From assembly GCA_001443495.1 (NCBI GenBank), contig LDXR01000006.1, forward strand, positions 1 through 64,000: DNA of 64,000 nucleotides, written 5' to 3'. Below the pieces are notes generated by a model, which worked only from the letters and a program-made list of their open reading frames with translations, made no database searches and had not been told where the DNA came from. The position numbers and the translations under genes were made by a program. Shown here one piece after another: positions 1-64,000 of this stretch. The first letter of the stretch is position 1. Each line of letters opens with the position of its first letter. The stretch is from a candidate division NC10 bacterium CSP1-5. Lineage in GTDB: Bacteria; Methylomirabilota; Methylomirabilia; Methylomirabilales; CSP1-5.

Positions 1-1
1 G

Positions 2-346
2 GAAGGGTACGCGTTTCATCGGATGGTGGACAAGGATCTCGCGATGCACTGGAACCTGACCCGCCAGGGTGGGCAGGTCGTGGCCGAGGGCTACATCCAG
101 CACATCGGGGGGGTGTATGCCCTTCGGTATACCACGGTGACCCTCGAGGGCCGGGAGGCGGGCGGGAAGCTGGTCAATGAGGCCCAGACCACGCCGAGCC
201 CGAACTGGCTAAAGGACCCCGGGGCCCAAGGGCTGTTCCGCGTGGTCATGCCGCTCAAAGGCCCGGAAGCCGCCTTTGACATGCGGGCCGACTTCCTGAT
301 CGATCCCACCAGACCCGGCGATCGGGGACGCGACTTCAGGAGGTAG
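2..346 (+). CDS. Unrecognised protein, 5'-truncated by the window edge
   Basis: The frame is already open at base 2 and closes at TAG 344-346, giving about 114 visible residues; the true start lies to the left. An internal ATG at 23 has no Shine-Dalgarno (SD) sequence before it, so it is probably not the start. I recognise no family. The visible part is soluble-looking, with no hydrophobic segment long enough to span a membrane, and ends in a basic, Arg-rich tail. It is followed by 267 bp without a gene that holds a phased 8-bp repeat. It could be the C-terminal end of a larger exported or periplasmic protein, but that is only a guess. Confidence 0.55.
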   Translation, partial: EGYAFHRMVDKDLAMHWNLTRQGGQVVAEGYIQHIGGVYALRYTTVTLEGREAGGKLVNEAQTTPSPNWLKDPGAQGLFRVVMPLKGPEAAFDMRADFLIDPTRPGDRGRDFRR

Positions 347-408
347 CGCCGGCATCACCAGCCCGTCTGCCGCAATCCCACCCACATCCGCGCTGTCAGC
401 AATCAGCA

Positions 409-526
409 GCTAGAAGGCTAGTAGGCTGGGATGCTGGAACGCTCGGAGGCGCGCACCCTCGCCGGATCCGAGGACCATTTGTCTTCAGCATTGTAGCCTA
501 CTAGCGTCCAAGCCTTCCAGCCTTCT
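409..526. repeat. Phased 8-bp inverted array (AAGGCT-type)
   Basis: In the gap between the first two genes. In the left arm GCT ends at 411, 419, 427, 435 and 443, an exact 8-bp spacing. In the right arm AGC begins at 487, 495, 503, 511 and 519, again exactly 8 bp. The arms are approximate reverse complements (degenerate AAGGCTNG words against AGCCTTNN words) around a 43-bp spacer, so the locus could fold into a long imperfect cruciform or hairpin. The rest of the 347-613 gap shows nothing else. Confidence 0.85.
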
Positions 527-613
527 CGCCGCTATCAACGGACCGCTCCTCAGCCGGTGAGTATTGGCACAGAACGTGCACCACAAGTACCCCTGGGAAC
601 TTCGACAGTGGGT

Positions 614-1351
614 ATGAATCGCACACAAATTTCTCTCTCCGCCACAGAGGCGGCAGTTACCGGGTATCCCCCGGCAATCAGGCTGCTGACGGTCGGTTGC
701 CTCCTCGTCCTGGCGACAGCCTGCGCCGGCGGGCCTTCTGACGGAAACCTGCGCACCCTCGTCACGGACGAGGAGGAACGAGCCCAGAGCACAGAATTAG
801 AGCGGCGGGCCGCGCGGTTCAGGTGGAATCAGCAGGTGCGGCTCGAGCGGGTGCTCATGCGCGTCCTGCTGGCCGTGCCGGATCCGCCCCCCCTCAGCGC
901 CGAGGTGGCAGGGTGTGATGCGGTGAACGCCTACGTGGGCAAGCGCAAGATCCACGTCTGTCTCGGGATGCTCAGGTTCGTGAAGAGCGACGATGAGCTT
1001 GCGGTGGTCGTGGGCCACGAGCTCGGTCATCTCCCGACCTCCGCCAGTCACGGTCTGGTCGGGGGGGGCCGGCGAGAGGAGGAGCGAGCGGCCGACATTC
1101 GCGGACTGTTGTACGCGCATCGTGCCGGCTACGATATTCGGGCCGGGGCCAAGGTCTTCGAGCGGATGGCGGTCGAGCTGTCTCCCGGCCGGTGGGACAC
1201 GAAGCCGGGGGGGCATCCAAGCCACGCCGAGCGGGTGGTGATGGCCGCAAAGATCGCCCTGCTTCTCGGTCGGGGTGGCACCGAGGGGGATCTGGAGGCG
1301 TGGGTGAACCGGCTCCATCGACTGGTGGGCTCCTTCGACGATCTTCCCTAA
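614..1351 (+). CDS. M48-family metallopeptidase, probable lipoprotein
   Basis: Zinc-dependent endopeptidase. HELGH (residues 135-139, HExxH) supplies two zinc ligands and the catalytic Glu. The downstream EEERAAD segment fits the third ligand of M48 enzymes. The N-terminus has a hydrophobic stretch ending LATAC, a plausible though imperfect lipobox, so the protein is probably anchored in the envelope. At about 245 residues it is a minimal M48 domain without TPRs. The ATG at 614 is chosen; a GTG at 557 in the same frame would add 19 residues before the signal. Family members (BepA/LoiP-like) act in outer-membrane protein quality control; the substrate here is unknown. It stands alone, with repeat-rich gaps on both sides. 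Confidence 0.8.
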   Translation: MNRTQISLSATEAAVTGYPPAIRLLTVGCLLVLATACAGGPSDGNLRTLVTDEEERAQSTELERRAARFRWNQQVRLERVLMRVLLAVPDPPPLSAEVAGCDAVNAYVGKRKIHVCLGMLRFVKSDDELAVVVGHELGHLPTSASHGLVGGGRREEERAADIRGLLYAHRAGYDIRAGAKVFERMAVELSPGRWDTKPGGHPSHAERVVMAAKIALLLGRGGTEGDLEAWVNRLHRLVGSFDDLP

Positions 1352-1382
1352 CGAATCTCTCCTCGCTCTGCGGTATTTCAAA

Positions 1383-1405
1383 CTTCGGACATCGGACCTC
1401 CGGCC
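1383..1405. repeat. Short phased array, GGAC type
   Basis: GGAC words at 1387 and 1394 plus a degenerate unit follow the M48 gene. They match the word used at 1789-1813 and 4254-4277 and are the reverse complement of the GTCCGA word at 4201. Only two clear units are present, so alone this would be weak; the shared word and spacing make it credible. Confidence 0.5.
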
Positions 1406-1520
1406 AAAAGTTCGGGGGGACCTTCCTCGCTGCGCTTCGGCAACGGGTCCTGTCGCTCACCGTCTCGGGAGACATCCTTCGTAGACGGAAAATTCCATGG
1501 GTTGCTGATTCTATTACAAC

Positions 1521-1702
1521 AGCACGCTTGGCCCCTCGCTCCGGGCCTCCCGCGGCGACCCCAATCGGCGACTTACGGCCCGGGTCCCTCCGTGTTCACG
1601 CTCCGTGCAAGGAAGTCGGGCACGGATCGCGCCTCGGTTTCCCAGGCCGCCGCCTGCCGAGGGTCCCCGCCGCTCCCGGCAATGTCGCTCAGGGCCTGCA
1701 CG
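1521..1702. repeat. Interspersed ~180-bp repeat R1, copy 1
   Basis: Aligns along its whole length with 24541-24726 in the same orientation, with only small indels near the left end. The best-conserved core covers roughly 1600-1665. It fills most of the 1352-1909 gap between the M48 gene and the first PAP2 gene. Both copies happen to be open in one + frame, but their differences fall mainly at codon positions 1 and 2 of that frame, which argues against a conserved peptide. A structured RNA or a degenerate mobile repeat is more likely. No terminal inverted repeats or target duplications are obvious. Confidence 0.8.
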
Positions 1703-1788
1703 TGCTGCGTCCGTTGAACAAGCCGCAGAATAGGCGCCCAGGCGAGGAAGGGGTGGATCCTCTCCCCTTCCTCGCCCTTGGCGACACC

Positions 1789-1834
1789 GGACATTGGACG
1801 TCGGACTTCGGACCCTCTCGCGTGAACCCTGAAC
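1789..1834. repeat. Phased 7-bp array, GGAC words then GAAC words
   Basis: GGAC begins at 1789, 1796, 1803 and 1810 (exact 7-bp period). Two GAAC words follow with AA at 1825 and 1832, again 7 bp apart. Two different word families therefore sit side by side upstream of the first PAP2 gene. Confidence 0.75.
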
Positions 1835-1909
1835 CAATAAAGGGTTGGAGACCAGGAGGCGGTGTGGTAGCATACGGCGCTGTCATCTCCGAAGGGGGGC
1901 AGTGCGGCA

Positions 1910-2650
1910 GTGAAGCGAAGGACAATCCAGGTCTCTTCCTGGGGTACGGCGGCGCTTGTCCACCTTGTGGCCTACCTGTGCTTAGCCGCTCTCGTCAAAT
2001 TCAGCGCGCCCTTTTCCGTTGACCGTGCGGCCCGCGACTTCTTTCAGGGGATTCAGGACATCGCGGCGGGCTGGGTGATCAGGGGATGGGCGATCTTCGG
2101 GGACTGGCGGATCTTGACCGTGATGCTCATCCTGGCGAGTCTCGTTCTGTCCCGTGGGATCAAGAGAGATTTCCTCCTCTTTTTTCTCCTTGCCTTGGGG
2201 GGCGGAGGAGCTCTCGGGCAACTCTCCAAGGTCATGGTGGGCAGGCTGCGACCGGGGGATCCCCGGTTCGGGTTCCCGAGCGGGCACACCCTGGCTGCGA
2301 TGGTGACGGTGATCGGGCTCCTGTACTTCGCCTACCGGAGCGGGCTCTTGCGTCGCCCTCTGGGGGTGGCCGGCAGCGCGGCCGGCGGGGTGTTCATCGT
2401 GCTGGGGGTCGGTATCAGTCGCATGTATACAGACAGTCACTGGCTGACCGACGTGATCGGGGGGATCTTGCTCGGCGGGGCCGCGGCCGCGGGGACCGTC
2501 CTTGCCCTTGAGCGCCGCCAGGTCGTTCACGGTTCACAGTTCATGGTTCAGGGACCAGCAGCGGGGAACCCTGAATCACGATCCATGAACCCTGAACCAT
2601 CAACCATGAACCCCCAAGCATCAACCCTAAACCCTAAACGGCTCGACTGA
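1910..2650 (+). CDS. PAP2-superfamily membrane phosphatase with array-encoded tail
   Basis: Integral-membrane acid phosphatase of the PAP2/undecaprenyl-pyrophosphate phosphatase type. The three signature motifs are present: K107-P115 (KVMVGRLRP), PSGHT at 123-127 and the SR..H..D motif at about 170-181. Hydrophobic segments cover roughly 13-30, 68-80, 88-105, 128-142 and 155-170. The GTG start at 1910 follows a G-rich SD (about 1892-1899). Residues 205-246 are odd: they are encoded by a 7-bp-period repeat and read as a seven-residue repeat, each unit starting with Asn-Pro, after the last membrane segment. That tail is probably acquired, not functional. The likely substrate is a lipid diphosphate; specificity cannot be read from sequence. 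Confidence 0.85.
   Translation: MKRRTIQVSSWGTAALVHLVAYLCLAALVKFSAPFSVDRAARDFFQGIQDIAAGWVIRGWAIFGDWRILTVMLILASLVLSRGIKRDFLLFFLLALGGGGALGQLSKVMVGRLRPGDPRFGFPSGHTLAAMVTVIGLLYFAYRSGLLRRPLGVAGSAAGGVFIVLGVGISRMYTDSHWLTDVIGGILLGGAAAAGTVLALERRQVVHGSQFMVQGPAAGNPESRSMNPEPSTMNPQASTLNPKRLD
2524..2640. repeat. Phased 7-bp inverted array (GGTTCAN type) inside a coding 3' end
   Basis: Left arm: TTC at 2526, 2533, 2540 and 2547. Right arm: the AA of GAAC/TAAAC-like words falls on the same 7-bp register at 2567, 2574, 2588, 2595, 2602, 2609, 2616, 2623, 2630 and 2637, with one degenerate unit at 2581. The two arms are inverted relative to each other. The array lies wholly within the PAP2 reading frame and supplies its C-terminal residues and stop region. 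Two further units (AA at 2668 and 2675) lie across the start codon of the next gene. Confidence 0.9.
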
Positions 2651-2664
2651 GCTCGCCGAAGTCC
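2639..2664. repeat. 26-bp interspersed word, copy 1
   Basis: Identical to 61818-61843 except at one base (25 of 26). It begins CGGCTCGACTGAG and ends GCCGAAGTCC. This copy is wedged between the 7-bp array and the GT2 start codon and overlaps the PAP2 stop codon. The partly self-complementary GAGCTC core resembles short GC-rich words seen scattered in many bacterial genomes; no function is evident. Confidence 0.7.
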
Positions 2665-3639
2665 ATGAACCATGAACTTTCTCAATCCATCCCGCTCTCC
2701 CTGGTGATCCCCGTCCTCAACGAAGAGGGGAATCTGCGCCCCCTGGAGAGCGCGATCGGACAGGCGCTGGATCCTCTCGGCCTCGCCTACGAGGTGATCC
2801 TGGTGGACGACGGGAGCACCGACGGAACGCTCGCCGTCGCCCAGGCGATTCAAGCGGGGGATCCACGCTGGGTCATCGTCAGCCTGCGTCGGAACTTTGG
2901 TCAGACGGCCGCCCTCAGTGCCGGCTTCGACCATGCGCGGGGCGAAGTGATCGTGACGCTGGACGGGGACCTGCAGAACGATCCGGCGGATATCCCCACC
3001 CTCCTTGAGCTGGCCAAGGAGTACGATCTGGTGAGCGGCTGGCGGGTGGATCGGAAGGACCCCTTCTGGACTCGCCGTCTTCCCTCCAGGATTGCCAACT
3101 GGGTCATCTCGGCGGTGACAGGCGTGAGGCTCCATGATTACGGGTGTACCCTCAAGGCCTATCGGCGGGAGGTGGTGCGGAACCTGCGACTCTACGGCGA
3201 GATGCACCGTTTCATCCCGGCCGTGGCCAGTTGGATGGGGGTCTCGGTGACCGAGATCAAGGTCCGACATCACCCCAGGCGCATCGGCCGTTCGAAGTAC
3301 ACTCTCGGTCGAATCTTCCGGGTGCTTCTCGATCTGCTCACCGTCAAGTTCCTCCTCAGTTACTCCACCAAACCGATTCAGATCTTCGGCTTGTTGGGGC
3401 TCTTCTCCGGCGTGGCGGGAGGCCTCCTGGGCGTCTACCTCACCCTGCTCAAGCTGACCACGGGGCAAGCCATCGGCAACCGTCCCCTCCTCCTGCTCAG
3501 TGTCCTGCTGGTCATCTTGGGGGTCCAGCTCGTCATCCTGGGGCTCCTCGGCGAGCTTGTGGTCCGGATCTATTACGAGTCGCAGAGTAAGCCCACCTAT
3601 ACCATCCGTCACGTACTTCGCGGTCCGGGTGGGGAGTGA
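2665..3639 (+). CDS. Family 2 glycosyltransferase, polyprenyl-phosphate sugar synthase type
   Basis: Likely transfers a sugar from a nucleotide sugar to a polyprenyl phosphate at the inner face of the cytoplasmic membrane (ArnC/GtrB/DPM1-like). Residues 1-230 are a GT-A catalytic domain with VDDGSTD and the DxD-type DGDLQNDP. Two C-terminal membrane helices (about 232-255 and 270-297) are typical of this subgroup; 324 residues is the normal length. The ATG at 2665 and the first codons (MNHEL) lie in 7-bp repeat units, and no SD precedes it, so the start is uncertain, although the domain begins only about 10 residues later. PAP2 genes on both sides fit lipid-carrier recycling, by inference. 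Confidence 0.88.
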   Translation: MNHELSQSIPLSLVIPVLNEEGNLRPLESAIGQALDPLGLAYEVILVDDGSTDGTLAVAQAIQAGDPRWVIVSLRRNFGQTAALSAGFDHARGEVIVTLDGDLQNDPADIPTLLELAKEYDLVSGWRVDRKDPFWTRRLPSRIANWVISAVTGVRLHDYGCTLKAYRREVVRNLRLYGEMHRFIPAVASWMGVSVTEIKVRHHPRRIGRSKYTLGRIFRVLLDLLTVKFLLSYSTKPIQIFGLLGLFSGVAGGLLGVYLTLLKLTTGQAIGNRPLLLLSVLLVILGVQLVILGLLGELVVRIYYESQSKPTYTIRHVLRGPGGE

Positions 3640-3652
3640 GGCGATAGGCGGG

Positions 3653-4234
3653 ATGGCTGCCCTTGACCTCTTCCTCTTCCGGGCGATCAACAGGGATCTC
3701 AGTAATGCCCTCTTCGATCTCCTGATGCCGGCCATTACCGATCCCGAGCCCTTTCTCGTCCCGTTTGCGGGTGCGGGAATCGCGCTCCTCGTCTGGGGAG
3801 GCCGGAAGGGACGGCTCGCGGTCGTGACGGCCCTGGTGTTGCTCTTCGTGTCCAATGCGGCGAATGAACTGGTCAAGTTCTGGATCCAGCGGCCCCGTCC
3901 CTGTCAGGCCCTGGAGGCTGTCCGGCTCCTCGTCGGCTGCACTCACTCCCTCTCGTTTCCCTCGAGTCACGCCGCGAACATCACCGCTCAGGCCCTCCTT
4001 TTCGCCTCCCTCTATCGACCGTTGGCCTTCCCGCTCTTCCTGGTGGCTGCCCTGGTAGGATACTCGAGAGTCTATGTCGGGGTTCACTATCCCGCCGACG
4101 TGGCCGGCGGGGTCCTCGTGGGCCTGATCGCTGCTGCCGTCTTTATCCGCCTCGCGCGGGAAGTCGAGGGCCGCCTCGGCCTGCAGCAGAACAGCGAGAT
4201 GTCCGAGGTCCGAGGTCCGAAGTCCGAGGTCTAG
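3653..4234 (+). CDS. PAP2-superfamily membrane phosphatase (second)
   Basis: A 193-residue PAP2 protein with KFWIQRPRP, PSSHAAN and SRVYVGVHYPADVAGG as motifs 1-3. Hydrophobic helices flank the motifs, as in BcrC/YbjG/LpxE relatives. It probably removes phosphate from a lipid diphosphate at the periplasmic face. The ATG at 3653 lies 11 bp after the GT2 stop, so the two are probably cotranscribed. The last residues (about MSEVRGPKSEV) come from a GTCCGA-type 7-bp array that runs up to the TAG at 4232. This is the second PAP2 gene in the cluster whose 3' end is made of repeat. Distinguishing a carrier-lipid phosphatase from a lipid A phosphatase is not possible here. Confidence 0.85.
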   Translation: MAALDLFLFRAINRDLSNALFDLLMPAITDPEPFLVPFAGAGIALLVWGGRKGRLAVVTALVLLFVSNAANELVKFWIQRPRPCQALEAVRLLVGCTHSLSFPSSHAANITAQALLFASLYRPLAFPLFLVAALVGYSRVYVGVHYPADVAGGVLVGLIAAAVFIRLAREVEGRLGLQQNSEMSEVRGPKSEV

Positions 4235-4280
4235 TGCGCTGGTTCTTTCTCCAGACGTCGGACTTCGCACTTCGGACGTC
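4201..4280. repeat. Phased 7-bp inverted array (GTCCGAN type)
   Basis: Left arm: TCC at 4202, 4209, 4216 and 4223 with a decayed unit at 4230, all 7 bp apart, inside the end of the second PAP2 gene. Right arm: GAC at 4254, 4261 and 4275 with a degenerate unit at 4268, the inverted word in the same period. The spacer is about 20 bp. The same word family occurs at 1387, 1789 and 8915. Confidence 0.9.
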
Positions 4281-4380
4281 ATTGGAGTTGAACCCGACCA
4301 TCTCCTATGCTATCGTGGACGGCGTTCGCCCGCGCGGCCGTAAGGCTCCGTGGGCGGCGTCCCCTTCAGGAGCAGGCCCC

Positions 4381-5358
4381 GTGTTGCGTGAGCTGGTTTT
4401 CGCCCCCGTAGCCGAGAAGCTCGCCGAGGTCGAGCGCCGGATTCAGGTGAAGATCTCGAGCCGGGCCGATCTCATCTCAGAAGTGACGAACTACGTGCTC
4501 GGGGGCGGTGGAAAACGGGTGCGCCCCGGTCTCCTCCTCCTCTCCGCCCGGATGTGCGGGTACGACGGGGGGGAGCGGGACGTGGATCTGGCGGTGGTGG
4601 CGGAGTTCATGCACGCGGCGACCCTGATCCATGACGACATCATCGATAACGCCCAAAAGCGTCGGGGGCGGCCGTCGGCGCCCGCGCGGTGGGGGCCCCA
4701 CGTCTCGGTCCTGGCTGGCGACTTTCTCTACTCGCACTCGATCCAGCGGCTGGTATGCGACGGCGACTTTCAGGTGCTGAAGGCCTTCGCGGACGCCACC
4801 GTGGCCATGACCGAAGGGGAGATCCTGGAGCTGCGGTGGCATCGGAATCCCGATGTGCTCCACCAGGACTATCTCACGATCATCACCTGCAAGACGGCGG
4901 CCCTCTTCTCCGCGGCGTGCCGGAGCGGGGCATTGATCGCCGGGGTGGACGAAACCCGGGTGGAGGCCCTCACGGAGTTCGGCCTCAACCTGGGGATCGG
5001 CTTTCAACTGGTGGACGATGCCCTGGACTTTGCGGCGAGCGAAGAGATGCTGGGGAAACCGGTCGGCAATGACCTGGTGGAGGGCAAGGTCACCTATCCG
5101 TTGATCTACGTCCTCCATCAGGATCACAGCCCCGAGCGCGATCACATCCGCCGCCTCCTGTCCAATGGACAGCTGCATGAGGCTGATGTGGAGCGGATTC
5201 GTCGGTATGTGACGGAGGGGGGTGGGGTCTTGGCGTCGGTGGAGGAGGCGAGGAGGTACCTGAGGAAGGCGCGACAGCAGCTGGTCCCCTTTCCCGATAC
5301 CGTCGCCCGGCGGTCGCTCGAGATGTTGGTCGATTTCATCGTCGAGCGGAAATGGTGA
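4381..5358 (+). CDS. ispB: Polyprenyl diphosphate synthase (octaprenyl-type)
   Basis: Trans-prenyltransferase that condenses isopentenyl diphosphate onto an allylic primer to make the long isoprenoid chain of quinones. Both aspartate-rich motifs are intact: DDIID at 85-89 and DDALD at 212-216. The GGGGKRVRP segment near residue 40 is the conserved substrate-binding Lys/Arg region. The GTG at 4381 is preferred: AGGAGC lies just upstream and the product starts at the usual position, 325 residues. The frame is open back to 4234, but that part overlaps the phased array and has no family counterpart. It overlaps the next gene by 7 bp. Chain length cannot be read securely from sequence. Confidence 0.9.
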   Translation: MLRELVFAPVAEKLAEVERRIQVKISSRADLISEVTNYVLGGGGKRVRPGLLLLSARMCGYDGGERDVDLAVVAEFMHAATLIHDDIIDNAQKRRGRPSAPARWGPHVSVLAGDFLYSHSIQRLVCDGDFQVLKAFADATVAMTEGEILELRWHRNPDVLHQDYLTIITCKTAALFSAACRSGALIAGVDETRVEALTEFGLNLGIGFQLVDDALDFAASEEMLGKPVGNDLVEGKVTYPLIYVLHQDHSPERDHIRRLLSNGQLHEADVERIRRYVTEGGGVLASVEEARRYLRKARQQLVPFPDTVARRSLEMLVDFIVERKW

Positions 5359-6353
5359 CGAACGAGGTCGCCGTGTCAACCAAGCGAGTGCTGATCGTCA
5401 AGCTGAGCTCTCTGGGGGATCTCGTCCATGCGCTCCCCACGATCCGCTGCCTCAGGGTAGGCCTGCCCGCCACCATCACCTGGGTCGTGAATGCGGTGTA
5501 CGCGCCGCTCCTTAGGTATGCGGCGGACGTGGATGAGGTCGTCCCCTTCGATCGCCAGCGCCCCCTCAGGGGTCTCTGGCAGGTGATCCGGCAGCTGCGG
5601 AAGAGGGAGTTCGATCTCGTGATTGACCTGACCGGCCTATTCAAGAGTGCCCTCATCAGCCGGCTAGCGCGAGGGCGACTCTGCCTCGGTCCCTCGTATG
5701 CCCGGGAGCTCGCCTGGCTCTTCTACCATCGGCAAGTCGGATCGAAGGATCTCAATCGTCATGCGGTAGAACGGTATCTTGACGTGGTACGGGCGCTCCA
5801 GGTTCAGGACGGGGATCGGGTCTTCCCTCTCGCGTTCCCGTCTTGGGTCCCCGCCGAGGACGGAACGAGGCCGGTCGTGGTCTTGATTCCCAGCGCCCGA
5901 TGGCACAGCAAGCTGTGGCCGGCAGCCTCCTTCGCCGAGCTGGCAGATCGGCTGCGCCGGGACGGGGTGCAGGTCGTCCTGGTGGGGGGTGAGCTGCCGG
6001 GCGGTGAAGACCCCCTGGCCAGGGTCGAGGGGATCATGGATCTCCGCGGGAGGACGTCCCTGCCGGAGCTCGGAGGGATCCTGCAGCGGGCCGATCTCAT
6101 CGTTGCCAACGACACGGGTCCCATGCATCTCGCCGCCGCGCTCGGCCGCCGGGTGATCGCCCTCATGGGACCGACCGATCCCAGCCGGACGGGCCCATAC
6201 GGGACAGGCCATCGGGTCCTTTCCACCCGGCCACCCTGCAGTCCCTGCTTCTCCAAGGTCTGCCGGAACCCGGCCGGACAGATCTGCCTGCAGGACCTCC
6301 GCCCGGCTGAGGTCTACGCCACTGCTGCGGATATGCTGAACACCCCTCCATGA
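5352..6353 (+). CDS. Family 9 glycosyltransferase (heptosyltransferase-like)
   Basis: GT-B enzyme of the WaaC/WaaF/RfaQ family that adds ADP-heptose-derived sugars to the LPS inner core on the cytoplasmic side. The N-terminal [17 protein letters not shown] segment (about residues 13-29) and the C-terminal [14 protein letters not shown] donor-site signature are typical. The Cys-rich CSPC...CRNP segment near the C-terminus is also common in GT9. It overlaps the synthase upstream and shares ATGA with lepA downstream. With lpxC at 34.6 kb it supports an LPS-bearing outer membrane. Acceptor position (heptose I or II) is not resolved. Confidence 0.88.
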
Positions 6354-8197
6354 GTCATGACCCGAAAACCATCCGGAACTTCTCCATCATCGCCCACATC
6401 GACCACGGAAAGTCCACCCTGGCCGATCGACTCCTGGAGTACACCGGGACCGTGCCGGCGTCGAAGATGCGGGAGCAGGTCCTGGACCAGATGGAACTGG
6501 AGCGGGAACGGGGAATCACCATCAAGGCCAAGGCGGTCCGGCTGCGGTATGAGTCGCGGGAGGGGACATCGTACCTCCTCAACCTGATTGACACGCCGGG
6601 ACATGTCGATTTCACCTACGAGGTCTCCCGGGCCCTGAGCGCTTGCGAGGGGGCCCTCCTGGTCGTCGATGCCGCTCAGGGGGTGCAGGCGCAGACCCTC
6701 GCCAACCTCCACCTGGCTCTGGAGCACGACCTCGCCGTCATCCCGGTGATCAACAAGATCGACCTTCCCATCGCCGATGTCGCCGCCGTCAGGCAACAGA
6801 TGGAGGAGACTCACCTGATCGATACCTCGGGGACGATCCTCTGTAGCGCCAAGGAGGGGATCGGGACTCGGGAGGTCTTCGAGGCGATCGTTGCATCCAT
6901 TCCCCCACCGCAGGGGGATGCGAAGGCACCGCTGAAGGCCCTGGTCTTTGATTCCTGGTTTGATCCCTTCCACGGCGTGGTTGCGATGATCCGTGTCGTG
7001 GACGGATCTGTCCAGCCGGGGCTCTCCATCACCCTGATGGCGACCGGGGCGACGTTCGCGGTGAGCCAGGTTGGCGTCTTTTCCCCGGAGATGCAGCCGG
7101 TGGCGATGCTCCGGGCAGGAGAGGTCGGGTATTGCATGGCGGGCATGAAGGATGTCCGTCAGGTCCGGGTGGGGGATACCATTACCGAGGCGGACCGACC
7201 GGTCTCGACCCCTCTGCCGGGATTTCGGGAAGTGCGGCCGATGGTCTTCGCCGGGCTCTATCCGGTAGATGGGGGTGAGTACCTTCGGCTAAAGGACGCC
7301 TTGGAGAAGTTGCGGCTTAACGATTCGGCCTTCACCGTGGACCCGGAGAGCTCGGCAGCTTTAGGATTCGGCTTCCGGTGTGGGTTCCTGGGACTGCTTC
7401 ACCTCGAAATCGTCCAGGAGCGATTAGAGCGGGAGTTCGATCTCGAACTCTTGACCACCGCCCCGACGGTTGTCTATCGGATCCGGCTCACGGACGGGAG
7501 GACGCTCGAGATAGATAACCCCTCCCGTCTCCCCTCCCGCGAGCGTGTGTCCGCCATCGAAGAACCGTACATCCGGGCCGTGATCATGGCCCCCGGGGAG
7601 CATATCGGTCCTATCCTCGCCCTCTGCCAGGAGAAGCGGGGGGTTCGGGTGGGTCTGGAATACCTCCAGGAGCGCCGCGCCGTCCTTACCTACGATCTCC
7701 CTCTGGCCGGGGTCGTCCTCGATTTCTACGACCGGCTCAAATCGCTAACGCGGGGGTACGGCTCGCTGGATTATGAGCTGATCGACTACCGGGAGGGGGA
7801 CCTGGTGAAGCTCGACATCCTGGTGAACGGGGAGCCGGTGGATGCCCTGTCTGCCATCGTCGAGCGGGATCAGGCCTATCAGCAGGGACGGCAGCTCGTG
7901 GCCAGACTCCGCGAGCTCATCCCCCGACAGCTCTTTGAGGTTGTGCTGCAGGCTGCGATCGGGGGCAAGGTCATCGCCCGGGAGAGCATCAAGCCCCTTC
8001 GCAAACAGGTCACTGCCCACTTGTACGGGGGCGATGTCACCCGAAAGCGAAAGCTCTTGGAGCGGCAGAAGGAGGGGAAGAAGCGGATGAAGCAGCTGGG
8101 CCGCGTGGAGATTCCCCAGGAGGCCTTCATGGCCGTTCTGAATATCCGGGGGGAACAGGGTCGGCTTCGGGGGGCACGGCGGTCTGGCGAGGACTAG
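6350..8197 (+). CDS. lepA: Elongation factor 4 (LepA), ribosome back-translocase GTPase
   Basis: Translation GTPase of 615 residues, the usual length. G1 AHIDHGKST (about 14-22), the G2 region with [11 protein letters not shown]3 DTPGHVDF and G4 NKID are intact. The C-terminal half has the LepA-specific domain, with the [19 protein letters not shown] stretch, in place of EF-G domain IV. LepA acts on stalled or mistranslocated ribosomes and affects initiation. The start ATG overlaps the GT9 stop by 4 bp, and lepB follows after 40 bp; lepA-lepB is a widely conserved pair. Confidence 0.97.
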
Positions 8198-8237
8198 GAT
8201 AGAGCGACATGCTGCGCATGGCCCATGAGAGCATAAG

Positions 8238-8909
8238 ATGAATCGCGATCCAGAACAGGAGACGCTGGTGGGGGTGGAGGAACCCGCGGGAGAGGTGCGC
8301 GAACGGCGGAAGTCCGCCGCCCGGGAGTGGCTTGAGGCGCTCGCGGTTGCCGTGCTGTTAGCGTTGTTCATCCGGACCTTTGTGGTTCAGGCCTTCAAGA
8401 TCCCCTCCGGGTCCATGATCCCTACCCTCCTGGTTGGGGACCATATCCTGGTGAGCAAGTTTACATACGGAGTCCGCATTCCCGTGCTCGATACCTGGGT
8501 TCTTGGCCCCCGGGCCCCGCGGCGGGGAGATATCATCGTCTTCAAGTATCCCTATGATGAGAGTCGGGACTTCATCAAGCGGGTCGTCGGCCTCCCGGGA
8601 GAGGTGGTGGAGATCCGCGACAAGCAGGTGTATATCAACGGCAGGCCGCTCCAGGAGGTGTACCCCTTGTATAGGGACCCCATGGAACGGGCGAGTGGCC
8701 ATTCGTCTGGAGAGGTCTATGGGCCGGTCGCGGTACCGGAGGGCAAGCTCTTTGTCCTCGGGGATAACCGGGACCAGAGCCAGGATAGCCGGTTTTGGGG
8801 CTTTCTGGATGTCCACAAGGTGGAGGGGGCGGCATTCATCATCTACTGGTCCTGGGACCCGACTGAGGGGCGGCTGCGTTGGAATCGGATCGCTAAGCCG
8901 ATCCACTGA
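8238..8909 (+). CDS. lepB: Signal peptidase I
   Basis: Serine/lysine-dyad peptidase that removes Sec and Tat signal peptides at the outer face of the cytoplasmic membrane. One N-terminal membrane anchor (about residues 35-53) precedes the catalytic Ser in PSGSM; the general-base Lys lies in RDFIKRVVGLPGE. Box E, GDNRDQSQDSRFWG, is complete. At 223 residues it is a compact single-anchor form. It forms an operon with lepA. The 3' gap carries a phased GTCC array and then the hrcA promoter, so transcription probably restarts downstream. Confidence 0.95.
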   Translation: MNRDPEQETLVGVEEPAGEVRERRKSAAREWLEALAVAVLLALFIRTFVVQAFKIPSGSMIPTLLVGDHILVSKFTYGVRIPVLDTWVLGPRAPRRGDIIVFKYPYDESRDFIKRVVGLPGEVVEIRDKQVYINGRPLQEVYPLYRDPMERASGHSSGEVYGPVAVPEGKLFVLGDNRDQSQDSRFWGFLDVHKVEGAAFIIYWSWDPTEGRLRWNRIAKPIH

Positions 8910-8914
8910 GGAAC

Positions 8915-8940
8915 GTCCGAGGTCCTATGTCCGGCGTCCA
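8915..8940. repeat. Single-arm phased 7-bp array (GTCC type)
   Basis: TCC at 8916, 8923, 8930 and 8937, an exact 7-bp period, with the same GTCC word as 4201-4234. No inverted partner arm is visible. It ends 14 bp before the -35 box of the hrcA promoter. Confidence 0.75.
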
Positions 8941-8953
8941 AGCAACTATCCCC

Positions 8954-8982
8954 TTGACAAGGCGGAGGCCGATCTTTATCTT
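8954..8982 (+). promoter_or_regulatory. Sigma-70-type promoter of hrcA-grpE-dnaJ
   Basis: A perfect -35 TTGACA (8954-8959), a 17-bp spacer and a -10 TATCTT (8977-8982) lie just upstream of the CIRCE operator. Transcription would start near 8990, placing the operator at the very start of the transcript, the usual HrcA arrangement. Confidence 0.8.
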
Positions 8983-8997
8983 CAAGGAGACAAGGCC

Positions 8998-9024
8998 TTA
9001 GCACTCATACGACGAGAGTGCTAA
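8998..9024. promoter_or_regulatory. CIRCE operator (HrcA binding site)
   Basis: An exact match to the CIRCE consensus: TTAGCACTC (8998-9006), a 9-bp spacer, GAGTGCTAA (9016-9024). HrcA bound here represses its own operon until heat stress titrates GroE away. This is the only CIRCE I see in the window. Confidence 0.97.
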
Positions 9025-9090
9025 CCCCGATCTGAACGGGATGAGGTCCCCCATGCGAATTTCGGATCGGGACTAACGCGAGGGGTATCG

Positions 9091-10140
9091 ATGCGCGGCG
9101 CACCAGCTGAATTGACCGAAAGGCACCGAGACGTCCTGCGGGTGGTCATCCAGGATTATATTGCCAGCGCCGAGCCGGTTGGCTCTCGAAGTGTTGCCCG
9201 GAAATACGGGTTTCGCCTGAGTCCAGCCACGATCCGGAATGTCATGGCCGATTTGGCAGAGTGCGGCTATCTCGCCCAGCCCCATACCTCCGCGGGCAGG
9301 GTCCCGACCGATCAGGGATATCGAATCTACGTCGACAGCCTGATGGACCGACGCCCCCTCACCCGTGCGCAGGAAGGGATGATCGAGAAGCGGTTCTATC
9401 ACGTCCACGAGGAGGTGGGAGACCTGATGCGGGAGGCCACCAAGCTCCTCTCCGGCCTCTCGCGCTCGGTGGGCGTGGTCCTTGCACCGCGCGTGGACCA
9501 ATTGGCGATCAGACGGATCGAGTTTGTCCAGCAGTCGGCGGAACGGATCCTGGTCATCCTGGTCACCACGTCAGGACAGGTGCACCACAAGATGGTGGCC
9601 CTCGATGAGGCAATTCCCCAGGAAGAGTTGAACACAATGGCCCGGTTGCTCAATGCCATGGTGGAAGGGATGTCCCTTTCCCGGGTGCGGCAGCTGCTGG
9701 TCAAGAAGATGGCCGAGGAGAAGGCGATGTACGACGCACTCCTCCGCCAAGCACTGAAACTGGGCCAGAAGAGCTTTGCGGAAGAGACGGAGGGAGAGGT
9801 CTACATCGACGGGACCACCAACATCATGCATGAGCCGGAATTCGCCGATGTCGAGAAGATGCGAGCCATTTTTGTCGCCTTCGATGAGACGTCAAAGCTG
9901 GTCAGGATTCTCGATCAATGCTTGGGCCAGCAAGGGCTGAGCGTCATCATCGGCTCCGAAAACGTCCTCCGGGAATGGCAACGCCTCAGTCTGGTGATGG
10001 CCCCATACTATAGCGGGGAGCAGCTCCTGGGGACTCTCGGGGTGATTGGCCCGACCCGGATGGACTACGACAAGATCGTCCCCCTGGTGGACTTCACCGC
10101 CAGGCTGGTCAGCCGATCCCTGACCGAAGTGGCCTCGTAG
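9091..10140 (+). CDS. hrcA: Heat-inducible transcription repressor HrcA
   Basis: Repressor of class I heat-shock genes; it binds CIRCE and depends on GroEL for activity. The N-terminal winged helix (about 1-75) contains SAEPVGSR and the SPATIRNVMADL recognition region. A GAF-like dimerisation domain follows. At 349 residues it is the normal length. It is first in the operon, directly behind a perfect CIRCE and a strong promoter, so autoregulation is near certain. The ATG at 9091 opens directly into family sequence. Confidence 0.96.
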   Translation: MRGAPAELTERHRDVLRVVIQDYIASAEPVGSRSVARKYGFRLSPATIRNVMADLAECGYLAQPHTSAGRVPTDQGYRIYVDSLMDRRPLTRAQEGMIEKRFYHVHEEVGDLMREATKLLSGLSRSVGVVLAPRVDQLAIRRIEFVQQSAERILVILVTTSGQVHHKMVALDEAIPQEELNTMARLLNAMVEGMSLSRVRQLLVKKMAEEKAMYDALLRQALKLGQKSFAEETEGEVYIDGTTNIMHEPEFADVEKMRAIFVAFDETSKLVRILDQCLGQQGLSVIIGSENVLREWQRLSLVMAPYYSGEQLLGTLGVIGPTRMDYDKIVPLVDFTARLVSRSLTEVAS

Positions 10141-10215
10141 CATCGAGCCGGGATCTCGACGGCGGGAGGGTCCCCTCTCGCCTTTTGCCTTTCGGGGGAG
10201 GAGCAACGGCAGGAA

Positions 10216-10803
10216 ATGGTGATGGGTACAGGGGAGGAACAGGGTGCCGCCGGATCCGACGCCGCGCAGGCGGCGGCCCCCGATCCGGAGGCGAGGGTCG
10301 CGGCGCAGGCGAGGGAGCTTGAGGAGCTTCAGGACCGGTATCTGCGCCTGGCGGCGGAGTTTGACAATTACCGGAAGCGTGTGGTGCGGGAGCGGGCCGA
10401 GTTGATCCGAACCTCCCACGAGGGCCTGCTGCTTGAGTTCCTTCCGGTGCTGGATAATCTCGACCGGGCCCTGGCCGCCGCGCGCTCCTCCGCGGGGTCG
10501 TTTCGGGCAAGCGAGGCCCTGATCGAAGGGGTAGAGAACACACTCCGACTGTTCAGGGGGGTGCTCGAGAAGGCGGGCGTGAGGCAGATCGAGACGGTGG
10601 GGCGGGAGTTCGATCCGGTCGTCCATCACGCCGTGGAACAGGTGCGGGTGACCGAGGTTCCCGAAAACACCGTCGTGGAGGAGGTGCTTCGGGGGTACCT
10701 GCTGGATCAGAAGGTCCTCCGCCCCGCGGTGGTCAAGGTATCCACCCGCGCAGCTGCTCCTTTGGATACAGGGGGAGCGTCACAGGGACAGGGCGGTGAG
10801 TAG
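10216..10803 (+). CDS. grpE: DnaK nucleotide exchange factor GrpE
   Basis: Co-chaperone that releases ADP from DnaK. An acidic, disordered N-terminus and a long coiled coil (about residues 25-90, with the [15 protein letters not shown] signature) precede the beta-wing (about 125-185, [12 protein letters not shown]...[11 protein letters not shown]). At 195 residues it is normal. ATGs at 10216 and 10222 are both possible starts. It overlaps dnaJ by 8 bp. Its partner DnaK is not in this operon, where it is usually found between grpE and dnaJ. Confidence 0.95.
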
Positions 10804-11908
10804 GGACTACTACCAGATTCTCGGGGTCTCGACAAGCGCTTCCCCTGAGGAGATCAAGAAAGCCTATCGACGGCTGGCCCTGAAATTCCATCCCGACAAG
10901 AATCCCGACGATCCTGCGGCGGCGGAACAGTTCACAGAGATCAACGAGGCCTACGAGGTCTTATCGAATCCTGAGCGGAGGCGCGAGTACGACCTGTACG
11001 GGACTGTCGGGGGTGCCCGGCTGGCCGCCGAGAGGGCCTCCGGCTTCGGGACGGGCTTCGGCGGGCTGTTTGAAGACATCCTGGAGGGGATCTTCGGAGG
11101 GTTTGGCGGGCGGAGCGCCGCCCACCGGGGGGTCGACCTCCGCTATACGATGACCATCACGTTGGAGGAAGCCGCCAAGGGGTTGAAGAGGGAGATCACC
11201 GTTCCCCGGCTGGAGGCGTGTGAGAGCTGTCGGGGAACCGGCGCCCGGCCGGGGACGCAACCGCAAGCCTGTCCGGCCTGTCGAGGTAGAGGCCAGATTC
11301 GATTTTCGCGAGGCTTTCTCACCGTCGACCAGACCTGTCATCGGTGCGGGGGGGAGGGAAGCACCATCGGTTCCCCTTGTCCCGCATGTCAGGGCGAGGG
11401 GCGGAGCACCCAGGAACGGATGGTGGCGGTGAGGGTCCCCCCAGGAGTCGAGACGGGGATGCGGCTCCGGATCAGTGGCGAGGGAGAGGCCGGGCTCAAA
11501 GGTGGGCAGCCGGGCGATCTCTATGTGGTGATCCAGGTTGCGGAGCATCCGATCTTCCGACGGGAGGGGGATGATTTGAGCTGCGAAGTCCCCATCAGCT
11601 TCACGCACGCGGCCCTGGGGGGCGAGGCCCAGGTCCCTACCCTCAACGGGATGATCCCCCTTCACATTCCCCCCGGGACCCAACCGGGCGCCGAGTTTCG
11701 ACTCGAGGGACGCGGTCTCCCGAATCTCAGAGGCTACGGTCGAGGGGACCTGAGGGTGAAGGTCCTGGTCGAGATTCCTTCCCATCTCACCCACAAACAG
11801 CGGGAGCTCCTGGAAGAGCTGCATCGTCTGGAGAACGGCGAGGGGACCCCGCTGAGCAGGAGCTTCTTCGAGAAGGTCCGCGAGCTCTTCGGTGGGGGAG
11901 TCGGTTGA
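10796..11908 (+). CDS. dnaJ: Chaperone protein DnaJ (type I)
   Basis: Hsp40 that delivers substrates to DnaK and stimulates its ATPase. The J-domain (1-70) carries the HPD triad in KFHPDKNP. A Gly/Phe-rich linker (about 78-108) follows. Next is a zinc-binding region with four CxxCxGxG-type repeats ([32 protein letters not shown]), then the C-terminal substrate-binding domains. At 370 residues it is full type I. The GTG start at 10796 lies inside the grpE end, indicating translational coupling. It directly follows grpE with no dnaK between. Confidence 0.96.
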
Positions 11909-12644
11909 CGGACTACGCGTCGTGGATCGTTTCTACGTGACCGGGAAGCACGCCTTGGGCGGTGACGTTCGGTTCAGCGCGGCTCAGGCTCGCCAGATCA
12001 CCCGGGTCCTGCGGATGGGGGTGGGCAGCCGGGTGCTCACCTTCAACGGCATCGGGCAGGAGTGGGAGGTAGAGATTGTCGCGGCCTCTCCCCGACAGGT
12101 CCTTGGTCGGGTCGTGGCGGAGCGATCTGCGGCGCGAGAGTCCCCCCTTCGGGTTGTGTTGCTCCAGGGGCTTTTGAAGGGGCCCAAGATGGATTTTCTC
12201 ATTCAGAAGGTGACGGAAATGGGGGTGGCCGAGGTCGTCCTTCTCACGACGAGGCGGACGGTGGCCGAGGGGTCAGGAAAGGTGCCCCGGTGGGAGCGGA
12301 TTGCCATCGAGGCGGCAGAGCAATCGGGTCGCCTCACGCTCCCGAGACTCACCGGCCCACACCCCCTAGAGGAATACGTGACCGGACCCGGCCCCGGGGC
12401 GGCCCTGGTCCTCTGGGAGGGGGCGCGAGTGGGGACGCTCGGGGCACTGCTCGATCAGATGCCCGCTCCGGATGAGGTCAAGATCGTGGTGGGTCCAGAG
12501 GGGGGGCTGGAGATGGACGAGGTCGCCCTCCTCACGCGGGCCGGTTTTGTGCCTGTCTCCCTGGGGCCCAGGACCTTGCGGGCGGAGACCGCCGCGGTGG
12601 CCGCCCTCGCTATTCTCCAGCACCGCTGGGGCGACCTCCGCTGA
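11892..12644 (+). CDS. rsmE: 16S rRNA (uracil-1498-N3)-methyltransferase
   Basis: SPOUT-class methyltransferase for U1498 of 16S rRNA, using SAM. A PUA-like N-terminal domain leads into the knotted domain, with [12 protein letters not shown] and [17 protein letters not shown] as the SAM-binding knot signatures. The GTG at 11892 overlaps dnaJ by 17 bp; a GTG at 11922 would begin the protein at VDRFYV, which fits family N-termini equally well. dnaJ-rsmE adjacency is common, so the gene is probably in the heat-shock operon. Confidence 0.92.
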
Positions 12645-12668
12645 GCGACCTTGGTCGTCGGTCACACG

Positions 12669-13532
12669 ATGCAGCTCTACCTCATCGACGGTACCTCTTA
12701 CATCTACCGAGCCTTCCACGCCCTGCCACCCTTGAGCAACTCTCGGGGGCTCCCGACCGGTGCGATCTACGGCGTTACCACGATGTTCCTCAAGATACTG
12801 CGTGAACGAGCACCGGAACATGTGGCCGTGGTTTTTGATGCCGGCGGCGAGACGGAGCGCCACCGGGAGTTCCAGGCCTACAAGGCCCAGCGTCCACCCA
12901 TGCCTGAGACGCTGGCTCCCCAGATCCCCTATGTCTATCAGGTCGTGGGGGCCCTCAATGTGCCGACCCTGATGGCGGAGGGCACCGAGGCGGACGACAT
13001 TATCGGGACGGTCGCGACCAAGGCGGCTGCCGATGGGTTTCAGGTGACGATTGTCTCCGGCGACAAGGATCTCTTCCAGCTCGTGGGTCCTGCCATCCAG
13101 GTGTACGACCCGATGCGCGACAAGACCTATCGGGTCCGGGATGTCGAGGAGCGATACGGGGTGCCGCCGGAGGCGATGGCCGACCTGATGAGTCTCACCG
13201 GGGACGCCGTGGATAACATCCCCGGGGTCCCCGGAGTGGGAGAGAAGACCGCCAGCGCGCTGATTCAGGAATTCGGAACGGTGGAGAATCTCCTCCGGTC
13301 CTTGGATCGCGTGAAGCGGCCAAGGCTCCGCGAGGCGCTGAAGATGCACGCCGAGCAGATCAGGAAAAACCGGACCCTCGTCGCCATCCGGACCGACGTT
13401 CCCCTGTCCGTCTCGGTGGAGGCCCTGCGACGCCCGCCTCCCGACTGGGAGCGACTGCGGGACCTCTTTCGGGAATTGGAGTTTACCCGTTTGCTCGCGG
13501 CCCTTGAAGGGGCGCAGCAGGAAATGCGATGA
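12669..13532 (+). CDS. Stand-alone 5'-3' exonuclease (PolA N-terminal nuclease domain)
   Basis: Metal-dependent flap/5' nuclease equal to the N-terminal domain of DNA polymerase I; it removes RNA primers and flaps. The PIN-like fold acidic residues are visible (LIDGTSYIYRA, FDAG, EADDIIGT, SGDKDLFQL). The helix-hairpin-helix MSLTGDAVDNIPGVPGVGEKTA follows. The ATG at 12669 is chosen because the family begins at MQLYLIDG. The product stops at about 287 residues, just after the FRELEFTRLL segment that in full PolA leads to the 3'-5' exonuclease and polymerase domains, and coaE starts 6 bp later. The position (upstream of coaE and rho) is where polA sits in several deltaproteobacteria, so this looks like a polA reduced to its nuclease. 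Confidence 0.9.
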   Translation: MQLYLIDGTSYIYRAFHALPPLSNSRGLPTGAIYGVTTMFLKILRERAPEHVAVVFDAGGETERHREFQAYKAQRPPMPETLAPQIPYVYQVVGALNVPTLMAEGTEADDIIGTVATKAAADGFQVTIVSGDKDLFQLVGPAIQVYDPMRDKTYRVRDVEERYGVPPEAMADLMSLTGDAVDNIPGVPGVGEKTASALIQEFGTVENLLRSLDRVKRPRLREALKMHAEQIRKNRTLVAIRTDVPLSVSVEALRRPPPDWERLRDLFRELEFTRLLAALEGAQQEMR

Positions 13533-13538
13533 TCATAC

Positions 13539-14150
13539 ATGATCCGGGTGGGGCTCACGGGGGGGATCGCCACGGGCAAGAGTACCGTCGCCCGCATGTT
13601 CGCTCGGCGGGGGGCTGCTGTCATCGATGCGGATGAAATGGTCCGAGAATTGCAAAAGCGGGGATCGACTGTTTATGAAGCCATCGTCAACGCATTCGGG
13701 CCCCACATCCTCCGTGGCGACGGCACCATCGATCGCAGATCATTAGGAGAACTCGTCTTTCGCGATGAGCAGTTACGCAGGCGCCTCGAGACCATTGTGC
13801 ATCCTGCCCTCATCAGTGCGGTGGAGCGACGGGTGGCTGAACTTCGGACACAGGGTGTTGCGGTATGCGTGGTGGAACTCCCCCTCCTCATGGAGGCTGA
13901 AGCCGAGCGTCGCTTCGATTGCGTGGTGGTCGTCACCGCCCCGGAAGAGGTGCAGATCGCTCGCCTCATGGCCGATCGAGGCCTAAGTCGGGAAGAGGCC
14001 TTAGCCCGCATCGGCAGTCAGATGCCCCTGGGGGAGAAAGAGCGACGGGGCGATTTCGTCATTGCAAATGGGGGAGCGCTGCCGGAGACCGAGCGGCGCG
14101 TGCAGGAGATCTACGAGTGGCTGCTCCGGAATGCCTCAAAAAAAGCTTGA
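13539..14150 (+). CDS. coaE: Dephospho-CoA kinase
   Basis: Catalyses the last step of coenzyme A synthesis, ATP-dependent phosphorylation of the ribose 3'-OH. P-loop GGIATGKST lies at about residues 8-16. The DADEMVRELQ segment and the HP-containing helix region (TIVHPALI) are family hallmarks. At 203 residues it is normal length. It begins 6 bp after the 5'-nuclease gene and is probably cotranscribed. Its last codons overlap the -35 box of the rho promoter. Confidence 0.95.
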   Translation: MIRVGLTGGIATGKSTVARMFARRGAAVIDADEMVRELQKRGSTVYEAIVNAFGPHILRGDGTIDRRSLGELVFRDEQLRRRLETIVHPALISAVERRVAELRTQGVAVCVVELPLLMEAEAERRFDCVVVVTAPEEVQIARLMADRGLSREEALARIGSQMPLGEKERRGDFVIANGGALPETERRVQEIYEWLLRNASKKA

Positions 14151-14175
14151 CAAGGTCTGGGTGGGTTCGTAGTAT
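14147..14175 (+). promoter_or_regulatory. Promoter of rho
   Basis: Perfect -35 TTGACA (14147-14152), 17-bp spacer, -10 TAGTAT (14170-14175). It overlaps the end of coaE. It implies an untranslated rho leader of about 280 nt (14182-14461), which otherwise holds no gene. Long leaders are typical of rho genes that attenuate their own transcription, but I see no specific element that proves this here. Confidence 0.7.
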
Positions 14176-14461
14176 TTATTGTGGACATACCCATTTGAGG
14201 CATCTCCTCAGCACTTTCAAGGTTATTCCACCACAGTACTCCAGCCCTGAATCAGCCTCGGGAGATCCCCTGTATCGGGTAGTGCACATAGACGGAGAAC
14301 GAGAATCCGCTCGACACGCTGGGTCCTGGGCAATCGCGCCCGATCATGCATCGCCGCGTGGTCACGAGGGGCGGTCCGGGGCTAGCGCGAGAGGGTAAGT
14401 AAGAGGACCGGGAGATCACGGGTTCCGCGACCGGAGCCACGCAGAGAGGGGAGAAAGCGCG

Positions 14462-15829
14462 ATGCCGTCCGAACGCCATGGGAGTGATGCCGTGAAGGAA
14501 GCGACCAAAGAGCAGAAAGAGACTAAAGAGGCCAAGGCGGTGCCCCGGGAGACGGCCAAGGACGCCCCCCGCGAGGGCCTCATGAACCTGGCCGAGTTGA
14601 CCGATAGGACCATCCCCGAACTGACCACCATTGCGCGCTCCGTGGGCCTGGTGGGCGCCAGCGCGCTCAGGAAGCAGGATCTCATCTTCAAGATCCTGGA
14701 GGCCCAGGCGGAAAAGAATGGGCTCATTTTCGCCGAGGGGGTCCTGGAGGTCCTCCCGGATGGTTTCGGCTTCCTCCGGGCGCCCAACTATAACTACCTT
14801 CCCGGGCCTGACGATATCTACGTCTCCCCGTCCCAGATCCGGCGCTTCGATCTCCGCACCGGCGATACGGTGTCGGGGCAGGTCCGACCGCCCAAGGAGG
14901 GGGAGCGGTATTTCGCCCTCCTCAAGGTGGAGGCGGTCAACTTTGAGAACCCCGAGGCGATCAAGGATAAGACCCTCTTCGATAACCTCACGCCCCTCTT
15001 CCCCAACGAGCGGTTCCGCCTGGAGACGACCGGGGATGAGATCAACATGCGGGTCATGGATCTGATCACGCCGATCGGGAAGGGGCAGCGGGGATTGATC
15101 GTGGCGCCGCCCCGGACCGGGAAGACGATCCTCCTGCAAAAGATTGCGAACAGTATCACCAAGAATCATCCGGAGGCATTCCTCATCGTCCTCCTCATCG
15201 ATGAACGCCCGGAGGAGGTGACCGACTTCCAGCGGTCGGTGAAGGCCGAGGTGATCAGCTCCACCTTCGACGAGCCGGCCAGCCGCCACGTGCAGGTGGC
15301 CGAGATGGTCCTGGAAAAGGCGAAGCGGCTCGTGGAGCACCGACGCGATGTGGTCATCCTCCTCGACTCGATCACCCGACTCGCCCGCGCGTATAACGCG
15401 GTCTGTCCGCCGAGCGGCAAGGTCCTCTCAGGCGGGGTCGATGCCAACGCGCTGCAGCGTCCCAAGCGTTTCTTTGGGGCGGCCCGGAACATCGAGGAGG
15501 GGGGGTCCCTCACCATCATCGCCACGGCCTTGGTCGATACCGGCAGCCGGATGGACGATGTGATCTTTGAGGAGTTCAAGGGGACCGGGAATATGGAGCT
15601 ACTTCTGGACCGCCGCTTGGTGGATAAGCGCATGTTCCCCGCCATCGACATCTTCCGGTCCGGGACCCGCAAGGAGGAGCTGCTCTTGACGCAGGAGGAG
15701 CTCAACCGGATGTGGGTGCTCCGGAAGGTCCTGGCCACCATGGGGGTGGTGGAGGCGATGGAGCTTCTGCAGGGGAAGCTCTCCGAGGCCAAGTCCAACG
15801 CGGACTTTCTCCGGTCCATGAATACCTAG
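14462..15829 (+). CDS. rho: Transcription termination factor Rho
   Basis: Hexameric RNA helicase/ATPase for factor-dependent termination. A Lys/Glu-rich N-terminal extension of about 40 residues precedes the Rho N-domain and the cold-shock-like RNA-binding fold ([10 protein letters not shown], about 98-107). Walker A is in APPRTGKT (about 219-226), followed by [12 protein letters not shown], the Q-loop/R-loop region and [13 protein letters not shown]. The 455-residue length reflects the extension. Its SD GAGAGGGGAG lies 8-12 bp before the ATG. A long leader precedes it and an intrinsic terminator follows directly. Confidence 0.97.
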
Positions 15830-15851
15830 GTGGGCGGAGAAGTCCAGGCAC

Positions 15852-15877
15852 AAAAGCAGCCGCGAGGCTGCTTTTTT
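15852..15877 (+). terminator. Intrinsic terminator of rho
   Basis: GCAGCC (15856-15861), loop GCGA, GGCTGC (15866-15871), flanked by AAAA and followed by TTTTTT, so the stem can extend by A-T pairs. It starts 23 bp after the rho stop codon. The rho gene thus ends at a Rho-independent site. Confidence 0.92.
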
Positions 15878-15878
15878 G

Positions 15879-15906
15879 TTGCCCGGAGGACGGGGCGTGC
15901 TACAAT
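15879..15906 (+). promoter_or_regulatory. Promoter of rpmE (extended -10)
   Basis: TTGCCC (15879-15884), 16-bp spacer, TACAAT (15901-15906) preceded by TG one base upstream, giving an extended -10. It begins right at the end of the rho terminator T-run, so transcription stops and restarts within 30 bp. Confidence 0.65.
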
Positions 15907-15960
15907 GCCTGACGTGTGGTGAGGCGGCAGTGCCTTGCATCGACGATGGGAGAGGTGGAG

Positions 15961-16176
15961 ATGAAGAAGGGTATCCACCCTGAGTATGTGGATTGTATGA
16001 TTAGCTGCGCCTGCGGCGAGGTCATCCATACACGCTCGGTTGTGCCGACGCTCCGGGTCGAGATCTGCTCCAAATGTCATCCATTTTTTACCGGCCGTCA
16101 GAAGCTGGTGGATACCGAGGGGCGCGTGGAGCGATTCCAGCGGAGATATGGCCGCAAGACAGCCCCGGGTTCATAA
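15961..16176 (+). CDS. rpmE: 50S ribosomal protein L31 (zinc-binding type)
   Basis: 71-residue L31. The CxC...CxxC zinc ligands are present (CACG and [10 protein letters not shown]), so this is the C+ form that stores zinc, not the zinc-free paralogue. The ATG at 15961 follows a GGAGAGGTGGAG SD; the frame upstream to 15916 is open but non-homologous. It is placed between rho and prfA, a conserved order. Confidence 0.95.
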
Positions 16177-16239
16177 TTCACCGGTTGCCGGGCGGGCATG
16201 CGGTTCCACCAGTGACTGGTGAAGTGTGAACGAGCTCTC

Positions 16240-17319
16240 ATGTTGCCCTGGGTCGACAAGCTGCGGGAAATCGAGGAGCGGTACGAGGAGTTGAGCCGGA
16301 AGCTGGCCGATCCCTCCGTTCTCCAGGATCCCACTACCTTTCAGCGCCACGCGAAGGCCCACGCCAGTCTCCATCCTCTCGTCGAGAAATACCGGGCCCA
16401 CCAGCGGCTGATGCGCGAGCAGGATGAGGCCGCCGCCCTCCTCGGGGAGGCGACCGACCCAGAGATGCGGGCGTTGGCCGACGGGGAACTCAAGGCCCTC
16501 AAGGGGCGACGGGAGGCCTTGGAGCGCGAGCTGCAGGAGCTGCTGCTTCCCAAGGACCCGACCGACGAGAAGGGCGTGATCATGGAGATCCGAGCCGGGG
16601 CCGGAGGGAATGAGGCAGCGCTGTTCGCCGCCGATCTCCTCCGAATGTATACTCGGTACGCGGAGGCGGCCCGCTTCAAGGTGGAGATGCTCTCGGCTCA
16701 TCCTACGGGGATCGGCGGGATGAAAGAGGCCATCCTGGCGATTGAAGGCAAAGGGGCCTTCCGGAAGTTGCGTCACGAGAGTGGCGTCCATCGCGTCCAG
16801 CGGGTGCCCGCCACCGAGGCGAGCGGTCGGATCCACACGTCGACGGTGACGATCGCGGTCCTGCCTGAGGCGGAGGAGGTCGATGTGCAGATCGACCCGA
16901 AGGACCTCCAGATCGACGTCTTCCGGGCCAGCGGTGCCGGGGGACAGCACGTGAATGTCACCGACTCGGCGGTCCGGATCACCCACATCCCGACAGGTCT
17001 GGTGGTCTCTTGTCAGGACGAACGGTCCCAGCACAAGAACAAGGCCAAGGCCCTCAAGGTCCTCCGGGCGCGTCTCTTGGAGCGGGCCCGGGCCGAGCAG
17101 GACCGGGAGATCGCCGATGCCAGGCGCCAGCAGGTCGGGACGGGGGACCGGAGTGAGCGGATCCGGACATACAACTTTCCCCAAGGCCGGGTGACCGATC
17201 ACCGTATCGGGCTGACGCTGCATAATCTCCCGGGGCTCCTCGACGGCAACCTGGACGAGTTGACGCAGGCCCTGATGGCTCATCATGAGGCGGAGCGGCT
17301 GAAGGCCCCCTCGGCATGA
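16240..17319 (+). CDS. prfA: Peptide chain release factor 1
   Basis: Class I release factor that reads UAA/UAG. The PAT tripeptide in [14 protein letters not shown] marks RF1 rather than RF2. GGQ is present in [10 protein letters not shown] and would be methylated by PrmC, encoded next door. At 359 residues it is normal. The ATG at 16240 is chosen over an in-frame GTG at 16219 because it matches the family start ([15 protein letters not shown]). It is followed by prmC after 51 bp. Confidence 0.96.
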
Positions 17320-17370
17320 TGAGGCCCGGGGTGGAGAGGGGAGGGAATCCGCATTCCGAAGGATCCGTCT

Positions 17371-18291
17371 GTGGGCGAGATGGTCGTCTGGGCGACGGCG
17401 CTCCTGGAATCGAGCGGCGTGGAGTCCCCTCGGTTGGACGCCGAGTGTCTCTTGGCGTCCCTCCTCGGCAGGGATCGCCTCCATCTGTATGCGGCCGCTG
17501 AGGAACGGATGCCTCTTCCGGTGTTCGAGGTCTATCGGGCCCTCCTCGGCCGGCGGCAGGCCCGTGAGCCGCTCGCATATCTCACCCGGACGAGGGAGTT
17601 CTGGTCCCTCTCTTTCGCGGTGACCCCTGCTGTCCTGATCCCGCGTCCCGAGACCGAGACGCTGGTCGAGACGGCGCTGGCGCGGCTCAGCGAGCTGCAG
17701 GCGCCGATCATTGCGGACATCGGCACCGGCTCCGGAGCCATCGCCGTGGCGGTGGCGAAGACCCTTCCCCACAGCCGGCTCTATGCGACGGACATTTCGA
17801 GCCGGGCCTTGGACGTCGCCCGAGAAAATGCCGCGAGACACGGGGTCCTCGAAAGAATTACGTTCCTCCAGGGAGATCTGGTGGAGCCGCTCCTTTGCCT
17901 GGGTCTCGCCCATCACTGTGACCTCATGGTGAGCAACCCTCCCTACGTTGCCACCAAGGAATTGGGGGGGCTGCCGCCCGAGGTACGCTATGAGCCCCTG
18001 GAGGCTCTGCATGGGGGGCCGGACGGCCTTGACGTTCACCCGCGGCTCATCCGTGGGGCCTCGACGTTGCTCCGGCCCGGGGGATGGTTGGCCGTAGAGA
18101 TGGCACCGGGACAGGGGCCTTCGCTCAGCAGACTTCTGCGGGAGCAGGGTGTCTTCGGCGACATCGAGGTGACCCCGGATTTGAGCGGACGCGAGCGGGT
18201 GATCGTCGCTCGGTGCACGGATCCTGGGTCGGCGCGGTCAGGGGTGGGGTTCGGTCTGCGTGAGACGGCCGGCCGCACGCATGGGGGATAA
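17371..18291 (+). CDS. prmC: Release factor glutamine methyltransferase PrmC
   Basis: SAM-dependent enzyme that N5-methylates the Gln of GGQ in RF1/RF2. The N-terminal helical domain (about 1-75) is followed by a Rossmann fold with [14 protein letters not shown] and the catalytic NPPY at [14 protein letters not shown] before the Rossmann domain is also conserved. It has a GTG start at 17371 and 306 residues, slightly long at the C-terminus, where about 20 residues overlap or approach murA. It is adjacent to its substrate gene prfA. Confidence 0.95.
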
Positions 18292-19549
18292 GGTGGACCG
18301 GTTGGTGATCCACGGGGGAAGGCCTCTCTGCGGCACCGTGACAGTGAGCGGGGCGAAGAATGCCGCGCTCCCCGCCATGGTGGCCGTTCTCCTTACCCCG
18401 CAGGAGCTCATCCTGGAAAATGTCCCCTCCCTTGGGGATGTGGCGACAATCAGGAGGCTTCTTGGGTTCATGGGGGTGGAGTCGCGCGATGTGGGTCCCG
18501 GGACGGTGCATCTCACCTCGCGGGCCGTTGAGCGGTGCGAGGCGCCCTACGATCTGGTGCGGACGATGCGGGCCGCGGTCTTAGTGCTCGGCCCCCTGCT
18601 CGCCAGGTTCGGCGAGGCGAGGGTCTCGCTTCCGGGGGGCTGTGCCATCGGCCCGCGGCCTATCAATATGCATCTCGCCGGGCTCCAGCGGATGGGAGCA
18701 GAGATCGATCTGGTGGAGGGATACGTGGTGGCCAAGGCGCGTCGTCTCAGCGGAGCGCGCCTTGCCTTCGAGACGGTGACGGTCACCGGGACCGAGAATC
18801 TCATGATGGCGGCGACGTTGGCGAAGGGGACGACGGTCCTCGAAAACGCCGCCTCTGAGCCGGAGGTGGTTGACCTGGCCCGCCTCCTCCAAGCGATGGG
18901 GGCGCGGATCGAGGGGGCAGGCACGTCCACCATCACGATCGGGGGGGGCGAGGCGCTCACCGGTGCCCGGCACCGGGTCGTCCCGGATCGGATCGAGGCG
19001 GGAACCTTGGCGGTGGCGGCGGCCATTACGCTGGGAGATGTGTTGATCCTGGGCTGCGTCCCACACCACGTGGAGGCGGTGACGGCAAAGCTCCGCGAGG
19101 CAGGGGCATCCGTGACTGTCGAGGCGGGGGGAATTCGGGTCCGGATGGCTGCCCGACCCCGGGCGGTGGATATCAGCACCGCTCCCTTCCCCGGCTTCGC
19201 CACCGATATGCAGGCGCAGATCACAGCGCTCATGGCGATCGCCGACGGCAGATCCGTCATCACCGAGACGGTCTTCGAGAATCGCTTTATGCACATCCCC
19301 GAGCTCGTACGGATGGGAGCAGACATTACGGTCGGAGGCCGGGAGGCCGTGGTCCAGGGTGTCCCCTTCCTCCGGGGGGCCCCCGTGATGGCGACCGATC
19401 TCCGCGCCAGCGCCTCCTTGGTGTTGGCGGGACTTCAGGCCCGGGGTGAAACGGTGGTCGATCAGATCTATCACCTGGATCGCGGCTACGAGCGATTAGA
19501 GGCGAAGCTGCAGTCCCTGGGGGGGGAGATCCGGCGGGTCGAGGGCTGA
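18281..19549 (+). CDS. murA: UDP-N-acetylglucosamine 1-carboxyvinyltransferase
   Basis: First committed step of peptidoglycan synthesis: transfers enolpyruvate from PEP to UDP-GlcNAc. SGAKNAALP near the N-terminus holds the catalytic Lys, and [12 protein letters not shown] contains the Cys that binds PEP and is the fosfomycin target, so the enzyme should be sensitive at that residue. At 422 residues it is normal. The ATG at 18281 lies inside the prmC end (11-bp overlap); an earlier in-frame ATG at 18260 is less likely. hisG starts on the base after its stop codon. Confidence 0.96.
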
Positions 19550-20206
19550 ATGCTGCGGGGACAGATCGCCATTGCTCTGCCGAAGGGGCGGCTTCTCCCC
19601 GAGGCCATCAAGCTCTTCGAGGCGACGGGGATCGAAGGGCTCGAGGGGCTCATGGAGTCGCGGCGCCTCCTGTGCGAGGACGTGACGGGGGCGTACCGCT
19701 TCATGGTGCTCCGCCCGGCCGATATTCCCACCTATGTGGAGCACGGGGCCACCGATATCGGTGTGGTGGGCAAGGATATCCTCCTCGAGCAGGAGCGGGA
19801 TGTCTACGAACCGCTGGACCTCAAGTTTGGGGCCTGTCGTCTGGTGGTGGCCCAGCCGAAGAATCTGCAGCAACGCTGGAGCCCGGGCGGCTTCTCGTCG
19901 GTGCGGGTGGCCACCAAGTATCCCAAACTGGCCGAACGGTACTTCGCCCAGCAGGGGGTGCAGGTCGAGATCATCCGTCTCTCGGGCTCCATCGAGCTGG
20001 CGCCGCTCGTGGGGCTGTCCGAGCGGATCGTGGATCTGGTCGACACGGGCCGGACCTTGCAGGAGAACGATCTGGAAGAAGTGGAAGAGATCGCCACCGC
20101 CACCGCGCGGCTCATTGTCAATCGGGCTGCCTTGAAGACCAAGCACCAGAAGGTCCGGGGCCTGATTGACCGCCTGGCGGCCGTCGTTCAGGGGGGGCGC
20201 GCATGA
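19550..20206 (+). CDS. hisG: ATP phosphoribosyltransferase, short form (HisG_S)
   Basis: First step of histidine synthesis: ATP + PRPP to phosphoribosyl-ATP. At 218 residues it lacks the C-terminal regulatory domain of long HisG, so it is the short form that needs HisZ for activity and feedback control. The PRPP loop region DLVDTGRTLQEN is clear. No hisZ is in the window. It starts on the base after the murA stop and overlaps hisD by 4 bp, so the his operon is probably translated from a murA-containing message. Confidence 0.95.
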   Translation: MLRGQIAIALPKGRLLPEAIKLFEATGIEGLEGLMESRRLLCEDVTGAYRFMVLRPADIPTYVEHGATDIGVVGKDILLEQERDVYEPLDLKFGACRLVVAQPKNLQQRWSPGGFSSVRVATKYPKLAERYFAQQGVQVEIIRLSGSIELAPLVGLSERIVDLVDTGRTLQENDLEEVEEIATATARLIVNRAALKTKHQKVRGLIDRLAAVVQGGRA

Positions 20207-21492
20207 TTCGAATCCTCCGCGCCGATGGAGACGAAGGGACTGCCTTTCTGAAAGAGCTCGCCGTGCGGCGGGCCGCGGTGTCCGCCGAGGCGGAGGAGGT
20301 GGTTCGCCCCATCCTCACTGAGGTGCGCGAGAAGGGCGATGCCGCGCTCTTGGAGTATGCGAGGCGTTTCGATGGGGCCTCGCTCACGCCGGGCACCCTC
20401 CGGGTGACGCCGGACGAGGTGAAGCAGGCCGTTGACCATCTGCAGCCCGAGGCTATCGAGGCGCTCAGGCTTGCGGCGGCGCGGATCGAACACTTCCACC
20501 GCCGACAGCTCCCGCACTCGTGGTTCGTGACCGAGGAGGGGGCGGTCCTCGGCCAGCTCTGCCGGCCGCTGGATGCGGTCGGGATCTACATCCCGGGTGG
20601 GAAGGCCGTCTACCCTTCGACGGTGCTGATGAACGGCGTTCCCGCGGCGGTCGCAGGGGTGGAGAGGCGCGTCATCTGTACCCCGGTCAGTGCGGGTCTC
20701 GCGGTGCATCCCGCGGTCCTGGTGGCCGCCTCCCTCGCGGGGATCGCGGAGATCTACAAGGTGGGCGGGGCGCAGGCGATCGCCGCGTTGGCCTACGGGA
20801 CCGATTCCATTCCGCGAGTGGACAAGATCGTCGGCCCGGGGAACATGTACGTGGCGACCGCCAAGCGCCTGGTGGCCGGCGTGGTAGGGATCGATGGGAT
20901 TGCCGGGCCGACCGAGGTGGTGGTGGTGGCGGACGAGACCGGCGATCCCGCATACATCGGGGCGGATCTGCTCGCCCAGGCTGAGCATGACGAAATGGCC
21001 ATGACGGTGTGCATCACAGTCAGCGAGGCCCTGGCTGCCGCTGTGGTGATCGAGCTGAAACGACAACTCACCGATCTTCCGCGGCGCCGGATCGCCGAGG
21101 CGAGCCTCGCGCACAACGGGGCGGTCCTCGTGGTCCCGACGCTCGACGCTGCGTTCGCCCTCGTCAACCGCATCGCGCCCGAACATGTGGAGCTCCACTG
21201 TCAGAACCCGTGGTCCCATCTGGAGCGCATCCGGCATGCGGGGGCGGTCTGCATAGGTGCCTTCTCACCCGAGGCCCTGGGGGACTATCTGGCCGGCCCG
21301 AATCACGTGCTTCCCACCGGCGGGACGGCGCGTTTTGCCTCTCCCCTCTCGGTGGAAGACTTCCTGCACCGCACCAGCCTCCTCCACTTCACCGAGGAGG
21401 GACTGAAGCGGCTGGGGGGCCCTGCCATGACGCTGGCCTCTCTCGAGGGGCTCGATGGTCATGCCCGAGCCGTACGGATTCGACAGCGGTGA
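20203..21492 (+). CDS. hisD: Histidinol dehydrogenase
   Basis: Zinc enzyme for the last two steps, L-histidinol to L-histidine with 2 NAD+. The zinc ligands are visible: Q and H in LAQAEHDE, D in LGDYLAGPNH and H in LDGHARAV near the C-terminus. The catalytic Glu-His pair is in IAPEHVEL. At 429 residues it is full length. The start ATG overlaps the hisG stop (ATGA), and hisB follows after 12 bp. hisC, usually next to hisD, is absent here. Confidence 0.97.
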   Translation: MIRILRADGDEGTAFLKELAVRRAAVSAEAEEVVRPILTEVREKGDAALLEYARRFDGASLTPGTLRVTPDEVKQAVDHLQPEAIEALRLAAARIEHFHRRQLPHSWFVTEEGAVLGQLCRPLDAVGIYIPGGKAVYPSTVLMNGVPAAVAGVERRVICTPVSAGLAVHPAVLVAASLAGIAEIYKVGGAQAIAALAYGTDSIPRVDKIVGPGNMYVATAKRLVAGVVGIDGIAGPTEVVVVADETGDPAYIGADLLAQAEHDEMAMTVCITVSEALAAAVVIELKRQLTDLPRRRIAEASLAHNGAVLVVPTLDAAFALVNRIAPEHVELHCQNPWSHLERIRHAGAVCIGAFSPEALGDYLAGPNHVLPTGGTARFASPLSVEDFLHRTSLLHFTEEGLKRLGGPAMTLASLEGLDGHARAVRIRQR

Positions 21493-21504
21493 CGAGGAGG
21501 AGCC

Positions 21505-22113
21505 ATGGGGGCGAAGTCGAGACGCATGCCTCGCAAGGCAAAGGTCCGTCGCCGGACCACCGAGACCGATGTGGCCGTTGAGCTCGAACTCGACGGGCAG
21601 GGGAGGTTCCGGGTCGAGACCGGTCTGCCGTTCTTCGATCACATGCTTGCACAACTGGCGAAACACGGCCTCTTCAACCTGACCCTTCGGGCCAAGGGAG
21701 ATCTCGAGGTCGATCCCCACCACACCATGGAGGATGTGGGGTTGGCCCTGGGGGAGGCCTTTGCCCAGGCGCTGGGGAACCGGGCGAACATCCGGCGCTA
21801 CGGTCAGGCGACGGTGCCGATGGACGACGCGCTCGGCTGGGTTGCGGTGGACGTGAGCGGTCGGCCCTTCCTCGCCTACCGGGCAGACGGGCTTGCAGGG
21901 AAGATCGGAGAGTTCGATGCGGCGCTCCTGAAGGAGTTCTTTCGGGCCTTCGCCACCGCGCTGAAGGCGAATGTCCATATCGGGGTCGCCTACGGCGAGA
22001 ACACGCACCATATGGCTGAGTCGGTCTTCAAGGCCGCCGGTCGGGCCCTGGATGTCGCGACCACGCTCGATCCCCGCGTCAAGGGGATTCCCTCAACCAA
22101 GGGAAAGCTCTAG
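21505..22113 (+). CDS. hisB: Imidazoleglycerol-phosphate dehydratase
   Basis: Manganese enzyme that dehydrates IGP to imidazole-acetol phosphate. The duplicated metal-binding motifs are present: DPHHTMEDVG and GENTHHMAESVFKA, with FFDHML near the N-terminus. It is the monofunctional form (202 residues), without the HisN-type phosphatase domain of enterobacterial HisB. A GGAGGAG SD lies before the ATG. A hairpin starts at the stop codon and a phased repeat fills the gap to hisH. Confidence 0.96.
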   Translation: MGAKSRRMPRKAKVRRRTTETDVAVELELDGQGRFRVETGLPFFDHMLAQLAKHGLFNLTLRAKGDLEVDPHHTMEDVGLALGEAFAQALGNRANIRRYGQATVPMDDALGWVAVDVSGRPFLAYRADGLAGKIGEFDAALLKEFFRAFATALKANVHIGVAYGENTHHMAESVFKAAGRALDVATTLDPRVKGIPSTKGKL

Positions 22114-22130
22114 GACCGCTTCGCGGTCCT
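22112..22130. other. Perfect hairpin overlapping the hisB stop codon
   Basis: AGGACCGC (22112-22119), loop TTC, GCGGTCCT (22123-22130): an 8-bp perfect stem. No T-tract follows, so it is not a standard terminator. It could protect or cleave the mRNA or act as a weak pause; the phased array begins on the next base. Confidence 0.6.
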
Positions 22131-22247
22131 GGTTCAGAGTTTATGGTTCATGGTTCATGAAAGTGCGTGGATCCAAAAAAACTTCCTTTCGTTTTGTGTC
22201 TTGGCTCTCACCTTCAACCCTGAACCCTGAACTATGAACCATGAACT
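22131..22247. repeat. Phased 7-bp inverted array (GGTTCAN type), hisB-hisH gap
   Basis: Left arm: units begin at 22131, 22138 (decayed), 22145 and 22152. Right arm: the AAC of TGAAC-like words falls at 22216, 22223, 22230, 22237 and 22244, exactly 7 bp apart. The arms are inverted around a 57-bp spacer with an A/T-rich middle. The right arm ends 3 bp before the hisH ATG, leaving no room for an SD. Confidence 0.9.
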
Positions 22248-22250
22248 AAC

Positions 22251-22895
22251 ATGATTGCCATCATCGACAGCGGGATCGCCAATCTGCGGAGCGTCGAGAA
22301 GGGATTCGAGAAGGTAGGGGTCCCTGCCCGCGTGGTCAGGGAGCCTCACCTGCTCCGGGACGCGGCAGGAATCGTGCTGCCGGGGGTGGGGGCGTTTGCC
22401 GACGGGGTCGCGACACTGGAGAAGACAGGATTCATCGATCCGCTGCTCCGGGAGATCGAATCCCGGAAGCCGATCCTCGGGATCTGTCTCGGTCTACACT
22501 TTCTCTTTTCGGAGAGTGAGGAGTTCGGCCTCCACAAGGGCCTTGATCTTGTCCGAGGCCGGGTGCGTCGCTTCCCCCATGTTGCTCAGTCCTCAGAGCT
22601 GAGTCCTCAGTCCTGGGTTTTGAAGGTGCCTCATATGGGGTGGAACCGGGTGCATCTGACCAGAGAGGCGCCGATCATGCAAGGGATCCCGGACGGCTCC
22701 TACTTTTACTTCGTGCACTCGTACTACGTGGAACCCGAAGATACAGGCGTCATCGCCGGCGTCACCGAATACGGGATCCCTTTCACCTCCATGATCTGGC
22801 GAGACAACCTCTTTGCCACCCAGTTTCATCCGGAAAAGAGCCAGGCCTTGGGCCTTCAGGTCCTTGCTAATTTTGGCCGACTGGTCGCCGGCTAG
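22251..22895 (+). CDS. hisH: Imidazole glycerol phosphate synthase, glutaminase subunit
   Basis: Class I glutamine amidotransferase that feeds ammonia to HisF. The nucleophile Cys79 is in GICLGLH, and the His-Glu pair is in QFHPEKSQ near the C-terminus. At 214 residues it is slightly long because an insertion of about 12-15 residues (around 110-123, HVAQSSELSPQS) splits the conserved RRFP...LKVPHMGWN stretch. That insertion is encoded by a 7-bp-period CTCAG array. The catalytic residues are intact, so the protein may still work if the loop is tolerated. No SD precedes the ATG; the upstream bases are repeat. Confidence 0.92.
   Translation: MIAIIDSGIANLRSVEKGFEKVGVPARVVREPHLLRDAAGIVLPGVGAFADGVATLEKTGFIDPLLREIESRKPILGICLGLHFLFSESEEFGLHKGLDLVRGRVRRFPHVAQSSELSPQSWVLKVPHMGWNRVHLTREAPIMQGIPDGSYFYFVHSYYVEPEDTGVIAGVTEYGIPFTSMIWRDNLFATQFHPEKSQALGLQVLANFGRLVAG
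22585..22617. repeat. Phased 7-bp array (CTCAGTC type) inside hisH
   Basis: CTCAG-like words begin at 22585, 22592, 22599 (CTGAG, the inverted word), 22606 and 22613 (decayed), an exact 7-bp period. The array is in frame with hisH and adds no stop codon. The word differs from that of the neighbouring intergenic arrays. Confidence 0.85.
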
Positions 22896-22897
22896 AG

Positions 22898-22964
22898 CTG
22901 TCGGCAGTCGGCTATCGGCGGTCAGCTTTTTTGGAGGAGTCCCGTGCTGACGGCTGACAGCTGT
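22898..22964. repeat. Phased 7-bp inverted array (GTCGGCN type), hisH-hisA gap
   Basis: Left arm: TCGGC-like words at 22901, 22908, 22915 and 22922. Right arm: GCTGA-like words at 22946, 22953 and 22960, the inverted word at the same 7-bp period. A run of six T (22927-22932) follows the left arm, so the left arm with its T-run may also act as a weak terminator. The array ends just before the hisA SD region. Confidence 0.85.
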
Positions 22965-22976
22965 GGAGCCATCGCC

Positions 22977-23714
22977 ATGTTGATCATTCCCGCGATCGAT
23001 GTGAAGAACGGGCGCGCGGTCCGCCTCACCCAGGGGGATCCGGCTCGCGAGACGGTGTACGGGGAGGACCCTGTGGCGGTCGCCAGGGCGTGGGAGGACC
23101 GAGGGGCGCCACGCCTGCACGTGGTCGACCTGGACGGGGCCTTCGCCGGGACCCCCAAGCAGGGCGCGCTGATCGGGGCAGTGGCGCGGTCGGTCACGAT
23201 TCCGGTCCAGGCGGGGGGTGGCCTCAGAACCGTGGAATCGGTTGGGGCGGCCTTTGAGGCCGGTGTCGCCCTGGCGGTGGTCGGCACCTCCGCGATTCGG
23301 GACCCGCATTTTCTGGAGCAGATCTCTGCAGCCTATCCGAGGCGAATCATCCTCGCCCTGGATGCCAAGGAGGGAAGGGTGGCCATCGAGGGGTGGCGGG
23401 AACTTTCGGACCATTCGGTGACGGACGTGCTAGAAAGAGTCGCTTCGCTGGAGTTGGCGGCGATCCTCTATACCGATATCCTGAAGGATGGGACATTGGA
23501 GGGACCCAATTTCGAGGGACTGGAAACGATGGCGAGGCAAAGCCGGCACCCGGTTCTCGCCTCAGGGGGCATCGCCCGCCTGGACGACATTCGCCGGCTC
23601 CGCACCATCGCAGGCGTGGCGGGGGCCATCCTGGGCAAGGCCCTGTACAGCGGCGCGGTCACGCTCGAGACGGCGCTCGCCGTGGCGGCAGGGGAGACGG
23701 TTCGTCGATGCTAG
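22977..23714 (+). CDS. hisA: ProFAR isomerase
   Basis: Fourth enzyme of histidine synthesis, an Amadori isomerase with a (beta-alpha)8 barrel. The catalytic Asp pair is visible: D8 in [10 protein letters not shown] and the second Asp in LALDAKEG. At 245 residues it is normal. The ATG at 22977 ([10 protein letters not shown]) is chosen; GGAG lies 9-12 bp upstream, and the frame further left is repeat. Its stop overlaps the hisF start. Confidence 0.96.
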
Positions 23715-24529
23715 CGAAGCGGATCATCCCCTGCCTTGATGTCAAGGATGGCCGGGTGGTGAAGGGGACCAGGTTCGTGGACCTGAGAGACGCGGGCGAT
23801 CCAGCCGAGGTGGCTGAGCGGTACGATCGCGAGGGAGCCGACGAGCTGGTCTTCCTCGACATCACCGCATCGGCGGAGCGCCGCAAGATCCTGATCGGGG
23901 TCGTCGAGCAGACAGCCGAACGGGCCTTCACCCCTCTCACGGTCGGGGGCGGCATCCGGGATCTGAAGGACATCCGCGCCCTCCTCCTGGCCGGGGCGGA
24001 CAAGGTCTCTCTCAATACGGCGGCGGTAGAGAATCCGAGCCTCATCCGAGGGGCAGCGGAGCGATTCGGCAGTCAGTGCATCGTACTCGCCATCGACGCC
24101 AAACGCCGTCCGTTCAGGGTTCAGGGTTCAGGGTTCAGAGAAGGACCGAACCATGAACCATCCACCATGAACTCTGAACTGACCTGGGAGGTGTACATCC
24201 ACGGCGGTCGCACACCCACAGGTTTGGATGTGGTGGCCTGGGCAGAGCGGGGAGTGGCGTCGGGATCGGGGGAGATTCTCCTGACCAGCATGGACCGAGA
24301 TGGAACCCGCGACGGGTACGATCTAGAACTGACGCGCGCGGTCGCTAGGCGCGTCGGTGTACCCGTGATCGCCTCGGGGGGGGCCGGGACGATGGAGCAT
24401 CTGTACGAGGCCCTTGTCGAGGGGGGGGCCGATGCGGCCCTTGCCGCCTCTATCTTCCATTTCCGGGAGATTTCTATCGGTGAGGCCAAGGCGTACCTGA
24501 AGGGGCGTGGGATCCCCGTCCGCTTGTGA
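23708..24529 (+). CDS. hisF: Imidazole glycerol phosphate synthase, cyclase subunit, with in-frame repeat insertion
   Basis: Cyclase barrel that uses HisH-derived ammonia to make IGP and AICAR. The catalytic residues D11 ([10 protein letters not shown]) and D130 (LAIDAKRR) are both at the standard positions. Immediately after AKRR an extra run of about 25 residues (135-159) replaces the short loop that normally leads into WEVYxHGG; it is encoded by a 7-bp-period inverted array. The reading frame is kept and the rest of the barrel, including TSMDRDGT, is normal. The length is 273 residues against about 253 for typical HisF. The loop follows beta-strand 5 near the catalytic face, so an effect on activity is possible. 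The start is the ATG at 23708, overlapping the hisA stop. Confidence 0.95.
24112..24179. repeat. Phased 7-bp inverted array (GGTTCAN type) inside hisF
   Basis: Left arm: TTC at 24113, 24120, 24127 and 24134. Right arm: the AA of GAAC words at 24149, 24156, 24170 and 24177, with a decayed unit at 24163. Both arms keep an exact 7-bp period and are inverted around a spacer of about 10 bp. The array is fully within the hisF coding frame. Confidence 0.93.
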
Positions 24530-24540
24530 GAATGTGTTGG

Positions 24541-24726
24541 AGCAACGCCTTCGGCCTCTCGCTCCGGGCCTCTCGCGGCGACCCTGTTCGGCGGCTTACG
24601 GCCTGGGTCTCTCCGTGTTCACGATCCATGCAATGAACAGCGGCACGGATCGCGCCTCGGTTTCCCAGGCCGTCGCCAGCCGAGGGGCCCCGCCGCTTTC
24701 GTCCATGTCGCTCGGGGCCTGCAGGC
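24541..24726. repeat. Interspersed ~180-bp repeat R1, copy 2
   Basis: Same-orientation homologue of 1521-1702. The core from about 24617 to 24690 is nearly identical. It fills the hisF-hisIE gap and is followed by a T-rich stretch (24730-24742) and then a short GAAC array. As for copy 1, no transposase or terminal repeats are visible. The 24530-24775 gap contains nothing else. Confidence 0.8.
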
Positions 24727-24754
24727 GCTCTTCTTTTTGTTAGTTCGCGTCATC

Positions 24755-24774
24755 GAACCGTGAACTGTGAACCA
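24755..24774. repeat. Short phased 7-bp array (GAAC type) at the hisIE start
   Basis: AA of GAAC words at 24756, 24763 and 24770, exactly 7 bp apart, all in the form (C/G)GTGAAC. The third unit contains a GTG (24767) in frame with hisIE. It is the same word as the hisB-hisH and hisF arrays. Confidence 0.75.
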
Positions 24775-24775
24775 C

Positions 24776-25507
24776 ATGGGGGCTATCGTGGCGAAAGGAC
24801 CTGGCAAGCTGAAGTTTAGCAAGGACGGCTTGATACCGGCCATCGCCCAGGATGCCAGAAGCGGCCAGGTGTTGATGATGGCCTACATGAACCGGGAGGC
24901 CCTCCGACAGACCGTCGAGACCGGCTTCGCACACTACTACAGCCGGTCGCGGGGTCGGCTCTGGAAGAAGGGCGAAGAGTCGGGCCATGTGCAGCGGGTC
25001 GGAGAGGTCCGCGTTGACTGCGACGGCGATGCCCTCCTCCTCCAGGTGAACCAGCAGACGGCCGCGTGTCATCTCGGCTATCGGTCGTGTTTCTTCCGGC
25101 GCGTGAAGAGGGACCTCAGCTCCTCCGCCCCGGTCATGGAGCAGGTCTTTCGGCCCGAGGCGGTCTACGGGCCCTCGTCTCATATCCTCGACACGGTCTA
25201 TCGGACCATTCTGGAGCGCAAGAAGCGGCGGCCGCCGGGTTCGTACGTGGCCTCCCTCTTCCAGCAGGGGGAGGAGCAGATCCTCAGGAAGATCGCCGAG
25301 GAGGCCTCCGAGGTCCTCTTGAGTGTCAAGGGGGGCCGGCGCCAGGCGATCGTCCATGAGGTGGTAGACCTCTGGTTTCACACGATGGTCCTTCTCGGGG
25401 CATACGGCATCACGTTGGATCAGCTGTGGGGGGAGTTCCAGGCACGGGTGGGGAAAAGGAAGAAGGAATACACGAAGAGGCGTGCGAGGCGCCGAAAAAG
25501 GAATTGA
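24776..25507 (+). CDS. hisI: Bifunctional phosphoribosyl-AMP cyclohydrolase / phosphoribosyl-ATP pyrophosphatase
   Basis: Fused HisIE carrying out steps 2 and 3 of histidine synthesis. The HisI half (about 10-115) has [26 protein letters not shown] and the zinc-binding DCDGD and [10 protein letters not shown]. The HisE half (about 135-225) has the MazG-like EEASEVLLS and [10 protein letters not shown] acidic helices. At 243 residues it is typical of fusions. The ATG at 24776 is chosen; a GTG at 24767 inside the repeat is also in frame. Neither has an SD. The C-terminus is a Lys/Arg-rich tail. Confidence 0.93.
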
Positions 25508-25532
25508 CAGGAAAACACGTATGATTTAGATT
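25504..25532 (+). promoter_or_regulatory. Promoter of rpsU
   Basis: Perfect -35 TTGACA (25504-25509), 17-bp spacer, -10 TAGATT (25527-25532). It overlaps the hisIE stop and is followed by an unusually A/T-rich leader of about 60 nt. The -10 hexamer is identical to that proposed for the cold-shock gene. Confidence 0.7.
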
Positions 25533-25600
25533 GAAGTTTTAGATGATTTTACTTTCGAAGAAATGGTCTCATGAAATAGGCGGGTGAGGGGGTGTAGGCG

Positions 25601-25798
25601 GTGACGACGGTACTCGTCCGGGAGGACGAGAGCTTCGAAAGCGCGCTCCGGCGTTTCAAGAAGCAGGTGGAGAAGGCGGGGGTGCTTTCCGAGATGCGGA
25701 AGCGGCAGCATTATGAAAAGCCCAGCGTCCGTCGGAAGAAGAAGGCTCTCGCCGCTCGGAAAAAGCTGCTCAAGAAGATGCGCATGATGCAGGGGTAG
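25601..25798 (+). CDS. rpsU: 30S ribosomal protein S21
   Basis: 65-residue, highly basic S21 with the conserved [22 protein letters not shown]-like core and an Arg/Lys-rich C-terminus. It binds near the anti-SD end of 16S rRNA and aids initiation. The GTG start at 25601 follows GGGGGTG. It is placed with yqeY and dnaG-rpoD downstream, the macromolecular-synthesis arrangement known from many bacteria, here interrupted by mutS2. Confidence 0.95.
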
Positions 25799-25799
25799 G

Positions 25800-26252
25800 A
25801 TGGACTTCACGGACCGCCTCCACCGGGAACTTCAGGCAGCCTTGAAGGCCGGTCGGAAGGTGGAGGCCTCGACCCTTCGCTTGCTGCTCACCGCCGTCAA
25901 GAACCGCGAGGTGGAAAGACGGGGGCAGCTCGGCGAGCCCGAAATCCTGCAGGTCATCGTCAAGGAATGTAACCAGCGGCGCGAAGCGATCCAGCAGTTC
26001 CGTCAAGGACGGCGGGAGGATCTCGCCAGCAAGGAAGAGGCGGAGCTGCAGATCCTCGAGAAATTCCTGCCCCAGGCGATCTCCCCCGAAGAGCTGTCGA
26101 CCAAGGTGCGGGAGGCGATTGCCGCGACGGGGGCCAGGTCTGTCAAGGACATGGGAAAGGTGATGAGCCACCTGATGGCTCAGCTGGCCGGGCGGGCTGA
26201 CGGAAAGGTGGTTAGCCAGCTGGTGCGGCAGGAGCTTTCGGGGGAAGGATGA
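25800..26252 (+). CDS. yqeY: YqeY/GatB-domain protein
   Basis: 150-residue protein of the YqeY family, a helical fold related to the tail domain of GatB. Family members are proposed to bind tRNA, but the role is not established. Conserved segments such as STLRLLLTAVKNREVE and LEKFLPQAIS are present. The ATG at 25800 overlaps the rpsU stop region (TAGGATG), so the two are coupled. A strong hairpin terminator closes the unit. Confidence 0.92.
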   Translation: MDFTDRLHRELQAALKAGRKVEASTLRLLLTAVKNREVERRGQLGEPEILQVIVKECNQRREAIQQFRQGRREDLASKEEAELQILEKFLPQAISPEELSTKVREAIAATGARSVKDMGKVMSHLMAQLAGRADGKVVSQLVRQELSGEG

Positions 26253-26285
26253 GACGTTCAGGACGGGGCGGCAGGCATCACGGAA

Positions 26286-26320
26286 ATCGAGGGACCCAGC
26301 ACGGGGTCCCTCGATGTTTT
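26286..26320 (+). terminator. Intrinsic terminator after rpsU-yqeY
   Basis: A perfect 12-bp stem, ATCGAGGGACCC (26286-26297) with GGGTCCCTCGAT (26304-26315), loop AGCACG, followed by GTTTT. The T-tract is short but the stem is very stable. It ends 17 bp before the mutS2 start, so mutS2 must be transcribed from a promoter I could not identify or by read-through. Confidence 0.85.
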
Positions 26321-26336
26321 CTGAACGTGTGGTGGG

Positions 26337-28727
26337 ATGGATGAGCGCTCCCGCAGCGGGCTAGAGTTTGTCGGCATCCTCGATGTTCTTCAGGAGGGGG
26401 CGGTCACCCCCCTCGGCAAGGAACGCGCGGGTTGCCTTGGGCCGCTTCAGGATGTGAAGCATGTGCAGGAGGCGCTGGCCGAAGCGGCGGAGGCACAGGC
26501 ACTCCTGGAGCGGGGCGAGGAGCCTCCTTTCGCCCGGGTGGCCGATATCCGCCCTCATCTGATCCAGGCAAGGGTCGAGGGGGCCTCGCTCGATCCGCGC
26601 TCCCTCTGGCAGATCTACGAGACACTCCAGGCAGCCCGTCTTCTCAGAGCTTTTTTCCACCGAGAGAGGGAGGCGGCGCCGCTCCTCTGGAAGCGGGCGA
26701 GCGGTCTCGTTTCCCCCGAGGCCCTCTGCACCGCGATCGCAGAGGCGATTACGCCGGAGGGGGAGGTTTCGGACGCGGCCAGTCCGGGGCTTGGCCGGGT
26801 GCGGCGTGAGCTTCGCGCCCTGCGGGAGGCCATTGTGACGAGGCTCGAGCGCATGCTTGCCTCCCCGACCTACCAGCCGGCCCTGGCCGAACCCATCATC
26901 ACGGTGCGCAACGATCGATACGTGATCCCGGTGAAGGCCTCTGCGAAGGGCCGGATCCGGGGGATCGTTCAGGATCAGTCGGGGAGCGGGCTTACGATTT
27001 TTCTGGAGCCGACCCCCGTGGTGGAGATGAACAACCGTCTGCGGATGCTTCTCCGCCGGGAAGAAGAGGAGGTGACCAATGTCCTCCGGTCCCTGACGGG
27101 TGAGGTCGGGCGAAACGCGGAGCGTATCGGGGCAGTGCTGGAGCGTGTGGGCGATCTGGATCTTCTGATCGCCAAGGGGCGTCTGGCGGTACGCCTGCGG
27201 GCGGGAATCCCCCGCGTGACCGAAGAACCTCGCCTGATCCTGCGTCAGGCCCGCCATCCCTTCCTGGTGCTCAGTCCTGCCCCCGAACAGGTGCCCGATG
27301 AGGACGGCACTGAGGCAGCGGGGGGTGCGGTCCCCATTGACCTCGAAGTGGGCGGTGCCTTCGCCGTGGTCGTCATTTCCGGACCGAATACGGGCGGAAA
27401 GACGGTTGCACTCAAGACCGCTGGGCTGCTCACCCTCATGACCTTGTCGGGTCTCCCGATCCCGGCCTCTCCAGACAGCCAGGTGCCGTGTTACCGCGCG
27501 GTCTTCGCCGACATCGGGGATGAGCAGAGTATTGCAGAAAGCCTGAGCACCTTCTCCTCCCACATGAGCCAGATCGTCAAGATCCTGGCACGGGCCGGCC
27601 CCGAGACCCTGATCCTCCTCGATGAGGTCGGGGCCGGGACCGATCCCTCGGAGGGGGCCGCTCTCGGCATCGCCATTCTCGAGGCCCTCCGACAGCGAGG
27701 GGCTTCGGTGATCGCCACGACCCACCTGGAGGCGGTGAAGGCCTATGCCGCCCTCACGCCCGGCGTGGAGATTGCCAGTGTCGAGTTCGATCAAGAGCGT
27801 CTGACGCCACGGTACTCCATCCGGCTGGGTCTTCCGGGTCAGAGCTACGGGCTGGAGATCGCCGGACGCCTTGGTCTGCCGGGGCCGATCTTGGAACAGG
27901 CACGTGAGGCCCTCCCCGAGGGGCACCACAAGGCGCACTCCCTCATCGAGGCGCTCGAGGTGGACCGACGGCACGTGGACGAACTCAGGGCGCGGCTTCA
28001 GGAAGAGGTCCAGCGGACCTCGATCCTCACGCGAGAAGCGGAGGAACTTGTGGTGCGGCTTCGCGAGGCAATGAGCACCCTGAGGCACCGGGCACGGGAG
28101 GAAGCGCTGCAGCTCCTCGCCGAAATCCGGCAGCAGGGGGAGGGGCTGATGCGAGCACTCCGCGAGCAGGGGGCTCGGCCCGCGGAGGTCCGGGCCTTTC
28201 ATCAGGGACTTGAGGCCTTGAGGGGGAAGGTCGAGGCGACCGAAGCACCGTCGTGGAGCGGACCTCGGGTGGCCGCCGAGCTTCGGCCCGGACAATGGGT
28301 GAGCGTGGCCGGCCACGAGCAGCATGGGCGGGTCCTGACCGAAGTCTCTGGCCAGGGGACCGTAGAGGTTGAGCTGAAAATCGGCAGGGTACCCCTGCCG
28401 GTCTCGGCCCTCAGCGTGCTCAGCTCTCCTCCACCGCCTCGGGGAGAGGTGCCGCTCTTCGTAGAGAAAACCCAGTCCGTCTCCCCGGAGATCAACCTGG
28501 TCGGTTGTACCGTGGAGGAGGCCACCCGACGCCTGGACAAGTATCTGGATGGGGCCTTTGTCGAGGGGGTACGGCAGGTTCGGGTGATTCATGGCAAGGG
28601 GACGGGGATTCTCCGGAAAGCGGTGCATACGTATCTGGCGAGCCATCCCCTGGTGGAGGATTTTCACCTCGCCGAAGTGAATCAAGGGGGGAGCGGCGCG
28701 ACCATCGCGGTGCTTCAGGATCGATAA
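26337..28727 (+). CDS. mutS2: MutS2 (endonuclease/ribosome-rescue ATPase)
   Basis: MutS-family ATPase lacking the mismatch-recognition domain. The lever/clamp helices (about 60-300) precede the ATPase with Walker A GPNTGGKT (about 349-356) and the LLDEVGAGTDPSEGAAL Walker B region. A long coiled coil follows. The C-terminal Smr domain (about 717-796, with HGKGTGILRKAV) has nuclease activity in homologues. MutS2 has been linked to suppression of recombination and to splitting collided ribosomes. At 796 residues it is normal. The ATG at 26337 starts directly at family sequence. Confidence 0.95.
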   Translation: MDERSRSGLEFVGILDVLQEGAVTPLGKERAGCLGPLQDVKHVQEALAEAAEAQALLERGEEPPFARVADIRPHLIQARVEGASLDPRSLWQIYETLQAARLLRAFFHREREAAPLLWKRASGLVSPEALCTAIAEAITPEGEVSDAASPGLGRVRRELRALREAIVTRLERMLASPTYQPALAEPIITVRNDRYVIPVKASAKGRIRGIVQDQSGSGLTIFLEPTPVVEMNNRLRMLLRREEEEVTNVLRSLTGEVGRNAERIGAVLERVGDLDLLIAKGRLAVRLRAGIPRVTEEPRLILRQARHPFLVLSPAPEQVPDEDGTEAAGGAVPIDLEVGGAFAVVVISGPNTGGKTVALKTAGLLTLMTLSGLPIPASPDSQVPCYRAVFADIGDEQSIAESLSTFSSHMSQIVKILARAGPETLILLDEVGAGTDPSEGAALGIAILEALRQRGASVIATTHLEAVKAYAALTPGVEIASVEFDQERLTPRYSIRLGLPGQSYGLEIAGRLGLPGPILEQAREALPEGHHKAHSLIEALEVDRRHVDELRARLQEEVQRTSILTREAEELVVRLREAMSTLRHRAREEALQLLAEIRQQGEGLMRALREQGARPAEVRAFHQGLEALRGKVEATEAPSWSGPRVAAELRPGQWVSVAGHEQHGRVLTEVSGQGTVEVELKIGRVPLPVSALSVLSSPPPPRGEVPLFVEKTQSVSPEINLVGCTVEEATRRLDKYLDGAFVEGVRQVRVIHGKGTGILRKAVHTYLASHPLVEDFHLAEVNQGGSGATIAVLQDR

Positions 28728-28776
28728 GGAGAAGTCTCTTCCCGGCTCGGTGCGGGAGAGGCCGTCGAGGTCCCCT

Positions 28777-30513
28777 ATGGCGTTTATCCCCGAGGAAGTG
28801 ATTGACCAGGTGCTCAGGACCTCGAACATCGTGGAGGTGATCGAGGGGTACGTTCCATTGAAGCAGACCGGAAAATATTACCGAGCCCTCTGCCCCTTCC
28901 ACACCGAAAAGACCCCGTCCTTCACCGTCAATCCGGAGCGACAGATCTTTTACTGTTTTGGGTGCGGGGAGGGAGGCGATGTCTTTCGATTCCTGATGCG
29001 ACGGGAGGGGTTCAGCTTCCCCGACGCGGTTCGCCATCTCGCGGAGCGCGCAGGGATCCCGGTCCCGGAGCGGGGGCGCCCCCGCGAGGAGGGTCTCCTG
29101 AAGCTCTTCGAGCTTCAGCGGCTCGCCTGCGACCACTTCCGAAAGATCCTCAAGGGCCCGGAGGGAACGGCCGCGCGGGAATATCTGAGCCAGCGGGGAG
29201 TGGGGTCCGAGGCCGTGGAGCGCTTCCAGCTCGGCTACGCACCCGCGGAGTGGGATGGGCTTCTCCGGGAAATCACCAGATTGGGTTTGCCGCCCCGCCA
29301 GGTCGAGGCGGCCGGGCTGGCTCTTCCGAGGCAGGGGGGACGGGGATACTACGACCGGTTTCGGGATCGCCTCATGATCCCCATCTGCGATTCCACGGGA
29401 AAGATCGTCGGATTCGGGGGCCGCGCCCTCGGAGAGCAACAGCCCAAGTATATCAATTCGCCCGAGACGCCCGTCTACAAGAAGGGGGGCCACCTCTACG
29501 GGCTACACCTGGCCTCCCGGGCGATCCGGGAGACAAGGGTGGCGTTGGTAGTCGAGGGATACTTCGATGCCATCTCCCTGCACAGCGCGGGCTTTCCGCA
29601 GACAGTCGCTTCCTTGGGGACGGCCCTGACGACCGACCAGGTGGCCCTGTTGCGCCGCTATGCCGACAAGGTGACGCTCATCTTTGATCCCGACCCCGCG
29701 GGGATCCAGGCCGCCTGGAGAGGACTGGAACTGTTGGTGGCTGAGGAGTTGGGGGTGGGCGTGGTGATCCTCCCCCACGGGAAAGATCCCGATACCTTCG
29801 CCCGGGAGTCCGGCAAGGATGCGCTCCTCACGCAGATTGCGGCGGCTCAGGATGTTGTCGATTTTCTCCTCAGTCGCGCGGAGGAGCGGACGGGACTGCA
29901 GGGGGTGGATGACCAGGCGGCCGCGGCTCGACAGGTCTTGCGCCTTATCGCCCTCATGCCGGAGGGGGTCCGGAGGGCAAAGTATATCCAGAAGCTCGCA
30001 GAGAGGTTGGGGGTCTCCGAGGGATCGGTCCTGGCGGAGCTTCGCCGTCTCGGTTCCCCCGACTCAACTGTGCCATCAGCCCCGCCGCCGTCGGCGCCGC
30101 TGCCGCCGGCGGAAAAGATCTTAATCCAGATCTGCCTCCTCTTTCCGGAGACTCGGCCCCTGGTGTGGGGAGCCATCCGGGAGGAGGAGCTTTCGGCATC
30201 CTCTCTGCGGTCGATCTATGGGGTCCTTCGAGAGTTCCGGGGCACTGAGGAGAGTTTGGCCCGGAGCCTCAACCATCATCCGGATCCACTGGTTCGCCAG
30301 GTGACGGCAGAGCTGTTCGTCCGGGGCATGGAAGAGTGCGCCGATCCGCATCGGATGGTGCAGGATTGCCTTCTCCGACTGAAGCTTCGGGAGGTTCAGG
30401 CCGAGCTCAAGAGCGCGCGGGAGCAGGGGGATCTTGTTCGGGTGCAGGCGCTTCTCGATCAGAAACGGACGCTGACCAGTGGCCGAATTTCGGAAACGGA
30501 CTATATTAGCTAA
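28777..30513 (+). CDS. dnaG: DNA primase
   Basis: Synthesises RNA primers at the replication fork. The CHC2 zinc domain is at the N-terminus (CPFHTEKTPSFTV and FYCFGC). The central catalytic core with Toprim motifs follows (VVEGYFDAISLH and IFDPDPAG). A C-terminal region binds DnaB helicase. At 578 residues it is normal. The ATG at 28777 (MAFIPEEVIDQV) matches the family start; the in-frame open region back to 28750 is not conserved. It is placed 64 bp upstream of rpoD, as in many bacteria. Confidence 0.96.
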   Translation: MAFIPEEVIDQVLRTSNIVEVIEGYVPLKQTGKYYRALCPFHTEKTPSFTVNPERQIFYCFGCGEGGDVFRFLMRREGFSFPDAVRHLAERAGIPVPERGRPREEGLLKLFELQRLACDHFRKILKGPEGTAAREYLSQRGVGSEAVERFQLGYAPAEWDGLLREITRLGLPPRQVEAAGLALPRQGGRGYYDRFRDRLMIPICDSTGKIVGFGGRALGEQQPKYINSPETPVYKKGGHLYGLHLASRAIRETRVALVVEGYFDAISLHSAGFPQTVASLGTALTTDQVALLRRYADKVTLIFDPDPAGIQAAWRGLELLVAEELGVGVVILPHGKDPDTFARESGKDALLTQIAAAQDVVDFLLSRAEERTGLQGVDDQAAAARQVLRLIALMPEGVRRAKYIQKLAERLGVSEGSVLAELRRLGSPDSTVPSAPPPSAPLPPAEKILIQICLLFPETRPLVWGAIREEELSASSLRSIYGVLREFRGTEESLARSLNHHPDPLVRQVTAELFVRGMEECADPHRMVQDCLLRLKLREVQAELKSAREQGDLVRVQALLDQKRTLTSGRISETDYIS

Positions 30514-30576
30514 ATGGGGTCTTAGGGCGTGCCAGAGGGAAGCATGAAGGATAGATAAAGGAGGGGAAAGGACGGT

Positions 30577-32343
30577 ATGACAAAGGAGGGGAGAGTGGAG
30601 GAGCTCCAGGCCCTGATCAGCTTGGGGAAGAAGAAGGGATATCTGACCTACGAGGAGATCAATAACCGTCTCCCGGAGGACATCACCTCTCCCGAGCAAA
30701 TTGATCGGATCCTGATCAAGCTGGACGAGATGGAGATCGAGGTCATCGACTCACCCCGCGAGGCGGGGCGGCCGCAGGCGAAGAAGGTGGCGGGGCCCCC
30801 GTCGGGCGGGGCCGAGCCAGAGGTGGACCTGTCCCCCGCGCCGGTGGGTCGGACCGATGATCCGGTCCGGATGTACCTCCGAGAGATGGGAAAGACGCCG
30901 CTTCTCTCCCGCGAGGGGGAGATCGGGATCGCCAAGCGGATCGAGGAGGGGCGGCGCGAGGTCACCGAGGCGGTCTGCCGGGCCGGGATTGCCGTTCGGG
31001 AGGTGATCTTCTTGGGGGAGCGTCTGCTCCAGGGCCGGCTCCGGGTCAGCGATCTCATCGCTTTGAACGATTTCGACGAGATCTCGGAGCAGAAGGAGAA
31101 GGAGCTGATTGCGGAACTGATGCCGGTCCTGAAGGGGCTCAGGCAGGAGCAGGAAAAGGTTGAGGAGCTGGCCAGGCGGCTGGAGCGGGCCGAGCAACAC
31201 GGCAATACCAAGAGGGCGGAGCGGCTGGAGCACGAGATGCAGGAGCGAAAGGGCCGGCAGGCCGAGCTCCTGCGACGACTCAATCTCAACCAGCGGGTCA
31301 TCGAGCGGGTCGTCGCCCGCATGCGGGGTACCCTGGAGCGGGTCGAGAAGGCGGAACAGGAGGTCAGGGAGCTCAGACGCTCCACGCGCTTGAGCGCCGC
31401 CAATTTCAAGGTGCTCCGCGATACCGCCATGGGCAACGGGGTCTCCATGCGGACCCTGATGCGGCGGACCAGGTTCCCGCGGGAGAGGCTGGAGGAACTG
31501 GAGCGGCAGATTCAGGTCATTGCCAAGAAGATCCAGCGGGCCGAGCAAGAAGGCGGCGCCACCTCCGCCGAGCTGCACGACCTACTTCAGTCCAGCAGCC
31601 GGGGTGAGCGGAAGGCATTGAATGCCAAGCGGGAGATGGTGGAGGCGAACCTGCGCCTCGTCATCTCCATTGCGAAGAAGTACACGAACCGCGGGCTCCA
31701 GTTTCTGGATCTGATTCAGGAGGGGAACATCGGTCTCATGCGGGCCGTGGAGAAGTTCGAGTACCAGCGGGGCTATAAGTTCTCCACGTATGCCACGTGG
31801 TGGATCCGTCAGGCCATTACCCGGGCCATTGCGGATCAGGCTCGGACCATCCGGATCCCGGTCCATATGATCGAGACCATCAACAAATTGATTCGAGCCT
31901 CTCGTCAACTGGTGCAGGAGTACGGTCGGGAACCGAGCCCAGAAGAGATCGCGCAGAAGATCGATCTCCCCGTGGACAAGGTCCGGAAGGTCCTCAAGAT
32001 CGCCCAGGAGCCGATCTCCCTGGAGACACCCATCGGGGAAGAAGAGGATTCGCACCTTGGGGATTTCATCGAAGACAAGGGGGCGACCTCCCCTCTCGAT
32101 GCGGTCATCGGGATCAATCTGGGGCTCCAAACCGACGAGGTGCTGCATACCCTGACCGACCGAGAGCGAAAGGTACTGCGCCTCCGTTTCGGGATCGGCG
32201 ATGGCGTGGACCACACCCTGGAAGAGGTGGGCCAGCAATTCGACGTGACCCGAGAGCGGATCCGGCAGATCGAGGCCAAGGCGTTGCGCAAGCTTCGGCA
32301 TCCCACTCGAGGCCGGAAGCTCCGGAGCTTCGTGGAATCCTAA
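30577..32343 (+). CDS. rpoD: RNA polymerase primary sigma factor
   Basis: Housekeeping sigma-70. Region 1.1 (about 1-60), region 1.2 ([21 protein letters not shown]), a long charged non-conserved insert, region 2 ([19 protein letters not shown], core and -10 binding), region 3 and region 4 with the helix-turn-helix ([17 protein letters not shown]) are all present. At 588 residues it has the intermediate insert seen in proteobacteria-like lineages. The -35/-10 sequences found across the window (TTGACA with TATCTT, TAGTAT or TAGATT) agree with a standard sigma-70. AAAGGAGGGGAAAGG gives a strong SD. Confidence 0.97.
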
Positions 32344-32352
32344 CGTGGAGGG

Positions 32353-32414
32353 GTTCACAGTTCACGGCTCAGAGTTCACGCTGATCGACAGGTTTTCCCT
32401 GTGAACCGTGAACT
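32353..32414. repeat. Phased 7-bp inverted array (GGTTCAN type), rpoD-tRNA gap
   Basis: Left arm: TTC at 32354, 32361 and 32375, with a decayed unit at 32368. Right arm: AA of GTGAAC words at 32404 and 32411. The two arms are inverted around a 22-bp spacer. The right arm ends 6 bp before the tRNA. Confidence 0.85.
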
Positions 32415-32420
32415 CTCCGG

Positions 32421-32496
32421 GGGCCCATAGCTCAGCGGTCAGAGCCACCGGCTCATAACCGGACGGTCCCTGGTTCGAATCCAGGTGGGCCCACCA
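32421..32496 (+). tRNA. tRNA with CAT anticodon, probably tRNA-Ile2 (lysidine type) or elongator Met
   Basis: The acceptor stem GGGCCCA pairs perfectly with TGGGCCC (32486-32492); A discriminator and encoded CCA (32494-32496). The anticodon loop is CTCATAA, anticodon CAT, on a GC-rich stem. The T-arm is CCTGG TTCGAAT CCAGG. A G1-C72 pair excludes initiator tRNA. The very short D-loop (AGCGGTCAGA) resembles tRNA-Ile2, whose C34 becomes lysidine through TilS, but elongator Met cannot be ruled out. It sits between two phased repeat arrays. Confidence 0.93.
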
Positions 32497-32500
32497 TATC

Positions 32501-32607
32501 CAGTGCAGAGTGCAGAATGCAGAAAGGTGCAGAGTTGTGCGAAGGAGGGTGGTGGGCACTGCGCTGGATGGCCCCGAAGCGTGAACTGTGAACGGTGAAC
32601 CGTGAAC
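32501..32607. repeat. Two phased arrays after the tRNA (GCAGAGT and GTGAAC words)
   Basis: TGC of GTGCAGA words at 32504, 32511 and 32518 (7 bp), then further copies at wider steps (32528, 32538). A short inverted GCACTGCGCTGG segment lies at about 32556-32567. Then the AA of GTGAAC words at 32584, 32591, 32598 and 32605, exactly 7 bp apart. The last array ends 12 bp before the next gene start. Confidence 0.8.
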
Positions 32608-32618
32608 CGAGGGGGGAT

Positions 32619-33323
32619 GTGCGGGAGGACCTGGCTCAGGTAGTCGATTTGCAGGATCTCGATCTGGAGATCGCCGGGCTCCAGAGAGAGGTTCACAGAA
32701 TCCCGCGGGAGGTCGCCGACGGGGAACAACTCCTGAACAGCTCCCGGGGGGCGTGGGATCAGGCCCGCGAGCGCCTCGCCGCACTCGAACAGCTCCGCCG
32801 CCGCAAGGAGCGCGAGTTGGAAGATGTCACGGCGGAGCAACGAAAGCGGCAGGGACGTCTCTTTGAGATCAAGACGAATCAAGAGTATGCCGCCGTTCTG
32901 AAAGAGATCGAGGGGCTGAAGGAGCGCCGCTCGACACTCGAGGACGAGATCCTCGGAACCTTCGATGACATTGAGGCAGCCCAATCCGCGGGCCGGGACG
33001 AGTCGGCCCGCTTTCAGGAGCGGGAGAAGATCTTTCAGCAGGAGCGGACGACCAAGGAGGGTGAGCTCAGACGGCTCCAGGGAGAGCTGGAGCGCCTTCA
33101 GGAGGAGCGGCGACGTCAGGCGAACCGGGTGGAGACCAGCCTGCTCCAGACCTATCAACGCCTGCTGCGCAGCCGGGGTGGCCTTGCGGTCGTCCCAGTG
33201 AAGGACGGCTCCTGCCTCGGCTGTCACGTTGCCCTCACTCCCCAGACCTATAATGAGCTCCGTAAAGGGGAGGTGTTCCTCAGCTGTGCGAACTGCCAGC
33301 GGATCCTCTACTGGAAAGGGTGA
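32619..33323 (+). CDS. Coiled-coil protein with C-terminal C4 zinc ribbon (DUF164/CT398-like)
   Basis: 234 residues. About 1-185 is a long helical hairpin coiled coil rich in Glu/Arg/Leu. Residues about 195-234 are a zinc ribbon with CLGCHVAL and CANCQRILY. The family is widespread next to RNase H-like genes and is proposed to bind nucleic acid or flagellar/secretion partners, but no fixed role is known. The GTG at 32619 is preferred: GGGGGG lies directly upstream and the family begins near REDLAQVVDLQ. A GTG at 32595 lies inside the repeat. The RNase HI gene follows closely. Confidence 0.85.
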   Translation: MREDLAQVVDLQDLDLEIAGLQREVHRIPREVADGEQLLNSSRGAWDQARERLAALEQLRRRKERELEDVTAEQRKRQGRLFEIKTNQEYAAVLKEIEGLKERRSTLEDEILGTFDDIEAAQSAGRDESARFQEREKIFQQERTTKEGELRRLQGELERLQEERRRQANRVETSLLQTYQRLLRSRGGLAVVPVKDGSCLGCHVALTPQTYNELRKGEVFLSCANCQRILYWKG

Positions 33324-33360
33324 GACGGATCTGCGACGACTCGCCGATATCCTCGGGGCG

Positions 33361-33951
33361 ATGGCCCACACCGAGGCCCTCGCCACCCTGAGCGAGGAGT
33401 TGCCCGATCTCAGTCCCGCCGCGCTGAGGATGGTTCTGGAGCAGGCCTCTCACCTCCTCCAGGAGGTGGCTGCTTCCCGCCGGTCTCGTCAGCCGGCGCC
33501 GCGGTCCCTCGTGCTTCACATCGACGGGGCGGCTCGAGGGAATCCGGGCCCGGCGGGGATCGGTGTGGTCATGTGGGATGAGGCGGGCGATTTTCGGGAG
33601 GAGCACGAAGCGTACATCGGGGAGGCCACGAATAACGTGGCCGAGTACGAGGCGCTCCTTTTCGGGCTCCGAAAGGCGAGGGAATTGGGCTATACGGCCA
33701 TCAAGGTCTTCTCCGACTCAGAGCTGATCGTGCGGCAGATCCGCGGCGAATACCGGGTCAAGCATCCGCGCTTACGGAAGTTCTACGATCAGGTGCAGGA
33801 CCTCCTGCGGTCTTTCGATGCCGTCGAGATCGCCCATGTCCCTCGGGGGATGAACACCCGGGCCGATCTGTTAGCCAACCGGGCGATTGAGGCGGCGCTC
33901 CGCGACCGGCAGAAAGGGGCTGCCCCTCGTCGCGGGAGGGGAGCAGGGTGA
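33361..33951 (+). CDS. Ribonuclease HI-family protein
   Basis: RNase H fold that cuts RNA in RNA-DNA hybrids. The acidic catalytic set is visible: D in HIDGAARGNPGPAG, E in NVAEYEALL, D in FSDSELI and D in NTRADLLAN. An N-terminal helical region of about 45 residues precedes the fold. The ATG at 33361 is a compromise, since the frame is open further left without a better start. It overlaps the next gene by 4 bp. It belongs to the RnhA-like subgroup often paired with the zinc-ribbon coiled-coil gene; rnhB is also present at 61.9 kb. Confidence 0.88.
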   Translation: MAHTEALATLSEELPDLSPAALRMVLEQASHLLQEVAASRRSRQPAPRSLVLHIDGAARGNPGPAGIGVVMWDEAGDFREEHEAYIGEATNNVAEYEALLFGLRKARELGYTAIKVFSDSELIVRQIRGEYRVKHPRLRKFYDQVQDLLRSFDAVEIAHVPRGMNTRADLLANRAIEAALRDRQKGAAPRRGRGAG

Positions 33952-34412
33952 GTCATTCGGGCTTCACCCCTCTGCAGAAGGCCCTGGAGATGACGCTCCA
34001 GCGGCTGGGACTCGAGGTCGGCATGGCGAACGTCGTTGTGCACCGCGTCTGGCCTCACGTGGTGGGTGAAGAGGTGGCGCGCCGGAGCCACCCGGGTCTT
34101 CTCAGGAATGGCCGTCTCCAGGTGACTGTTGCCGACGCGGTGTGGCTCCAGCAGCTCACGATGTTGAAACCTGCGATCCTGGCGAGCCTGGAGTCCCACC
34201 TGGGCTCGCGGGCTGTCCGGGACATCTTCTTTACTCTCGGCACATGCCCGAATGCCGCCCCTCGGCCTGAACCCGCCTCTCGGGGGCAGGGCGATCCCCC
34301 ACCATCTCCTGAGCTGGAGGAGCGTCTCACGCAAGTGCTCCAGCCTGTTCTGGACTCGGACTGCCGCGAGGTTCTCGCACGGATTCTGCGGAAGGCGTGG
34401 TTGGACGGCTGA
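33948..34412 (+). CDS. DciA-like protein (DUF721), predicted replicative helicase loader
   Basis: 154 residues. The N-terminal half carries the DUF721 fold (LQKALEMTLQRLGLE...VWPHVVGEEVARRSHPGLLRNGRLQVTVADAVWLQQL), related to the KH-like domain of DciA, which loads DnaB in bacteria without DnaC/DnaI. The C-terminal part is Pro-rich and then helical. The GTG start at 33948 overlaps the RNase HI stop (GTGA). With dnaG in the window but no dnaC/dnaI seen, a loader role is reasonable, by inference. Followed by 218 bp without a gene. Confidence 0.78.
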   Translation: MSHSGFTPLQKALEMTLQRLGLEVGMANVVVHRVWPHVVGEEVARRSHPGLLRNGRLQVTVADAVWLQQLTMLKPAILASLESHLGSRAVRDIFFTLGTCPNAAPRPEPASRGQGDPPPSPELEERLTQVLQPVLDSDCREVLARILRKAWLDG

Positions 34413-34630
34413 TCGTTTCGTGTGGTTTTCTTTCAACAGATGTGATATCTATCGTTGCACGAATGCCACAAGCTTATAACGGTGTTTCTCGAGAGGATTC
34501 TTAAGCGTTTAAATCTAAAGGATTCTTGTCTACGAAAAAGAATGTTCGGCCCTGGTATGGGCCTTGCAAGTGACTTCCGGCTTCAATGGGGAATAGCTTC
34601 GTCTCTGAAGGCGATGCAAAGGGGGTAGGG

Positions 34631-35551
34631 GTGGGTCGGCAGAAGACGATTGGAAGCACGATCCGCTGCTCTGGCGTCGGACTGCATACCGGCCAGGAGG
34701 TGACGATGACCATGCGCCCCTCGGGCCCCAACACCGGAATCGTCTTCCGGCGGGTGGACCTCCCCCATACACCTGTGGTCGAGGCGCGGCCCGAAAACAT
34801 CATGGATGTCCACTACGCCACGACCCTGGGGAAGGCCGGTGTCGAGGTCAAGACCGTGGAGCACCTTTTGGCCGCCCTGGCGGGCCTCGGGATTGATAAC
34901 CTCATCGTAGAGGTTTCTGGACCCGAAATTCCCGTAATGGACGGGAGCGCAGCCCCCTTCGTGGACCTGCTCCTTCAGGCGGGAATCTGGAGGCATTACG
35001 TCCCTAAGACGTACATCCGGGTGACTCGACCCCTCGAGATCGAGATGGGGAGTCGAAGCATCCAGATCCTCCCCTCCAAGCGATTCCGGATTCAGTACTC
35101 CATGTGCTTTGACCATCCCTGTTTTCGCGAGCAATCGATCGAGTTCCAGGTCTCTCGACGGAACTTCATCAGGGAGATTGCCCCCTCGCGGACCTACGGC
35201 TTTCTTCGGGATGTCGAATCGCTGTGGCGCCGAGGCCTGGCCCTGGGCGGTTCCCTCGAGAATGCCGTCGTCATTGGTGAGCAGGGTGCCCTCAATGACC
35301 TCCGCTTCAAGGACGAGCTGATTCGGCACAAGGTATTGGATCTGATCGGGGATCTCTACCTCTTGGGGCGGCCGCTGCAAGGGACCGTGGTGGCGAAGGG
35401 GGCCGGTCATCTCCTCCATACGGCCCTCGTCAAGGAGATTCAGCGTCACCTCGAGTCGGACCAGGCTTCCCGATGCGTCGTCACGGCTCCCGCATCTGTC
35501 CGGTTTCCCGTCCCCGCCTCCCCGAAGCCCCTCGGCTCTCCTGCCCTGTAA
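34631..35551 (+). CDS. lpxC: UDP-3-O-acyl-N-acetylglucosamine deacetylase
   Basis: Zinc deacetylase for the first committed step of lipid A synthesis. KTVEHLLAALAGLGIDN holds the zinc His and catalytic Glu; the HKVLDLIGDLYLLG and AGHLLHTALV segments provide further ligands and the general acid His. The GTG at 34631 (GRQKTIGSTIRCSGVGLHTG) is preferred because AAAGGGGG lies 6 bp upstream; an ATG at 34586 would add 15 residues and has no SD. The 34413-34585 gap is A/T-rich with a direct repeat of AGGATTCTT but no clear promoter. It shows the organism makes LPS. Confidence 0.95.
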   Translation: MGRQKTIGSTIRCSGVGLHTGQEVTMTMRPSGPNTGIVFRRVDLPHTPVVEARPENIMDVHYATTLGKAGVEVKTVEHLLAALAGLGIDNLIVEVSGPEIPVMDGSAAPFVDLLLQAGIWRHYVPKTYIRVTRPLEIEMGSRSIQILPSKRFRIQYSMCFDHPCFREQSIEFQVSRRNFIREIAPSRTYGFLRDVESLWRRGLALGGSLENAVVIGEQGALNDLRFKDELIRHKVLDLIGDLYLLGRPLQGTVVAKGAGHLLHTALVKEIQRHLESDQASRCVVTAPASVRFPVPASPKPLGSPAL

Positions 35552-35563
35552 GGCCGTTTCTCC

Positions 35564-35593
35564 TTGTCAGAATCTTCTCGTTTTGGCTATAGT
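35564..35593 (+). promoter_or_regulatory. Promoter of the ntrY-ntrX-like operon
   Basis: TTGTCA (35564-35569), 18-bp spacer, TATAGT (35588-35593). It would start transcription near 35600, after the left end of the open frame, which supports the kinase start at 35685. Confidence 0.6.
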
Positions 35594-35684
35594 GAGACGA
35601 TCGGGCGGGAGGATCCCCCGATCGCTGCGGGGTTTCCCCGGCTCGTCCCCTCGGAGAGATCGGAGCGACGGAGGCTCGACGCGG

Positions 35685-37922
35685 ATGGTTGAGCATCGCC
35701 AGAGCGACATGGAGGAGCGGCGTCGGCGGACGCGACTGATCATCGCTGCGGTGGGAGGACTCGTCGCGATCCTCACCGCAGTGCAGGTCCTGATCCAGGA
35801 GCTCCGGTTTCCCTCCCCGATTCCGAGTAACATCCTGATCTTCGCCCTGGTAAATGTGAACCTCATCCTCCTCATCCTCCTCATCGTCCTGCTGTTTCGG
35901 AGCCTGTTCAAGATCTATCTGGAGCGTCGCAACAACCTCTTGGGGTCCAAGTTCCGGGTCAAGTTGGTGGTGACCTTCTTGAGTCTCGCGCTGCTTCCTG
36001 CGGCCCTGCTCTTCCTCGTCGCCTCCAACCTGATCACCACCAGCGTGGACAGTTGGTTCAACGTCCGGGTGGAGGAGTCCCTCGAGCACTCCCTGGATGT
36101 GGCGCAGACCTATTATCGGGCTGCCGAAGACCGGGCCCTCCTTTCGGCGAGGCGGATCGCTCGGCGGGTCGCGGCTGAGGGGCTCTTGGACGCGAGTGAG
36201 CCCTACCTCAATCGGGTCGCCAAGGAGAGCCTTCAGGAACTGGAGCTGGCCACGGTGCAGATCTTTGACCGGAGGGGATCGGAGCGGGTGCGGGTCAGAG
36301 GAGGGGAGCCTCTGGAGGACGACGACGCGTTTCCGGCAGGCTCTCTCGCCGTTCAGGCCGCCCTGGGGGGACAGGAGCAGTCGCTCATCACCCAGACCTG
36401 GATGGGAGGGCTCGTTCGGGGGATCGTGCCGATCATTGTCGCTTCTGAGAAGGGCGAGGTCGTCGGGGCAGCAGCGGTGGGGTATCCCATCCCCGGCGGA
36501 ATGGCGCAGAAGGCCTCGGACATCGCCACGGGGATCGCCGAATACAAACAGATGAAGATGCTGAAGAACCCCATCAAGGGGATCTACGTTATGCTCTTCC
36601 TCATGGTCACGCTGGTGATCATTTTCGCCGCCGTATGGGTCGGCGTGAATATGGCTCGCCGGATCACCGTCCCCATCCAGGAGCTCGCCCAGGGAACGCG
36701 GGCGGTGGCGTCTGGACACCTCGACTATCGCGTGCAGGTGGAGGCCGATGATGAGATCGGGATGCTGGTGGAATCCTTCAACCGGATGACGGAGGACCTG
36801 CGCCGGGGCGAGGTGGAGCTCACGGAGACGAACCGGCATCTGCAGCAGACCAATGTCGAGCTAAATCAGCGGCGGGCGTACATGGAGACGGTCCTGGAGA
36901 GCATCGGGGCCGGCGTCCTCTCGGTGGACGCCGAGGGACGGATCAATACCGTGAATCGCGCCGCATCTCGGATGCTGGACTTTGACCCCGCGGAGGCCCT
37001 CCACCGTCACTATCGCGCGGTCTTCGCCGCTCAACCGCTGGCCCCTCTCTGCCATCTGATGGACCGGATGGTGCAGGAGGGGCGGGGCACGGTGAATGAA
37101 CAGGTGACCCTCTCGCTCCTCGGCCGGGGGGCGACCCTGGTCGTGAATGTCTCGAGCTTGCGAGATCGTGGTGGACAATATCTCGGGATGGTGGTGGTCT
37201 TCGACGACATCACCAAGCTCATTCGGGCCCAGCAGGCCATGGCGTGGGGGGAGGCCGCCCGGCGGATCGCGCACGAAATCAAGAATCCGTTGACCCCCAT
37301 CAAGCTCTCCACCCAACGCCTCCGGAAGAAGTTTGCCGAAGGGTCCACCGAATTCTCGGACATCTTTGACCAGTGCACCCAGACCATCATTCATGAGGTG
37401 GATGCCCTGAAGGCGCTGGTGGATGAATTTTCGCGGTATGCGCGCATGCCGACCTCCTATCCTCGACCGGGAGACCTTCATGCGCTCATTGAGAAGGTCC
37501 TCAATCTCTACTCCGGAGTCTCCCGACACATCCTCCTGACCACGGATCTCGACCCCCAGGTGCCTCCGGTAAACCTGGACCCGGACCATATGAAGCGGGC
37601 GCTGGTCAATCTGGTTGACAATGCGGTCGCGGCGGTCGGCGAGGCGGGGGTGATCTGCCTGAAGACGCAGTACATGGCGGAAGAGGGCAAGGTCCGTCTG
37701 GAAGTGAACGATACCGGTCCAGGCATTCCTCGGGAGGACCGGGAGCGTCTCTTTCTCCCGTATTTTTCCACCAAGAAGTCCGGGACTGGCCTGGGGCTAG
37801 CCATCGTCTACCGGATCGTCACGGAGCATAGTGGGACCGTTCGAGCGGAGGAGGGTCACCCGAGGGGGACCCGCATGATCATGGAATTTCCCGCCCTGCC
37901 GGTGGCGGCACAGGTGGTGTGA
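35685..37922 (+). CDS. NtrY-like membrane sensor histidine kinase
   Basis: 745 residues. Three membrane helices near the N-terminus (about 15-38, 50-72, 93-116) and a fourth at about 303-328 bracket an extracytoplasmic sensor region, the NtrY layout. HAMP (about 330-380) and PAS (about 400-510) follow. The HisKA box AHEIKNPLTPIKLS has phospho-acceptor H530. The ATPase has N, G1 (NDTGPGIP) and G2 (GTGLGLAI) boxes. The ATG at 35685 fits the upstream promoter; GGAGG lies 11 bp before it. Its stop overlaps the regulator start, so they are a pair. The signal is not known; NtrY homologues respond to nitrogen or redox. Confidence 0.9.
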   Translation: MVEHRQSDMEERRRRTRLIIAAVGGLVAILTAVQVLIQELRFPSPIPSNILIFALVNVNLILLILLIVLLFRSLFKIYLERRNNLLGSKFRVKLVVTFLSLALLPAALLFLVASNLITTSVDSWFNVRVEESLEHSLDVAQTYYRAAEDRALLSARRIARRVAAEGLLDASEPYLNRVAKESLQELELATVQIFDRRGSERVRVRGGEPLEDDDAFPAGSLAVQAALGGQEQSLITQTWMGGLVRGIVPIIVASEKGEVVGAAAVGYPIPGGMAQKASDIATGIAEYKQMKMLKNPIKGIYVMLFLMVTLVIIFAAVWVGVNMARRITVPIQELAQGTRAVASGHLDYRVQVEADDEIGMLVESFNRMTEDLRRGEVELTETNRHLQQTNVELNQRRAYMETVLESIGAGVLSVDAEGRINTVNRAASRMLDFDPAEALHRHYRAVFAAQPLAPLCHLMDRMVQEGRGTVNEQVTLSLLGRGATLVVNVSSLRDRGGQYLGMVVVFDDITKLIRAQQAMAWGEAARRIAHEIKNPLTPIKLSTQRLRKKFAEGSTEFSDIFDQCTQTIIHEVDALKALVDEFSRYARMPTSYPRPGDLHALIEKVLNLYSGVSRHILLTTDLDPQVPPVNLDPDHMKRALVNLVDNAVAAVGEAGVICLKTQYMAEEGKVRLEVNDTGPGIPREDRERLFLPYFSTKKSGTGLGLAIVYRIVTEHSGTVRAEEGHPRGTRMIMEFPALPVAAQVV

Positions 37923-39325
37923 GGCAGGCCGTGCCACGGGAAGAGATCCTGGTCGTCGACGACGAACCCAACATCCTTAAGGTGATCGAGGATATCCTCA
38001 CCGATGAGGGGTATCGGGTGCGGACCGCGCACAGTGGGGAAGAGGCCGTCGCCGAGGTGAAGCGTTCGTCTCCCGACCTTGTGATCCTGGATATCTGGCT
38101 CCCAGGGATGGACGGAATGCAGGCCCTTGACGTTCTGAAGGGGATGGTTCCGGAGACCCCGGTGCTCATGATCTCCGGCCACGGGAACATCGAGACGGCG
38201 GTCCGGGCCATCAAGATGGGCGCCTACGACTTTATCGAGAAGCCTCCGACGATCGAGCGGACCCTGTTGGCGGTCCGGCACGCCCTGGAGCAAGAGCGCC
38301 TTCTGCGCGAGAACCGGGCGTTACGACAGCGCCTCGAGCAGCAGTACGAAATCGTCGGTGAGAGCCCGGCCATCCGGGGGATTCTGAGGCAGGTCCAGTC
38401 CGTCGCCCCAAGCCACGGGCGGATCTTGATCCGGGGGGAGAGCGGCACCGGCAAGGAGCTCATCGCCAGGGCCATCCATCAGGCGAGTCTCAGGCGGGAG
38501 GAGCCCTTTGTGGAGGTCAACTGTGCCGCCATCCCCGACGAATTGATCGAGAGTGAGCTGTTCGGCCACGAGAAGGGGGCCTTCACCGGAGCCCTGACCA
38601 CGCGGCGAGGGAAATTTGAGCTCGCCGACGGGGGGACCATCTTTCTTGACGAGGTGGGCGACATGAGTCTCAGGACGCAGGCCAAAGTGCTGCGCGTGCT
38701 CCAGGAGCAGGCCTTTGAGCGGGTTGGGGGAACTGAGGCGATCCGGGTGGACGTGCGAGTCATCGCGGCCTCCAACAAGGATCTGGAAGAGGAGACCCAC
38801 GGCGGCCGGTTCCGGGAGGATCTCTACTACCGGCTCAACGTGATTCCCATCGAGGTCCCGCCGCTCAGGGAGCGCCGGGAGGACATTCCGCTCCTGGCCA
38901 GGCACTTCCTGAAGGGGTTCTGCGCGGAGTACGGGAAGCGGGAAAGGAGCCTGGCGGCGGACACGATGGAACTATTCTTGCAACACCCCTGGCCTGGGAA
39001 CGTTCGGGAGTTGAAAAACGTCGTCGAGCGGTTGGTGATCATGGTGCCTGAAGAGGTTATTTGTCGGTCGGATGCGGAGCCGGCCTTGCAGGCCCGCCCG
39101 GGCCGGGAAGAGGAGATCCCCTGCGCCCCGGCGGACTGGCGGAGCGCCTCGCTCCGGGAGGCACGAAACCGGTTCGAGCGGGACTATATCCTGATGCACC
39201 TTCAGGAGAACCGGTGGAACGTCACACGGACGGCGGAGCGGCTGAAGATCGAGCGGTCGAACCTCCATCGGAAGCTGAAGGCCTATGGCATCAGGGCTCT
39301 TCCCGAAGGGGAGGGGCATTCATGA
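37919..39325 (+). CDS. NtrX/NtrC-family sigma-54-dependent response regulator
   Basis: 468 residues. The receiver domain (about 9-125) has phospho-acceptor D58 in VILDIWLPGMDG. The AAA+ domain has Walker A GESGTGKE and the GAFTGA loop (about 220-225) that contacts sigma-54, so activation needs RpoN (not in this window). The C-terminal Fis-type helix-turn-helix (about 425-460, NVTRTAERLKIERSNLHRKLK) binds DNA. The GTG start overlaps the kinase stop by 3 bp. Targets are unknown; upstream activating sites were not identified. Confidence 0.93.
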   Translation: MRQAVPREEILVVDDEPNILKVIEDILTDEGYRVRTAHSGEEAVAEVKRSSPDLVILDIWLPGMDGMQALDVLKGMVPETPVLMISGHGNIETAVRAIKMGAYDFIEKPPTIERTLLAVRHALEQERLLRENRALRQRLEQQYEIVGESPAIRGILRQVQSVAPSHGRILIRGESGTGKELIARAIHQASLRREEPFVEVNCAAIPDELIESELFGHEKGAFTGALTTRRGKFELADGGTIFLDEVGDMSLRTQAKVLRVLQEQAFERVGGTEAIRVDVRVIAASNKDLEEETHGGRFREDLYYRLNVIPIEVPPLRERREDIPLLARHFLKGFCAEYGKRERSLAADTMELFLQHPWPGNVRELKNVVERLVIMVPEEVICRSDAEPALQARPGREEEIPCAPADWRSASLREARNRFERDYILMHLQENRWNVTRTAERLKIERSNLHRKLKAYGIRALPEGEGHS

Positions 39326-39337
39326 GGTGGCAGGCCC

Positions 39338-40009
39338 GTGCGGTTTCTCGACCGAGGTGACGCCGGTCAGCGGCTGGCGGAGACGGTAGCCCAGGAGGAC
39401 CTCCCGGATCCGGTCGTCTTGGCCATCCCGCGGGGTGGGGTTCCCATTGCAGCCTGCATCGCGGGGGAGCTCGGTTGCGTGTGGGATGTGGTCGTCGTGC
39501 GGAAATTGGCCTTTCCATGGAATCCGGAGTTGGGGTTTGGGGCGGTGGCGCTGGACGGGACCACGGTCCACGATGGGAAACTCCTTGATCGGGCTCGGCT
39601 GGGTCTGGAGGAGGTTGTGCAGATCAAGCGGGAGGCGCTTCGGGAGGTCCAGCGTCGGGACCGGACCTATCGGGGGGGACGGCCGCTTCTCCCCACGGGG
39701 GGCTGTTCGGTCATCCTGACCGATGACGGGCTGGCGTCAGGCTATACCATGTTGGCGGCTGTGGAGTTTGTCAGGAAGTGGAAGCCCGGGTGCGTGGTCG
39801 TCGCCTCACCCGTCGCCTCCGGTTCTGCTGTAGGGCTGTTACGGCCGGCGGTGGACCGGTTGGTGACGCTTCACGTGAGCGACGCCTGCAGATTTGCGGT
39901 CGCGGGGTTTTATCACACATTCCCCCAGCTGACGGATGAGGAGGTCTTGACGTCCCTTGAGGCCGGTCAGGCCCATGCCTCCGCCGCCCACCAGGGACTC
40001 GTGGCGTGA
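39338..40009 (+). CDS. Phosphoribosyltransferase-domain protein
   Basis: 223 residues with a type I PRTase fold. The PRPP loop is VILTDDGLASGYTM, close to the usual VDDGIATGATM but with Ser-Gly-Tyr in place of Thr-Gly-Ala. VVVRKLAFPWNPELGFGAV matches a subgroup often annotated as predicted phosphoribosyltransferases next to dienelactone hydrolases. Substrate unknown. The GTG at 39338 lies 12 bp after the NtrX-like gene, so it is probably cotranscribed. RBS support is weak. Confidence 0.82.
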   Translation: MRFLDRGDAGQRLAETVAQEDLPDPVVLAIPRGGVPIAACIAGELGCVWDVVVVRKLAFPWNPELGFGAVALDGTTVHDGKLLDRARLGLEEVVQIKREALREVQRRDRTYRGGRPLLPTGGCSVILTDDGLASGYTMLAAVEFVRKWKPGCVVVASPVASGSAVGLLRPAVDRLVTLHVSDACRFAVAGFYHTFPQLTDEEVLTSLEAGQAHASAAHQGLVA

Positions 40010-40071
40010 GGCGGCGGGCCAGACGGTAGACAGGTTGGCGGTTGGGGGAGATTGCTCACAGGAGAGGTGAT

Positions 40072-40653
40072 ATGGATCGTCCATCGTTGCGGCGGCGCCG
40101 TTTTTACGTCCACGGGATCCAGCGGAAGTACATCTTCCTCTCTCTGGTTCCCTTGATCATGTCCTCCTTCCTGATCATCGTCTTCCTCTTCGTCCCTCTC
40201 GATGTCCTCCTCTATTCGTCGGCCTCGCCCGCCGCCAAGGAGGCCATCGTGCAGGACCTCCGGGCCCTGGGGTTTCGGATCTGGCCGGCCATCTTTCTCG
40301 CCATGCTCGTTTCGGCTTTCCTGAGCGTCTTCGTCACCCACCGCTTTGCCGGTCCCCTCTACCGGTTCCACCAAGTGGTGGACCAGATTGCGGCAGGCGA
40401 TCTCTCGACCGGGTTCAAGCTGCGGAAGGGAGATGATCTCGTTGAGCTGGAGACGGCGCTGAACCGGGCCATCGAAAGCCTGGCCGTGACCATCCAGGAG
40501 GCCCAGCGCCCTCTAGACGACCTCACCGTCCGGCTCGAGACACTCTCAAAGCAGGGGCGGGGAAGCCCTCTCGAGCAGGACCTCACCGCGCTCCTGGAGC
40601 GAGCACGGGAGGTGCACAAGGCCCTGGGGCGTCTCAAGATCGCGCAGCAATAG
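40072..40653 (+). CDS. Two-helix membrane protein with HAMP domain
   Basis: 193 residues. Two membrane helices (about 20-45 and 68-92) enclose a short extracytoplasmic loop. A HAMP linker (about 94-145, RFAGPLYRFHQVVDQIAAGDLS) and a helical tail follow, but no kinase, GGDEF or methyl-accepting domain. It may be a truncated sensor or a modulator acting through HAMP contacts; the position after an NtrYX-like pair suggests signalling, by inference. The ATG at 40072 has AGGAGAGG upstream. Confidence 0.8.
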   Translation: MDRPSLRRRRFYVHGIQRKYIFLSLVPLIMSSFLIIVFLFVPLDVLLYSSASPAAKEAIVQDLRALGFRIWPAIFLAMLVSAFLSVFVTHRFAGPLYRFHQVVDQIAAGDLSTGFKLRKGDDLVELETALNRAIESLAVTIQEAQRPLDDLTVRLETLSKQGRGSPLEQDLTALLERAREVHKALGRLKIAQQ

Positions 40654-40672
40654 GGAAAGTGACCTCCCTCCC

Positions 40673-40701
40673 TTGATCGGGATCCCACAATCCTGTACAA
40701 T
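40673..40701 (+). promoter_or_regulatory. Promoter of the Tat-type M48 protease gene
   Basis: TTGATC (40673-40678), 17-bp spacer, TACAAT (40696-40701), in an A/T-richer stretch. The leader would be about 70 nt. Confidence 0.6.
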
Positions 40702-40777
40702 TTTATCGTAAAGCCTGCCTGCGGGAAGAGGAGGGGAGATCCTTTTGCCGTTGCCAGTCATCGGGAGGGGCGCGAAC

Positions 40778-41890
40778 GTGACATCCTGCCTCTGTGGTGG
40801 TGCCTTGAGCCGCCGGAGCTTCCTGCGAGGGGTGCTCCTGCTGGGCGGGACGATTGTCGGCGGGCTCTTGCGCGGCCTCGGGCCGGCCTGGGCCTTCTCG
40901 GTGATCTCCGAGGCCCAAGAGGAGGAAATCGGGAAGCGAGCCCACCCGCAGATCCTAGAGAAGTTCGGCTATTACAAGGATGCGAGCCTTCAGGCCTACG
41001 TGAGCCAGGTGGGTCAGCGGGTCTTGCGGCAGGCGGAATCGAGCCCCTTCACGTTTCAGTTCACCATCGTTGACCATCCGATGATCAACGCCTTTGCGGT
41101 CCCGGGGGGGTACGTCTATATCACCCGTGGGATGATGGCCGAGCTCAATAACGAGGCAGAGCTGGCGTCGATCCTCGGACACGAGATCGCCCACGTCACT
41201 TCCCATCATTCAGCCGAGCAGTTGACCCGCGCCATCGGAGCCCAGGTCTTGACGTTGGGCCTGGCCGTCCTGAGTCCGGGCGGCCGGGAGAACACCCCCG
41301 GTTGGCTGGCGCTCTCCAATGAGCTTTTTACCCAGATCCTGCTCGGGTACGGCCGAGAGGCAGAGTTGGAGTCGGACGAGAAGGGTCTCCGGTGGGCCGT
41401 CAAGGCGGGCTACGATCCTCAGGGGATGGTGAGCTTCATGCGGACCCTTGAGGTCCGGTATCGCCTGAGCGGCATCGGATACCACGCCCTCCGGGCAACC
41501 CATCCGCACACGTTAGAGCGGATGGATCGGGCTCGGGTCATGATCGGGATCCTGACCCCCCAACCGGGCAGAGCCCTTGAGGTGAACGCCGATGACTACA
41601 AGGCTCGCCTGGAGGGAATGGCCTACGGTGAGCCCGGCGAGGGGAAGCGCATCCGGATCCTTGCCGCCCAGGAAGGAGAGAACGTAAAGGGGGTGGCTCG
41701 GAAACTCTGGGGAACAGAGAACCGGGCCTGGGATCTGGCACTCCTGAACGGGATCCGTGATGAGGACCGCCCCCTGCGCTCCGGTGAAAAGCTCAAGGTG
41801 ATCTACGATCCCTTCGACGAATCCCCACTACGACCGGAACTGGATATCCATCTTCGTCTCCCGAAGGATCCCTCCCGGACGACCCCGTAG
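40778..41890 (+). CDS. Periplasmic M48 metalloprotease with twin-arginine signal
   Basis: Zinc protease. LGHEIAHVTSHH carries HExxH; the third ligand Glu is in ELESDEKGL. The N-terminus has SRRSFLRG followed by a hydrophobic stretch, a twin-arginine signal, so folded export is predicted. After the catalytic domain (to about residue 260) a C-terminal LysM-like region follows. BepA/YfgC-like proteases assemble or degrade outer-membrane proteins; that role is inferred. The GTG at 40778 is chosen because GGGAGGGG lies 8 bp upstream. It is the second M48 gene in the window. Confidence 0.88.
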   Translation: MTSCLCGGALSRRSFLRGVLLLGGTIVGGLLRGLGPAWAFSVISEAQEEEIGKRAHPQILEKFGYYKDASLQAYVSQVGQRVLRQAESSPFTFQFTIVDHPMINAFAVPGGYVYITRGMMAELNNEAELASILGHEIAHVTSHHSAEQLTRAIGAQVLTLGLAVLSPGGRENTPGWLALSNELFTQILLGYGREAELESDEKGLRWAVKAGYDPQGMVSFMRTLEVRYRLSGIGYHALRATHPHTLERMDRARVMIGILTPQPGRALEVNADDYKARLEGMAYGEPGEGKRIRILAAQEGENVKGVARKLWGTENRAWDLALLNGIRDEDRPLRSGEKLKVIYDPFDESPLRPELDIHLRLPKDPSRTTP

Positions 41891-41926
41891 ATACGGCCCA
41901 GAGATCTGGTGGGACACTCCCCGCCG

Positions 41927-42235
41927 TCACTCGAGGCCTTTGAGCGTTTCCTGATATTCCTCCGCCATACCCGGATGGTCGAATCGCCGCGCGGCCCGTA
42001 TCCCCGCCTCGTAGGCCTGGCGTGCCTCTGCCATCCGGCCGAGCGTGGTCAGGGCCTGGGCTAACGTCCGGTAGGCTGCCCCCTCGTCTTCCGCCAAGCT
42101 CAGATACGTCTCCATGGCCTGGACACATTCCCGATACTGTCCGGCGTTGAAATACTCATTCCCGAGCATGTAGTAGAGCAAGGCATCTCCGGGATCCTCT
42201 TGAATCATCGCTTGCAAGGCCTTCAGGCGACTCAT
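41927..42235 (-). CDS. Small TPR-like protein
   Basis: 102 residues on the minus strand, composed of about two and a half tetratricopeptide-like helix pairs (ALLYYMLGNEYFNAGQY..., AAYRTLAQALTTLGRMAEA). No signal peptide. The ATG at 42235 has AAAGGGGAGC upstream; the frame stays open further but without an SD. TPRs mediate protein contacts; partner unknown. It converges with the M48 protease gene and diverges from the zinc-ribbon peptide. Confidence 0.78.
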   Translation of the reverse strand: MSRLKALQAMIQEDPGDALLYYMLGNEYFNAGQYRECVQAMETYLSLAEDEGAAYRTLAQALTTLGRMAEARQAYEAGIRAARRFDHPGMAEEYQETLKGLE

Positions 42236-42434
42236 AGATGCTCCCCTTTCCGCGAATATCCTCCATGCGCCCGCCGCCTGCTCCACCCCGGACCGGACCG
42301 CCTGGGCTATGGTAGACCGGATCGCCCCCCGAAGGAAGAGGCGGCTCCTCCTGCATGGGCACGGTCACCAGAAAGCCCTCGCCGCTGTATGGCTCGACAA
42401 TTGCAAAGTGGAGAGACTGGAGACGAATGAGGCG

Positions 42435-42569
42435 ATGGCGAAGCAGGATATCCGGTTCTGTCCGTTCTGTTCCGTGATGCAGTTCGACATGGCAGAGGTG
42501 GGGGCCAGCGTCCACTGCGAGGTGTGCGGTATCGAGGTGGCAGCGGAGGAGCTGGTCGAGACCGTCTAA
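42435..42569 (+). CDS. 44-residue zinc-ribbon peptide
   Basis: Reads MAKQDIRFCPFCSVMQFD... with a second CEVC knuckle, a two-CxxC zinc ribbon. The ATG at 42435 is chosen as the residue set from MAKQD onward is the coherent part; the frame is open to 42309. No family assigned. Its TAA stop is the first three bases of the 139-bp repeat element that follows. Confidence 0.6.
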   Translation: MAKQDIRFCPFCSVMQFDMAEVGASVHCEVCGIEVAAEELVETV

Positions 42570-42705
42570 AGCAAACGCACAAAGTGCGTTTACTTTGGAG
42601 CAATGGAGCAGTGGAACAATAGAGTGATGTTGGAGGCGCAATGCCCCATTGCGGTCTAATGTTCTATTGCTCGATTGTCACAAGATGAAATGCGTTTGTA
42701 TTAGT
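42567..42705. repeat. 139-bp phased element, copy 1
   Basis: Begins at the TAA of the zinc-ribbon peptide with an imperfect hairpin (TAAAGCAAACGCAC / GTGCGTTTACTTTG). Then come four 8-bp units at 42597, 42605, 42613 and 42621 (GGAGCAAT, GGAGCAGT, GGAACAAT, AGAGTGAT). An inverted arm has ATTG/AATG words at 42640, 42648, 42658, 42666 and 42674, mostly 8 bp apart. The right end TGCGTTTGTA mirrors the left AAACGCA. It aligns without gaps to 46761-46899, same orientation. Confidence 0.93.
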
Positions 42706-42743
42706 TGGAACGGGGGATCGGGTGTCCTCCGCCGTGCATTCGC

Positions 42744-42779
42744 AAGAAAAAGAATGGCCCCGCCGGAGCGGGGCCATTC
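42744..42779 (-). terminator. Intrinsic terminator of the cold-shock gene
   Basis: A perfect 12-bp stem, GAATGGCCCCGC (42752-42763) with GCGGGGCCATTC (42768-42779), loop CGGA; on the minus strand it is followed by TTTTTCTT (42751-42744). It lies 18 bp beyond the csp stop codon. Confidence 0.93.
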
Positions 42780-42796
42780 CAAGGAAAACGAGGCAA

Positions 42797-43006
42797 CTAC
42801 ACCTTGGTCACATTGGCGGCCTGCTTGCCCTTGGGGCCGTCGACGATGTCGAATTCCACAGTCTGGCCTTCTGTGAGTGATCGGAACCCGCTCCCGGCAA
42901 TGGCACTGTAGTGGACGAAGACGTCATCGCCGTCGGAACGCTCAATGAAGCCGTACCCCTTGGCGTCATTGAACCACTTCACCTTGCCCGTTACGCGCAC
43001 CTCCAT
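42797..43006 (-). CDS. Cold-shock protein (CspA family)
   Basis: 69-residue single cold-shock domain that binds single-stranded RNA/DNA. RNP1 KGYGFIE and RNP2 DVFVHY are intact, with the family signature [14 protein letters not shown]. Members act as RNA chaperones and antiterminators. It is transcribed on the minus strand from a leader of about 215 nt that contains a terminator-like hairpin, and it ends at a strong terminator. GGAGGG precedes the ATG at 43006. Paralogue identity (CspA/B/D) cannot be assigned. Confidence 0.95.
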
Positions 43007-43068
43007 CCCTCCTTTCCCTCCGAGATTCCAGGCGTGGCAGCCCTGCGTCGCGCAAGGGCGCCAGGGCA

Positions 43069-43106
43069 GAAAAAAACCGCGAGGGTCCTGGATCTTCCCC
43101 CGCGGT
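43069..43106 (-). terminator. Terminator-like hairpin in the csp leader
   Basis: On the minus strand, ACCGCGGGGG (43106-43097) pairs with CCCTCGCGGT (43085-43076) with one A-C mismatch, followed by seven T (43076-43070). It lies about 65 bp upstream of the csp ATG and downstream of the proposed promoter, so full csp transcription would have to pass it. Confidence 0.75.
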
Positions 43107-43223
43107 CAGGCGAATCGAGGTGACAAGCCAGACCGAGACGAATGGTGCTGCAGTCAATAGACCACCGATGTCGAGCGATGTCGAGCAACGTTCCAGGTCC
43201 CTGTCCTGCGAAAAACAGGCGGA

Positions 43224-43252
43224 AATCTACGGAATTTCCCGCATGCTGTCAA
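43224..43252 (-). promoter_or_regulatory. Promoter of the cold-shock gene
   Basis: Minus strand: TTGACA (43252-43247), 17-bp spacer, TAGATT (43229-43224). It is the same pair of hexamers as the rpsU promoter. It gives a leader of about 215 nt. Confidence 0.68.
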
Positions 43253-43274
43253 GTCTTTTTTCATGCGACTCGTA

Positions 43275-43303
43275 TTGACTTTCGTAGATCGGTCCGTTAG
43301 TCT
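43275..43303 (+). promoter_or_regulatory. Possible promoter of galU
   Basis: TTGACT (43275-43280), 17-bp spacer, TAGTCT (43298-43303). The -10 is weak. It diverges from the csp promoter across about 25 bp. Confidence 0.4.
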
Positions 43304-43355
43304 TTGATTTTGTATCGGTGACGAAGGCACGATCGTCGAGAAGAAAGGGGAAGTC

Positions 43356-44279
43356 ATGAAGGTCCGCAAGGCGGTGTTTCCGGTCGCGGGCCTCGGGACC
43401 CGATTCCTGCCGGCCACGAAGGCGCAGCCCAAAGAGATGCTCCCTATCGTCGATAAGCCGGCGATCCAATACGCGGTCGAGGAGGCGCTGGCGGCCGGCA
43501 TCGAGACCATCATCATGGTCACCGGCCGGGGGAAGGATGCTATTGAGAATCACTTTGACCGCTCGGTGGAGCTTGAGCAGGTCCTGGGGGCCCAGGGAAA
43601 GGCGGACCTCCTCCGCGAGGTGCAACGGATCCCGGAGCTCGCCGCGTTCTGTTACATCCGCCAGAAGGCACCGCTCGGTCTCGGCCACGCCGTGCTGGTG
43701 ACGAAGGACCTGGTCGGCGAGGAGCCCTTTGCCGTCCTGCTCGCGGATGACCTGATCGATGCTCGGGTCCCGGGCATTCAGCAGATCCTCGAGGTCTTCG
43801 ACCGGTATCGCGCCTCCGTGCTGGCCGTGTCTCCCGTCTCTCGCGAGGAGCTGAACAGCTACGGGATCATTGCCGGGCGGGAGGTCGCAGCCGGGGTCTA
43901 CCAGGTGACCGATCTCGTGGAGAAGCCCGCTCCCCAGGACGCCCCCTCCAACTTGGGCATCGTGGGGCGCTATGTGCTTACCCCGCAGATCTTTGAAGCG
44001 CTCGAGCAGACGCCGTCCGATGCGCGGGGAGAAGTCCAACTGACCCACGCCCTCAAGGGGCTCTTGCGGCGCCAGAAGGTGTATGCGGTCGAGCTCAAGG
44101 GTCGGCGGTACGATACAGGGAGCAAGTTGGGGTTTCTGCAGGCCACGGTGGAGTTGGCACTCAAGCGGTCGGACATCGGAGAGGCCTTTCGGGCGTATCT
44201 CAGAGGGTTGAAATTGGCCCCAGGGGCTCGGAGGCCAGTGGTCGACAGGGCGAGGCGGACCGCACAGAAAAAGCGGTAG
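43356..44279 (+). CDS. galU: UTP-glucose-1-phosphate uridylyltransferase
   Basis: Makes UDP-glucose from glucose-1-phosphate and UTP, the precursor for LPS core, capsule and glycogen-type sugars. The N-terminal AVFPVAGLGTRFLPATKA holds the nucleotide-binding loop; KEMLPIVDKPAIQYAVEEA and FAVLLADDLID are family signatures. At 307 residues it is normal; the last 25 residues are basic and variable. The ATG at 43356 has AAAGGGG upstream. lon follows after 21 bp. Confidence 0.95.
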   Translation: MKVRKAVFPVAGLGTRFLPATKAQPKEMLPIVDKPAIQYAVEEALAAGIETIIMVTGRGKDAIENHFDRSVELEQVLGAQGKADLLREVQRIPELAAFCYIRQKAPLGLGHAVLVTKDLVGEEPFAVLLADDLIDARVPGIQQILEVFDRYRASVLAVSPVSREELNSYGIIAGREVAAGVYQVTDLVEKPAPQDAPSNLGIVGRYVLTPQIFEALEQTPSDARGEVQLTHALKGLLRRQKVYAVELKGRRYDTGSKLGFLQATVELALKRSDIGEAFRAYLRGLKLAPGARRPVVDRARRTAQKKR

Positions 44280-44303
44280 ACGCCGAAGCGGGAGGTCGCG
44301 TTG

Positions 44304-46763
44304 GTGAAACGCATCAAAGAGAGCAAGGGCGTGGCGGACATAGCAGCCGAGGGGCAGGGGTTGGTGGGGTCGGAGCGGAAGATACCCGAGACGGTCCCCG
44401 TGCTTCCGGTGCGGGACATGGTGGTGTATCCATTTATGATCCTCCCCCTCTACGTGGGGCGGGAGAAGTCCATTCGGGCGGTCGAGGGGGCCCTGAGTCG
44501 GGATCGTCTCATCCTCCTGGTGGCCCAGAAGGATGCCGAGGTGGAGGATCCCAATTCCCAGGAGATCTATCCGGTCGGCACGGTCACCATGATCATGCGG
44601 GTCCTTAAGATGCCCGATGGTCGGGTGAAGATCCTCGTCCAGGGGCTTGCCCGGACCAGGATCCTGGAGTTCCTTCGGAAGGAACCGTACTTTGAGGCCC
44701 GGATTGCGGAAATCCTCGATGATGAGGTGCCGACGATGGGGGTGGAACTGGAGGCGCTGATCCGCACCGTCAAGGAGCAGGTCTCGCGCAGCGCCTCTGT
44801 GGGCAAGCAGATATCTCCCGACATCCTGGTGATTATCAATAACCTGGACCACCCCGGACGGCTCGCTGATCTGGTCGCCTCGCATCTGGACCTCAAGGTG
44901 GAACAGGCGGTGGAGATTCTCGAGATCACCAGTCCGGAGGAGCGCCTGCGGCGGATCAGCGACTTCCTCCGGAAGGAGATCGAACTCCTGGAGGTGCAAC
45001 AGCGCATCCAGAGCCAGGCCAAGGAGGAGATAGATAAGACGCAGCGGGAGTACTATCTCCGGGAGCAGCTCCGGGCCATTCAGAAGGAGTTGGGGGAAAC
45101 CGACGAGCGGCAGCAAGAGATCGACGAGTTCTCGGCGAAGATCGAGAAGGCCAAAATGCCCTCCCCGGTCGCCGCAGAGGCCAAGACGCAACTGAATCGC
45201 CTCGCGCGGATGCATCCGGATGCCGCAGAGGCGTCTGTGGTTCGGACGTACCTCGAGTGGCTCATCGAGCTGCCCTGGAGCAAGCAGACGCGGGATAAGA
45301 TCGATATCGAGCGGGCGCGGAAGATCCTGGACGAGGACCACTACAACCTGGAGAAGGTCAAGGAGCGGATCCTGGAGTACCTGGCGGTCCGCAAGCTTAA
45401 GAAAAATAAGATGAAGGGTCCCATCCTCTGCTTTGTGGGGCCGCCGGGGGTCGGCAAGACCTCTCTGGGGCGCTCCATCGCCCGGGCGCTCGGCCGGAAG
45501 TTCGTGCGGATTTCGCTCGGCGGGGTCCGGGATGAGGCGGAGATCCGGGGCCACCGGCGGACATACATTGGGGCCCTCCCCGGCAAGATCGTTCAGGGGA
45601 TCAAGACCGCCGGGACCAACAACCCCGTCTTCATGATGGATGAGGTCGATAAGGTCGGGGCGGACTTCCGGGGCGATCCTTCGGCGGCTCTGCTCGAGGT
45701 GCTGGATCCGGAACAGAATGTGGCCTTCACCGACCATTACCTGGGGGTGGCCTTCGACCTCTCGAAGGTCATGTTCATTACGACGGCCAACATGGCTGAC
45801 CCGATCCTTCCCGCCCTGAAGGATCGCATGGAGACCATCGAGATCTCCGGATACACGGAGGAGGAGAAGCTCCACATTGCCCGACGGTATCTCATTCCGC
45901 GGCAGCTCAAGGAGCACGGGATCACCGAGGGGCAACTGCAGCTCACGGACGAAGGCGTGCTCAAGATCATCCGGGGCTACACGCGGGAGGCGGGACTCAG
46001 GAATCTGGAGCGGGAGATTGCCACCGTCTGTCGGAAGGTGGCCAAAGAGGTGGCTGCGGGGAGGACGGAACCCTTCCGGGTGACCGCCCAGAATCTCCAT
46101 CGATTCTTGAAGGCCCCCCGGTATCTCCCCGAGCCCGAGCAGGAACAGGATGAGGTGGGTGTCGGGACGGGCCTCGCCTGGACCCAGGCTGGCGGGGACA
46201 TCATGTACGTCGAGGCGACGGTGATGAAGGGAAAGGGCCAACTCTTGCTGACGGGGCATCTGGGTGAGGTGATGAAGGAATCGGCCCAGGCGGCCTTGAG
46301 CTACGCCAGGGCTCGCGCCCCGGAGCTCAGGGTCAAGGAGGACCTGTTCTCCAAGGTGGATATCCATATCCACGTGCCTGCGGGGGCCATCCCGAAGGAC
46401 GGACCCTCGGCCGGGATCACCATGGCGACCGCACTGATCTCCGCCCTGACCCGGGTTGCGGTCAAGAGGAGCGTGGCCATGACGGGCGAGGTGACATTGC
46501 GGGGGAAGGTCTTGCCGGTCGGCGGGGTCAAGGAGAAGGTTCTGGCTGCCCGCCGGGGCGGCATCACCACCGTGCTCCTCCCGCAGAAGAACGACAAGGA
46601 TGTCAAGGAGCTGCCCAAGACGATCCGCCGCGGGATGCACTTTGTCTTTGTGGAGCACATGGATCAGGTCCTCGCGGCGGCCCTGGTCAGGCCGGTCAAG
46701 GAGAAAGGCCAGGTCGGGATCGCCGCGGCGAAACGGCCGACCCCGGCCATGACGGTCCACTAA
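44304..46763 (+). CDS. lon: ATP-dependent protease Lon
   Basis: Hexameric AAA+ serine protease that degrades misfolded and regulatory proteins. The N-terminal LON substrate domain (about 30-220), AAA+ with Walker A GPPGVGKTSLG (about 378-388) and the proteolytic domain are all present. The Ser-Lys dyad is visible: Ser in DGPSAGITMA (about 703) and Lys in GGVKEKVLAA (about 746). At 819 residues it is normal. GTG at 44304 is preferred (GGGAGG 8 bp upstream); TTG at 44301 is adjacent. Its TAA stop is the first base triplet of the second 139-bp element. Confidence 0.97.
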   Translation: MKRIKESKGVADIAAEGQGLVGSERKIPETVPVLPVRDMVVYPFMILPLYVGREKSIRAVEGALSRDRLILLVAQKDAEVEDPNSQEIYPVGTVTMIMRVLKMPDGRVKILVQGLARTRILEFLRKEPYFEARIAEILDDEVPTMGVELEALIRTVKEQVSRSASVGKQISPDILVIINNLDHPGRLADLVASHLDLKVEQAVEILEITSPEERLRRISDFLRKEIELLEVQQRIQSQAKEEIDKTQREYYLREQLRAIQKELGETDERQQEIDEFSAKIEKAKMPSPVAAEAKTQLNRLARMHPDAAEASVVRTYLEWLIELPWSKQTRDKIDIERARKILDEDHYNLEKVKERILEYLAVRKLKKNKMKGPILCFVGPPGVGKTSLGRSIARALGRKFVRISLGGVRDEAEIRGHRRTYIGALPGKIVQGIKTAGTNNPVFMMDEVDKVGADFRGDPSAALLEVLDPEQNVAFTDHYLGVAFDLSKVMFITTANMADPILPALKDRMETIEISGYTEEEKLHIARRYLIPRQLKEHGITEGQLQLTDEGVLKIIRGYTREAGLRNLEREIATVCRKVAKEVAAGRTEPFRVTAQNLHRFLKAPRYLPEPEQEQDEVGVGTGLAWTQAGGDIMYVEATVMKGKGQLLLTGHLGEVMKESAQAALSYARARAPELRVKEDLFSKVDIHIHVPAGAIPKDGPSAGITMATALISALTRVAVKRSVAMTGEVTLRGKVLPVGGVKEKVLAARRGGITTVLLPQKNDKDVKELPKTIRRGMHFVFVEHMDQVLAAALVRPVKEKGQVGIAAAKRPTPAMTVH

Positions 46764-46899
46764 AGTAAACGCACTACGTGCGTTTACTTTAGAGCAATGG
46801 AGCAGTGGAACAATAGAGCAATTGTGTAGGCGAAATGCCCCATTGCGGTCTAATGGTCTAATGCTCCATTGTCACAAGATGAAATGCGTTTGTAATAGT
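46761..46899. repeat. 139-bp phased element, copy 2
   Basis: Begins at the TAA of lon with a perfect 14-bp inverted repeat (TAAAGTAAACGCAC, loop TAC, GTGCGTTTACTTTA). 8-bp units start at 46791, 46799, 46807 and 46815; the inverted arm has AATG/ATTG at 46834, 46842, 46852, 46860 and 46868. All landmarks are at the same offsets as in 42567-42705. The stop codon of lon is therefore inside the element's hairpin. Confidence 0.93.
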
Positions 46900-46943
46900 G
46901 CCGTTCCAGACCCACAGACAGAATAGATTGGAGGGTGCCCGGT

Positions 46944-48620
46944 TTGCCGGAAAACGAATGGGTGCGGATCATCCCCCTCGGTGGCCTCGGGGAGATCGGG
47001 ATGAACATGTTTGTGGTCGAGACGACGGACGATATAGTCGTCATCGACGCCGGGCTGATGTTCCCCGAGGAGGAGATGCTGGGGATTGATCTGGTGATCC
47101 CGGACTTCAGCTACCTGCTGGAGCACCGCGAAAAGGTTCGCGGACTCATCCTCACCCACGGCCACGAGGACCACACCGGATCGCTCCCCTTCCTCCTCAA
47201 GGAGCTCCCCATCCCCGTCTACGGGACCCGCCTTTCCCTCGCCCTGGCGGCCGAGAAGATTCACGAGCAGGGTCTCGACGCCGACCTGCGGCAGGTCGCG
47301 CCGCGGGAGTCCTTCCGCTTGGGAGGCCTGCAGGCGGAGTGCATGCGGGTCTGCCACAGCATCCCCGACGGGGTGGGGGTGGCCCTGGAGACGCCAGCAG
47401 GCCTCATCATCCACGCCGGGGATTTCAAGTTTGATCCCACCCCGGTGGATGGGAAGCTCACCGACTATCACAAATTCGCCGAACTAGGAGACCGTGGGGT
47501 GTTGGTTCTCCTCTCCGATTCGACGAATGCCCTTCGGCCTGGCTTCACGCCCTCGGAGCGGACGGTGGGGCAGGCCCTGGAGGAGATCTTTCGAGCGGCG
47601 AGACGGCGGATCGTCGTCGCCTGCTTTGCCAGCCACATCCATCGCATCCAGCAGGTCCTGGACGTTGCCGCCGGGATGGGGAGAAAGGTGGCCGTCCACG
47701 GTAAGAGCATGATCGCCAACACCCGGATTGGGGCCGATATGGGGTATCTGAAGATCCCGCCCGGCGTCTTGGTGCGGCTCGACGAGCTGAGACACGTGTC
47801 CCCGGCCGAGACGGTGATCATCGCGACCGGGTCCCAGGGCGAGCCCCTCTCCGCCATTGCACGGATCGCGGCGGGGGAGCACAAACAAATTGAAATCACC
47901 CCCGGAGACACGGTGGTCTTCTCCGCCAGGGTGATCCCGGGAAACGAGCGATCGATTGCGCGGACTATCAACCAGCTCCTCAGGCGGGGGGCAGAGGTGG
48001 TCACGGAGGAGCTGGCCCCCGTGCACGTGTCGGGTCACCCGTGTCAAGAGGAGCTCAAGTTGATGCTGAACCTCACCCGCCCGAAGTTCTTCCTCCCGAT
48101 CCACGGCGAGTACCGGCATCGCCACCACCATGCGCGTCTCGCCGCGGCAGTAGGGATTGATCCGGAGCACATCTATCTGGCCGAGAACGGCGATATCCTC
48201 GAATTTACTCCCGACAAGGGGGGGATCGTTGGCAAGGTCGCCGGGGGTCGAGTCTTTGTGGATGGGAAGGGCGTCGGGGATGTGGGAGATGCCGTTCTCC
48301 GGGAGCGACAGCATCTGGCGAGGGATGGGATGGTGGTGGTGGTGGTGGGGCTGCATCGGGAAACGCGGGCCGTGGTCGCCGGTCCAGAGATCATCTCTCG
48401 AGGCTTCGTGCATCTCCAGGATCAGGACGCCCTCTGTGACGCGGCCAGACGGGTGGTGACGGAGGTGCTGACAGGGGGTCCGGGGGAGGAACGGGGGGAT
48501 GTGGCCCTGCTGAAGGAGGACGTCAAGGTGGCGCTTAGAAAGTTCATTCAGAAGACCTTTGATCGCCGACCCATGATCCTGCCGGTCATCGTCGAGATGG
48601 AGGGGGATGCCGGTGCCTAA
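46944..48620 (+). CDS. Ribonuclease J
   Basis: Metallo-beta-lactamase/beta-CASP nuclease with endo- and 5'-3' exoribonuclease activity in mRNA decay and rRNA maturation. HGHEDHTGSLPF is the zinc motif. Further motifs are GDFKFD, the beta-CASP ATGSQGEPLSA and HVSGHPCQEELK, and PIHGEYRHRHHHA. At about 558 residues it is normal. A TTG at 46944 is favoured since GGAGGG ends 8 bp before it; the GTG at 46935 overlaps that SD. RNase J in a diderm fits deltaproteobacteria/NC10-like lineages. It follows the second repeat element. Confidence 0.93.
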   Translation: MPENEWVRIIPLGGLGEIGMNMFVVETTDDIVVIDAGLMFPEEEMLGIDLVIPDFSYLLEHREKVRGLILTHGHEDHTGSLPFLLKELPIPVYGTRLSLALAAEKIHEQGLDADLRQVAPRESFRLGGLQAECMRVCHSIPDGVGVALETPAGLIIHAGDFKFDPTPVDGKLTDYHKFAELGDRGVLVLLSDSTNALRPGFTPSERTVGQALEEIFRAARRRIVVACFASHIHRIQQVLDVAAGMGRKVAVHGKSMIANTRIGADMGYLKIPPGVLVRLDELRHVSPAETVIIATGSQGEPLSAIARIAAGEHKQIEITPGDTVVFSARVIPGNERSIARTINQLLRRGAEVVTEELAPVHVSGHPCQEELKLMLNLTRPKFFLPIHGEYRHRHHHARLAAAVGIDPEHIYLAENGDILEFTPDKGGIVGKVAGGRVFVDGKGVGDVGDAVLRERQHLARDGMVVVVVGLHRETRAVVAGPEIISRGFVHLQDQDALCDAARRVVTEVLTGGPGEERGDVALLKEDVKVALRKFIQKTFDRRPMILPVIVEMEGDAGA

Positions 48621-48693
48621 TGGGCCGTTCTTGGAGGGGCCTGCGCAGTTGTGCTAGGCTTATGGCCATGACTGTGTCGGGAGACGGTCACCG

Positions 48694-50931
48694 GTGAAGG
48701 GTGCACGAGGGAGTATGAGGCTCGCCGCGGTGTTGTCCACGATCTTTCGCCATCCGAAGGCGAGAGAGGTCATCGGCCTTCTCGTGACGGCCTCTGCCCT
48801 CCTGTTGCTGGTCAGCCTGGTCTCCTTCAGTCCGCACGATCCCTCCTTTTTCCACTATGTCTCCCGCGAGGAGGCCCCGCGCAACTTCGGGGGTTTGGTG
48901 GGGGCCCACGTGGCCGGAGATCTCCTGGGGATCGTGGGGATTGCCGCGTTCCTGTTCCCACCGGCCCTCTTCTGGCTTGGCTTTACCCTCATTGTTGGAG
49001 GGAACCGGGAGCCCCGGGCCGTCGAGGTCGTCGGCTTCTTCTGTCTCTTCATCTCCACCTGCCTCCTGTTCAGCCTGCTCCAGCACCAGGGAATTGTCAC
49101 TTCGTTTCGGGGGGGGCAGCCCGGGGGGTTCCTGGGCGCGCTCCTCTTCCACGTGCTCCGTCCCGCCCTGGGTCCCTTCGGTCTGTACCTGGCGACCCTG
49201 ACCGGGATGCTTCTTTGTGTGATCCTGATCTCGCAGGGTTCCTTTGTCGGGCTCATCCGTTCTCTCCGGGAAATCGTGGCGTGGCTGGGTTCGGGCCTCG
49301 CCGGGGTTTTCCAGTCTGCCCGGAGAGCGATCCCGACAGCACCCTTGCCGGAGGGCCAGGTCGGTCGGCGTGAAAGACCACGCCGCGAGCGCCCGTCCCG
49401 GATCGCCCCGCCGGAGACGCCCCAGGATAGTGCCGGCGAGGCACCGGGGACGACTCGGCGGGTCGCTCGGGAGATGGGAGAACATGAGCTGCCCCCCCTC
49501 TCCCTGCTCGACGCTGCAGGCCCGCCCTCTTCCAGACCCTTGGATCACGAGCGGGACGAGAACAAGAAAATCCTCGAGAAGACCCTGCGCGATTTTGGGG
49601 TTGAAGGGCGGGTGAGCGAGACCCAATCGGGACCGGTGATCACCCGCTACGAGATTGAACCCGCGCCCGGGATCAAGGTCAACCGGATCGTGAGTTTGGC
49701 GGATGACCTGGCCCTCAGCCTGAAGGCCTTGAGCGTTCGCATCGTCGCTCCGATACCCGGAAAGGCTGCGGTCGGGGTGGAGATTCCCAACAAGAATCGC
49801 GCGGTCGTCCCCCTCAGGGATGTCCTCGCCTCTGAGGCGTTTGAAAAATGTCGGTCCCCGCTGCCAATCGCGCTGGGCAAAGACACCGCCGGCGATCCGT
49901 ATGTGGCGGACCTCCAGCAGATGCCGCACCTGCTGATTGCGGGAGCCACCGGCAGCGGCAAGAGTGTCTGTATCCACAGCATCATTCTCGGTTTCCTCTA
50001 CCGTTCCGCGCCGGAGGCGTTGCGGCTGCTCTTGATCGATCCCAAACGGGTCGAACTCTCCGTCTACAACCATATTCCCCATCTGGTCGACGATCCGTTG
50101 GTGGCCGGGACGAACGGAGGGGACCAGGCGTGGCAGGTCATCACGGACGCCCGGCAGGCCGCCAAGTGTCTGCAGATGGTCGTGAAGCATATGGAGGGGC
50201 GGTACAAGCTTTTCGCGGAGGTCGGCGCGCGCTCGCTCGAGGCCTACAACACGGCGCGGTCTATGGAGAAGCCCCGCCTCGCGCATCTGGTGGTGGTCAT
50301 CGATGAGCTCGCGGATCTGATCTTCTCGGAATCGTCGTTGGTGGAAAATAGTATCGCCCGGTTGGCCCAGATGGCGCGGGCGGTGGGGATCCATCTCGTG
50401 GTGGCGACCCAGCGGCCGTCCGTGGACGTGATCACGGGCGTCATCAAGGCCAATTTCCCCGCCAGGATTTCCTTTCAGGTCTCCTCGAAGGTCGATTCGC
50501 GCACGATCCTGGACACGAACGGCGCGGAGCAGTTGCTGGGCGGCGGTGACATGCTCTTCCTGCCTCCGGTGAGCTCGAAGCCGACCCGGATTCACGGGTG
50601 CTACGTGTCGGATCAGGAGATCGCCCGCGTGGTCGAATCCTTGAAGGCGAAGAATGTCTTCGAACCCTTTCCATGGGCGCTCCAGGTCGCTGAGGACACG
50701 CAGAGCGACGGCGGAGAGATCGCTGATGAAGACGAAACCCTCTATCGCGAGGCCGAACGGATTGTGCGCCAGACAGGACAGCCGTCGATCTCGCTGCTTC
50801 AGAGGCGACTCCGAATTGGTTTTAACAGGGCGGGCCGTATGATTGACCGCATGGAACGCGAAGGGATCGTCAGTCATCCCGATGCGAGAGGACACCGGGT
50901 GGTCCTCAAGCCGTGGTCGGCCGGGGTGTGA
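48694..50931 (+). CDS. ftsK: DNA translocase FtsK/SpoIIIE
   Basis: Septal DNA pump that clears the chromosome terminus and activates XerCD. Four membrane helices (about 25-165) precede a basic linker. The RecA-like motor has Walker A GATGSGKSVCIHS (about 416-428) and Walker B VVVIDELADLI. The C-terminal winged-helix gamma domain (about 680-745) reads polar KOPS-like sites. At 745 residues it is short-linker type. The GTG at 48694 is used; ATG at 48715 is a possible alternative. lolA follows closely. Confidence 0.95.
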   Translation: MKGARGSMRLAAVLSTIFRHPKAREVIGLLVTASALLLLVSLVSFSPHDPSFFHYVSREEAPRNFGGLVGAHVAGDLLGIVGIAAFLFPPALFWLGFTLIVGGNREPRAVEVVGFFCLFISTCLLFSLLQHQGIVTSFRGGQPGGFLGALLFHVLRPALGPFGLYLATLTGMLLCVILISQGSFVGLIRSLREIVAWLGSGLAGVFQSARRAIPTAPLPEGQVGRRERPRRERPSRIAPPETPQDSAGEAPGTTRRVAREMGEHELPPLSLLDAAGPPSSRPLDHERDENKKILEKTLRDFGVEGRVSETQSGPVITRYEIEPAPGIKVNRIVSLADDLALSLKALSVRIVAPIPGKAAVGVEIPNKNRAVVPLRDVLASEAFEKCRSPLPIALGKDTAGDPYVADLQQMPHLLIAGATGSGKSVCIHSIILGFLYRSAPEALRLLLIDPKRVELSVYNHIPHLVDDPLVAGTNGGDQAWQVITDARQAAKCLQMVVKHMEGRYKLFAEVGARSLEAYNTARSMEKPRLAHLVVVIDELADLIFSESSLVENSIARLAQMARAVGIHLVVATQRPSVDVITGVIKANFPARISFQVSSKVDSRTILDTNGAEQLLGGGDMLFLPPVSSKPTRIHGCYVSDQEIARVVESLKAKNVFEPFPWALQVAEDTQSDGGEIADEDETLYREAERIVRQTGQPSISLLQRRLRIGFNRAGRMIDRMEREGIVSHPDARGHRVVLKPWSAGV

Positions 50932-50961
50932 AGACGGTGATCCCCGTGGGTGGCGAGCGCC

Positions 50962-51603
50962 ATGAAGAGTGGTCGATGGTTTCTGGCCTTGAGTCTCCTG
51001 GCCGTCGGATTGACCCCTCCGGGACAGGGGGTGGTTGAGCGGATTCAGGGCTTTTATGAGGGGACCCGGGCGCTGAAGGGCCAGTTTTCGCAACGGGTCG
51101 AGTTGGCGATGGGACAGGTAGAGGAGGCCCGGGGGGCCTTCTACCTCAAACGCCCCGGGATGATGCGTTGGGAATATGAACAGCCCGAGCGGCGCTTGCT
51201 GGTGACCAACGGGAACACCCTGTGGGCGTACACCCCCACGGATCGGCAGGTCATTGTCCAGGATCTGAAAACAGCGGTGAGCTCCATCCCCTTTGACTTC
51301 CTGGTGGGGGCGGGGCGATTGACCGACCAGTTCGTGCTGCGCCAGGTCAATCTTCAGGGAGATTCCTACCGCCTGGTTCTGATCCCGCGCCGGGCTGATC
51401 CGCACCTCAGTCAGATGGAGATGGAGGTCGATGAGGCCACCCTGTACATCCGGTCCCTGACGATTCAGGATCCCTATGAGAATCGGACGGTCATGCGCTT
51501 CTCTCATGTCGAGGTGACCAAAGATCTCCCGGCCGATCTCTTCTCTTTTGTCCCGCCACCCGGGGTCAAGGTTCTCCGGGCAGAGGAGCTTTTCCCCCGC
51601 TAA
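50962..51603 (+). CDS. lolA: Outer-membrane lipoprotein carrier protein LolA-like
   Basis: Periplasmic chaperone that moves lipoproteins from the LolCDE complex to the outer membrane. A signal peptide (about 1-23) is followed by the open beta-barrel fold; FSQRVELAMG...ARGAFYLKRPGMMRWEYEQPERRLLVTNGNTLWAY is the typical LolA signature. At 213 residues it is normal. ATG at 50962 gives the better signal peptide than GTG at 50950. ftsK-lolA adjacency is conserved in many diderms. Followed by 226 bp with no confident gene. Confidence 0.9.
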   Translation: MKSGRWFLALSLLAVGLTPPGQGVVERIQGFYEGTRALKGQFSQRVELAMGQVEEARGAFYLKRPGMMRWEYEQPERRLLVTNGNTLWAYTPTDRQVIVQDLKTAVSSIPFDFLVGAGRLTDQFVLRQVNLQGDSYRLVLIPRRADPHLSQMEMEVDEATLYIRSLTIQDPYENRTVMRFSHVEVTKDLPADLFSFVPPPGVKVLRAEELFPR

Positions 51604-51728
51604 GGCGTTGCCAGAGAGGTGATACGCAGAACGAGGGAAACAACTCCCCGTCGGTATCTGGGCATGGTCTTTGCAAACCGCCAAACAAGGCCTGCCTCGC
51701 CTCCCCCCTAGAGCTCGATGACGTGGGG

Positions 51729-51812
51729 ATGAGGGATATGCCGAGGGAGTCCGATCGACAGATAGGGCAGGCTCTCGACGAGGCGGACCAGAAACTCCAA
51801 TTGATCTATTGA
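51729..51812 (+). other. Possible 27-residue ORF before the GGDEF gene
   Basis: In the 51604-51829 gap, a short frame opens at ATG 51729 (a second in-frame ATG at 51738) and ends at TGA 51810-51812. GGGG precedes the first ATG. It encodes an acidic/polar peptide ending LQLIY. Its end overlaps a TTG at 51809, an alternative GGDEF start. It may be a coupling leader or chance. Confidence 0.25.
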
Positions 51813-51829
51813 GTGAGTCCCTGAAGGGT

Positions 51830-54385
51830 ATGGAGCAGCACGGGAAATCCAGAAGACCCCTGGATGTCTCGCAAGAGAAGCGGAAACCTGCGGACGGCCC
51901 CGGTATCCGGGAGCTGAGCCTCTTGAACGCCGTTGCCGAGGCCGTCGGCCGGTCGTTGAACCAGGAGGAGGTGCTCCGGGCGGCCCTGGAGAAGATCGTA
52001 GAGTTGGAGGAGGTGCGCTCCGCCTATGTCCTCCTGAAAGATCTGGAGGAAGGGGGGATGAAGATCGTCGGAGATGAGGCAGCTGCCGGCCGGGGTGCGA
52101 CGCCGACTGCTGTCGAGGCGGAGATCCTCCAGGAGGGTGTCCCCCGCTGCTACCCCGATGTCTCGCACGCCCCCGAGCTCACGCCGATACCCATCCCTGC
52201 GGGGGCCGGCTCCTTTCTGATCATTCCTCTGCCGGGCACCGTGGGGATCGCGGGGGTCTTGGGGGTCTTTAGTCGCCTTCCCACCCGGTTCGACGAGGCG
52301 GCGGTGCGACTCTTCACCGCGGTGGGCCACCATCTCACCAGGGCATTGACCAACGCCGCGCTCTATACCAGCCTGAGGCGGCAGCTGAGCCAGACCCAAA
52401 CCCTTTCGCCGATAAGGGCCCCGGCGGTCGCTGCCCCGGTCAGAGATCAGGGCATGTGGGGCATCATCAAGCGGTTCCTCGAGACGATGCAGGTGGACCG
52501 GTGCGCCATCACCCTCGCGGCACCGGGAGAGACGACAGCCCATCTAATCGCCGGATATGACCAGTCGAAAGAGAATCCCTGGGTTCAAGGAATCTACTTG
52601 TCCTTGGACCGGTACCCGGAGATCCGGCGGGTCCTCGAGACGCGGCAGCCTCTCGTCGTCCCCGATGTGGCGGCGGAACCGGTGCTTTCCGATATCCGTG
52701 ATCTCCTCCTCTCTCTCCCGATCCGTTCAATGCTGGTCGTCCCACTCATCAAGCAGAATCAGGGCATCGGGGTGGTGAGCTTGAGTAGTCGGGGGCCGGC
52801 GCGGGCCTTTACGCGCGACGAGATCGAGTTCTGCCAAACCTTGGCGAACCAGGCGGCCCTCGCCATTGAGAAGAGCACCCTCTTTCAAGAGATCCAGGAG
52901 CGGGCCAATAAACTGCAGGCCCTCATTCATCTGACGAAGCTGATGACCGCCTCCCTAAACCTCCACGAGGTCTATGACTTCGCGGTGAAGGCGGCGGCGG
53001 AGTTTCTCGAGGTTCCCGGGGTCTGGCTGTTGGTGGCAGACGACGAGGCACGCGAGGTCAAGGTGGAGGCGAGTCACGGCCTGCAGGAGTTTGCCGGATT
53101 GATAGGGGACCGGATCCCGTACACGAGTGGGGTCGTTGGAAGGATCATGGAGCGGGGAGAGCCCCAGTACATCGCCGATGTGAGGCAGGAATCGCGTTGG
53201 CCGAGCAAGCGCTTCTTGGACCAGGCGGGCATCATCTCCTTCGCGGGCATTCCCCTGTTGAGCGAGGGTCGTGTCCTCGGGGTCCTCGCCATCTTCACGA
53301 GACAGCGACGACTCTTCAGCCCGGATGAACGGGCGTTGATGAGTGCCCTTGCCAGCCAGGCGGCCATCGCCGTTGCCAACGCCAGGGCGTACCAACAGAT
53401 CCAGCGGTACGCGTCGACGGTGGCGGAGTTGTACGAGGCCGCCACTCAGGTCAGCGGGTCCCTGGACCTGGACGAGACGCTTCAGAAGATTGCTCGGGGC
53501 GCGGCGGCTTCGACCGACGCCGCCTCCAGCACGATCATCCTGTTCGACGAGTGGGGCGAAATCACTCACGTGGTCGACTGGGAGGTGGGAGAGATCGAGG
53601 TGCGGAAGTCGGGCGTCTCGCGCCAAGTCTGGGAGACCTGTCGGCCCGTCGTCCTTCCCGATTTCGGGGCGGTCCCGGCTGGCACGGTGAATCCCCGACT
53701 GCTGGCGTTGGGGCGGAGGGCGGCGGTCTGTCTCCCCCTGCAGGTGCGGGAGCGGGTTCGCGGGGTCATGTGGGTGCACTACAATGAACCCCGCCGGGTC
53801 GCCGAAGAGGATCTCCACCTCCTCGCCTCTTTCGCGAACCAGGCGGCCATCGCTATCGAGAACGCTCGCCTGTTTGCGGAGACGCGGCGGCTCGCCAACA
53901 CCGATGCCTTGACGGGACTCTACAATCACCGCTACTTCTACCACCTCCTCGATGCGGAAATGAAGCGGGCTCGTCGGTACGGCCGCGCCCTTTCCCTGAT
54001 CATGATCGATATCGATCACTTCAAGCAGTACAATGATCGCTACGGGCATCTGGCGGGCGATGAGGCCTTGCGCTGCTTGGCCCAGGTCCTCCGGAAGAAT
54101 TCCCGTCGGGTGGATTCGGCTGCTCGGTATGGCGGAGAGGAGTTCGCCATCATCCTGCCGGAGACCGAACTCAGCCAGGCCGCGGTGCAAGCCGAGCGCA
54201 TGCGCACGGCGGCCGTGGAACAGCCGTGGCCTGAAGGTCATCTCACGATCAGTGCCGGGGCGGCTGCCCTCACATCGACTATGTCCAAGGTAGAAGATTT
54301 GGTCCGGGAGGCGGATCGAGCCCTCTATCAAGCCAAGGCGGCCGGGCGGAACCAAGTGTGCCTGAGCCCGCCCCATTCCCCGTGA
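51830..54385 (+). CDS. Diguanylate cyclase with four GAF domains
   Basis: 851 residues, soluble, no membrane helix. Four GAF-type sensory modules in tandem (about 30-185, 210-355, 375-535, 540-690) precede a GGDEF domain (about 695-850). The active site is GGEEF (about 768) and the inhibitory RxxD site (RRVD) lies five residues upstream, so the enzyme should make c-di-GMP with product feedback. LTGLYNHRYF and MIDIDHFKQYND are intact. The ATG at 51830 is chosen over TTG 51809 (AAGGG upstream). Ligands of the GAFs are unknown. No EAL or PilZ gene is nearby. Confidence 0.9.
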   Translation: MEQHGKSRRPLDVSQEKRKPADGPGIRELSLLNAVAEAVGRSLNQEEVLRAALEKIVELEEVRSAYVLLKDLEEGGMKIVGDEAAAGRGATPTAVEAEILQEGVPRCYPDVSHAPELTPIPIPAGAGSFLIIPLPGTVGIAGVLGVFSRLPTRFDEAAVRLFTAVGHHLTRALTNAALYTSLRRQLSQTQTLSPIRAPAVAAPVRDQGMWGIIKRFLETMQVDRCAITLAAPGETTAHLIAGYDQSKENPWVQGIYLSLDRYPEIRRVLETRQPLVVPDVAAEPVLSDIRDLLLSLPIRSMLVVPLIKQNQGIGVVSLSSRGPARAFTRDEIEFCQTLANQAALAIEKSTLFQEIQERANKLQALIHLTKLMTASLNLHEVYDFAVKAAAEFLEVPGVWLLVADDEAREVKVEASHGLQEFAGLIGDRIPYTSGVVGRIMERGEPQYIADVRQESRWPSKRFLDQAGIISFAGIPLLSEGRVLGVLAIFTRQRRLFSPDERALMSALASQAAIAVANARAYQQIQRYASTVAELYEAATQVSGSLDLDETLQKIARGAAASTDAASSTIILFDEWGEITHVVDWEVGEIEVRKSGVSRQVWETCRPVVLPDFGAVPAGTVNPRLLALGRRAAVCLPLQVRERVRGVMWVHYNEPRRVAEEDLHLLASFANQAAIAIENARLFAETRRLANTDALTGLYNHRYFYHLLDAEMKRARRYGRALSLIMIDIDHFKQYNDRYGHLAGDEALRCLAQVLRKNSRRVDSAARYGGEEFAIILPETELSQAAVQAERMRTAAVEQPWPEGHLTISAGAAALTSTMSKVEDLVREADRALYQAKAAGRNQVCLSPPHSP

Positions 54386-54390
54386 CACCG

Positions 54391-54419
54391 TTGACAGACT
54401 AGGCCCCTGGGTCTACTCT
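54391..54419 (+). promoter_or_regulatory. Possible promoter of pgpA-cinA-thpR
   Basis: TTGACA (54391-54396), 17-bp spacer, TACTCT (54414-54419). The start of transcription would fall at or within a few bases of the pgpA GTG, implying a leaderless message. The -10 is weak. Confidence 0.45.
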
Positions 54420-54425
54420 CACACC

Positions 54426-54884
54426 GTGAGCACCCATCCCCTTTCCCACACGCTCGTGGTGGCGATCGCGACCGGGGGCTACGTGGGCACCGTGTCTCGG
54501 GCCCCGGGAACGCTCGGGAGCCTCCTCGGGCTGGTGCTTCTCTGGCCCTTGGGCGCCGGAATGGCCCAGGCCCTGGCGACCGCTTTCCTCATCGGGGCCG
54601 GGATCGTGATTGCCGGTCGGGCGGCGCGGATCATGGGGGTCCGGGATCCCCCAGCTGTCATTATCGATGAGGTCGCCGGCATCGCGGTGGCGACCGCCCT
54701 CCTTCCCTCTCGGCTGCTGGAGCGCACCGTGGCCTTTGTGCTCTTTCGCCTCTTCGACGTCACCAAGCCCTTCCCCGCCCGGCAGGCGGAGCGTCTTGCG
54801 GGAGGGCTGGGGATCGTCGGCGATGATCTGGTGGCCGGACTCTATGCCAACCTCGTTGTCCAGGTGTGGCTGCTCTTCTCATGA
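54426..54884 (+). CDS. pgpA: Phosphatidylglycerophosphatase A
   Basis: Membrane phosphatase that turns PGP into phosphatidylglycerol. The 152-residue form has the YVGTVSRAPGTLGSLLG N-terminus, VIIDEVAGI and FRLFDVTKPFPARQAERL signatures and three or four hydrophobic helices. The GTG start lacks any SD, fitting leaderless translation from the promoter just upstream. Its stop overlaps the cinA start. Order pgpA-cinA-thpR is conserved in deltaproteobacteria, where recA usually follows. Confidence 0.93.
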   Translation: MSTHPLSHTLVVAIATGGYVGTVSRAPGTLGSLLGLVLLWPLGAGMAQALATAFLIGAGIVIAGRAARIMGVRDPPAVIIDEVAGIAVATALLPSRLLERTVAFVLFRLFDVTKPFPARQAERLAGGLGIVGDDLVAGLYANLVVQVWLLFS

Positions 54885-56137
54885 AGGCCAAGAATGCAGA
54901 GATCGTCGGCATCGGGACCGAGCTCCTCCAGGGGGGGCTTGAGGACACCAACGGTCGCTTTCTCGCGGAGGCGCTCCACGGGATCAGTATCGAGGTCGTA
55001 TACCGGACGACGGTTGGGGACGACCGGCAACGGATCCGTGAAGTGCTGCGACAAGCCCTCGATCGCGCTGCCGTCGTCGTGGCAACTGGCGGGCTGGGCC
55101 CGACCGAGGATGATCGCACCCTGGGTGCGCTGGCGGATGTCACCGGCAGGCCCCTGATCCTCCACGGGGAGACCCTGAAACGGATTGAGGAGCGATTCGC
55201 CCGCCGGCGGGTCGTGATGCCGGAATCCGTCAGGCGGCAGGCCATGGTCCCGGAGGGCGTCCTCGTCTTGCCGAACCGGCATGGGACGGCCCCGGGTCTG
55301 GTGTGGCAGGAGGACAGGCGCCTCCTCGTCGTCCTGCCCGGCCCGCCGCGCGAGATGCGGCCACTCTTCAACGAGCAGGTCTTGCCGATCCTTCTCAGGA
55401 GGACCGGGCGCGGCCGCCGGATCCGCACCCGGACCATCAAGGTCTGCGGACTCCTCGAATCGCAAGTGGAAGAGCGGATCATCGATCTGCTCCGTGCCGA
55501 CCCTGGGACCGTCGGCCTTCTCGCGCGTCTGGGGGAGATCCACGCGCGGGTCACGGTATCCGGACCGGCCGGGCGGGTGGTGTCTCAGCTTGACGCATGG
55601 GAGCGAAAACTTCGGGACCGGTTGGGCGATGCGGTCTTTGGGGTCGATGACGAGCGTCTGGAGGAGGTGGTGGGACGCCTTCTCCGCCTCCAGGGGAAAA
55701 CCGTGGCGGTGGCCGAGTCGTGCACCGGCGGTCTCATTGTCCATCGGATCACCAACGTTCCCGGCAGCTCCGAGTATTTCGAGCGAGGGATCGTTGCATA
55801 TAGCAACCGGGCCAAGGAGGAATTGCTCCAGGTGCCCTCCTCTCTCATCGAGCAACACGGGGCGGTGAGTCCAGAGGCGGCGTGTGCCATGGCGGCCGGG
55901 GTTCGGCGCCTCGCCAGGGCCGATCTGGGCCTGGGGGTTACCGGGATTGCGGGTCCAGGGGGCGGTACCAAAGCCAAGCCGGTGGGGCTCACATACATTG
56001 CCCTCGCCGACCCGCAGGGGGAGGAGTGGTGTGAGCACCGGTTTCGGTTCGCCCGGGAGGAGAACAAGCTCTGGGGTTCGCAGATGGCCCTGGAGATGCT
56101 GCGAAGATCCCTGCTCAAGGCGACCGTAAAGATGTGA
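54881..56137 (+). CDS. cinA: CinA-family protein (competence/damage-inducible; NMN deamidase)
   Basis: 418 residues with both classical domains: the MoaB/MogA-like COG1058 domain (about 1-170, with IGTELLQGGLEDTN and ATGGLGPTEDD) and the C-terminal NMN amidohydrolase domain (about 260-415, with VAESCTGG and GVTGIAGPGGGTKAKPVG). It probably recycles NMN to nicotinate mononucleotide and hydrolyses ADP-ribose-like substrates. The ATG at 54881 overlaps pgpA by 4 bp. Confidence 0.93.
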   Translation: MKAKNAEIVGIGTELLQGGLEDTNGRFLAEALHGISIEVVYRTTVGDDRQRIREVLRQALDRAAVVVATGGLGPTEDDRTLGALADVTGRPLILHGETLKRIEERFARRRVVMPESVRRQAMVPEGVLVLPNRHGTAPGLVWQEDRRLLVVLPGPPREMRPLFNEQVLPILLRRTGRGRRIRTRTIKVCGLLESQVEERIIDLLRADPGTVGLLARLGEIHARVTVSGPAGRVVSQLDAWERKLRDRLGDAVFGVDDERLEEVVGRLLRLQGKTVAVAESCTGGLIVHRITNVPGSSEYFERGIVAYSNRAKEELLQVPSSLIEQHGAVSPEAACAMAAGVRRLARADLGLGVTGIAGPGGGTKAKPVGLTYIALADPQGEEWCEHRFRFAREENKLWGSQMALEMLRRSLLKATVKM

Positions 56138-56168
56138 AACGGTCGGCGCCGCTTCGCATGCCACGCTC

Positions 56169-56735
56169 ATGAGACTGTTTGTCGCCGTCAACGTCGATCC
56201 CGCCCTGCAAGCTCCCCTGGCAGCGGTCCAGGCGAACCTCAAGACAACGGCGGCGCCGGTGAGCTGGGTCAAGCCGGAGAACCTTCATTTCACCCTCAAG
56301 TTCCTGGGAGAAGTGCCTGAGCTGCGCCTTCCGGCCCTCCAGGAGACCTTTCGCTCCTCCGTGGCGGGTATAGACCGCTTCACCCTGTCGCTCGCCGGTC
56401 TCGGGACCTTTCCGCCGAGGGGAAGGCCTCGCGTGGTCTGGGTCGGGGTGGCGCAGGGGGTCGAGGAGATGAGGCGGTTGCAAGGGCGAATCGACGACAC
56501 CCTCCTTCCCCTCGGCTTCGGTCGGGAGGCGCGGCCCTTTCAGCCCCATCTCACCCTGGGTCGCGTCAGGGATGTTGGGCGGCTCGATGCACTGCTCACA
56601 TATCTCCGCGGTGCGGAGATCGGGCAGGTGGGACAGATGCAGGTCCGGTGTGTGGACCTCATGCGGAGTAAGCTGCACCCGGCTGGGGCCGTCTACACGC
56701 GGGTCGAGTCGGTTCCATTGTCGGAGGAGATATGA
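56169..56735 (+). CDS. thpR: RNA 2',3'-cyclic phosphodiesterase (ThpR/LigT)
   Basis: 2H phosphoesterase that opens RNA 2',3'-cyclic phosphates. Both HxTL motifs are present: HFTLKFLGE (about 39-47) and HLTLGRV (about 127-133). At 188 residues it is normal. ATG at 56169. It overlaps the glycerate kinase gene by 4 bp. Confidence 0.93.
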   Translation: MRLFVAVNVDPALQAPLAAVQANLKTTAAPVSWVKPENLHFTLKFLGEVPELRLPALQETFRSSVAGIDRFTLSLAGLGTFPPRGRPRVVWVGVAQGVEEMRRLQGRIDDTLLPLGFGREARPFQPHLTLGRVRDVGRLDALLTYLRGAEIGQVGQMQVRCVDLMRSKLHPAGAVYTRVESVPLSEEI

Positions 56736-58072
56736 TGTCCGGCCCGAGGGGGACGGAAGACCTCAGGAAGGCGGCCGGGGAGATCTTCCAGGCAGCGCTT
56801 GATGCGGCCAATCCGCGGATTGCGATTCATCGCCATGTCCGTCGGGAGGGGGAGAGGCTGCTGGCGAATGGAGCGGTGTACGATCTCAGCCGGGGAAGGG
56901 TGTATGTCGTCGGCGCGGGGAAGGCCTGTGCCGCGATGGCGGCCGCCGTGGAGGAGGTCCTCGGGGATCGGATTCGCGACGGGGTGGTGGTGGTGAAGGA
57001 TGGGTACGCCATTCCCCTGCGGCGTATCCGGGTCACCCAGGCGGGCCATCCCGTCCCCGATGCGCGCGGGGCGGAGGGGACCTCGGCCATCCTCGCGCTG
57101 CTCACCGAGACCGGACCGGAGGACCTGGTGATCGTCCTCATCTCGGGCGGTGGCTCGGCCCTGCTTCCTGCCCCCGTCGCGGGGATCGACCTTATCGATA
57201 AGCAGACGATGACCCGCGTGCTGCTCGCCTGCGGTGCGACTATTGAAGAGATCAACGCCGTCAGGAAACATTGCTCGCGGATCAAGGGTGGGCAGATGGC
57301 GAGGGCGCTCTTCCCGGCCCGCTCCCTCACCCTGATCCTCTCCGATGTGATCGGCGATCCGGTCGATGCGATCGCCTCCGGCCCGACCGTGCCGGACACG
57401 ACGACCTATGGGGAGGCGCTGGAGGTCCTTCGCCGGTACCGCATCGAGGACCGCATCCCGGTGAGCATTCTGCGGCATCTCGAGCGGGGCGCGAGAGGCG
57501 AGATTCCGGAGACGCCCAAGGCCGGCGACCCATGCTTCGCGACGGCGCATCATCGCATCGTCGGGAACAACCTCCAGTCGCTCTTGGCGGCCCGCGATCG
57601 GGCAGCGCGACTGGGATTTCAGGCCCTCATTCTGACGACGGAGCTCAAAGGGGAGAGTCGGGAGGTGGCCAAGGTGTTGACCGCCCTGCTGCTGGAGATG
57701 CGCCGATCCGGTCACCCCGTGTCGCCGCCCGCCTGTCTCCTCCTCGGCGGAGAGACCACGGTGACGGTCCGCGGGAAAGGAAAGGGGGGCCGTAGTCAAG
57801 AGCTCGTGCTGGCGGGTGCCATCGCCATCGCCGGTGGGCGGGACCTGGTCATCTGGAGCGCCGGGACCGATGGGACCGACGGACCGACCGACGCAGCGGG
57901 GGCAGTCGCGGATGGTGACACCTGGGCTCGGGCGAAAGAGGTCGGGCTCGATCCCCTGCGCGCCCTCGAGGAGAATGACGCCTATCACTTTTTCGAAGGA
58001 CTCGGCGATCTGATCAAGACCGGCCCAACCCTGACCAACGTCATGGACATCCTCCTCCTCCTGGCCGGCTGA
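56732..58072 (+). CDS. Glycerate 2-kinase (MOFRL family)
   Basis: 446 residues. Phosphorylates D-glycerate at C2, feeding 2-phosphoglycerate to glycolysis; used in the serine cycle, glyoxylate assimilation and tartrate/hydroxypyruvate use. N-terminal GCKA-type domain (VVGAGKACAAMA, ISGGGSALLPAP) and C-terminal MOFRL domain (LLGGETTVTV, GTDGTDGPTDAAGA) are complete. It occupies the position where recA usually follows thpR in related gene orders. Which pathway it serves cannot be told here. Confidence 0.92.
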   Translation: MMSGPRGTEDLRKAAGEIFQAALDAANPRIAIHRHVRREGERLLANGAVYDLSRGRVYVVGAGKACAAMAAAVEEVLGDRIRDGVVVVKDGYAIPLRRIRVTQAGHPVPDARGAEGTSAILALLTETGPEDLVIVLISGGGSALLPAPVAGIDLIDKQTMTRVLLACGATIEEINAVRKHCSRIKGGQMARALFPARSLTLILSDVIGDPVDAIASGPTVPDTTTYGEALEVLRRYRIEDRIPVSILRHLERGARGEIPETPKAGDPCFATAHHRIVGNNLQSLLAARDRAARLGFQALILTTELKGESREVAKVLTALLLEMRRSGHPVSPPACLLLGGETTVTVRGKGKGGRSQELVLAGAIAIAGGRDLVIWSAGTDGTDGPTDAAGAVADGDTWARAKEVGLDPLRALEENDAYHFFEGLGDLIKTGPTLTNVMDILLLLAG

Positions 58073-58094
58073 GCGAAACTCTCGAGGAAATTGC

Positions 58095-58124
58095 TTGTTG
58101 ACGCAGGAAATACCATCATATAGT
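58095..58124 (+). promoter_or_regulatory. Possible promoter of the ffh operon
   Basis: TTGTTG (58095-58100), 18-bp spacer, TATAGT (58119-58124), in a locally A/T-rich gap. An overlapping TTGACG (58098-58103) with TAGTTT (58121-58126) at 17 bp is an alternative reading. Confidence 0.5.
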
Positions 58125-58163
58125 TTAGAGCTTTATGCGAGGCCTCTCCCATAGGGCGCACCG

Positions 58164-59489
58164 ATGTTTCAGCGCTTGACCGACCGGCTTCAGGCAATAT
58201 TCAAGAGGCTTCGCGGCCACGGGAAGCTCACCGAAGATGAGATTAACACTGCGCTGCGGGAGATCCGTCTCGCCCTGCTCGAGGCGGATGTCCACTACGG
58301 CGTGGCGAAGGACTTTCTGAATCGGGTCCGGGAGCGGGCCATTGGCCGCGAGGTCCTTCAGTCGCTCACCCCGGGGCAGCAGGTCGTCAAGATCGTCTTT
58401 GAGGAGCTGACCCTGCTCTTGGGCGGGCAGGGGACCGGCTTGGCCTCCGCGCCCCACCCGCCGTCGGTGGTGCTGCTGGTCGGGCTTCAGGGGTCCGGGA
58501 AGACCACCACGGCGGGGAAGCTGGCCACGCTCCTCAAGGGCCAGGGGCGGACGCCTCTTCTCGTCGCGGCGGATACGCGTCGGCCCGCAGCAGCATCGCA
58601 ACTTCAAGTGGTCGCGGGAAAGATCGGGGTCGAGGTCTTTACCGATCCTCACGCCTCACCCCCGGACATGTGTCAGGAAGCGGTCCGATACGCCCGAGGG
58701 AGGGGCCTCGACCCGGTTCTCGTGGACACCCAAGGGAGGCTACACATTGATGATGGCCTCATGGCAGAACTCCGGGCCGTCACGGAGGCGGTCCGTCCGG
58801 GTGAGACCCTCCTGGTGTTGGATGCCATGACCGGTCAGGACGCCCTGGGCGTCGCCACCACATTTCATCGGCGTGTGACCCTCAGCGGTGTGATCCTCAC
58901 CAAGCTGGATGGGGATGCCCGAGGAGGGGCGGCCCTCTCTGTTCGGGCCGTGACGGGATGTCCCATCAAGTTCATCGGCGTCGGAGAGAAGCTGGACGCG
59001 CTCGAGCCGTTTCATCCAGAACGAATGGCCTCGCGGATCCTCGGGATGGGCGATGTCCTGTCCCTGGTGGAGCGGGCAGAGGCCGCGGTGGATCGGGTGC
59101 GGGCTGAGGAGCTGGCGCGAAAGATCCAGCGGGATGCGTATACGCTCGAGGACTTTCGCGAACAGCTCGTCCAGATGCGAGGGATGGGGTCGATCGAGGA
59201 GATCCTGGGGATGCTCCCGGGCTTCCCCGCGGGGATGGGCGGCCTGCAGACGGACGGCAGGGCGTTCACCCGGATGGAGGCCATTCTGAATTCCATGACC
59301 CGGGAGGAACAGCGCAACCCGGCGATCCTGAATGGGAGCCGGCGTCAGCGCATTGCCAAGGGGTCCGGGACATCGGTGGCGGAGGTGAACCAGCTTTTGC
59401 GGCAGTTTCAACAGACCCAGCGACTGATGCGACAGGTGCTCCAGGCGGGGAAAAAGAGGAAGGGACCGGGCATATTCCCTCTGGGGTAG
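58164..59489 (+). CDS. ffh: Signal recognition particle GTPase Ffh
   Basis: 441 residues. N domain, G domain with G1 GLQGSGKTTTAGKLA (about 111-125) and G4 TKLDGDARGG, and a Met-rich M domain (about 295-430) that binds 4.5S RNA and signal sequences. The G3 motif reads DTQGRLHID where nearly all Ffh have DTAGRL; an Ala-to-Gln change in the GTPase switch region is unusual. All other motifs are standard. It heads the conserved ffh-rpsP-khpA-rimM-trmD-rplS series. Confidence 0.96.
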   Translation: MFQRLTDRLQAIFKRLRGHGKLTEDEINTALREIRLALLEADVHYGVAKDFLNRVRERAIGREVLQSLTPGQQVVKIVFEELTLLLGGQGTGLASAPHPPSVVLLVGLQGSGKTTTAGKLATLLKGQGRTPLLVAADTRRPAAASQLQVVAGKIGVEVFTDPHASPPDMCQEAVRYARGRGLDPVLVDTQGRLHIDDGLMAELRAVTEAVRPGETLLVLDAMTGQDALGVATTFHRRVTLSGVILTKLDGDARGGAALSVRAVTGCPIKFIGVGEKLDALEPFHPERMASRILGMGDVLSLVERAEAAVDRVRAEELARKIQRDAYTLEDFREQLVQMRGMGSIEEILGMLPGFPAGMGGLQTDGRAFTRMEAILNSMTREEQRNPAILNGSRRQRIAKGSGTSVAEVNQLLRQFQQTQRLMRQVLQAGKKRKGPGIFPLG

Positions 59490-59525
59490 GGTCGGATCCA
59501 TAGGCTGGGAAAGGGAGGTGGTCGG

Positions 59526-59807
59526 ATGGCCGTACGGCTCAGGTTGAAGCGGATCGGAACCAACAAGCGGCCCATCTTTCGGATTGTGGTGGCGGATGTT
59601 CGAACCCCACGGGATGGCCGCGTCATCGAGAGCATCGGGGTCTACAATCCTCTCCAGAAGTCCGCAGCACTGACCCTTGATGAGGAGAAGGCCCTCTCCT
59701 GGCTGCAGAGGGGTGCGCGGCCGACGGCGACGGTGCGTGAGCTCCTTTCGACCGCCGGGGTTTTGGAGCGGTTTGCCGGCCTCAGGAAGGCTCGGAAAAG
59801 CGCTTGA
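59526..59807 (+). CDS. rpsP: 30S ribosomal protein S16
   Basis: 93 residues; VRLRLKRIGTNKRPIFRIVVAD and GVYNPLQ are the S16 hallmarks. AAAGGGAGGT gives a near-perfect SD. It follows ffh after 36 bp, and 93 bp separate it from khpA with no feature of note. Confidence 0.96.
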   Translation: MAVRLRLKRIGTNKRPIFRIVVADVRTPRDGRVIESIGVYNPLQKSAALTLDEEKALSWLQRGARPTATVRELLSTAGVLERFAGLRKARKSA

Positions 59808-59900
59808 CGTCGAGCGGCTCATTGATCGGAGCCTGGGGGTCGAGGGCCACCTCCCTCAGGGTTTCCCGGGACGGGCCGCGACGGCACTGAGGAGACGGAC

Positions 59901-60134
59901 GTGTTGAAGGAACTGGTGGAGTATGTCGCGAAGGCCTTGGTGGACAACCCCGATGCGGTGGTCGTGGAGGCGGTCGAGGACGAGAAAACGACGATGCTCA
60001 GGCTCAAGGTGGCCCAGGCGGATTTGGGGCGGGTGATCGGAAAGCAGGGACGGACCGCGAGGGCGATGCGGACGCTTCTTCACGCGACAGCGGCCAAGTC
60101 TCGGCGACGGGCGGTGCTTGAGATCGTCGAGTAG
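59901..60134 (+). CDS. khpA: KH-domain RNA-binding protein KhpA
   Basis: 77 residues with a single KH domain. The GxxG loop is in VIGKQGRTARAMRTLL. KhpA pairs with KhpB/EloR in many bacteria to bind RNA and regulate cell elongation. GTG start with GAGGAGA upstream. It is between rpsP and rimM, its standard location. Confidence 0.92.
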   Translation: MLKELVEYVAKALVDNPDAVVVEAVEDEKTTMLRLKVAQADLGRVIGKQGRTARAMRTLLHATAAKSRRRAVLEIVE

Positions 60135-60137
60135 GTC

Positions 60138-60662
60138 GTGACGTCTCAAGAGTTATTGGTCCTGGGCCGGGTGCTCGGGCCCTGGGGGCTCCGTGGGGCG
60201 GTGAAGGTCCAGTCCCACGCCGAGTCTCGCTCGGTCTTATCTCCGGGGAATGTGGTCATCCTCCGCGGGCCGCGGGGCAGTTCGGAGGCGCTTCTCACAG
60301 CGATCCGGCCTCTCAGGCATCTGCTGGTGGCCACCTTCCAGGGTATCGACAGCCGGAAGGCGGCGGAGGCGGTGCGGGGCTTCGAGATCTGCATTTCGCG
60401 GACGGCAGCCCCGGCGCTGCCGGAGGCGACGTATTATCATCACGACATCCTCGGCCTGACGGTCCAGACGGAGGCGGGGGAGGGGCTCGGCGAGATCGTG
60501 GACATCTGGCCATCGGCTGCTCACGACCTGTACGTGGTTCGGCGGGATGCCGGGGAGTGGCTCCTGCCCGCCGTCCGGGCTTTCATCCTGCGGGTTGATT
60601 TGGCGAGGCGCGTGATGGTCGTTCGGCCGATAGAAGGGTTGGTGGACGCTGAGACGGTATGA
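60138..60662 (+). CDS. rimM: Ribosome maturation factor RimM
   Basis: 174 residues. N-terminal RimM domain ([16 protein letters not shown]) and C-terminal PRC barrel (about 95-170, [16 protein letters not shown]). Helps 30S head assembly by binding S19. GTG at 60138, 3 bp after khpA. The end overlaps the proposed trmD start. Confidence 0.95.
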
Positions 60663-61422
60663 TATCGTAACGATCTTCCCCGGGATGTTTTCCGGGCCCC
60701 TCGACCAGAGCATCCTGAGGCGGGCCCAGGAAAAGAATCTGGTAGAGATTCGGGTTCATGACCTGAGAGATTGGACCCATGACCGGCATCGGGTGGTGGA
60801 TGACGTCCCGTACGGCGGCGGGGCGGGGATGGTACTGAAGCCGGAACCTTTCTTTGAAGCCGCGGATGCCCTGCGGCAGGATGAGAGTCAGGTACTCCTC
60901 CTGACCCCTCAAGGGGAGCGATTCAATCACGCGACGGCCTGCCGGCTGGCGGAGGCGAGGCATCTCATCTTCCTCTGTGGGCGATACGAGGGCTTTGATG
61001 AACGGGTCCGGACCTTGGCAGACCGTGAGATCTCCATTGGCGACTACGTGGTGAGCGGCGGCGAGCTGCCGGCCCTGGTGTTGATCGATGCGACCGTCCG
61101 ACTGATCCCCGGGGTGCTCGGGGATCAGGACTCGGCGGGGCAGGATTCCTTTGCCGGTGCCGGGGGCCTGCTCGACTATCCCCAATATACCCGGCCTCCC
61201 CTGTATCGGGGGCTCCGGGTTCCCGAGGTGCTGCTCTCGGGGGATCACGAACAAATTCGGCGTTGGCGGCGGAAAGAGGCGTTACACCGAACACTGCAGC
61301 GTCGACCGGATCTCTTGGACCGGGCGGCCCTTTCCGTCGAGGATCAAGGACTCCTGTCTGAGATACGGGCCAAGGAGGACGGCGAGATGTCCAACACACG
61401 GAGAGGTCATGAACATCGATAA
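60649..61422 (+). CDS. trmD: tRNA (guanine-N1)-methyltransferase, apparent CTG start
   Basis: SPOUT enzyme that methylates G37 of tRNAs. Motifs [51 protein letters not shown] and the C-terminal [15 protein letters not shown] are complete. The family N-terminus [12 protein letters not shown] lies upstream of the first ordinary start (ATG 60685), and between the in-frame stop TAG at 60631 and that ATG there is no ATG, GTG or TTG. CTG at 60649, 10 bp after AGAAGGG, is the only NTG and would give 257 residues with a normal start. Starting at 60685 would cut off the first beta-strand. Confidence 0.88.
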
Positions 61423-61780
61423 ACACATGAAGTCGGTTGAGGCCCCGTCCTTGCGGGTCGATCTCCCCCCGTTCAGGCCCGGCGATACTGTTCGGGTCCA
61501 TGTCAAGGTGAGGGAGGCAGAGAAGGAGCGGCTTCAGGTGTTCGAGGGGATCGTGCTCCGGCGGCGGGCGGCGGGCCTCGGGTCTACCTTTACGGTCCGG
61601 AAGGTGAGCTACGGCGTCGGGGTGGAACGCACCTTTCCCCTCCATTCCCCCGTGATCGAGCGGATCGAGCGCGTGCGGACTGGCCGTGTGCGCCGGGCGA
61701 AGCTTTACTATTTGCGGGGGCGGCGAGGGAAGGCGGCGCGCATTCGCGAGACGAGGACAGGCGCCGACACCAAGAGGTGA
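61409..61780 (+). CDS. rplS: 50S ribosomal protein L19
   Basis: 123 residues, at the 30S-50S interface. [26 protein letters not shown]-like core and [12 protein letters not shown] are typical. ATG at 61409 with GGAGAGG upstream lies inside the trmD end (14-bp overlap). The C-terminus is basic. Followed by a gap with the second copy of the 26-bp word. Confidence 0.95.
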
Positions 61781-61817
61781 GGTGCCTCCGCAAGGGCGGC
61801 TCGGAGCAGACCTTGAG

Positions 61818-61843
61818 CGGCTCGACTGAACTCGCCGAAGTCC
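61818..61843. repeat. 26-bp interspersed word, copy 2
   Basis: Matches 2639-2664 at 25 of 26 bases (difference at 61830), same orientation. It lies in the rplS-rnhB gap, 20 bp before the rnhB start. Confidence 0.7.
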
Positions 61844-61862
61844 TGTGGAAGGGCGGGGAGGG

Positions 61863-62492
61863 ATGAGGGGAATCGAGGGGGCGATCCGCCGGAGGGGATT
61901 TCGCCGGCTCGCAGGGGTAGATGAGGCGGGGCGAGGAGCGCTGGCCGGGCCGGTGGTGGCGGCGGCGGTGATTCTGAGGGATGGCCGACCGATTCCCGGG
62001 GTGACCGATTCCAAGCTGCTGAGTGAAGAGCGGCGCGAAGGGCTCTACCAGCAGATCGTGGACGAGGCCCTGGCGGTGGCCATAGGGATCGTGGAGGTCC
62101 CCATCATTGAGCTGCGGAATATTCTCCAGGCGACGCTCCTGGCCATGGAGCGGGCCGTGGCGGAACTCAGGGTAGCCCCCGACGGGATCGTCGTCGACGG
62201 GCTGGCCGTTCCCCAGGTTGAACCGACCGTCTTTCCCGTGCCCCGAGGCGATCTCCAGTGTCCGTCTGTCGGTGCCGCCTCCATCGTGGCCAAGGTGACC
62301 CGAGACCGGATGATGAGAGAGTATCACCAGACGTATCCAGTCTACGGCTTCGATCGGCACAAGGGATACGGCACGGAGGCGCATCTTCGCGCGATCGCAG
62401 AGCACGGGCTGAGCCCTATCCATCGGCGGACCTTCGCGCGGGTCCGGCAGATCCCGCTTCCCCTGGTGGCGGCGGGGAGGCAGCGGTGCTAG
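61863..62492 (+). CDS. rnhB: Ribonuclease HII
   Basis: Removes RNA and single ribonucleotides from DNA. LAGVDEAGRGALAGPVVAAA holds the first acidic pair; further motifs are VTDSKLLS and SVGAASIVAKVTRD, and YGFDRHKGYGT. At 209 residues it is normal. ATG at 61863 follows a purine-rich GGGCGGGGAGGG run; GTG at 61845 is an alternative. It overlaps the next gene by 7 bp. Confidence 0.95.
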   Translation: MRGIEGAIRRRGFRRLAGVDEAGRGALAGPVVAAAVILRDGRPIPGVTDSKLLSEERREGLYQQIVDEALAVAIGIVEVPIIELRNILQATLLAMERAVAELRVAPDGIVVDGLAVPQVEPTVFPVPRGDLQCPSVGAASIVAKVTRDRMMREYHQTYPVYGFDRHKGYGTEAHLRAIAEHGLSPIHRRTFARVRQIPLPLVAAGRQRC

Positions 62493-62872
62493 ATCGGCGG
62501 GCGGTCGGGATCGAGGGGGAGGCGGTGGCTCGCCGGTTCCTGGAGGACCTCGGGTTCCGCATCGTGGAGGAGAACTTCAGCTGTGCGCTAGGGGAGATTG
62601 ATCTCATCGCCGAGGAGGGGGACGTCCTCGTCTTCGTGGAGGTGAAGACAAGACGCTCCGCCCGTTTTGGGACGCCGGCGGAGGCCGTGCATGCGAGGAA
62701 GCAGCGGCAGATCCTGCGGGTCGCCGAGGCGTATATGAGAGAGCGCCGCCTCCGGGGTCCCTGTCGCGTGGATGTGGTGGGCGTCGAGTTTCCGGGGCAG
62801 GGGACCGAGGCGCGGGTCGAGCTGATCCGGAATGCGGTCCAGGGGACCGGGCGGCAGTGGGGGGGAACATGA
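62486..62872 (+). CDS. YraN/UPF0102 nuclease-fold protein
   Basis: 128 residues with the restriction-endonuclease-like fold: GEIDLIAEEGDVLVFVEVKTR gives the Asp...Glu-x-Lys active-site pattern. Members follow rnhB in many genomes; a nucleic-acid role is suspected but unproven. GTG at 62486 has GGGGAGG upstream and overlaps rnhB. Confidence 0.9.
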   Translation: MLDRRAVGIEGEAVARRFLEDLGFRIVEENFSCALGEIDLIAEEGDVLVFVEVKTRRSARFGTPAEAVHARKQRQILRVAEAYMRERRLRGPCRVDVVGVEFPGQGTEARVELIRNAVQGTGRQWGGT

Positions 62873-63054
62873 AACCGACGGGTGCCGGAGAGGCTGCGGA
62901 GGAGAAAGACCGGATCATTGCGTACACGTGTCACGCCTGTAGGAGCCGAGGGATGGACCCCCCGAAGAGCAAAAAAGGGAACTACACCTGCCCCGAATGC
63001 GGCGACCAGGTCGAGATCAGTGAGAAGCGGGTGGTGAAAAAGAAGGGGCGGTAG
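62869..63054 (+). CDS. 61-residue zinc-ribbon protein
   Basis: Two CxxC knuckles (CHAC near the middle, CPEC further on) with a Lys-rich tail ending VVKKKGR. It resembles small rubredoxin-like/zinc-ribbon peptides but matches no named family I can give. ATG at 62869 overlaps the yraN-like stop (ATGA), with GGGGGG as SD, so it is part of that operon. Confidence 0.72.
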   Translation: MKPTGAGEAAEEKDRIIAYTCHACRSRGMDPPKSKKGNYTCPECGDQVEISEKRVVKKKGR

Positions 63055-63060
63055 GCGAAG

Positions 63061-63089
63061 TTGACGGCGGCCTCCCCCTCTGGTATCCT
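63061..63089 (+). promoter_or_regulatory. Possible promoter upstream of the TetR gene
   Basis: TTGACG (63061-63066), 17-bp spacer, TATCCT (63084-63089). The expected start is near 63096, immediately before a terminator-like hairpin. Confidence 0.5.
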
Positions 63090-63097
63090 GAACAGAC

Positions 63098-63119
63098 CCT
63101 CGAAGGCGAGGTTTTTTTT
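63098..63119 (+). terminator. Terminator-like hairpin, end of the translation operon
   Basis: CCTCG (63098-63102), loop AAGG, CGAGG (63107-63111), then eight T. The stem is short but GC-rich and the T-tract is strong. It lies 43 bp after the zinc-ribbon stop and about 30 bp before the TetR start. Confidence 0.75.
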
Positions 63120-63130
63120 GGGGCCGAAGC

Positions 63131-63148
63131 TTACCGAACGGTAGGTAA
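63131..63148. promoter_or_regulatory. Probable operator of the TetR repressor
   Basis: TTACC and GGTAA frame an inner TACCG-AA-CGGTA inverted repeat (63132-63143). The site abuts the TetR ATG at 63149, a position suited to autorepression. No experimental proof; inferred from symmetry and location. Confidence 0.55.
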
Positions 63149-63727
63149 ATGACGACCAAAGCCCGGATCGCGCAGGTGGCCAGGCGGGAGTTCGCCCGGC
63201 GGGGGTTCGACGCGACGTCGATCCGCCAGATCGTGGCCGAGGCCCGCGTCACCAAGCCGGTCCTCTACTACTACTTCAAGAACAAGAGGGATCTCTTCCT
63301 GAGTCTTCTCGAGGAGGCCGTCGCCCCCCTGTGCGATGAGGTGGAACGGATCGCCAGCGGGGACGGCACGCCGCGCGATCGGATGGCCGAAATTATCGCG
63401 GCCGTCCTCCGGTTTGCGGAGAAGAGGTCTGACGAGTTCAGGCTCCTGCATCGCGCGGTAGAGCGCCGTGAGCGGGAAGTGCAGGTCCTCGCCCAAAAGT
63501 ACTTCCGTCGGAACTTCCAGGCAATTTCGGGCGTCCTCCAGGAGGGCGTGGACCGGGGAGACTTCCGCTCCCTCAACGTCCCCCAGGCCACCTTCAGCGT
63601 CATTGCCATCCTGATCTATTTCCTGACCCGTGAGCATGTCATCGATGAGGTTCTGGGGGAGCGGGGGGCGTGGAAGGCCCTGATGGAGACCCTGCATGGC
63701 CACATTCTCGCCCTCGTGGCGGTCTGA
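63149..63727 (+). CDS. TetR/AcrR-family transcriptional regulator
   Basis: 192 residues. N-terminal helix-turn-helix (about 8-50, FARRGFDATSIRQIVAEARVTKPVLYYYFKNKRDLF) with a variable ligand-binding C-terminal domain. It precedes a gene for an RND periplasmic adaptor by 10 bp, so it most likely represses its own efflux operon through the operator at 63131-63148. Inducer unknown. Confidence 0.92.
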   Translation: MTTKARIAQVARREFARRGFDATSIRQIVAEARVTKPVLYYYFKNKRDLFLSLLEEAVAPLCDEVERIASGDGTPRDRMAEIIAAVLRFAEKRSDEFRLLHRAVERREREVQVLAQKYFRRNFQAISGVLQEGVDRGDFRSLNVPQATFSVIAILIYFLTREHVIDEVLGERGAWKALMETLHGHILALVAV

Positions 63728-63736
63728 GGTGCGGAC

Positions 63737-64000
63737 GTGACCGGCTGGCGCGAGGTGGCTGGAGCGGTGCTGGGGCTGATGGTGGTGGGGAGCCGGGCGC
63801 CGGTCCATGCCCAGGGGCCGCCGGCCGTTGCCGTCGAGGTGGCACCGGTCGTCGAACGGGCGGTGGAGCGCGAGATCCAGGCGGTGGGGACCGTGGAGGC
63901 AAACCTCACCACGACGGTCAGCGCCGAGGTGGCCGGTGCCGTCGCCCGGTTCGATCTCCGGGAAGGGGAGCATCTGACAAAGGGTCAGGTCCTCGCCCGC
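63737..64000 (+). CDS. RND efflux periplasmic adaptor (HlyD-like), 3'-truncated by the window
   Basis: 88 residues visible from GTG 63737, open to the last base. A hydrophobic N-terminal signal (about 7-25, ending PVHAQG) is followed by the beta-strand and lipoyl-like start: QAVGTVEANLTTTVSAEVAGAVARF and LREGEHLTKGQVLAR. That is the standard membrane-fusion protein opening; lipoprotein Cys is absent. GAGGTG precedes it. An inner-membrane RND pump gene is expected to the right. Confidence 0.88.
   Translation, partial: MTGWREVAGAVLGLMVVGSRAPVHAQGPPAVAVEVAPVVERAVEREIQAVGTVEANLTTTVSAEVAGAVARFDLREGEHLTKGQVLAR

Follow-up and report, generated by a model that had tools for sequence, protein, structure and literature searches.

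Cyanobacterial STRRs are chiefly direct arrays, and the palindromic elements of Rickettsia can be inserted in frame within protein genes. For Geobacter metallireducens, the published description reports paired "global regulator binding sites" (classes 1 to 3) together with GGACCGG elements, an insertion sequence at a fixed distance from class-1 sites, and a proB-proA gap in which a sister species has a different multicopy sequence; its authors hypothesize that the sites are bound by IHF/HU-like regulators (PMC2700814). In Xanthomonas, GGGAATC heptamers are intergenic and form 70 to 75 convergent inverted pairs per genome (PMC4692102). In segment P6b of the Nostoc tRNA-Leu (trnL) intron, degenerate heptamers in two arms base pair into a hairpin, and two word classes, copy-number changes, and inserted elements are found at this one site (PMC3488679). 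The TAACTGA arrays of Beggiatoaceae are intergenic and patchily distributed across several phyla (PMC4679880).

The initial annotation of the DNA studied here, which comes from a Methylomirabilota bacterium, held that the known parallels lack an inverted multiword layout. This does not hold, since inverted paired 7/8-mer arrays are already known from Geobacter (three paired, opposite-strand classes), Xanthomonas, and Nostoc. With Geobacter, the arrays of this genome (tandem 7- or 8-nucleotide [nt] words) share the unit lengths, the opposite-strand pairs at variable distance, the several word classes per genome, and the presence of some arrays within genes, and the ATTGCTCC octamer found here is similar to their class-1 unit, GTTGCTYN. 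The Geobacter sites are, however, given by consensus only, and word replacement between close sisters, nesting, polarity, and cassette histories do not figure in the part of PMC2700814 drawn on. Xanthomonas has similar inverted pairs of intergenic heptamer arrays but differs in having one G-rich word per genome, read as a G-quadruplex, at positions mostly conserved between species (PMC4692102). The arrays described here share the cyanobacterial-type trait of degenerate tandem heptamers with complementary paired arms, whereas Nostoc P6b is a single locus inside a group I intron (PMC3488679). The Beggiatoaceae arrays are direct, in contrast to the inverted ones of this genome (PMC4679880), and the Rickettsia elements, although also long stem-loops dispersed in the genome, are conserved 105- to 146-bp sequences without heptad arms (PMC2229807).

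Period, pairing, and folding of the arrays

Periods were counted in 464 kb of this genome, comprising the window (the whole stretch of 64,000 nt analyzed) and 400 kb of other stretches. Noncoding DNA contained 41 arrays at lag 7 and 12 at lag 8, against 0.0 expected for each, while lags 2 to 6 and 9 to 13 gave 0 or 1 array each; lag 14, a harmonic of 7, gave 16. Within the window, segments with at least 16 of 21 lag matches numbered 11 at lag 7 and 3 at lag 8, compared with 0.0 and 0.2 in the order-2 Markov simulations used as the null. The strict 7- and 8-bp periods are therefore real, and the window loci named in the initial annotation all read as it described. Two lie inside genes (22585 in hisH and 24112 in hisF), and therefore not all loci are noncoding. 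The window features are as follows (strand given where assigned).

408..530: inverted 8-mer arrays of the AAGGCTAG / GGACGCTA type flanking a spacer (lag-8 scan, hairpin list; fold z −4.65)
1377..1405: GTCCGA-family array, fold no better than shuffles (z 0.25)
1783..1813: single-arm GTCCGA-family array, no inverted partner (scan)
2523..2640: GGTTCA hairpin extending into a phosphatase-like ORF at 1910-2650 on its 3' side (scan, hairpin list; z −2.39)
4196..4280: GTCCGA hairpin; two sisters have the same word, a third a GGTTCA-type one (scan, sisters; z −5.59)
8915..8937: single short GTCCGA array, single-armed, directly upstream of a CIRCE operator; in 6/6 sisters (sister comparison)
22131..22249: GGTTCA hairpin directly 5' of hisH (sister comparison; z −4.79)
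22576..22629, + strand: heptamer array within the hisH coding sequence, invariably 54 bp, word varying by species (sister comparison)
22893..22970: GTCGGC/GTCAGC hairpin in the hisH-hisA gap (hairpin list, sisters; z −3.56)
24104..24184, + strand: GGTTCA hairpin in frame in hisF, 27 codons, with AIDAK/WEVY flanks (sequence, sister comparison)
24751..24775: short remnant array, TGAACCG/TGAACTG (sequence)
32351..32413: GGTTCA hairpin on the 5' side of tRNA-Met (sister comparison)
32497..32531: GCAGAGT array on the 3' side of tRNA-Met; sisters have GGTTCA (scan, sisters)
32573..32613: TGAACNG array (scan, sisters)
42566..42705, + strand: dispersed element of ~139 bp, fixed at both ends, with the GGAGCAAT octamer in inverted arms (z −6.59)
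46760..46899, + strand: GGAGCAAT element of ~139 bp, second copy (element comparison)

The inverted arms reported for most loci were recovered for 36 of the 52 strong arrays, which have an inverted partner at most 200 bp away when scored at a cutoff that 2% of random noncoding flanks also reach; about 30% of arrays, such as those at 1789 and 32501 (GCAGAGT), are single-armed. Spacers between paired arms run from 0 to over 100 in the hairpin list. At least nine words are in use in the 464 kb, and the inverted match score of adjacent arrays was 11.5, against 6.8 (standard deviation, 0.94) for shuffled partners. This bears out that the arms of one locus have a word in common and that loci differ. 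The periods exceed the shuffled rate and, across words, arms are closer within loci than between them; the refuting conditions set in the initial annotation thus leave the observation across words standing.

Most window loci folded better as RNA than their shuffles (z −2.3 to −6.6), the exceptions being 1387 and, with z of only −1.7, 22585. Such folds, and the persistence of sites while the word changes (see below), would be expected of intercistronic hairpins that stabilize or terminate transcripts, where the structure is selected and the word is free. Arrays are not enriched after convergent genes, however: they occur in 22% of tandem, 23% of convergent, and 20% of divergent gaps, and a 3'-untranslated-region or terminator role was rejected on this ground. 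Moreover, Rfam searches at gathering score matched only tRNA-Met within the window and no known family at the arrays, the hisF cassette of sisters G001 and G002 joins two different words that are not complementary to each other, and the array upstream of groES is single-armed in every species compared. A role as structured RNA is thus improbable.

Word families, polarity, and copying

Arm pairs in this genome are inward in 28 cases and outward in none, and across 35 genomes GGTTCA shows the inward pattern and never the outward one. This polarity is not intrinsic to a word, since in an acidobacterium with 199 GTCAGC matches all near pairs listed have the opposite polarity. A universal lexicon was likewise rejected, as GTCAGC arrays were present in only 4 of 32 multiphylum genomes with GGTTCA hairpins.

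The ACCGA family keeps a systematic difference between left and right arms, and a conserved loop (GGAAA..CTTTTTGTTCC), across 17 loci. In several congeneric genomes, unlinked loci carry full-length copies of one ACCGA hairpin, loop included, whose identity is 100 to 72%. The loops of the GGTTCA and GTCAGC families are mostly unrelated from locus to locus, and unit-wise copying is therefore directly seen only for ACCGA and for the octamer element. The latter accounts for the loci at 42597 and 46791, which are two copies of one ordinary dispersed element of ~139 bp; given its fixed ends (CTAAAG...TAG) and about 20 genome copies, it is probably a MITE.

The octamer element and the dispersal of palindromic units raise the question of whether the arrays as a whole belong to the REPIN or MITE type, with a transposase (RAYT/TnpA or that of an insertion sequence) moving them in trans. 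We see little prospect of this. The hairpin lists revealed no fixed ends for the 7-mer families, and no 20- to 40-bp REP with a GTAG/CGTC tag was noticed in them; pairwise breakpoints showed no evident target-site duplication for these elements, and the genomes compared contained no clean empty site. One Y1 (TnpA_REP) transposase was found in G000, but PF01797 found none in the array-rich congeners G001 (92% complete) and G004 (68% complete), and Y1 numbers in other genomes do not track arrays; the Y1 transposase was accordingly dropped as the mobilizer. No mobilizing enzyme was identified in the genomes compared.

It had also been proposed that each array remakes itself on both strands, using a unit of its own. 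In its explicit form, 7-nt slippage and quasi-palindrome fold-back copying would generate both arms from a local unit, each locus independently. The ingredients exist: unit-step indels occur, as seen in a +14 change between G003 and G006 and in homogenized GTCCGAA units in G002; fold-back template switching has been shown to homogenize inverted arms and alter coding sequence (PMC8604942); and in one acidobacterial genome stems pass unbroken from the word arrays into unique sequence, with 70-nt arms that are 94% complementary. However, GGTTCA arms are no closer within a locus than between loci (P = 0.86), so that this family bears no sign of arm-to-arm homogenization. Such copying would also erase the left/right difference of ACCGA and is therefore not supported. 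Polarity, moreover, is uniform per family and genome, where independent origins should yield both orientations, and whole words change at 3 to 5% divergence while flanks do not. In situ regeneration is for these reasons an unlikely source of the arrays, although less so than the transposase-driven movement considered above.

Inherited sites and replaced words

Sister comparisons covered six congeneric genomes. The majority of all genomes compared were assembled from metagenomes, and some chimerism at repeats may therefore be present. Arrays were found in the sisters in 22 of 28 comparisons at array sites and in 8 of 58 elsewhere; all 8 of the latter came from two sites with subthreshold arrays in this genome, and hand correction gave 21/22 and 0/47. 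The array sites are inherited while the word is often replaced, as at 4 of the 8 sites compared with a ~95% identical sister. Upstream of hisH (22131), the two closest sisters have GTCAGC and two others ACCGATG. Hairpins of two words are nested at several loci: in G005, a GAGAC hairpin sits within the old arms in the hisH-hisA gap, and GTCAGC arms surround a GAGAC hairpin in the same place 5' of tRNA-Met. In ~20 kb compared between G003 and G006, which are 97% identical, every indel of at least 4 bp within the aligned blocks falls at an array site, one being exactly +14.

Arrays lie in frame inside both HisH and HisF. The hisF cassettes are discordant with their own flanks, as judged by sequence identity: between G003 and G006 the flanks are 97 to 98% identical and the loop 57%, between G000 and G002 the flanks are 91 to 93% identical and the loop 47%, whereas between G001 and G002 flanks of 76 to 83% enclose a loop of 88% identity. 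The G002 cassette was rejected as an intragenomic transposant, being full length only in hisF of two species; the species-discordant cassette looks more like single-site allele exchange than free transposition.

These observations also bear on the possibility, argued by analogy, that each word is the recognition unit of one global DNA-binding protein, with pairs serving looping or bending. The same architecture is so read in Geobacter metallireducens (PMC2700814), and a fixed period and polarity would suit arrayed protein binding. Yet words are exchanged at one site between ~95% identical species, arrays lie within hisH and hisF coding sequence, and the three kinds of gap carry them equally often, which leaves this possibility with a slim chance of being correct.

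Proposed fold-back cassettes at recurrent sites

The reading that we favor, with about an even chance of being right, is that several families of fold-back cassettes displace one another at recurrent sites, their arms changing in 7-bp steps. A family would be defined by a 7-nt word (8-nt in some) whose head-to-tail repeats make up a pair of inverted arms of fixed polarity. The arm-loop-arm units would be copied into a limited number of recurrent sites, namely some of the gaps between genes and two or more surface loops of proteins, where one family would often be replaced by, or nested in, another, and slippage would add or remove units within an arm, 7 nt at a time. Copying may proceed at stalled hairpins, through strand exchange or through template switching during replication, and not through a dedicated transposase, and the elements would be essentially selfish or neutral. 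Hairpin cleavage by SbcCD followed by gap repair was dropped as the driver of replacement, because the SbcD model (TIGR00619) detected no member in this genome and gave a single match above cutoff in 35 relatives. The lack of SbcCD may be permissive for arrays; array-poor relatives lack it too.

Since close relatives have a hairpin of a different word in the same gene neighborhood, even inside two enzyme genes, the hairpins look like interchangeable cassettes, probably selfish, and not like switches of particular genes. It is conceivable, though doubtful, that they represent a phylum-spanning, protein-less element, defined by inverted heptad arms of any word, whose exact cassettes are exchanged between species at homologous sites, core-enzyme loops included, by an undescribed form of hairpin-driven copying.

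Earlier reports have dealt with heptamer arrays one case at a time, as typing markers, regulator sites, or G-quadruplexes. When the sister genomes are set side by side, the arrays act as a single class of interchangeable hairpin cassettes, which rewrite surface loops of conserved enzymes and, in the regions compared, dominate the structural changes separating close relatives. Viewing them as one class would account for the scattered literature and caution against readings as gene-specific regulators, and the cassettes would provide a natural system in which to ask why the permitted steps are 7 and 8 nt.

Period and inverted pairing of the arrays

The tandem 7- and 8-nt words listed in the initial annotation are all present in the window, where autocorrelation detected 11 segments with at least 16/21 matches at lag 7 (0.0 in simulations) and 3 segments at lag 8 (0.2 simulated). 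Across the window and 400 kb more of the 2.77-Mb genome, with genes called by an ad hoc gene finder, lag 7 gave 41 non-coding arrays and lag 8 gave 12, versus 0.0 in shuffles for either. Since lags 2-6 and 9-13 yielded 0 or 1 non-coding array each, the period is highly specific; the 16 arrays at lag 14 are a harmonic of lag 7. The proposed layout of inverted arms was also recovered, with an inverted partner at most 200 bp away for 36 of the 52 strong arrays (null 2%) and a direct-orientation partner within that distance for 7/52. GGTTCAN is the most frequent word; the other 7-mer words seen are GTCAGCN/GTCGGCN, GTCCGAN, ACCGATG, CTCAGTC, CAGACC/GAGACN, GTGATTR, and GCAGAGT; the octamer words of this genome are GGAGCAAT and AGGACGCT. 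Arrays are equally common in tandem, convergent, and divergent gene gaps.

Site persistence and word replacement in sister genomes

The comparison of orthologous gaps covered six congeners (G001 to G006), whose identity to the genome of the window (G000) is about 95-96% for G005, about 91% for G002, and about 75-80% for the others. Array sites persist among these genomes. Uncorrected, a sister array was found in 22/28 comparisons at array sites versus 8/58 at other gaps. One scored "array" site (10140-10215) proved a false positive, and all 8 arrays at "other" gaps come from two gaps with weak arrays in G000; the hand-corrected counts are 21/22 and 0/47. Four of the eight sites compared with G005 show a replaced word (5' of hisH, between hisH and hisA, and on either side of tRNA-Met), and there the flanks are preserved up to a few bases from the change. 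New hairpins commonly lie inside the arms of another word, as before hisH in G002, at tRNA-Met in G005 (GAGAC hairpin inside GTCAGC arms), and after hisF in G006 (GTCAGC inside, GGTTCA outside). G003 and G006 share 97% identity over about 20 kb, and inside their aligned blocks all indels of at least 4 bp are confined to array sites, one of them, in a GTCCGA array, being exactly +14; an insertion of ~196 bp in G006 versus contig G003_C122 falls between aligned blocks and thus outside this tally.

Arrays also occur within genes. In hisH the array region keeps a constant 54 bp while its word varies by species. In hisF a stretch of 27 to 36 codons separates AIDAK from WEVY, and the larger part of it is missing from solved HisF proteins. 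The three hisF cassette types, GGTTCA (G000, G003, G005), GTCCAGA+CTCAGCC (G001, G002), and GTCCGA-like (G004, G006), conflict with the relationships of their flanks. Full-length copies of the second type were confined to hisF of G001 and G002. Because this cassette is more alike between the two (88% identity) than its flanks (76-83%), the alignments make exchange at the site more likely than inheritance, with assembly chimerism a residual worry.

Copied units and the polarity of arms

The octamer element differs from the 7-mer loci in having constant ends. Two copies lie in the window:

42566-42705, GGAGCAAT octamer element, copy 1, ~139 bp
46760-46899, GGAGCAAT octamer element, copy 2, ~139 bp

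Its ends are CTAAAGTAAACGCAC... ...AAATGCGTTTGTA(T/A)TAG and about 20 copies occur in the genome, which fits a conventional dispersed, MITE-like element. No constant ends were found at the 7-mer loci, and loops of the GGTTCA family are mostly unrelated from locus to locus.

Other repeats were noted. In G005, MITE-like insertions bounded by CTAG stand opposite window positions 8198-8220 and 15826-15829; their ends are CTAGTGCCGTTCCAAC...GTTGGAACGGCACTAG, and similar ends occur near 42700 and 46900 of the window. A ~190-bp dispersed repeat at 1514-1708 and 24535-24732 is multicopy in sister genomes (dozens of matches, 84-94% identity). A perfect CIRCE operator, TTAGCACTC-N9-GAGTGCTAA, lies at 8998-9024 before a gene beginning at 9091, and the GATCGGGGCTAACCCCGATC palindrome downstream of it is multiplied in G005.

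The initial annotation had each array regenerated from its own unit on both strands. With all words pooled, neighbouring arrays do match in inverted orientation, and much better than shuffled partners (11.5 versus 6.8, sd 0.94). Copying between arms was not borne out: GGTTCA left arms match the right arms of their own locus no more closely than right arms from elsewhere in the family (15.1 versus 15.7; p = 0.86, 18 pairs), and ACCGA arms are systematically unlike, ACCGACG left and ACCGATG right, at 17 loci, an ascertained set since it was retrieved with one full hairpin as query. The ACCGA loop is conserved at these 17 loci (GGAAA..CTTTTTGTTCC), and full-length hairpin copies of 72-100% identity stand at unlinked loci of several congeneric genomes.

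Array pairs in the genome of the window are inward in 28 cases and outward in 0, and across 35 genomes inward pairs are present and outward ones absent. The GTCAGC near pairs listed for an acidobacterial genome (G075) uniformly have the opposite polarity. Polarity thus follows family descent and is not dictated by the word. About 199 GTCAGC triple-unit matches were counted in G075. Fold-back copying may operate in this genome, because some of its stems, with arms of 70 nt that are 94% complementary, extend beyond the heptamer array into unique inverted sequence.

Distribution, parallels, and mechanism

Public genomes contain the inverted GGTTCA pattern in at least 120 stretches, and among the matches listed the record titles include Planctomycetota, Deltaproteobacteria, Acidobacteria, Chloroflexota, Bacteroidota, Elusimicrobia, and Gamma-/Betaproteobacteria, with others. 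Among 80 of these loci the lag spectrum again has its peak at 7, in part an effect of ascertainment. Only 4/32 of the GGTTCA-bearing genomes also carry a second word, GTCAGC.

Geobacter metallireducens has several classes of 7/8-mer arrays paired on opposite strands (PMC2700814), much as here. Convergent inverted heptamer pairs are shared with Xanthomonas (PMC4692102), and two word classes at a single site with the degenerate, base-pairing heptamers of Nostoc trnL P6b (PMC3488679). The patchily distributed heptamers of Beggiatoaceae are direct (PMC4679880), whereas those here mostly form inverted pairs; the Beggiatoaceae paper also cites a suggestion that the 7-nt length stems from polymerase contact. 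Within the literature searched, the apparently new features are the replacement of words between close relatives at inherited sites, discordance between cassette and flanks within an enzyme gene, nesting of hairpins, and polarity fixed per family.

To the observed unit copies (ACCGA, octamer), fixed-site replacement, nesting, and 7-step indels, the cassette model adds a copying process and its agent, which we infer. Most likely, hairpin cassettes are copied as whole units into recurrent sites and arm length shifts by slippage in 7-nt steps; the favoured route of copying is template switching during replication, or strand exchange, at the hairpins. Y1 transposases, considered as mobiliser, do not track the arrays. 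SbcD (TIGR00619) was not detected in the genome of the window and is nearly absent in the order, scoring above cut-off in 1/35 genomes versus 8/14 controls. Array-poor relatives share this scarcity with array-rich ones; it may permit hairpins to survive, and a lineage-wide lack of SbcCD, if true, would be unusual.
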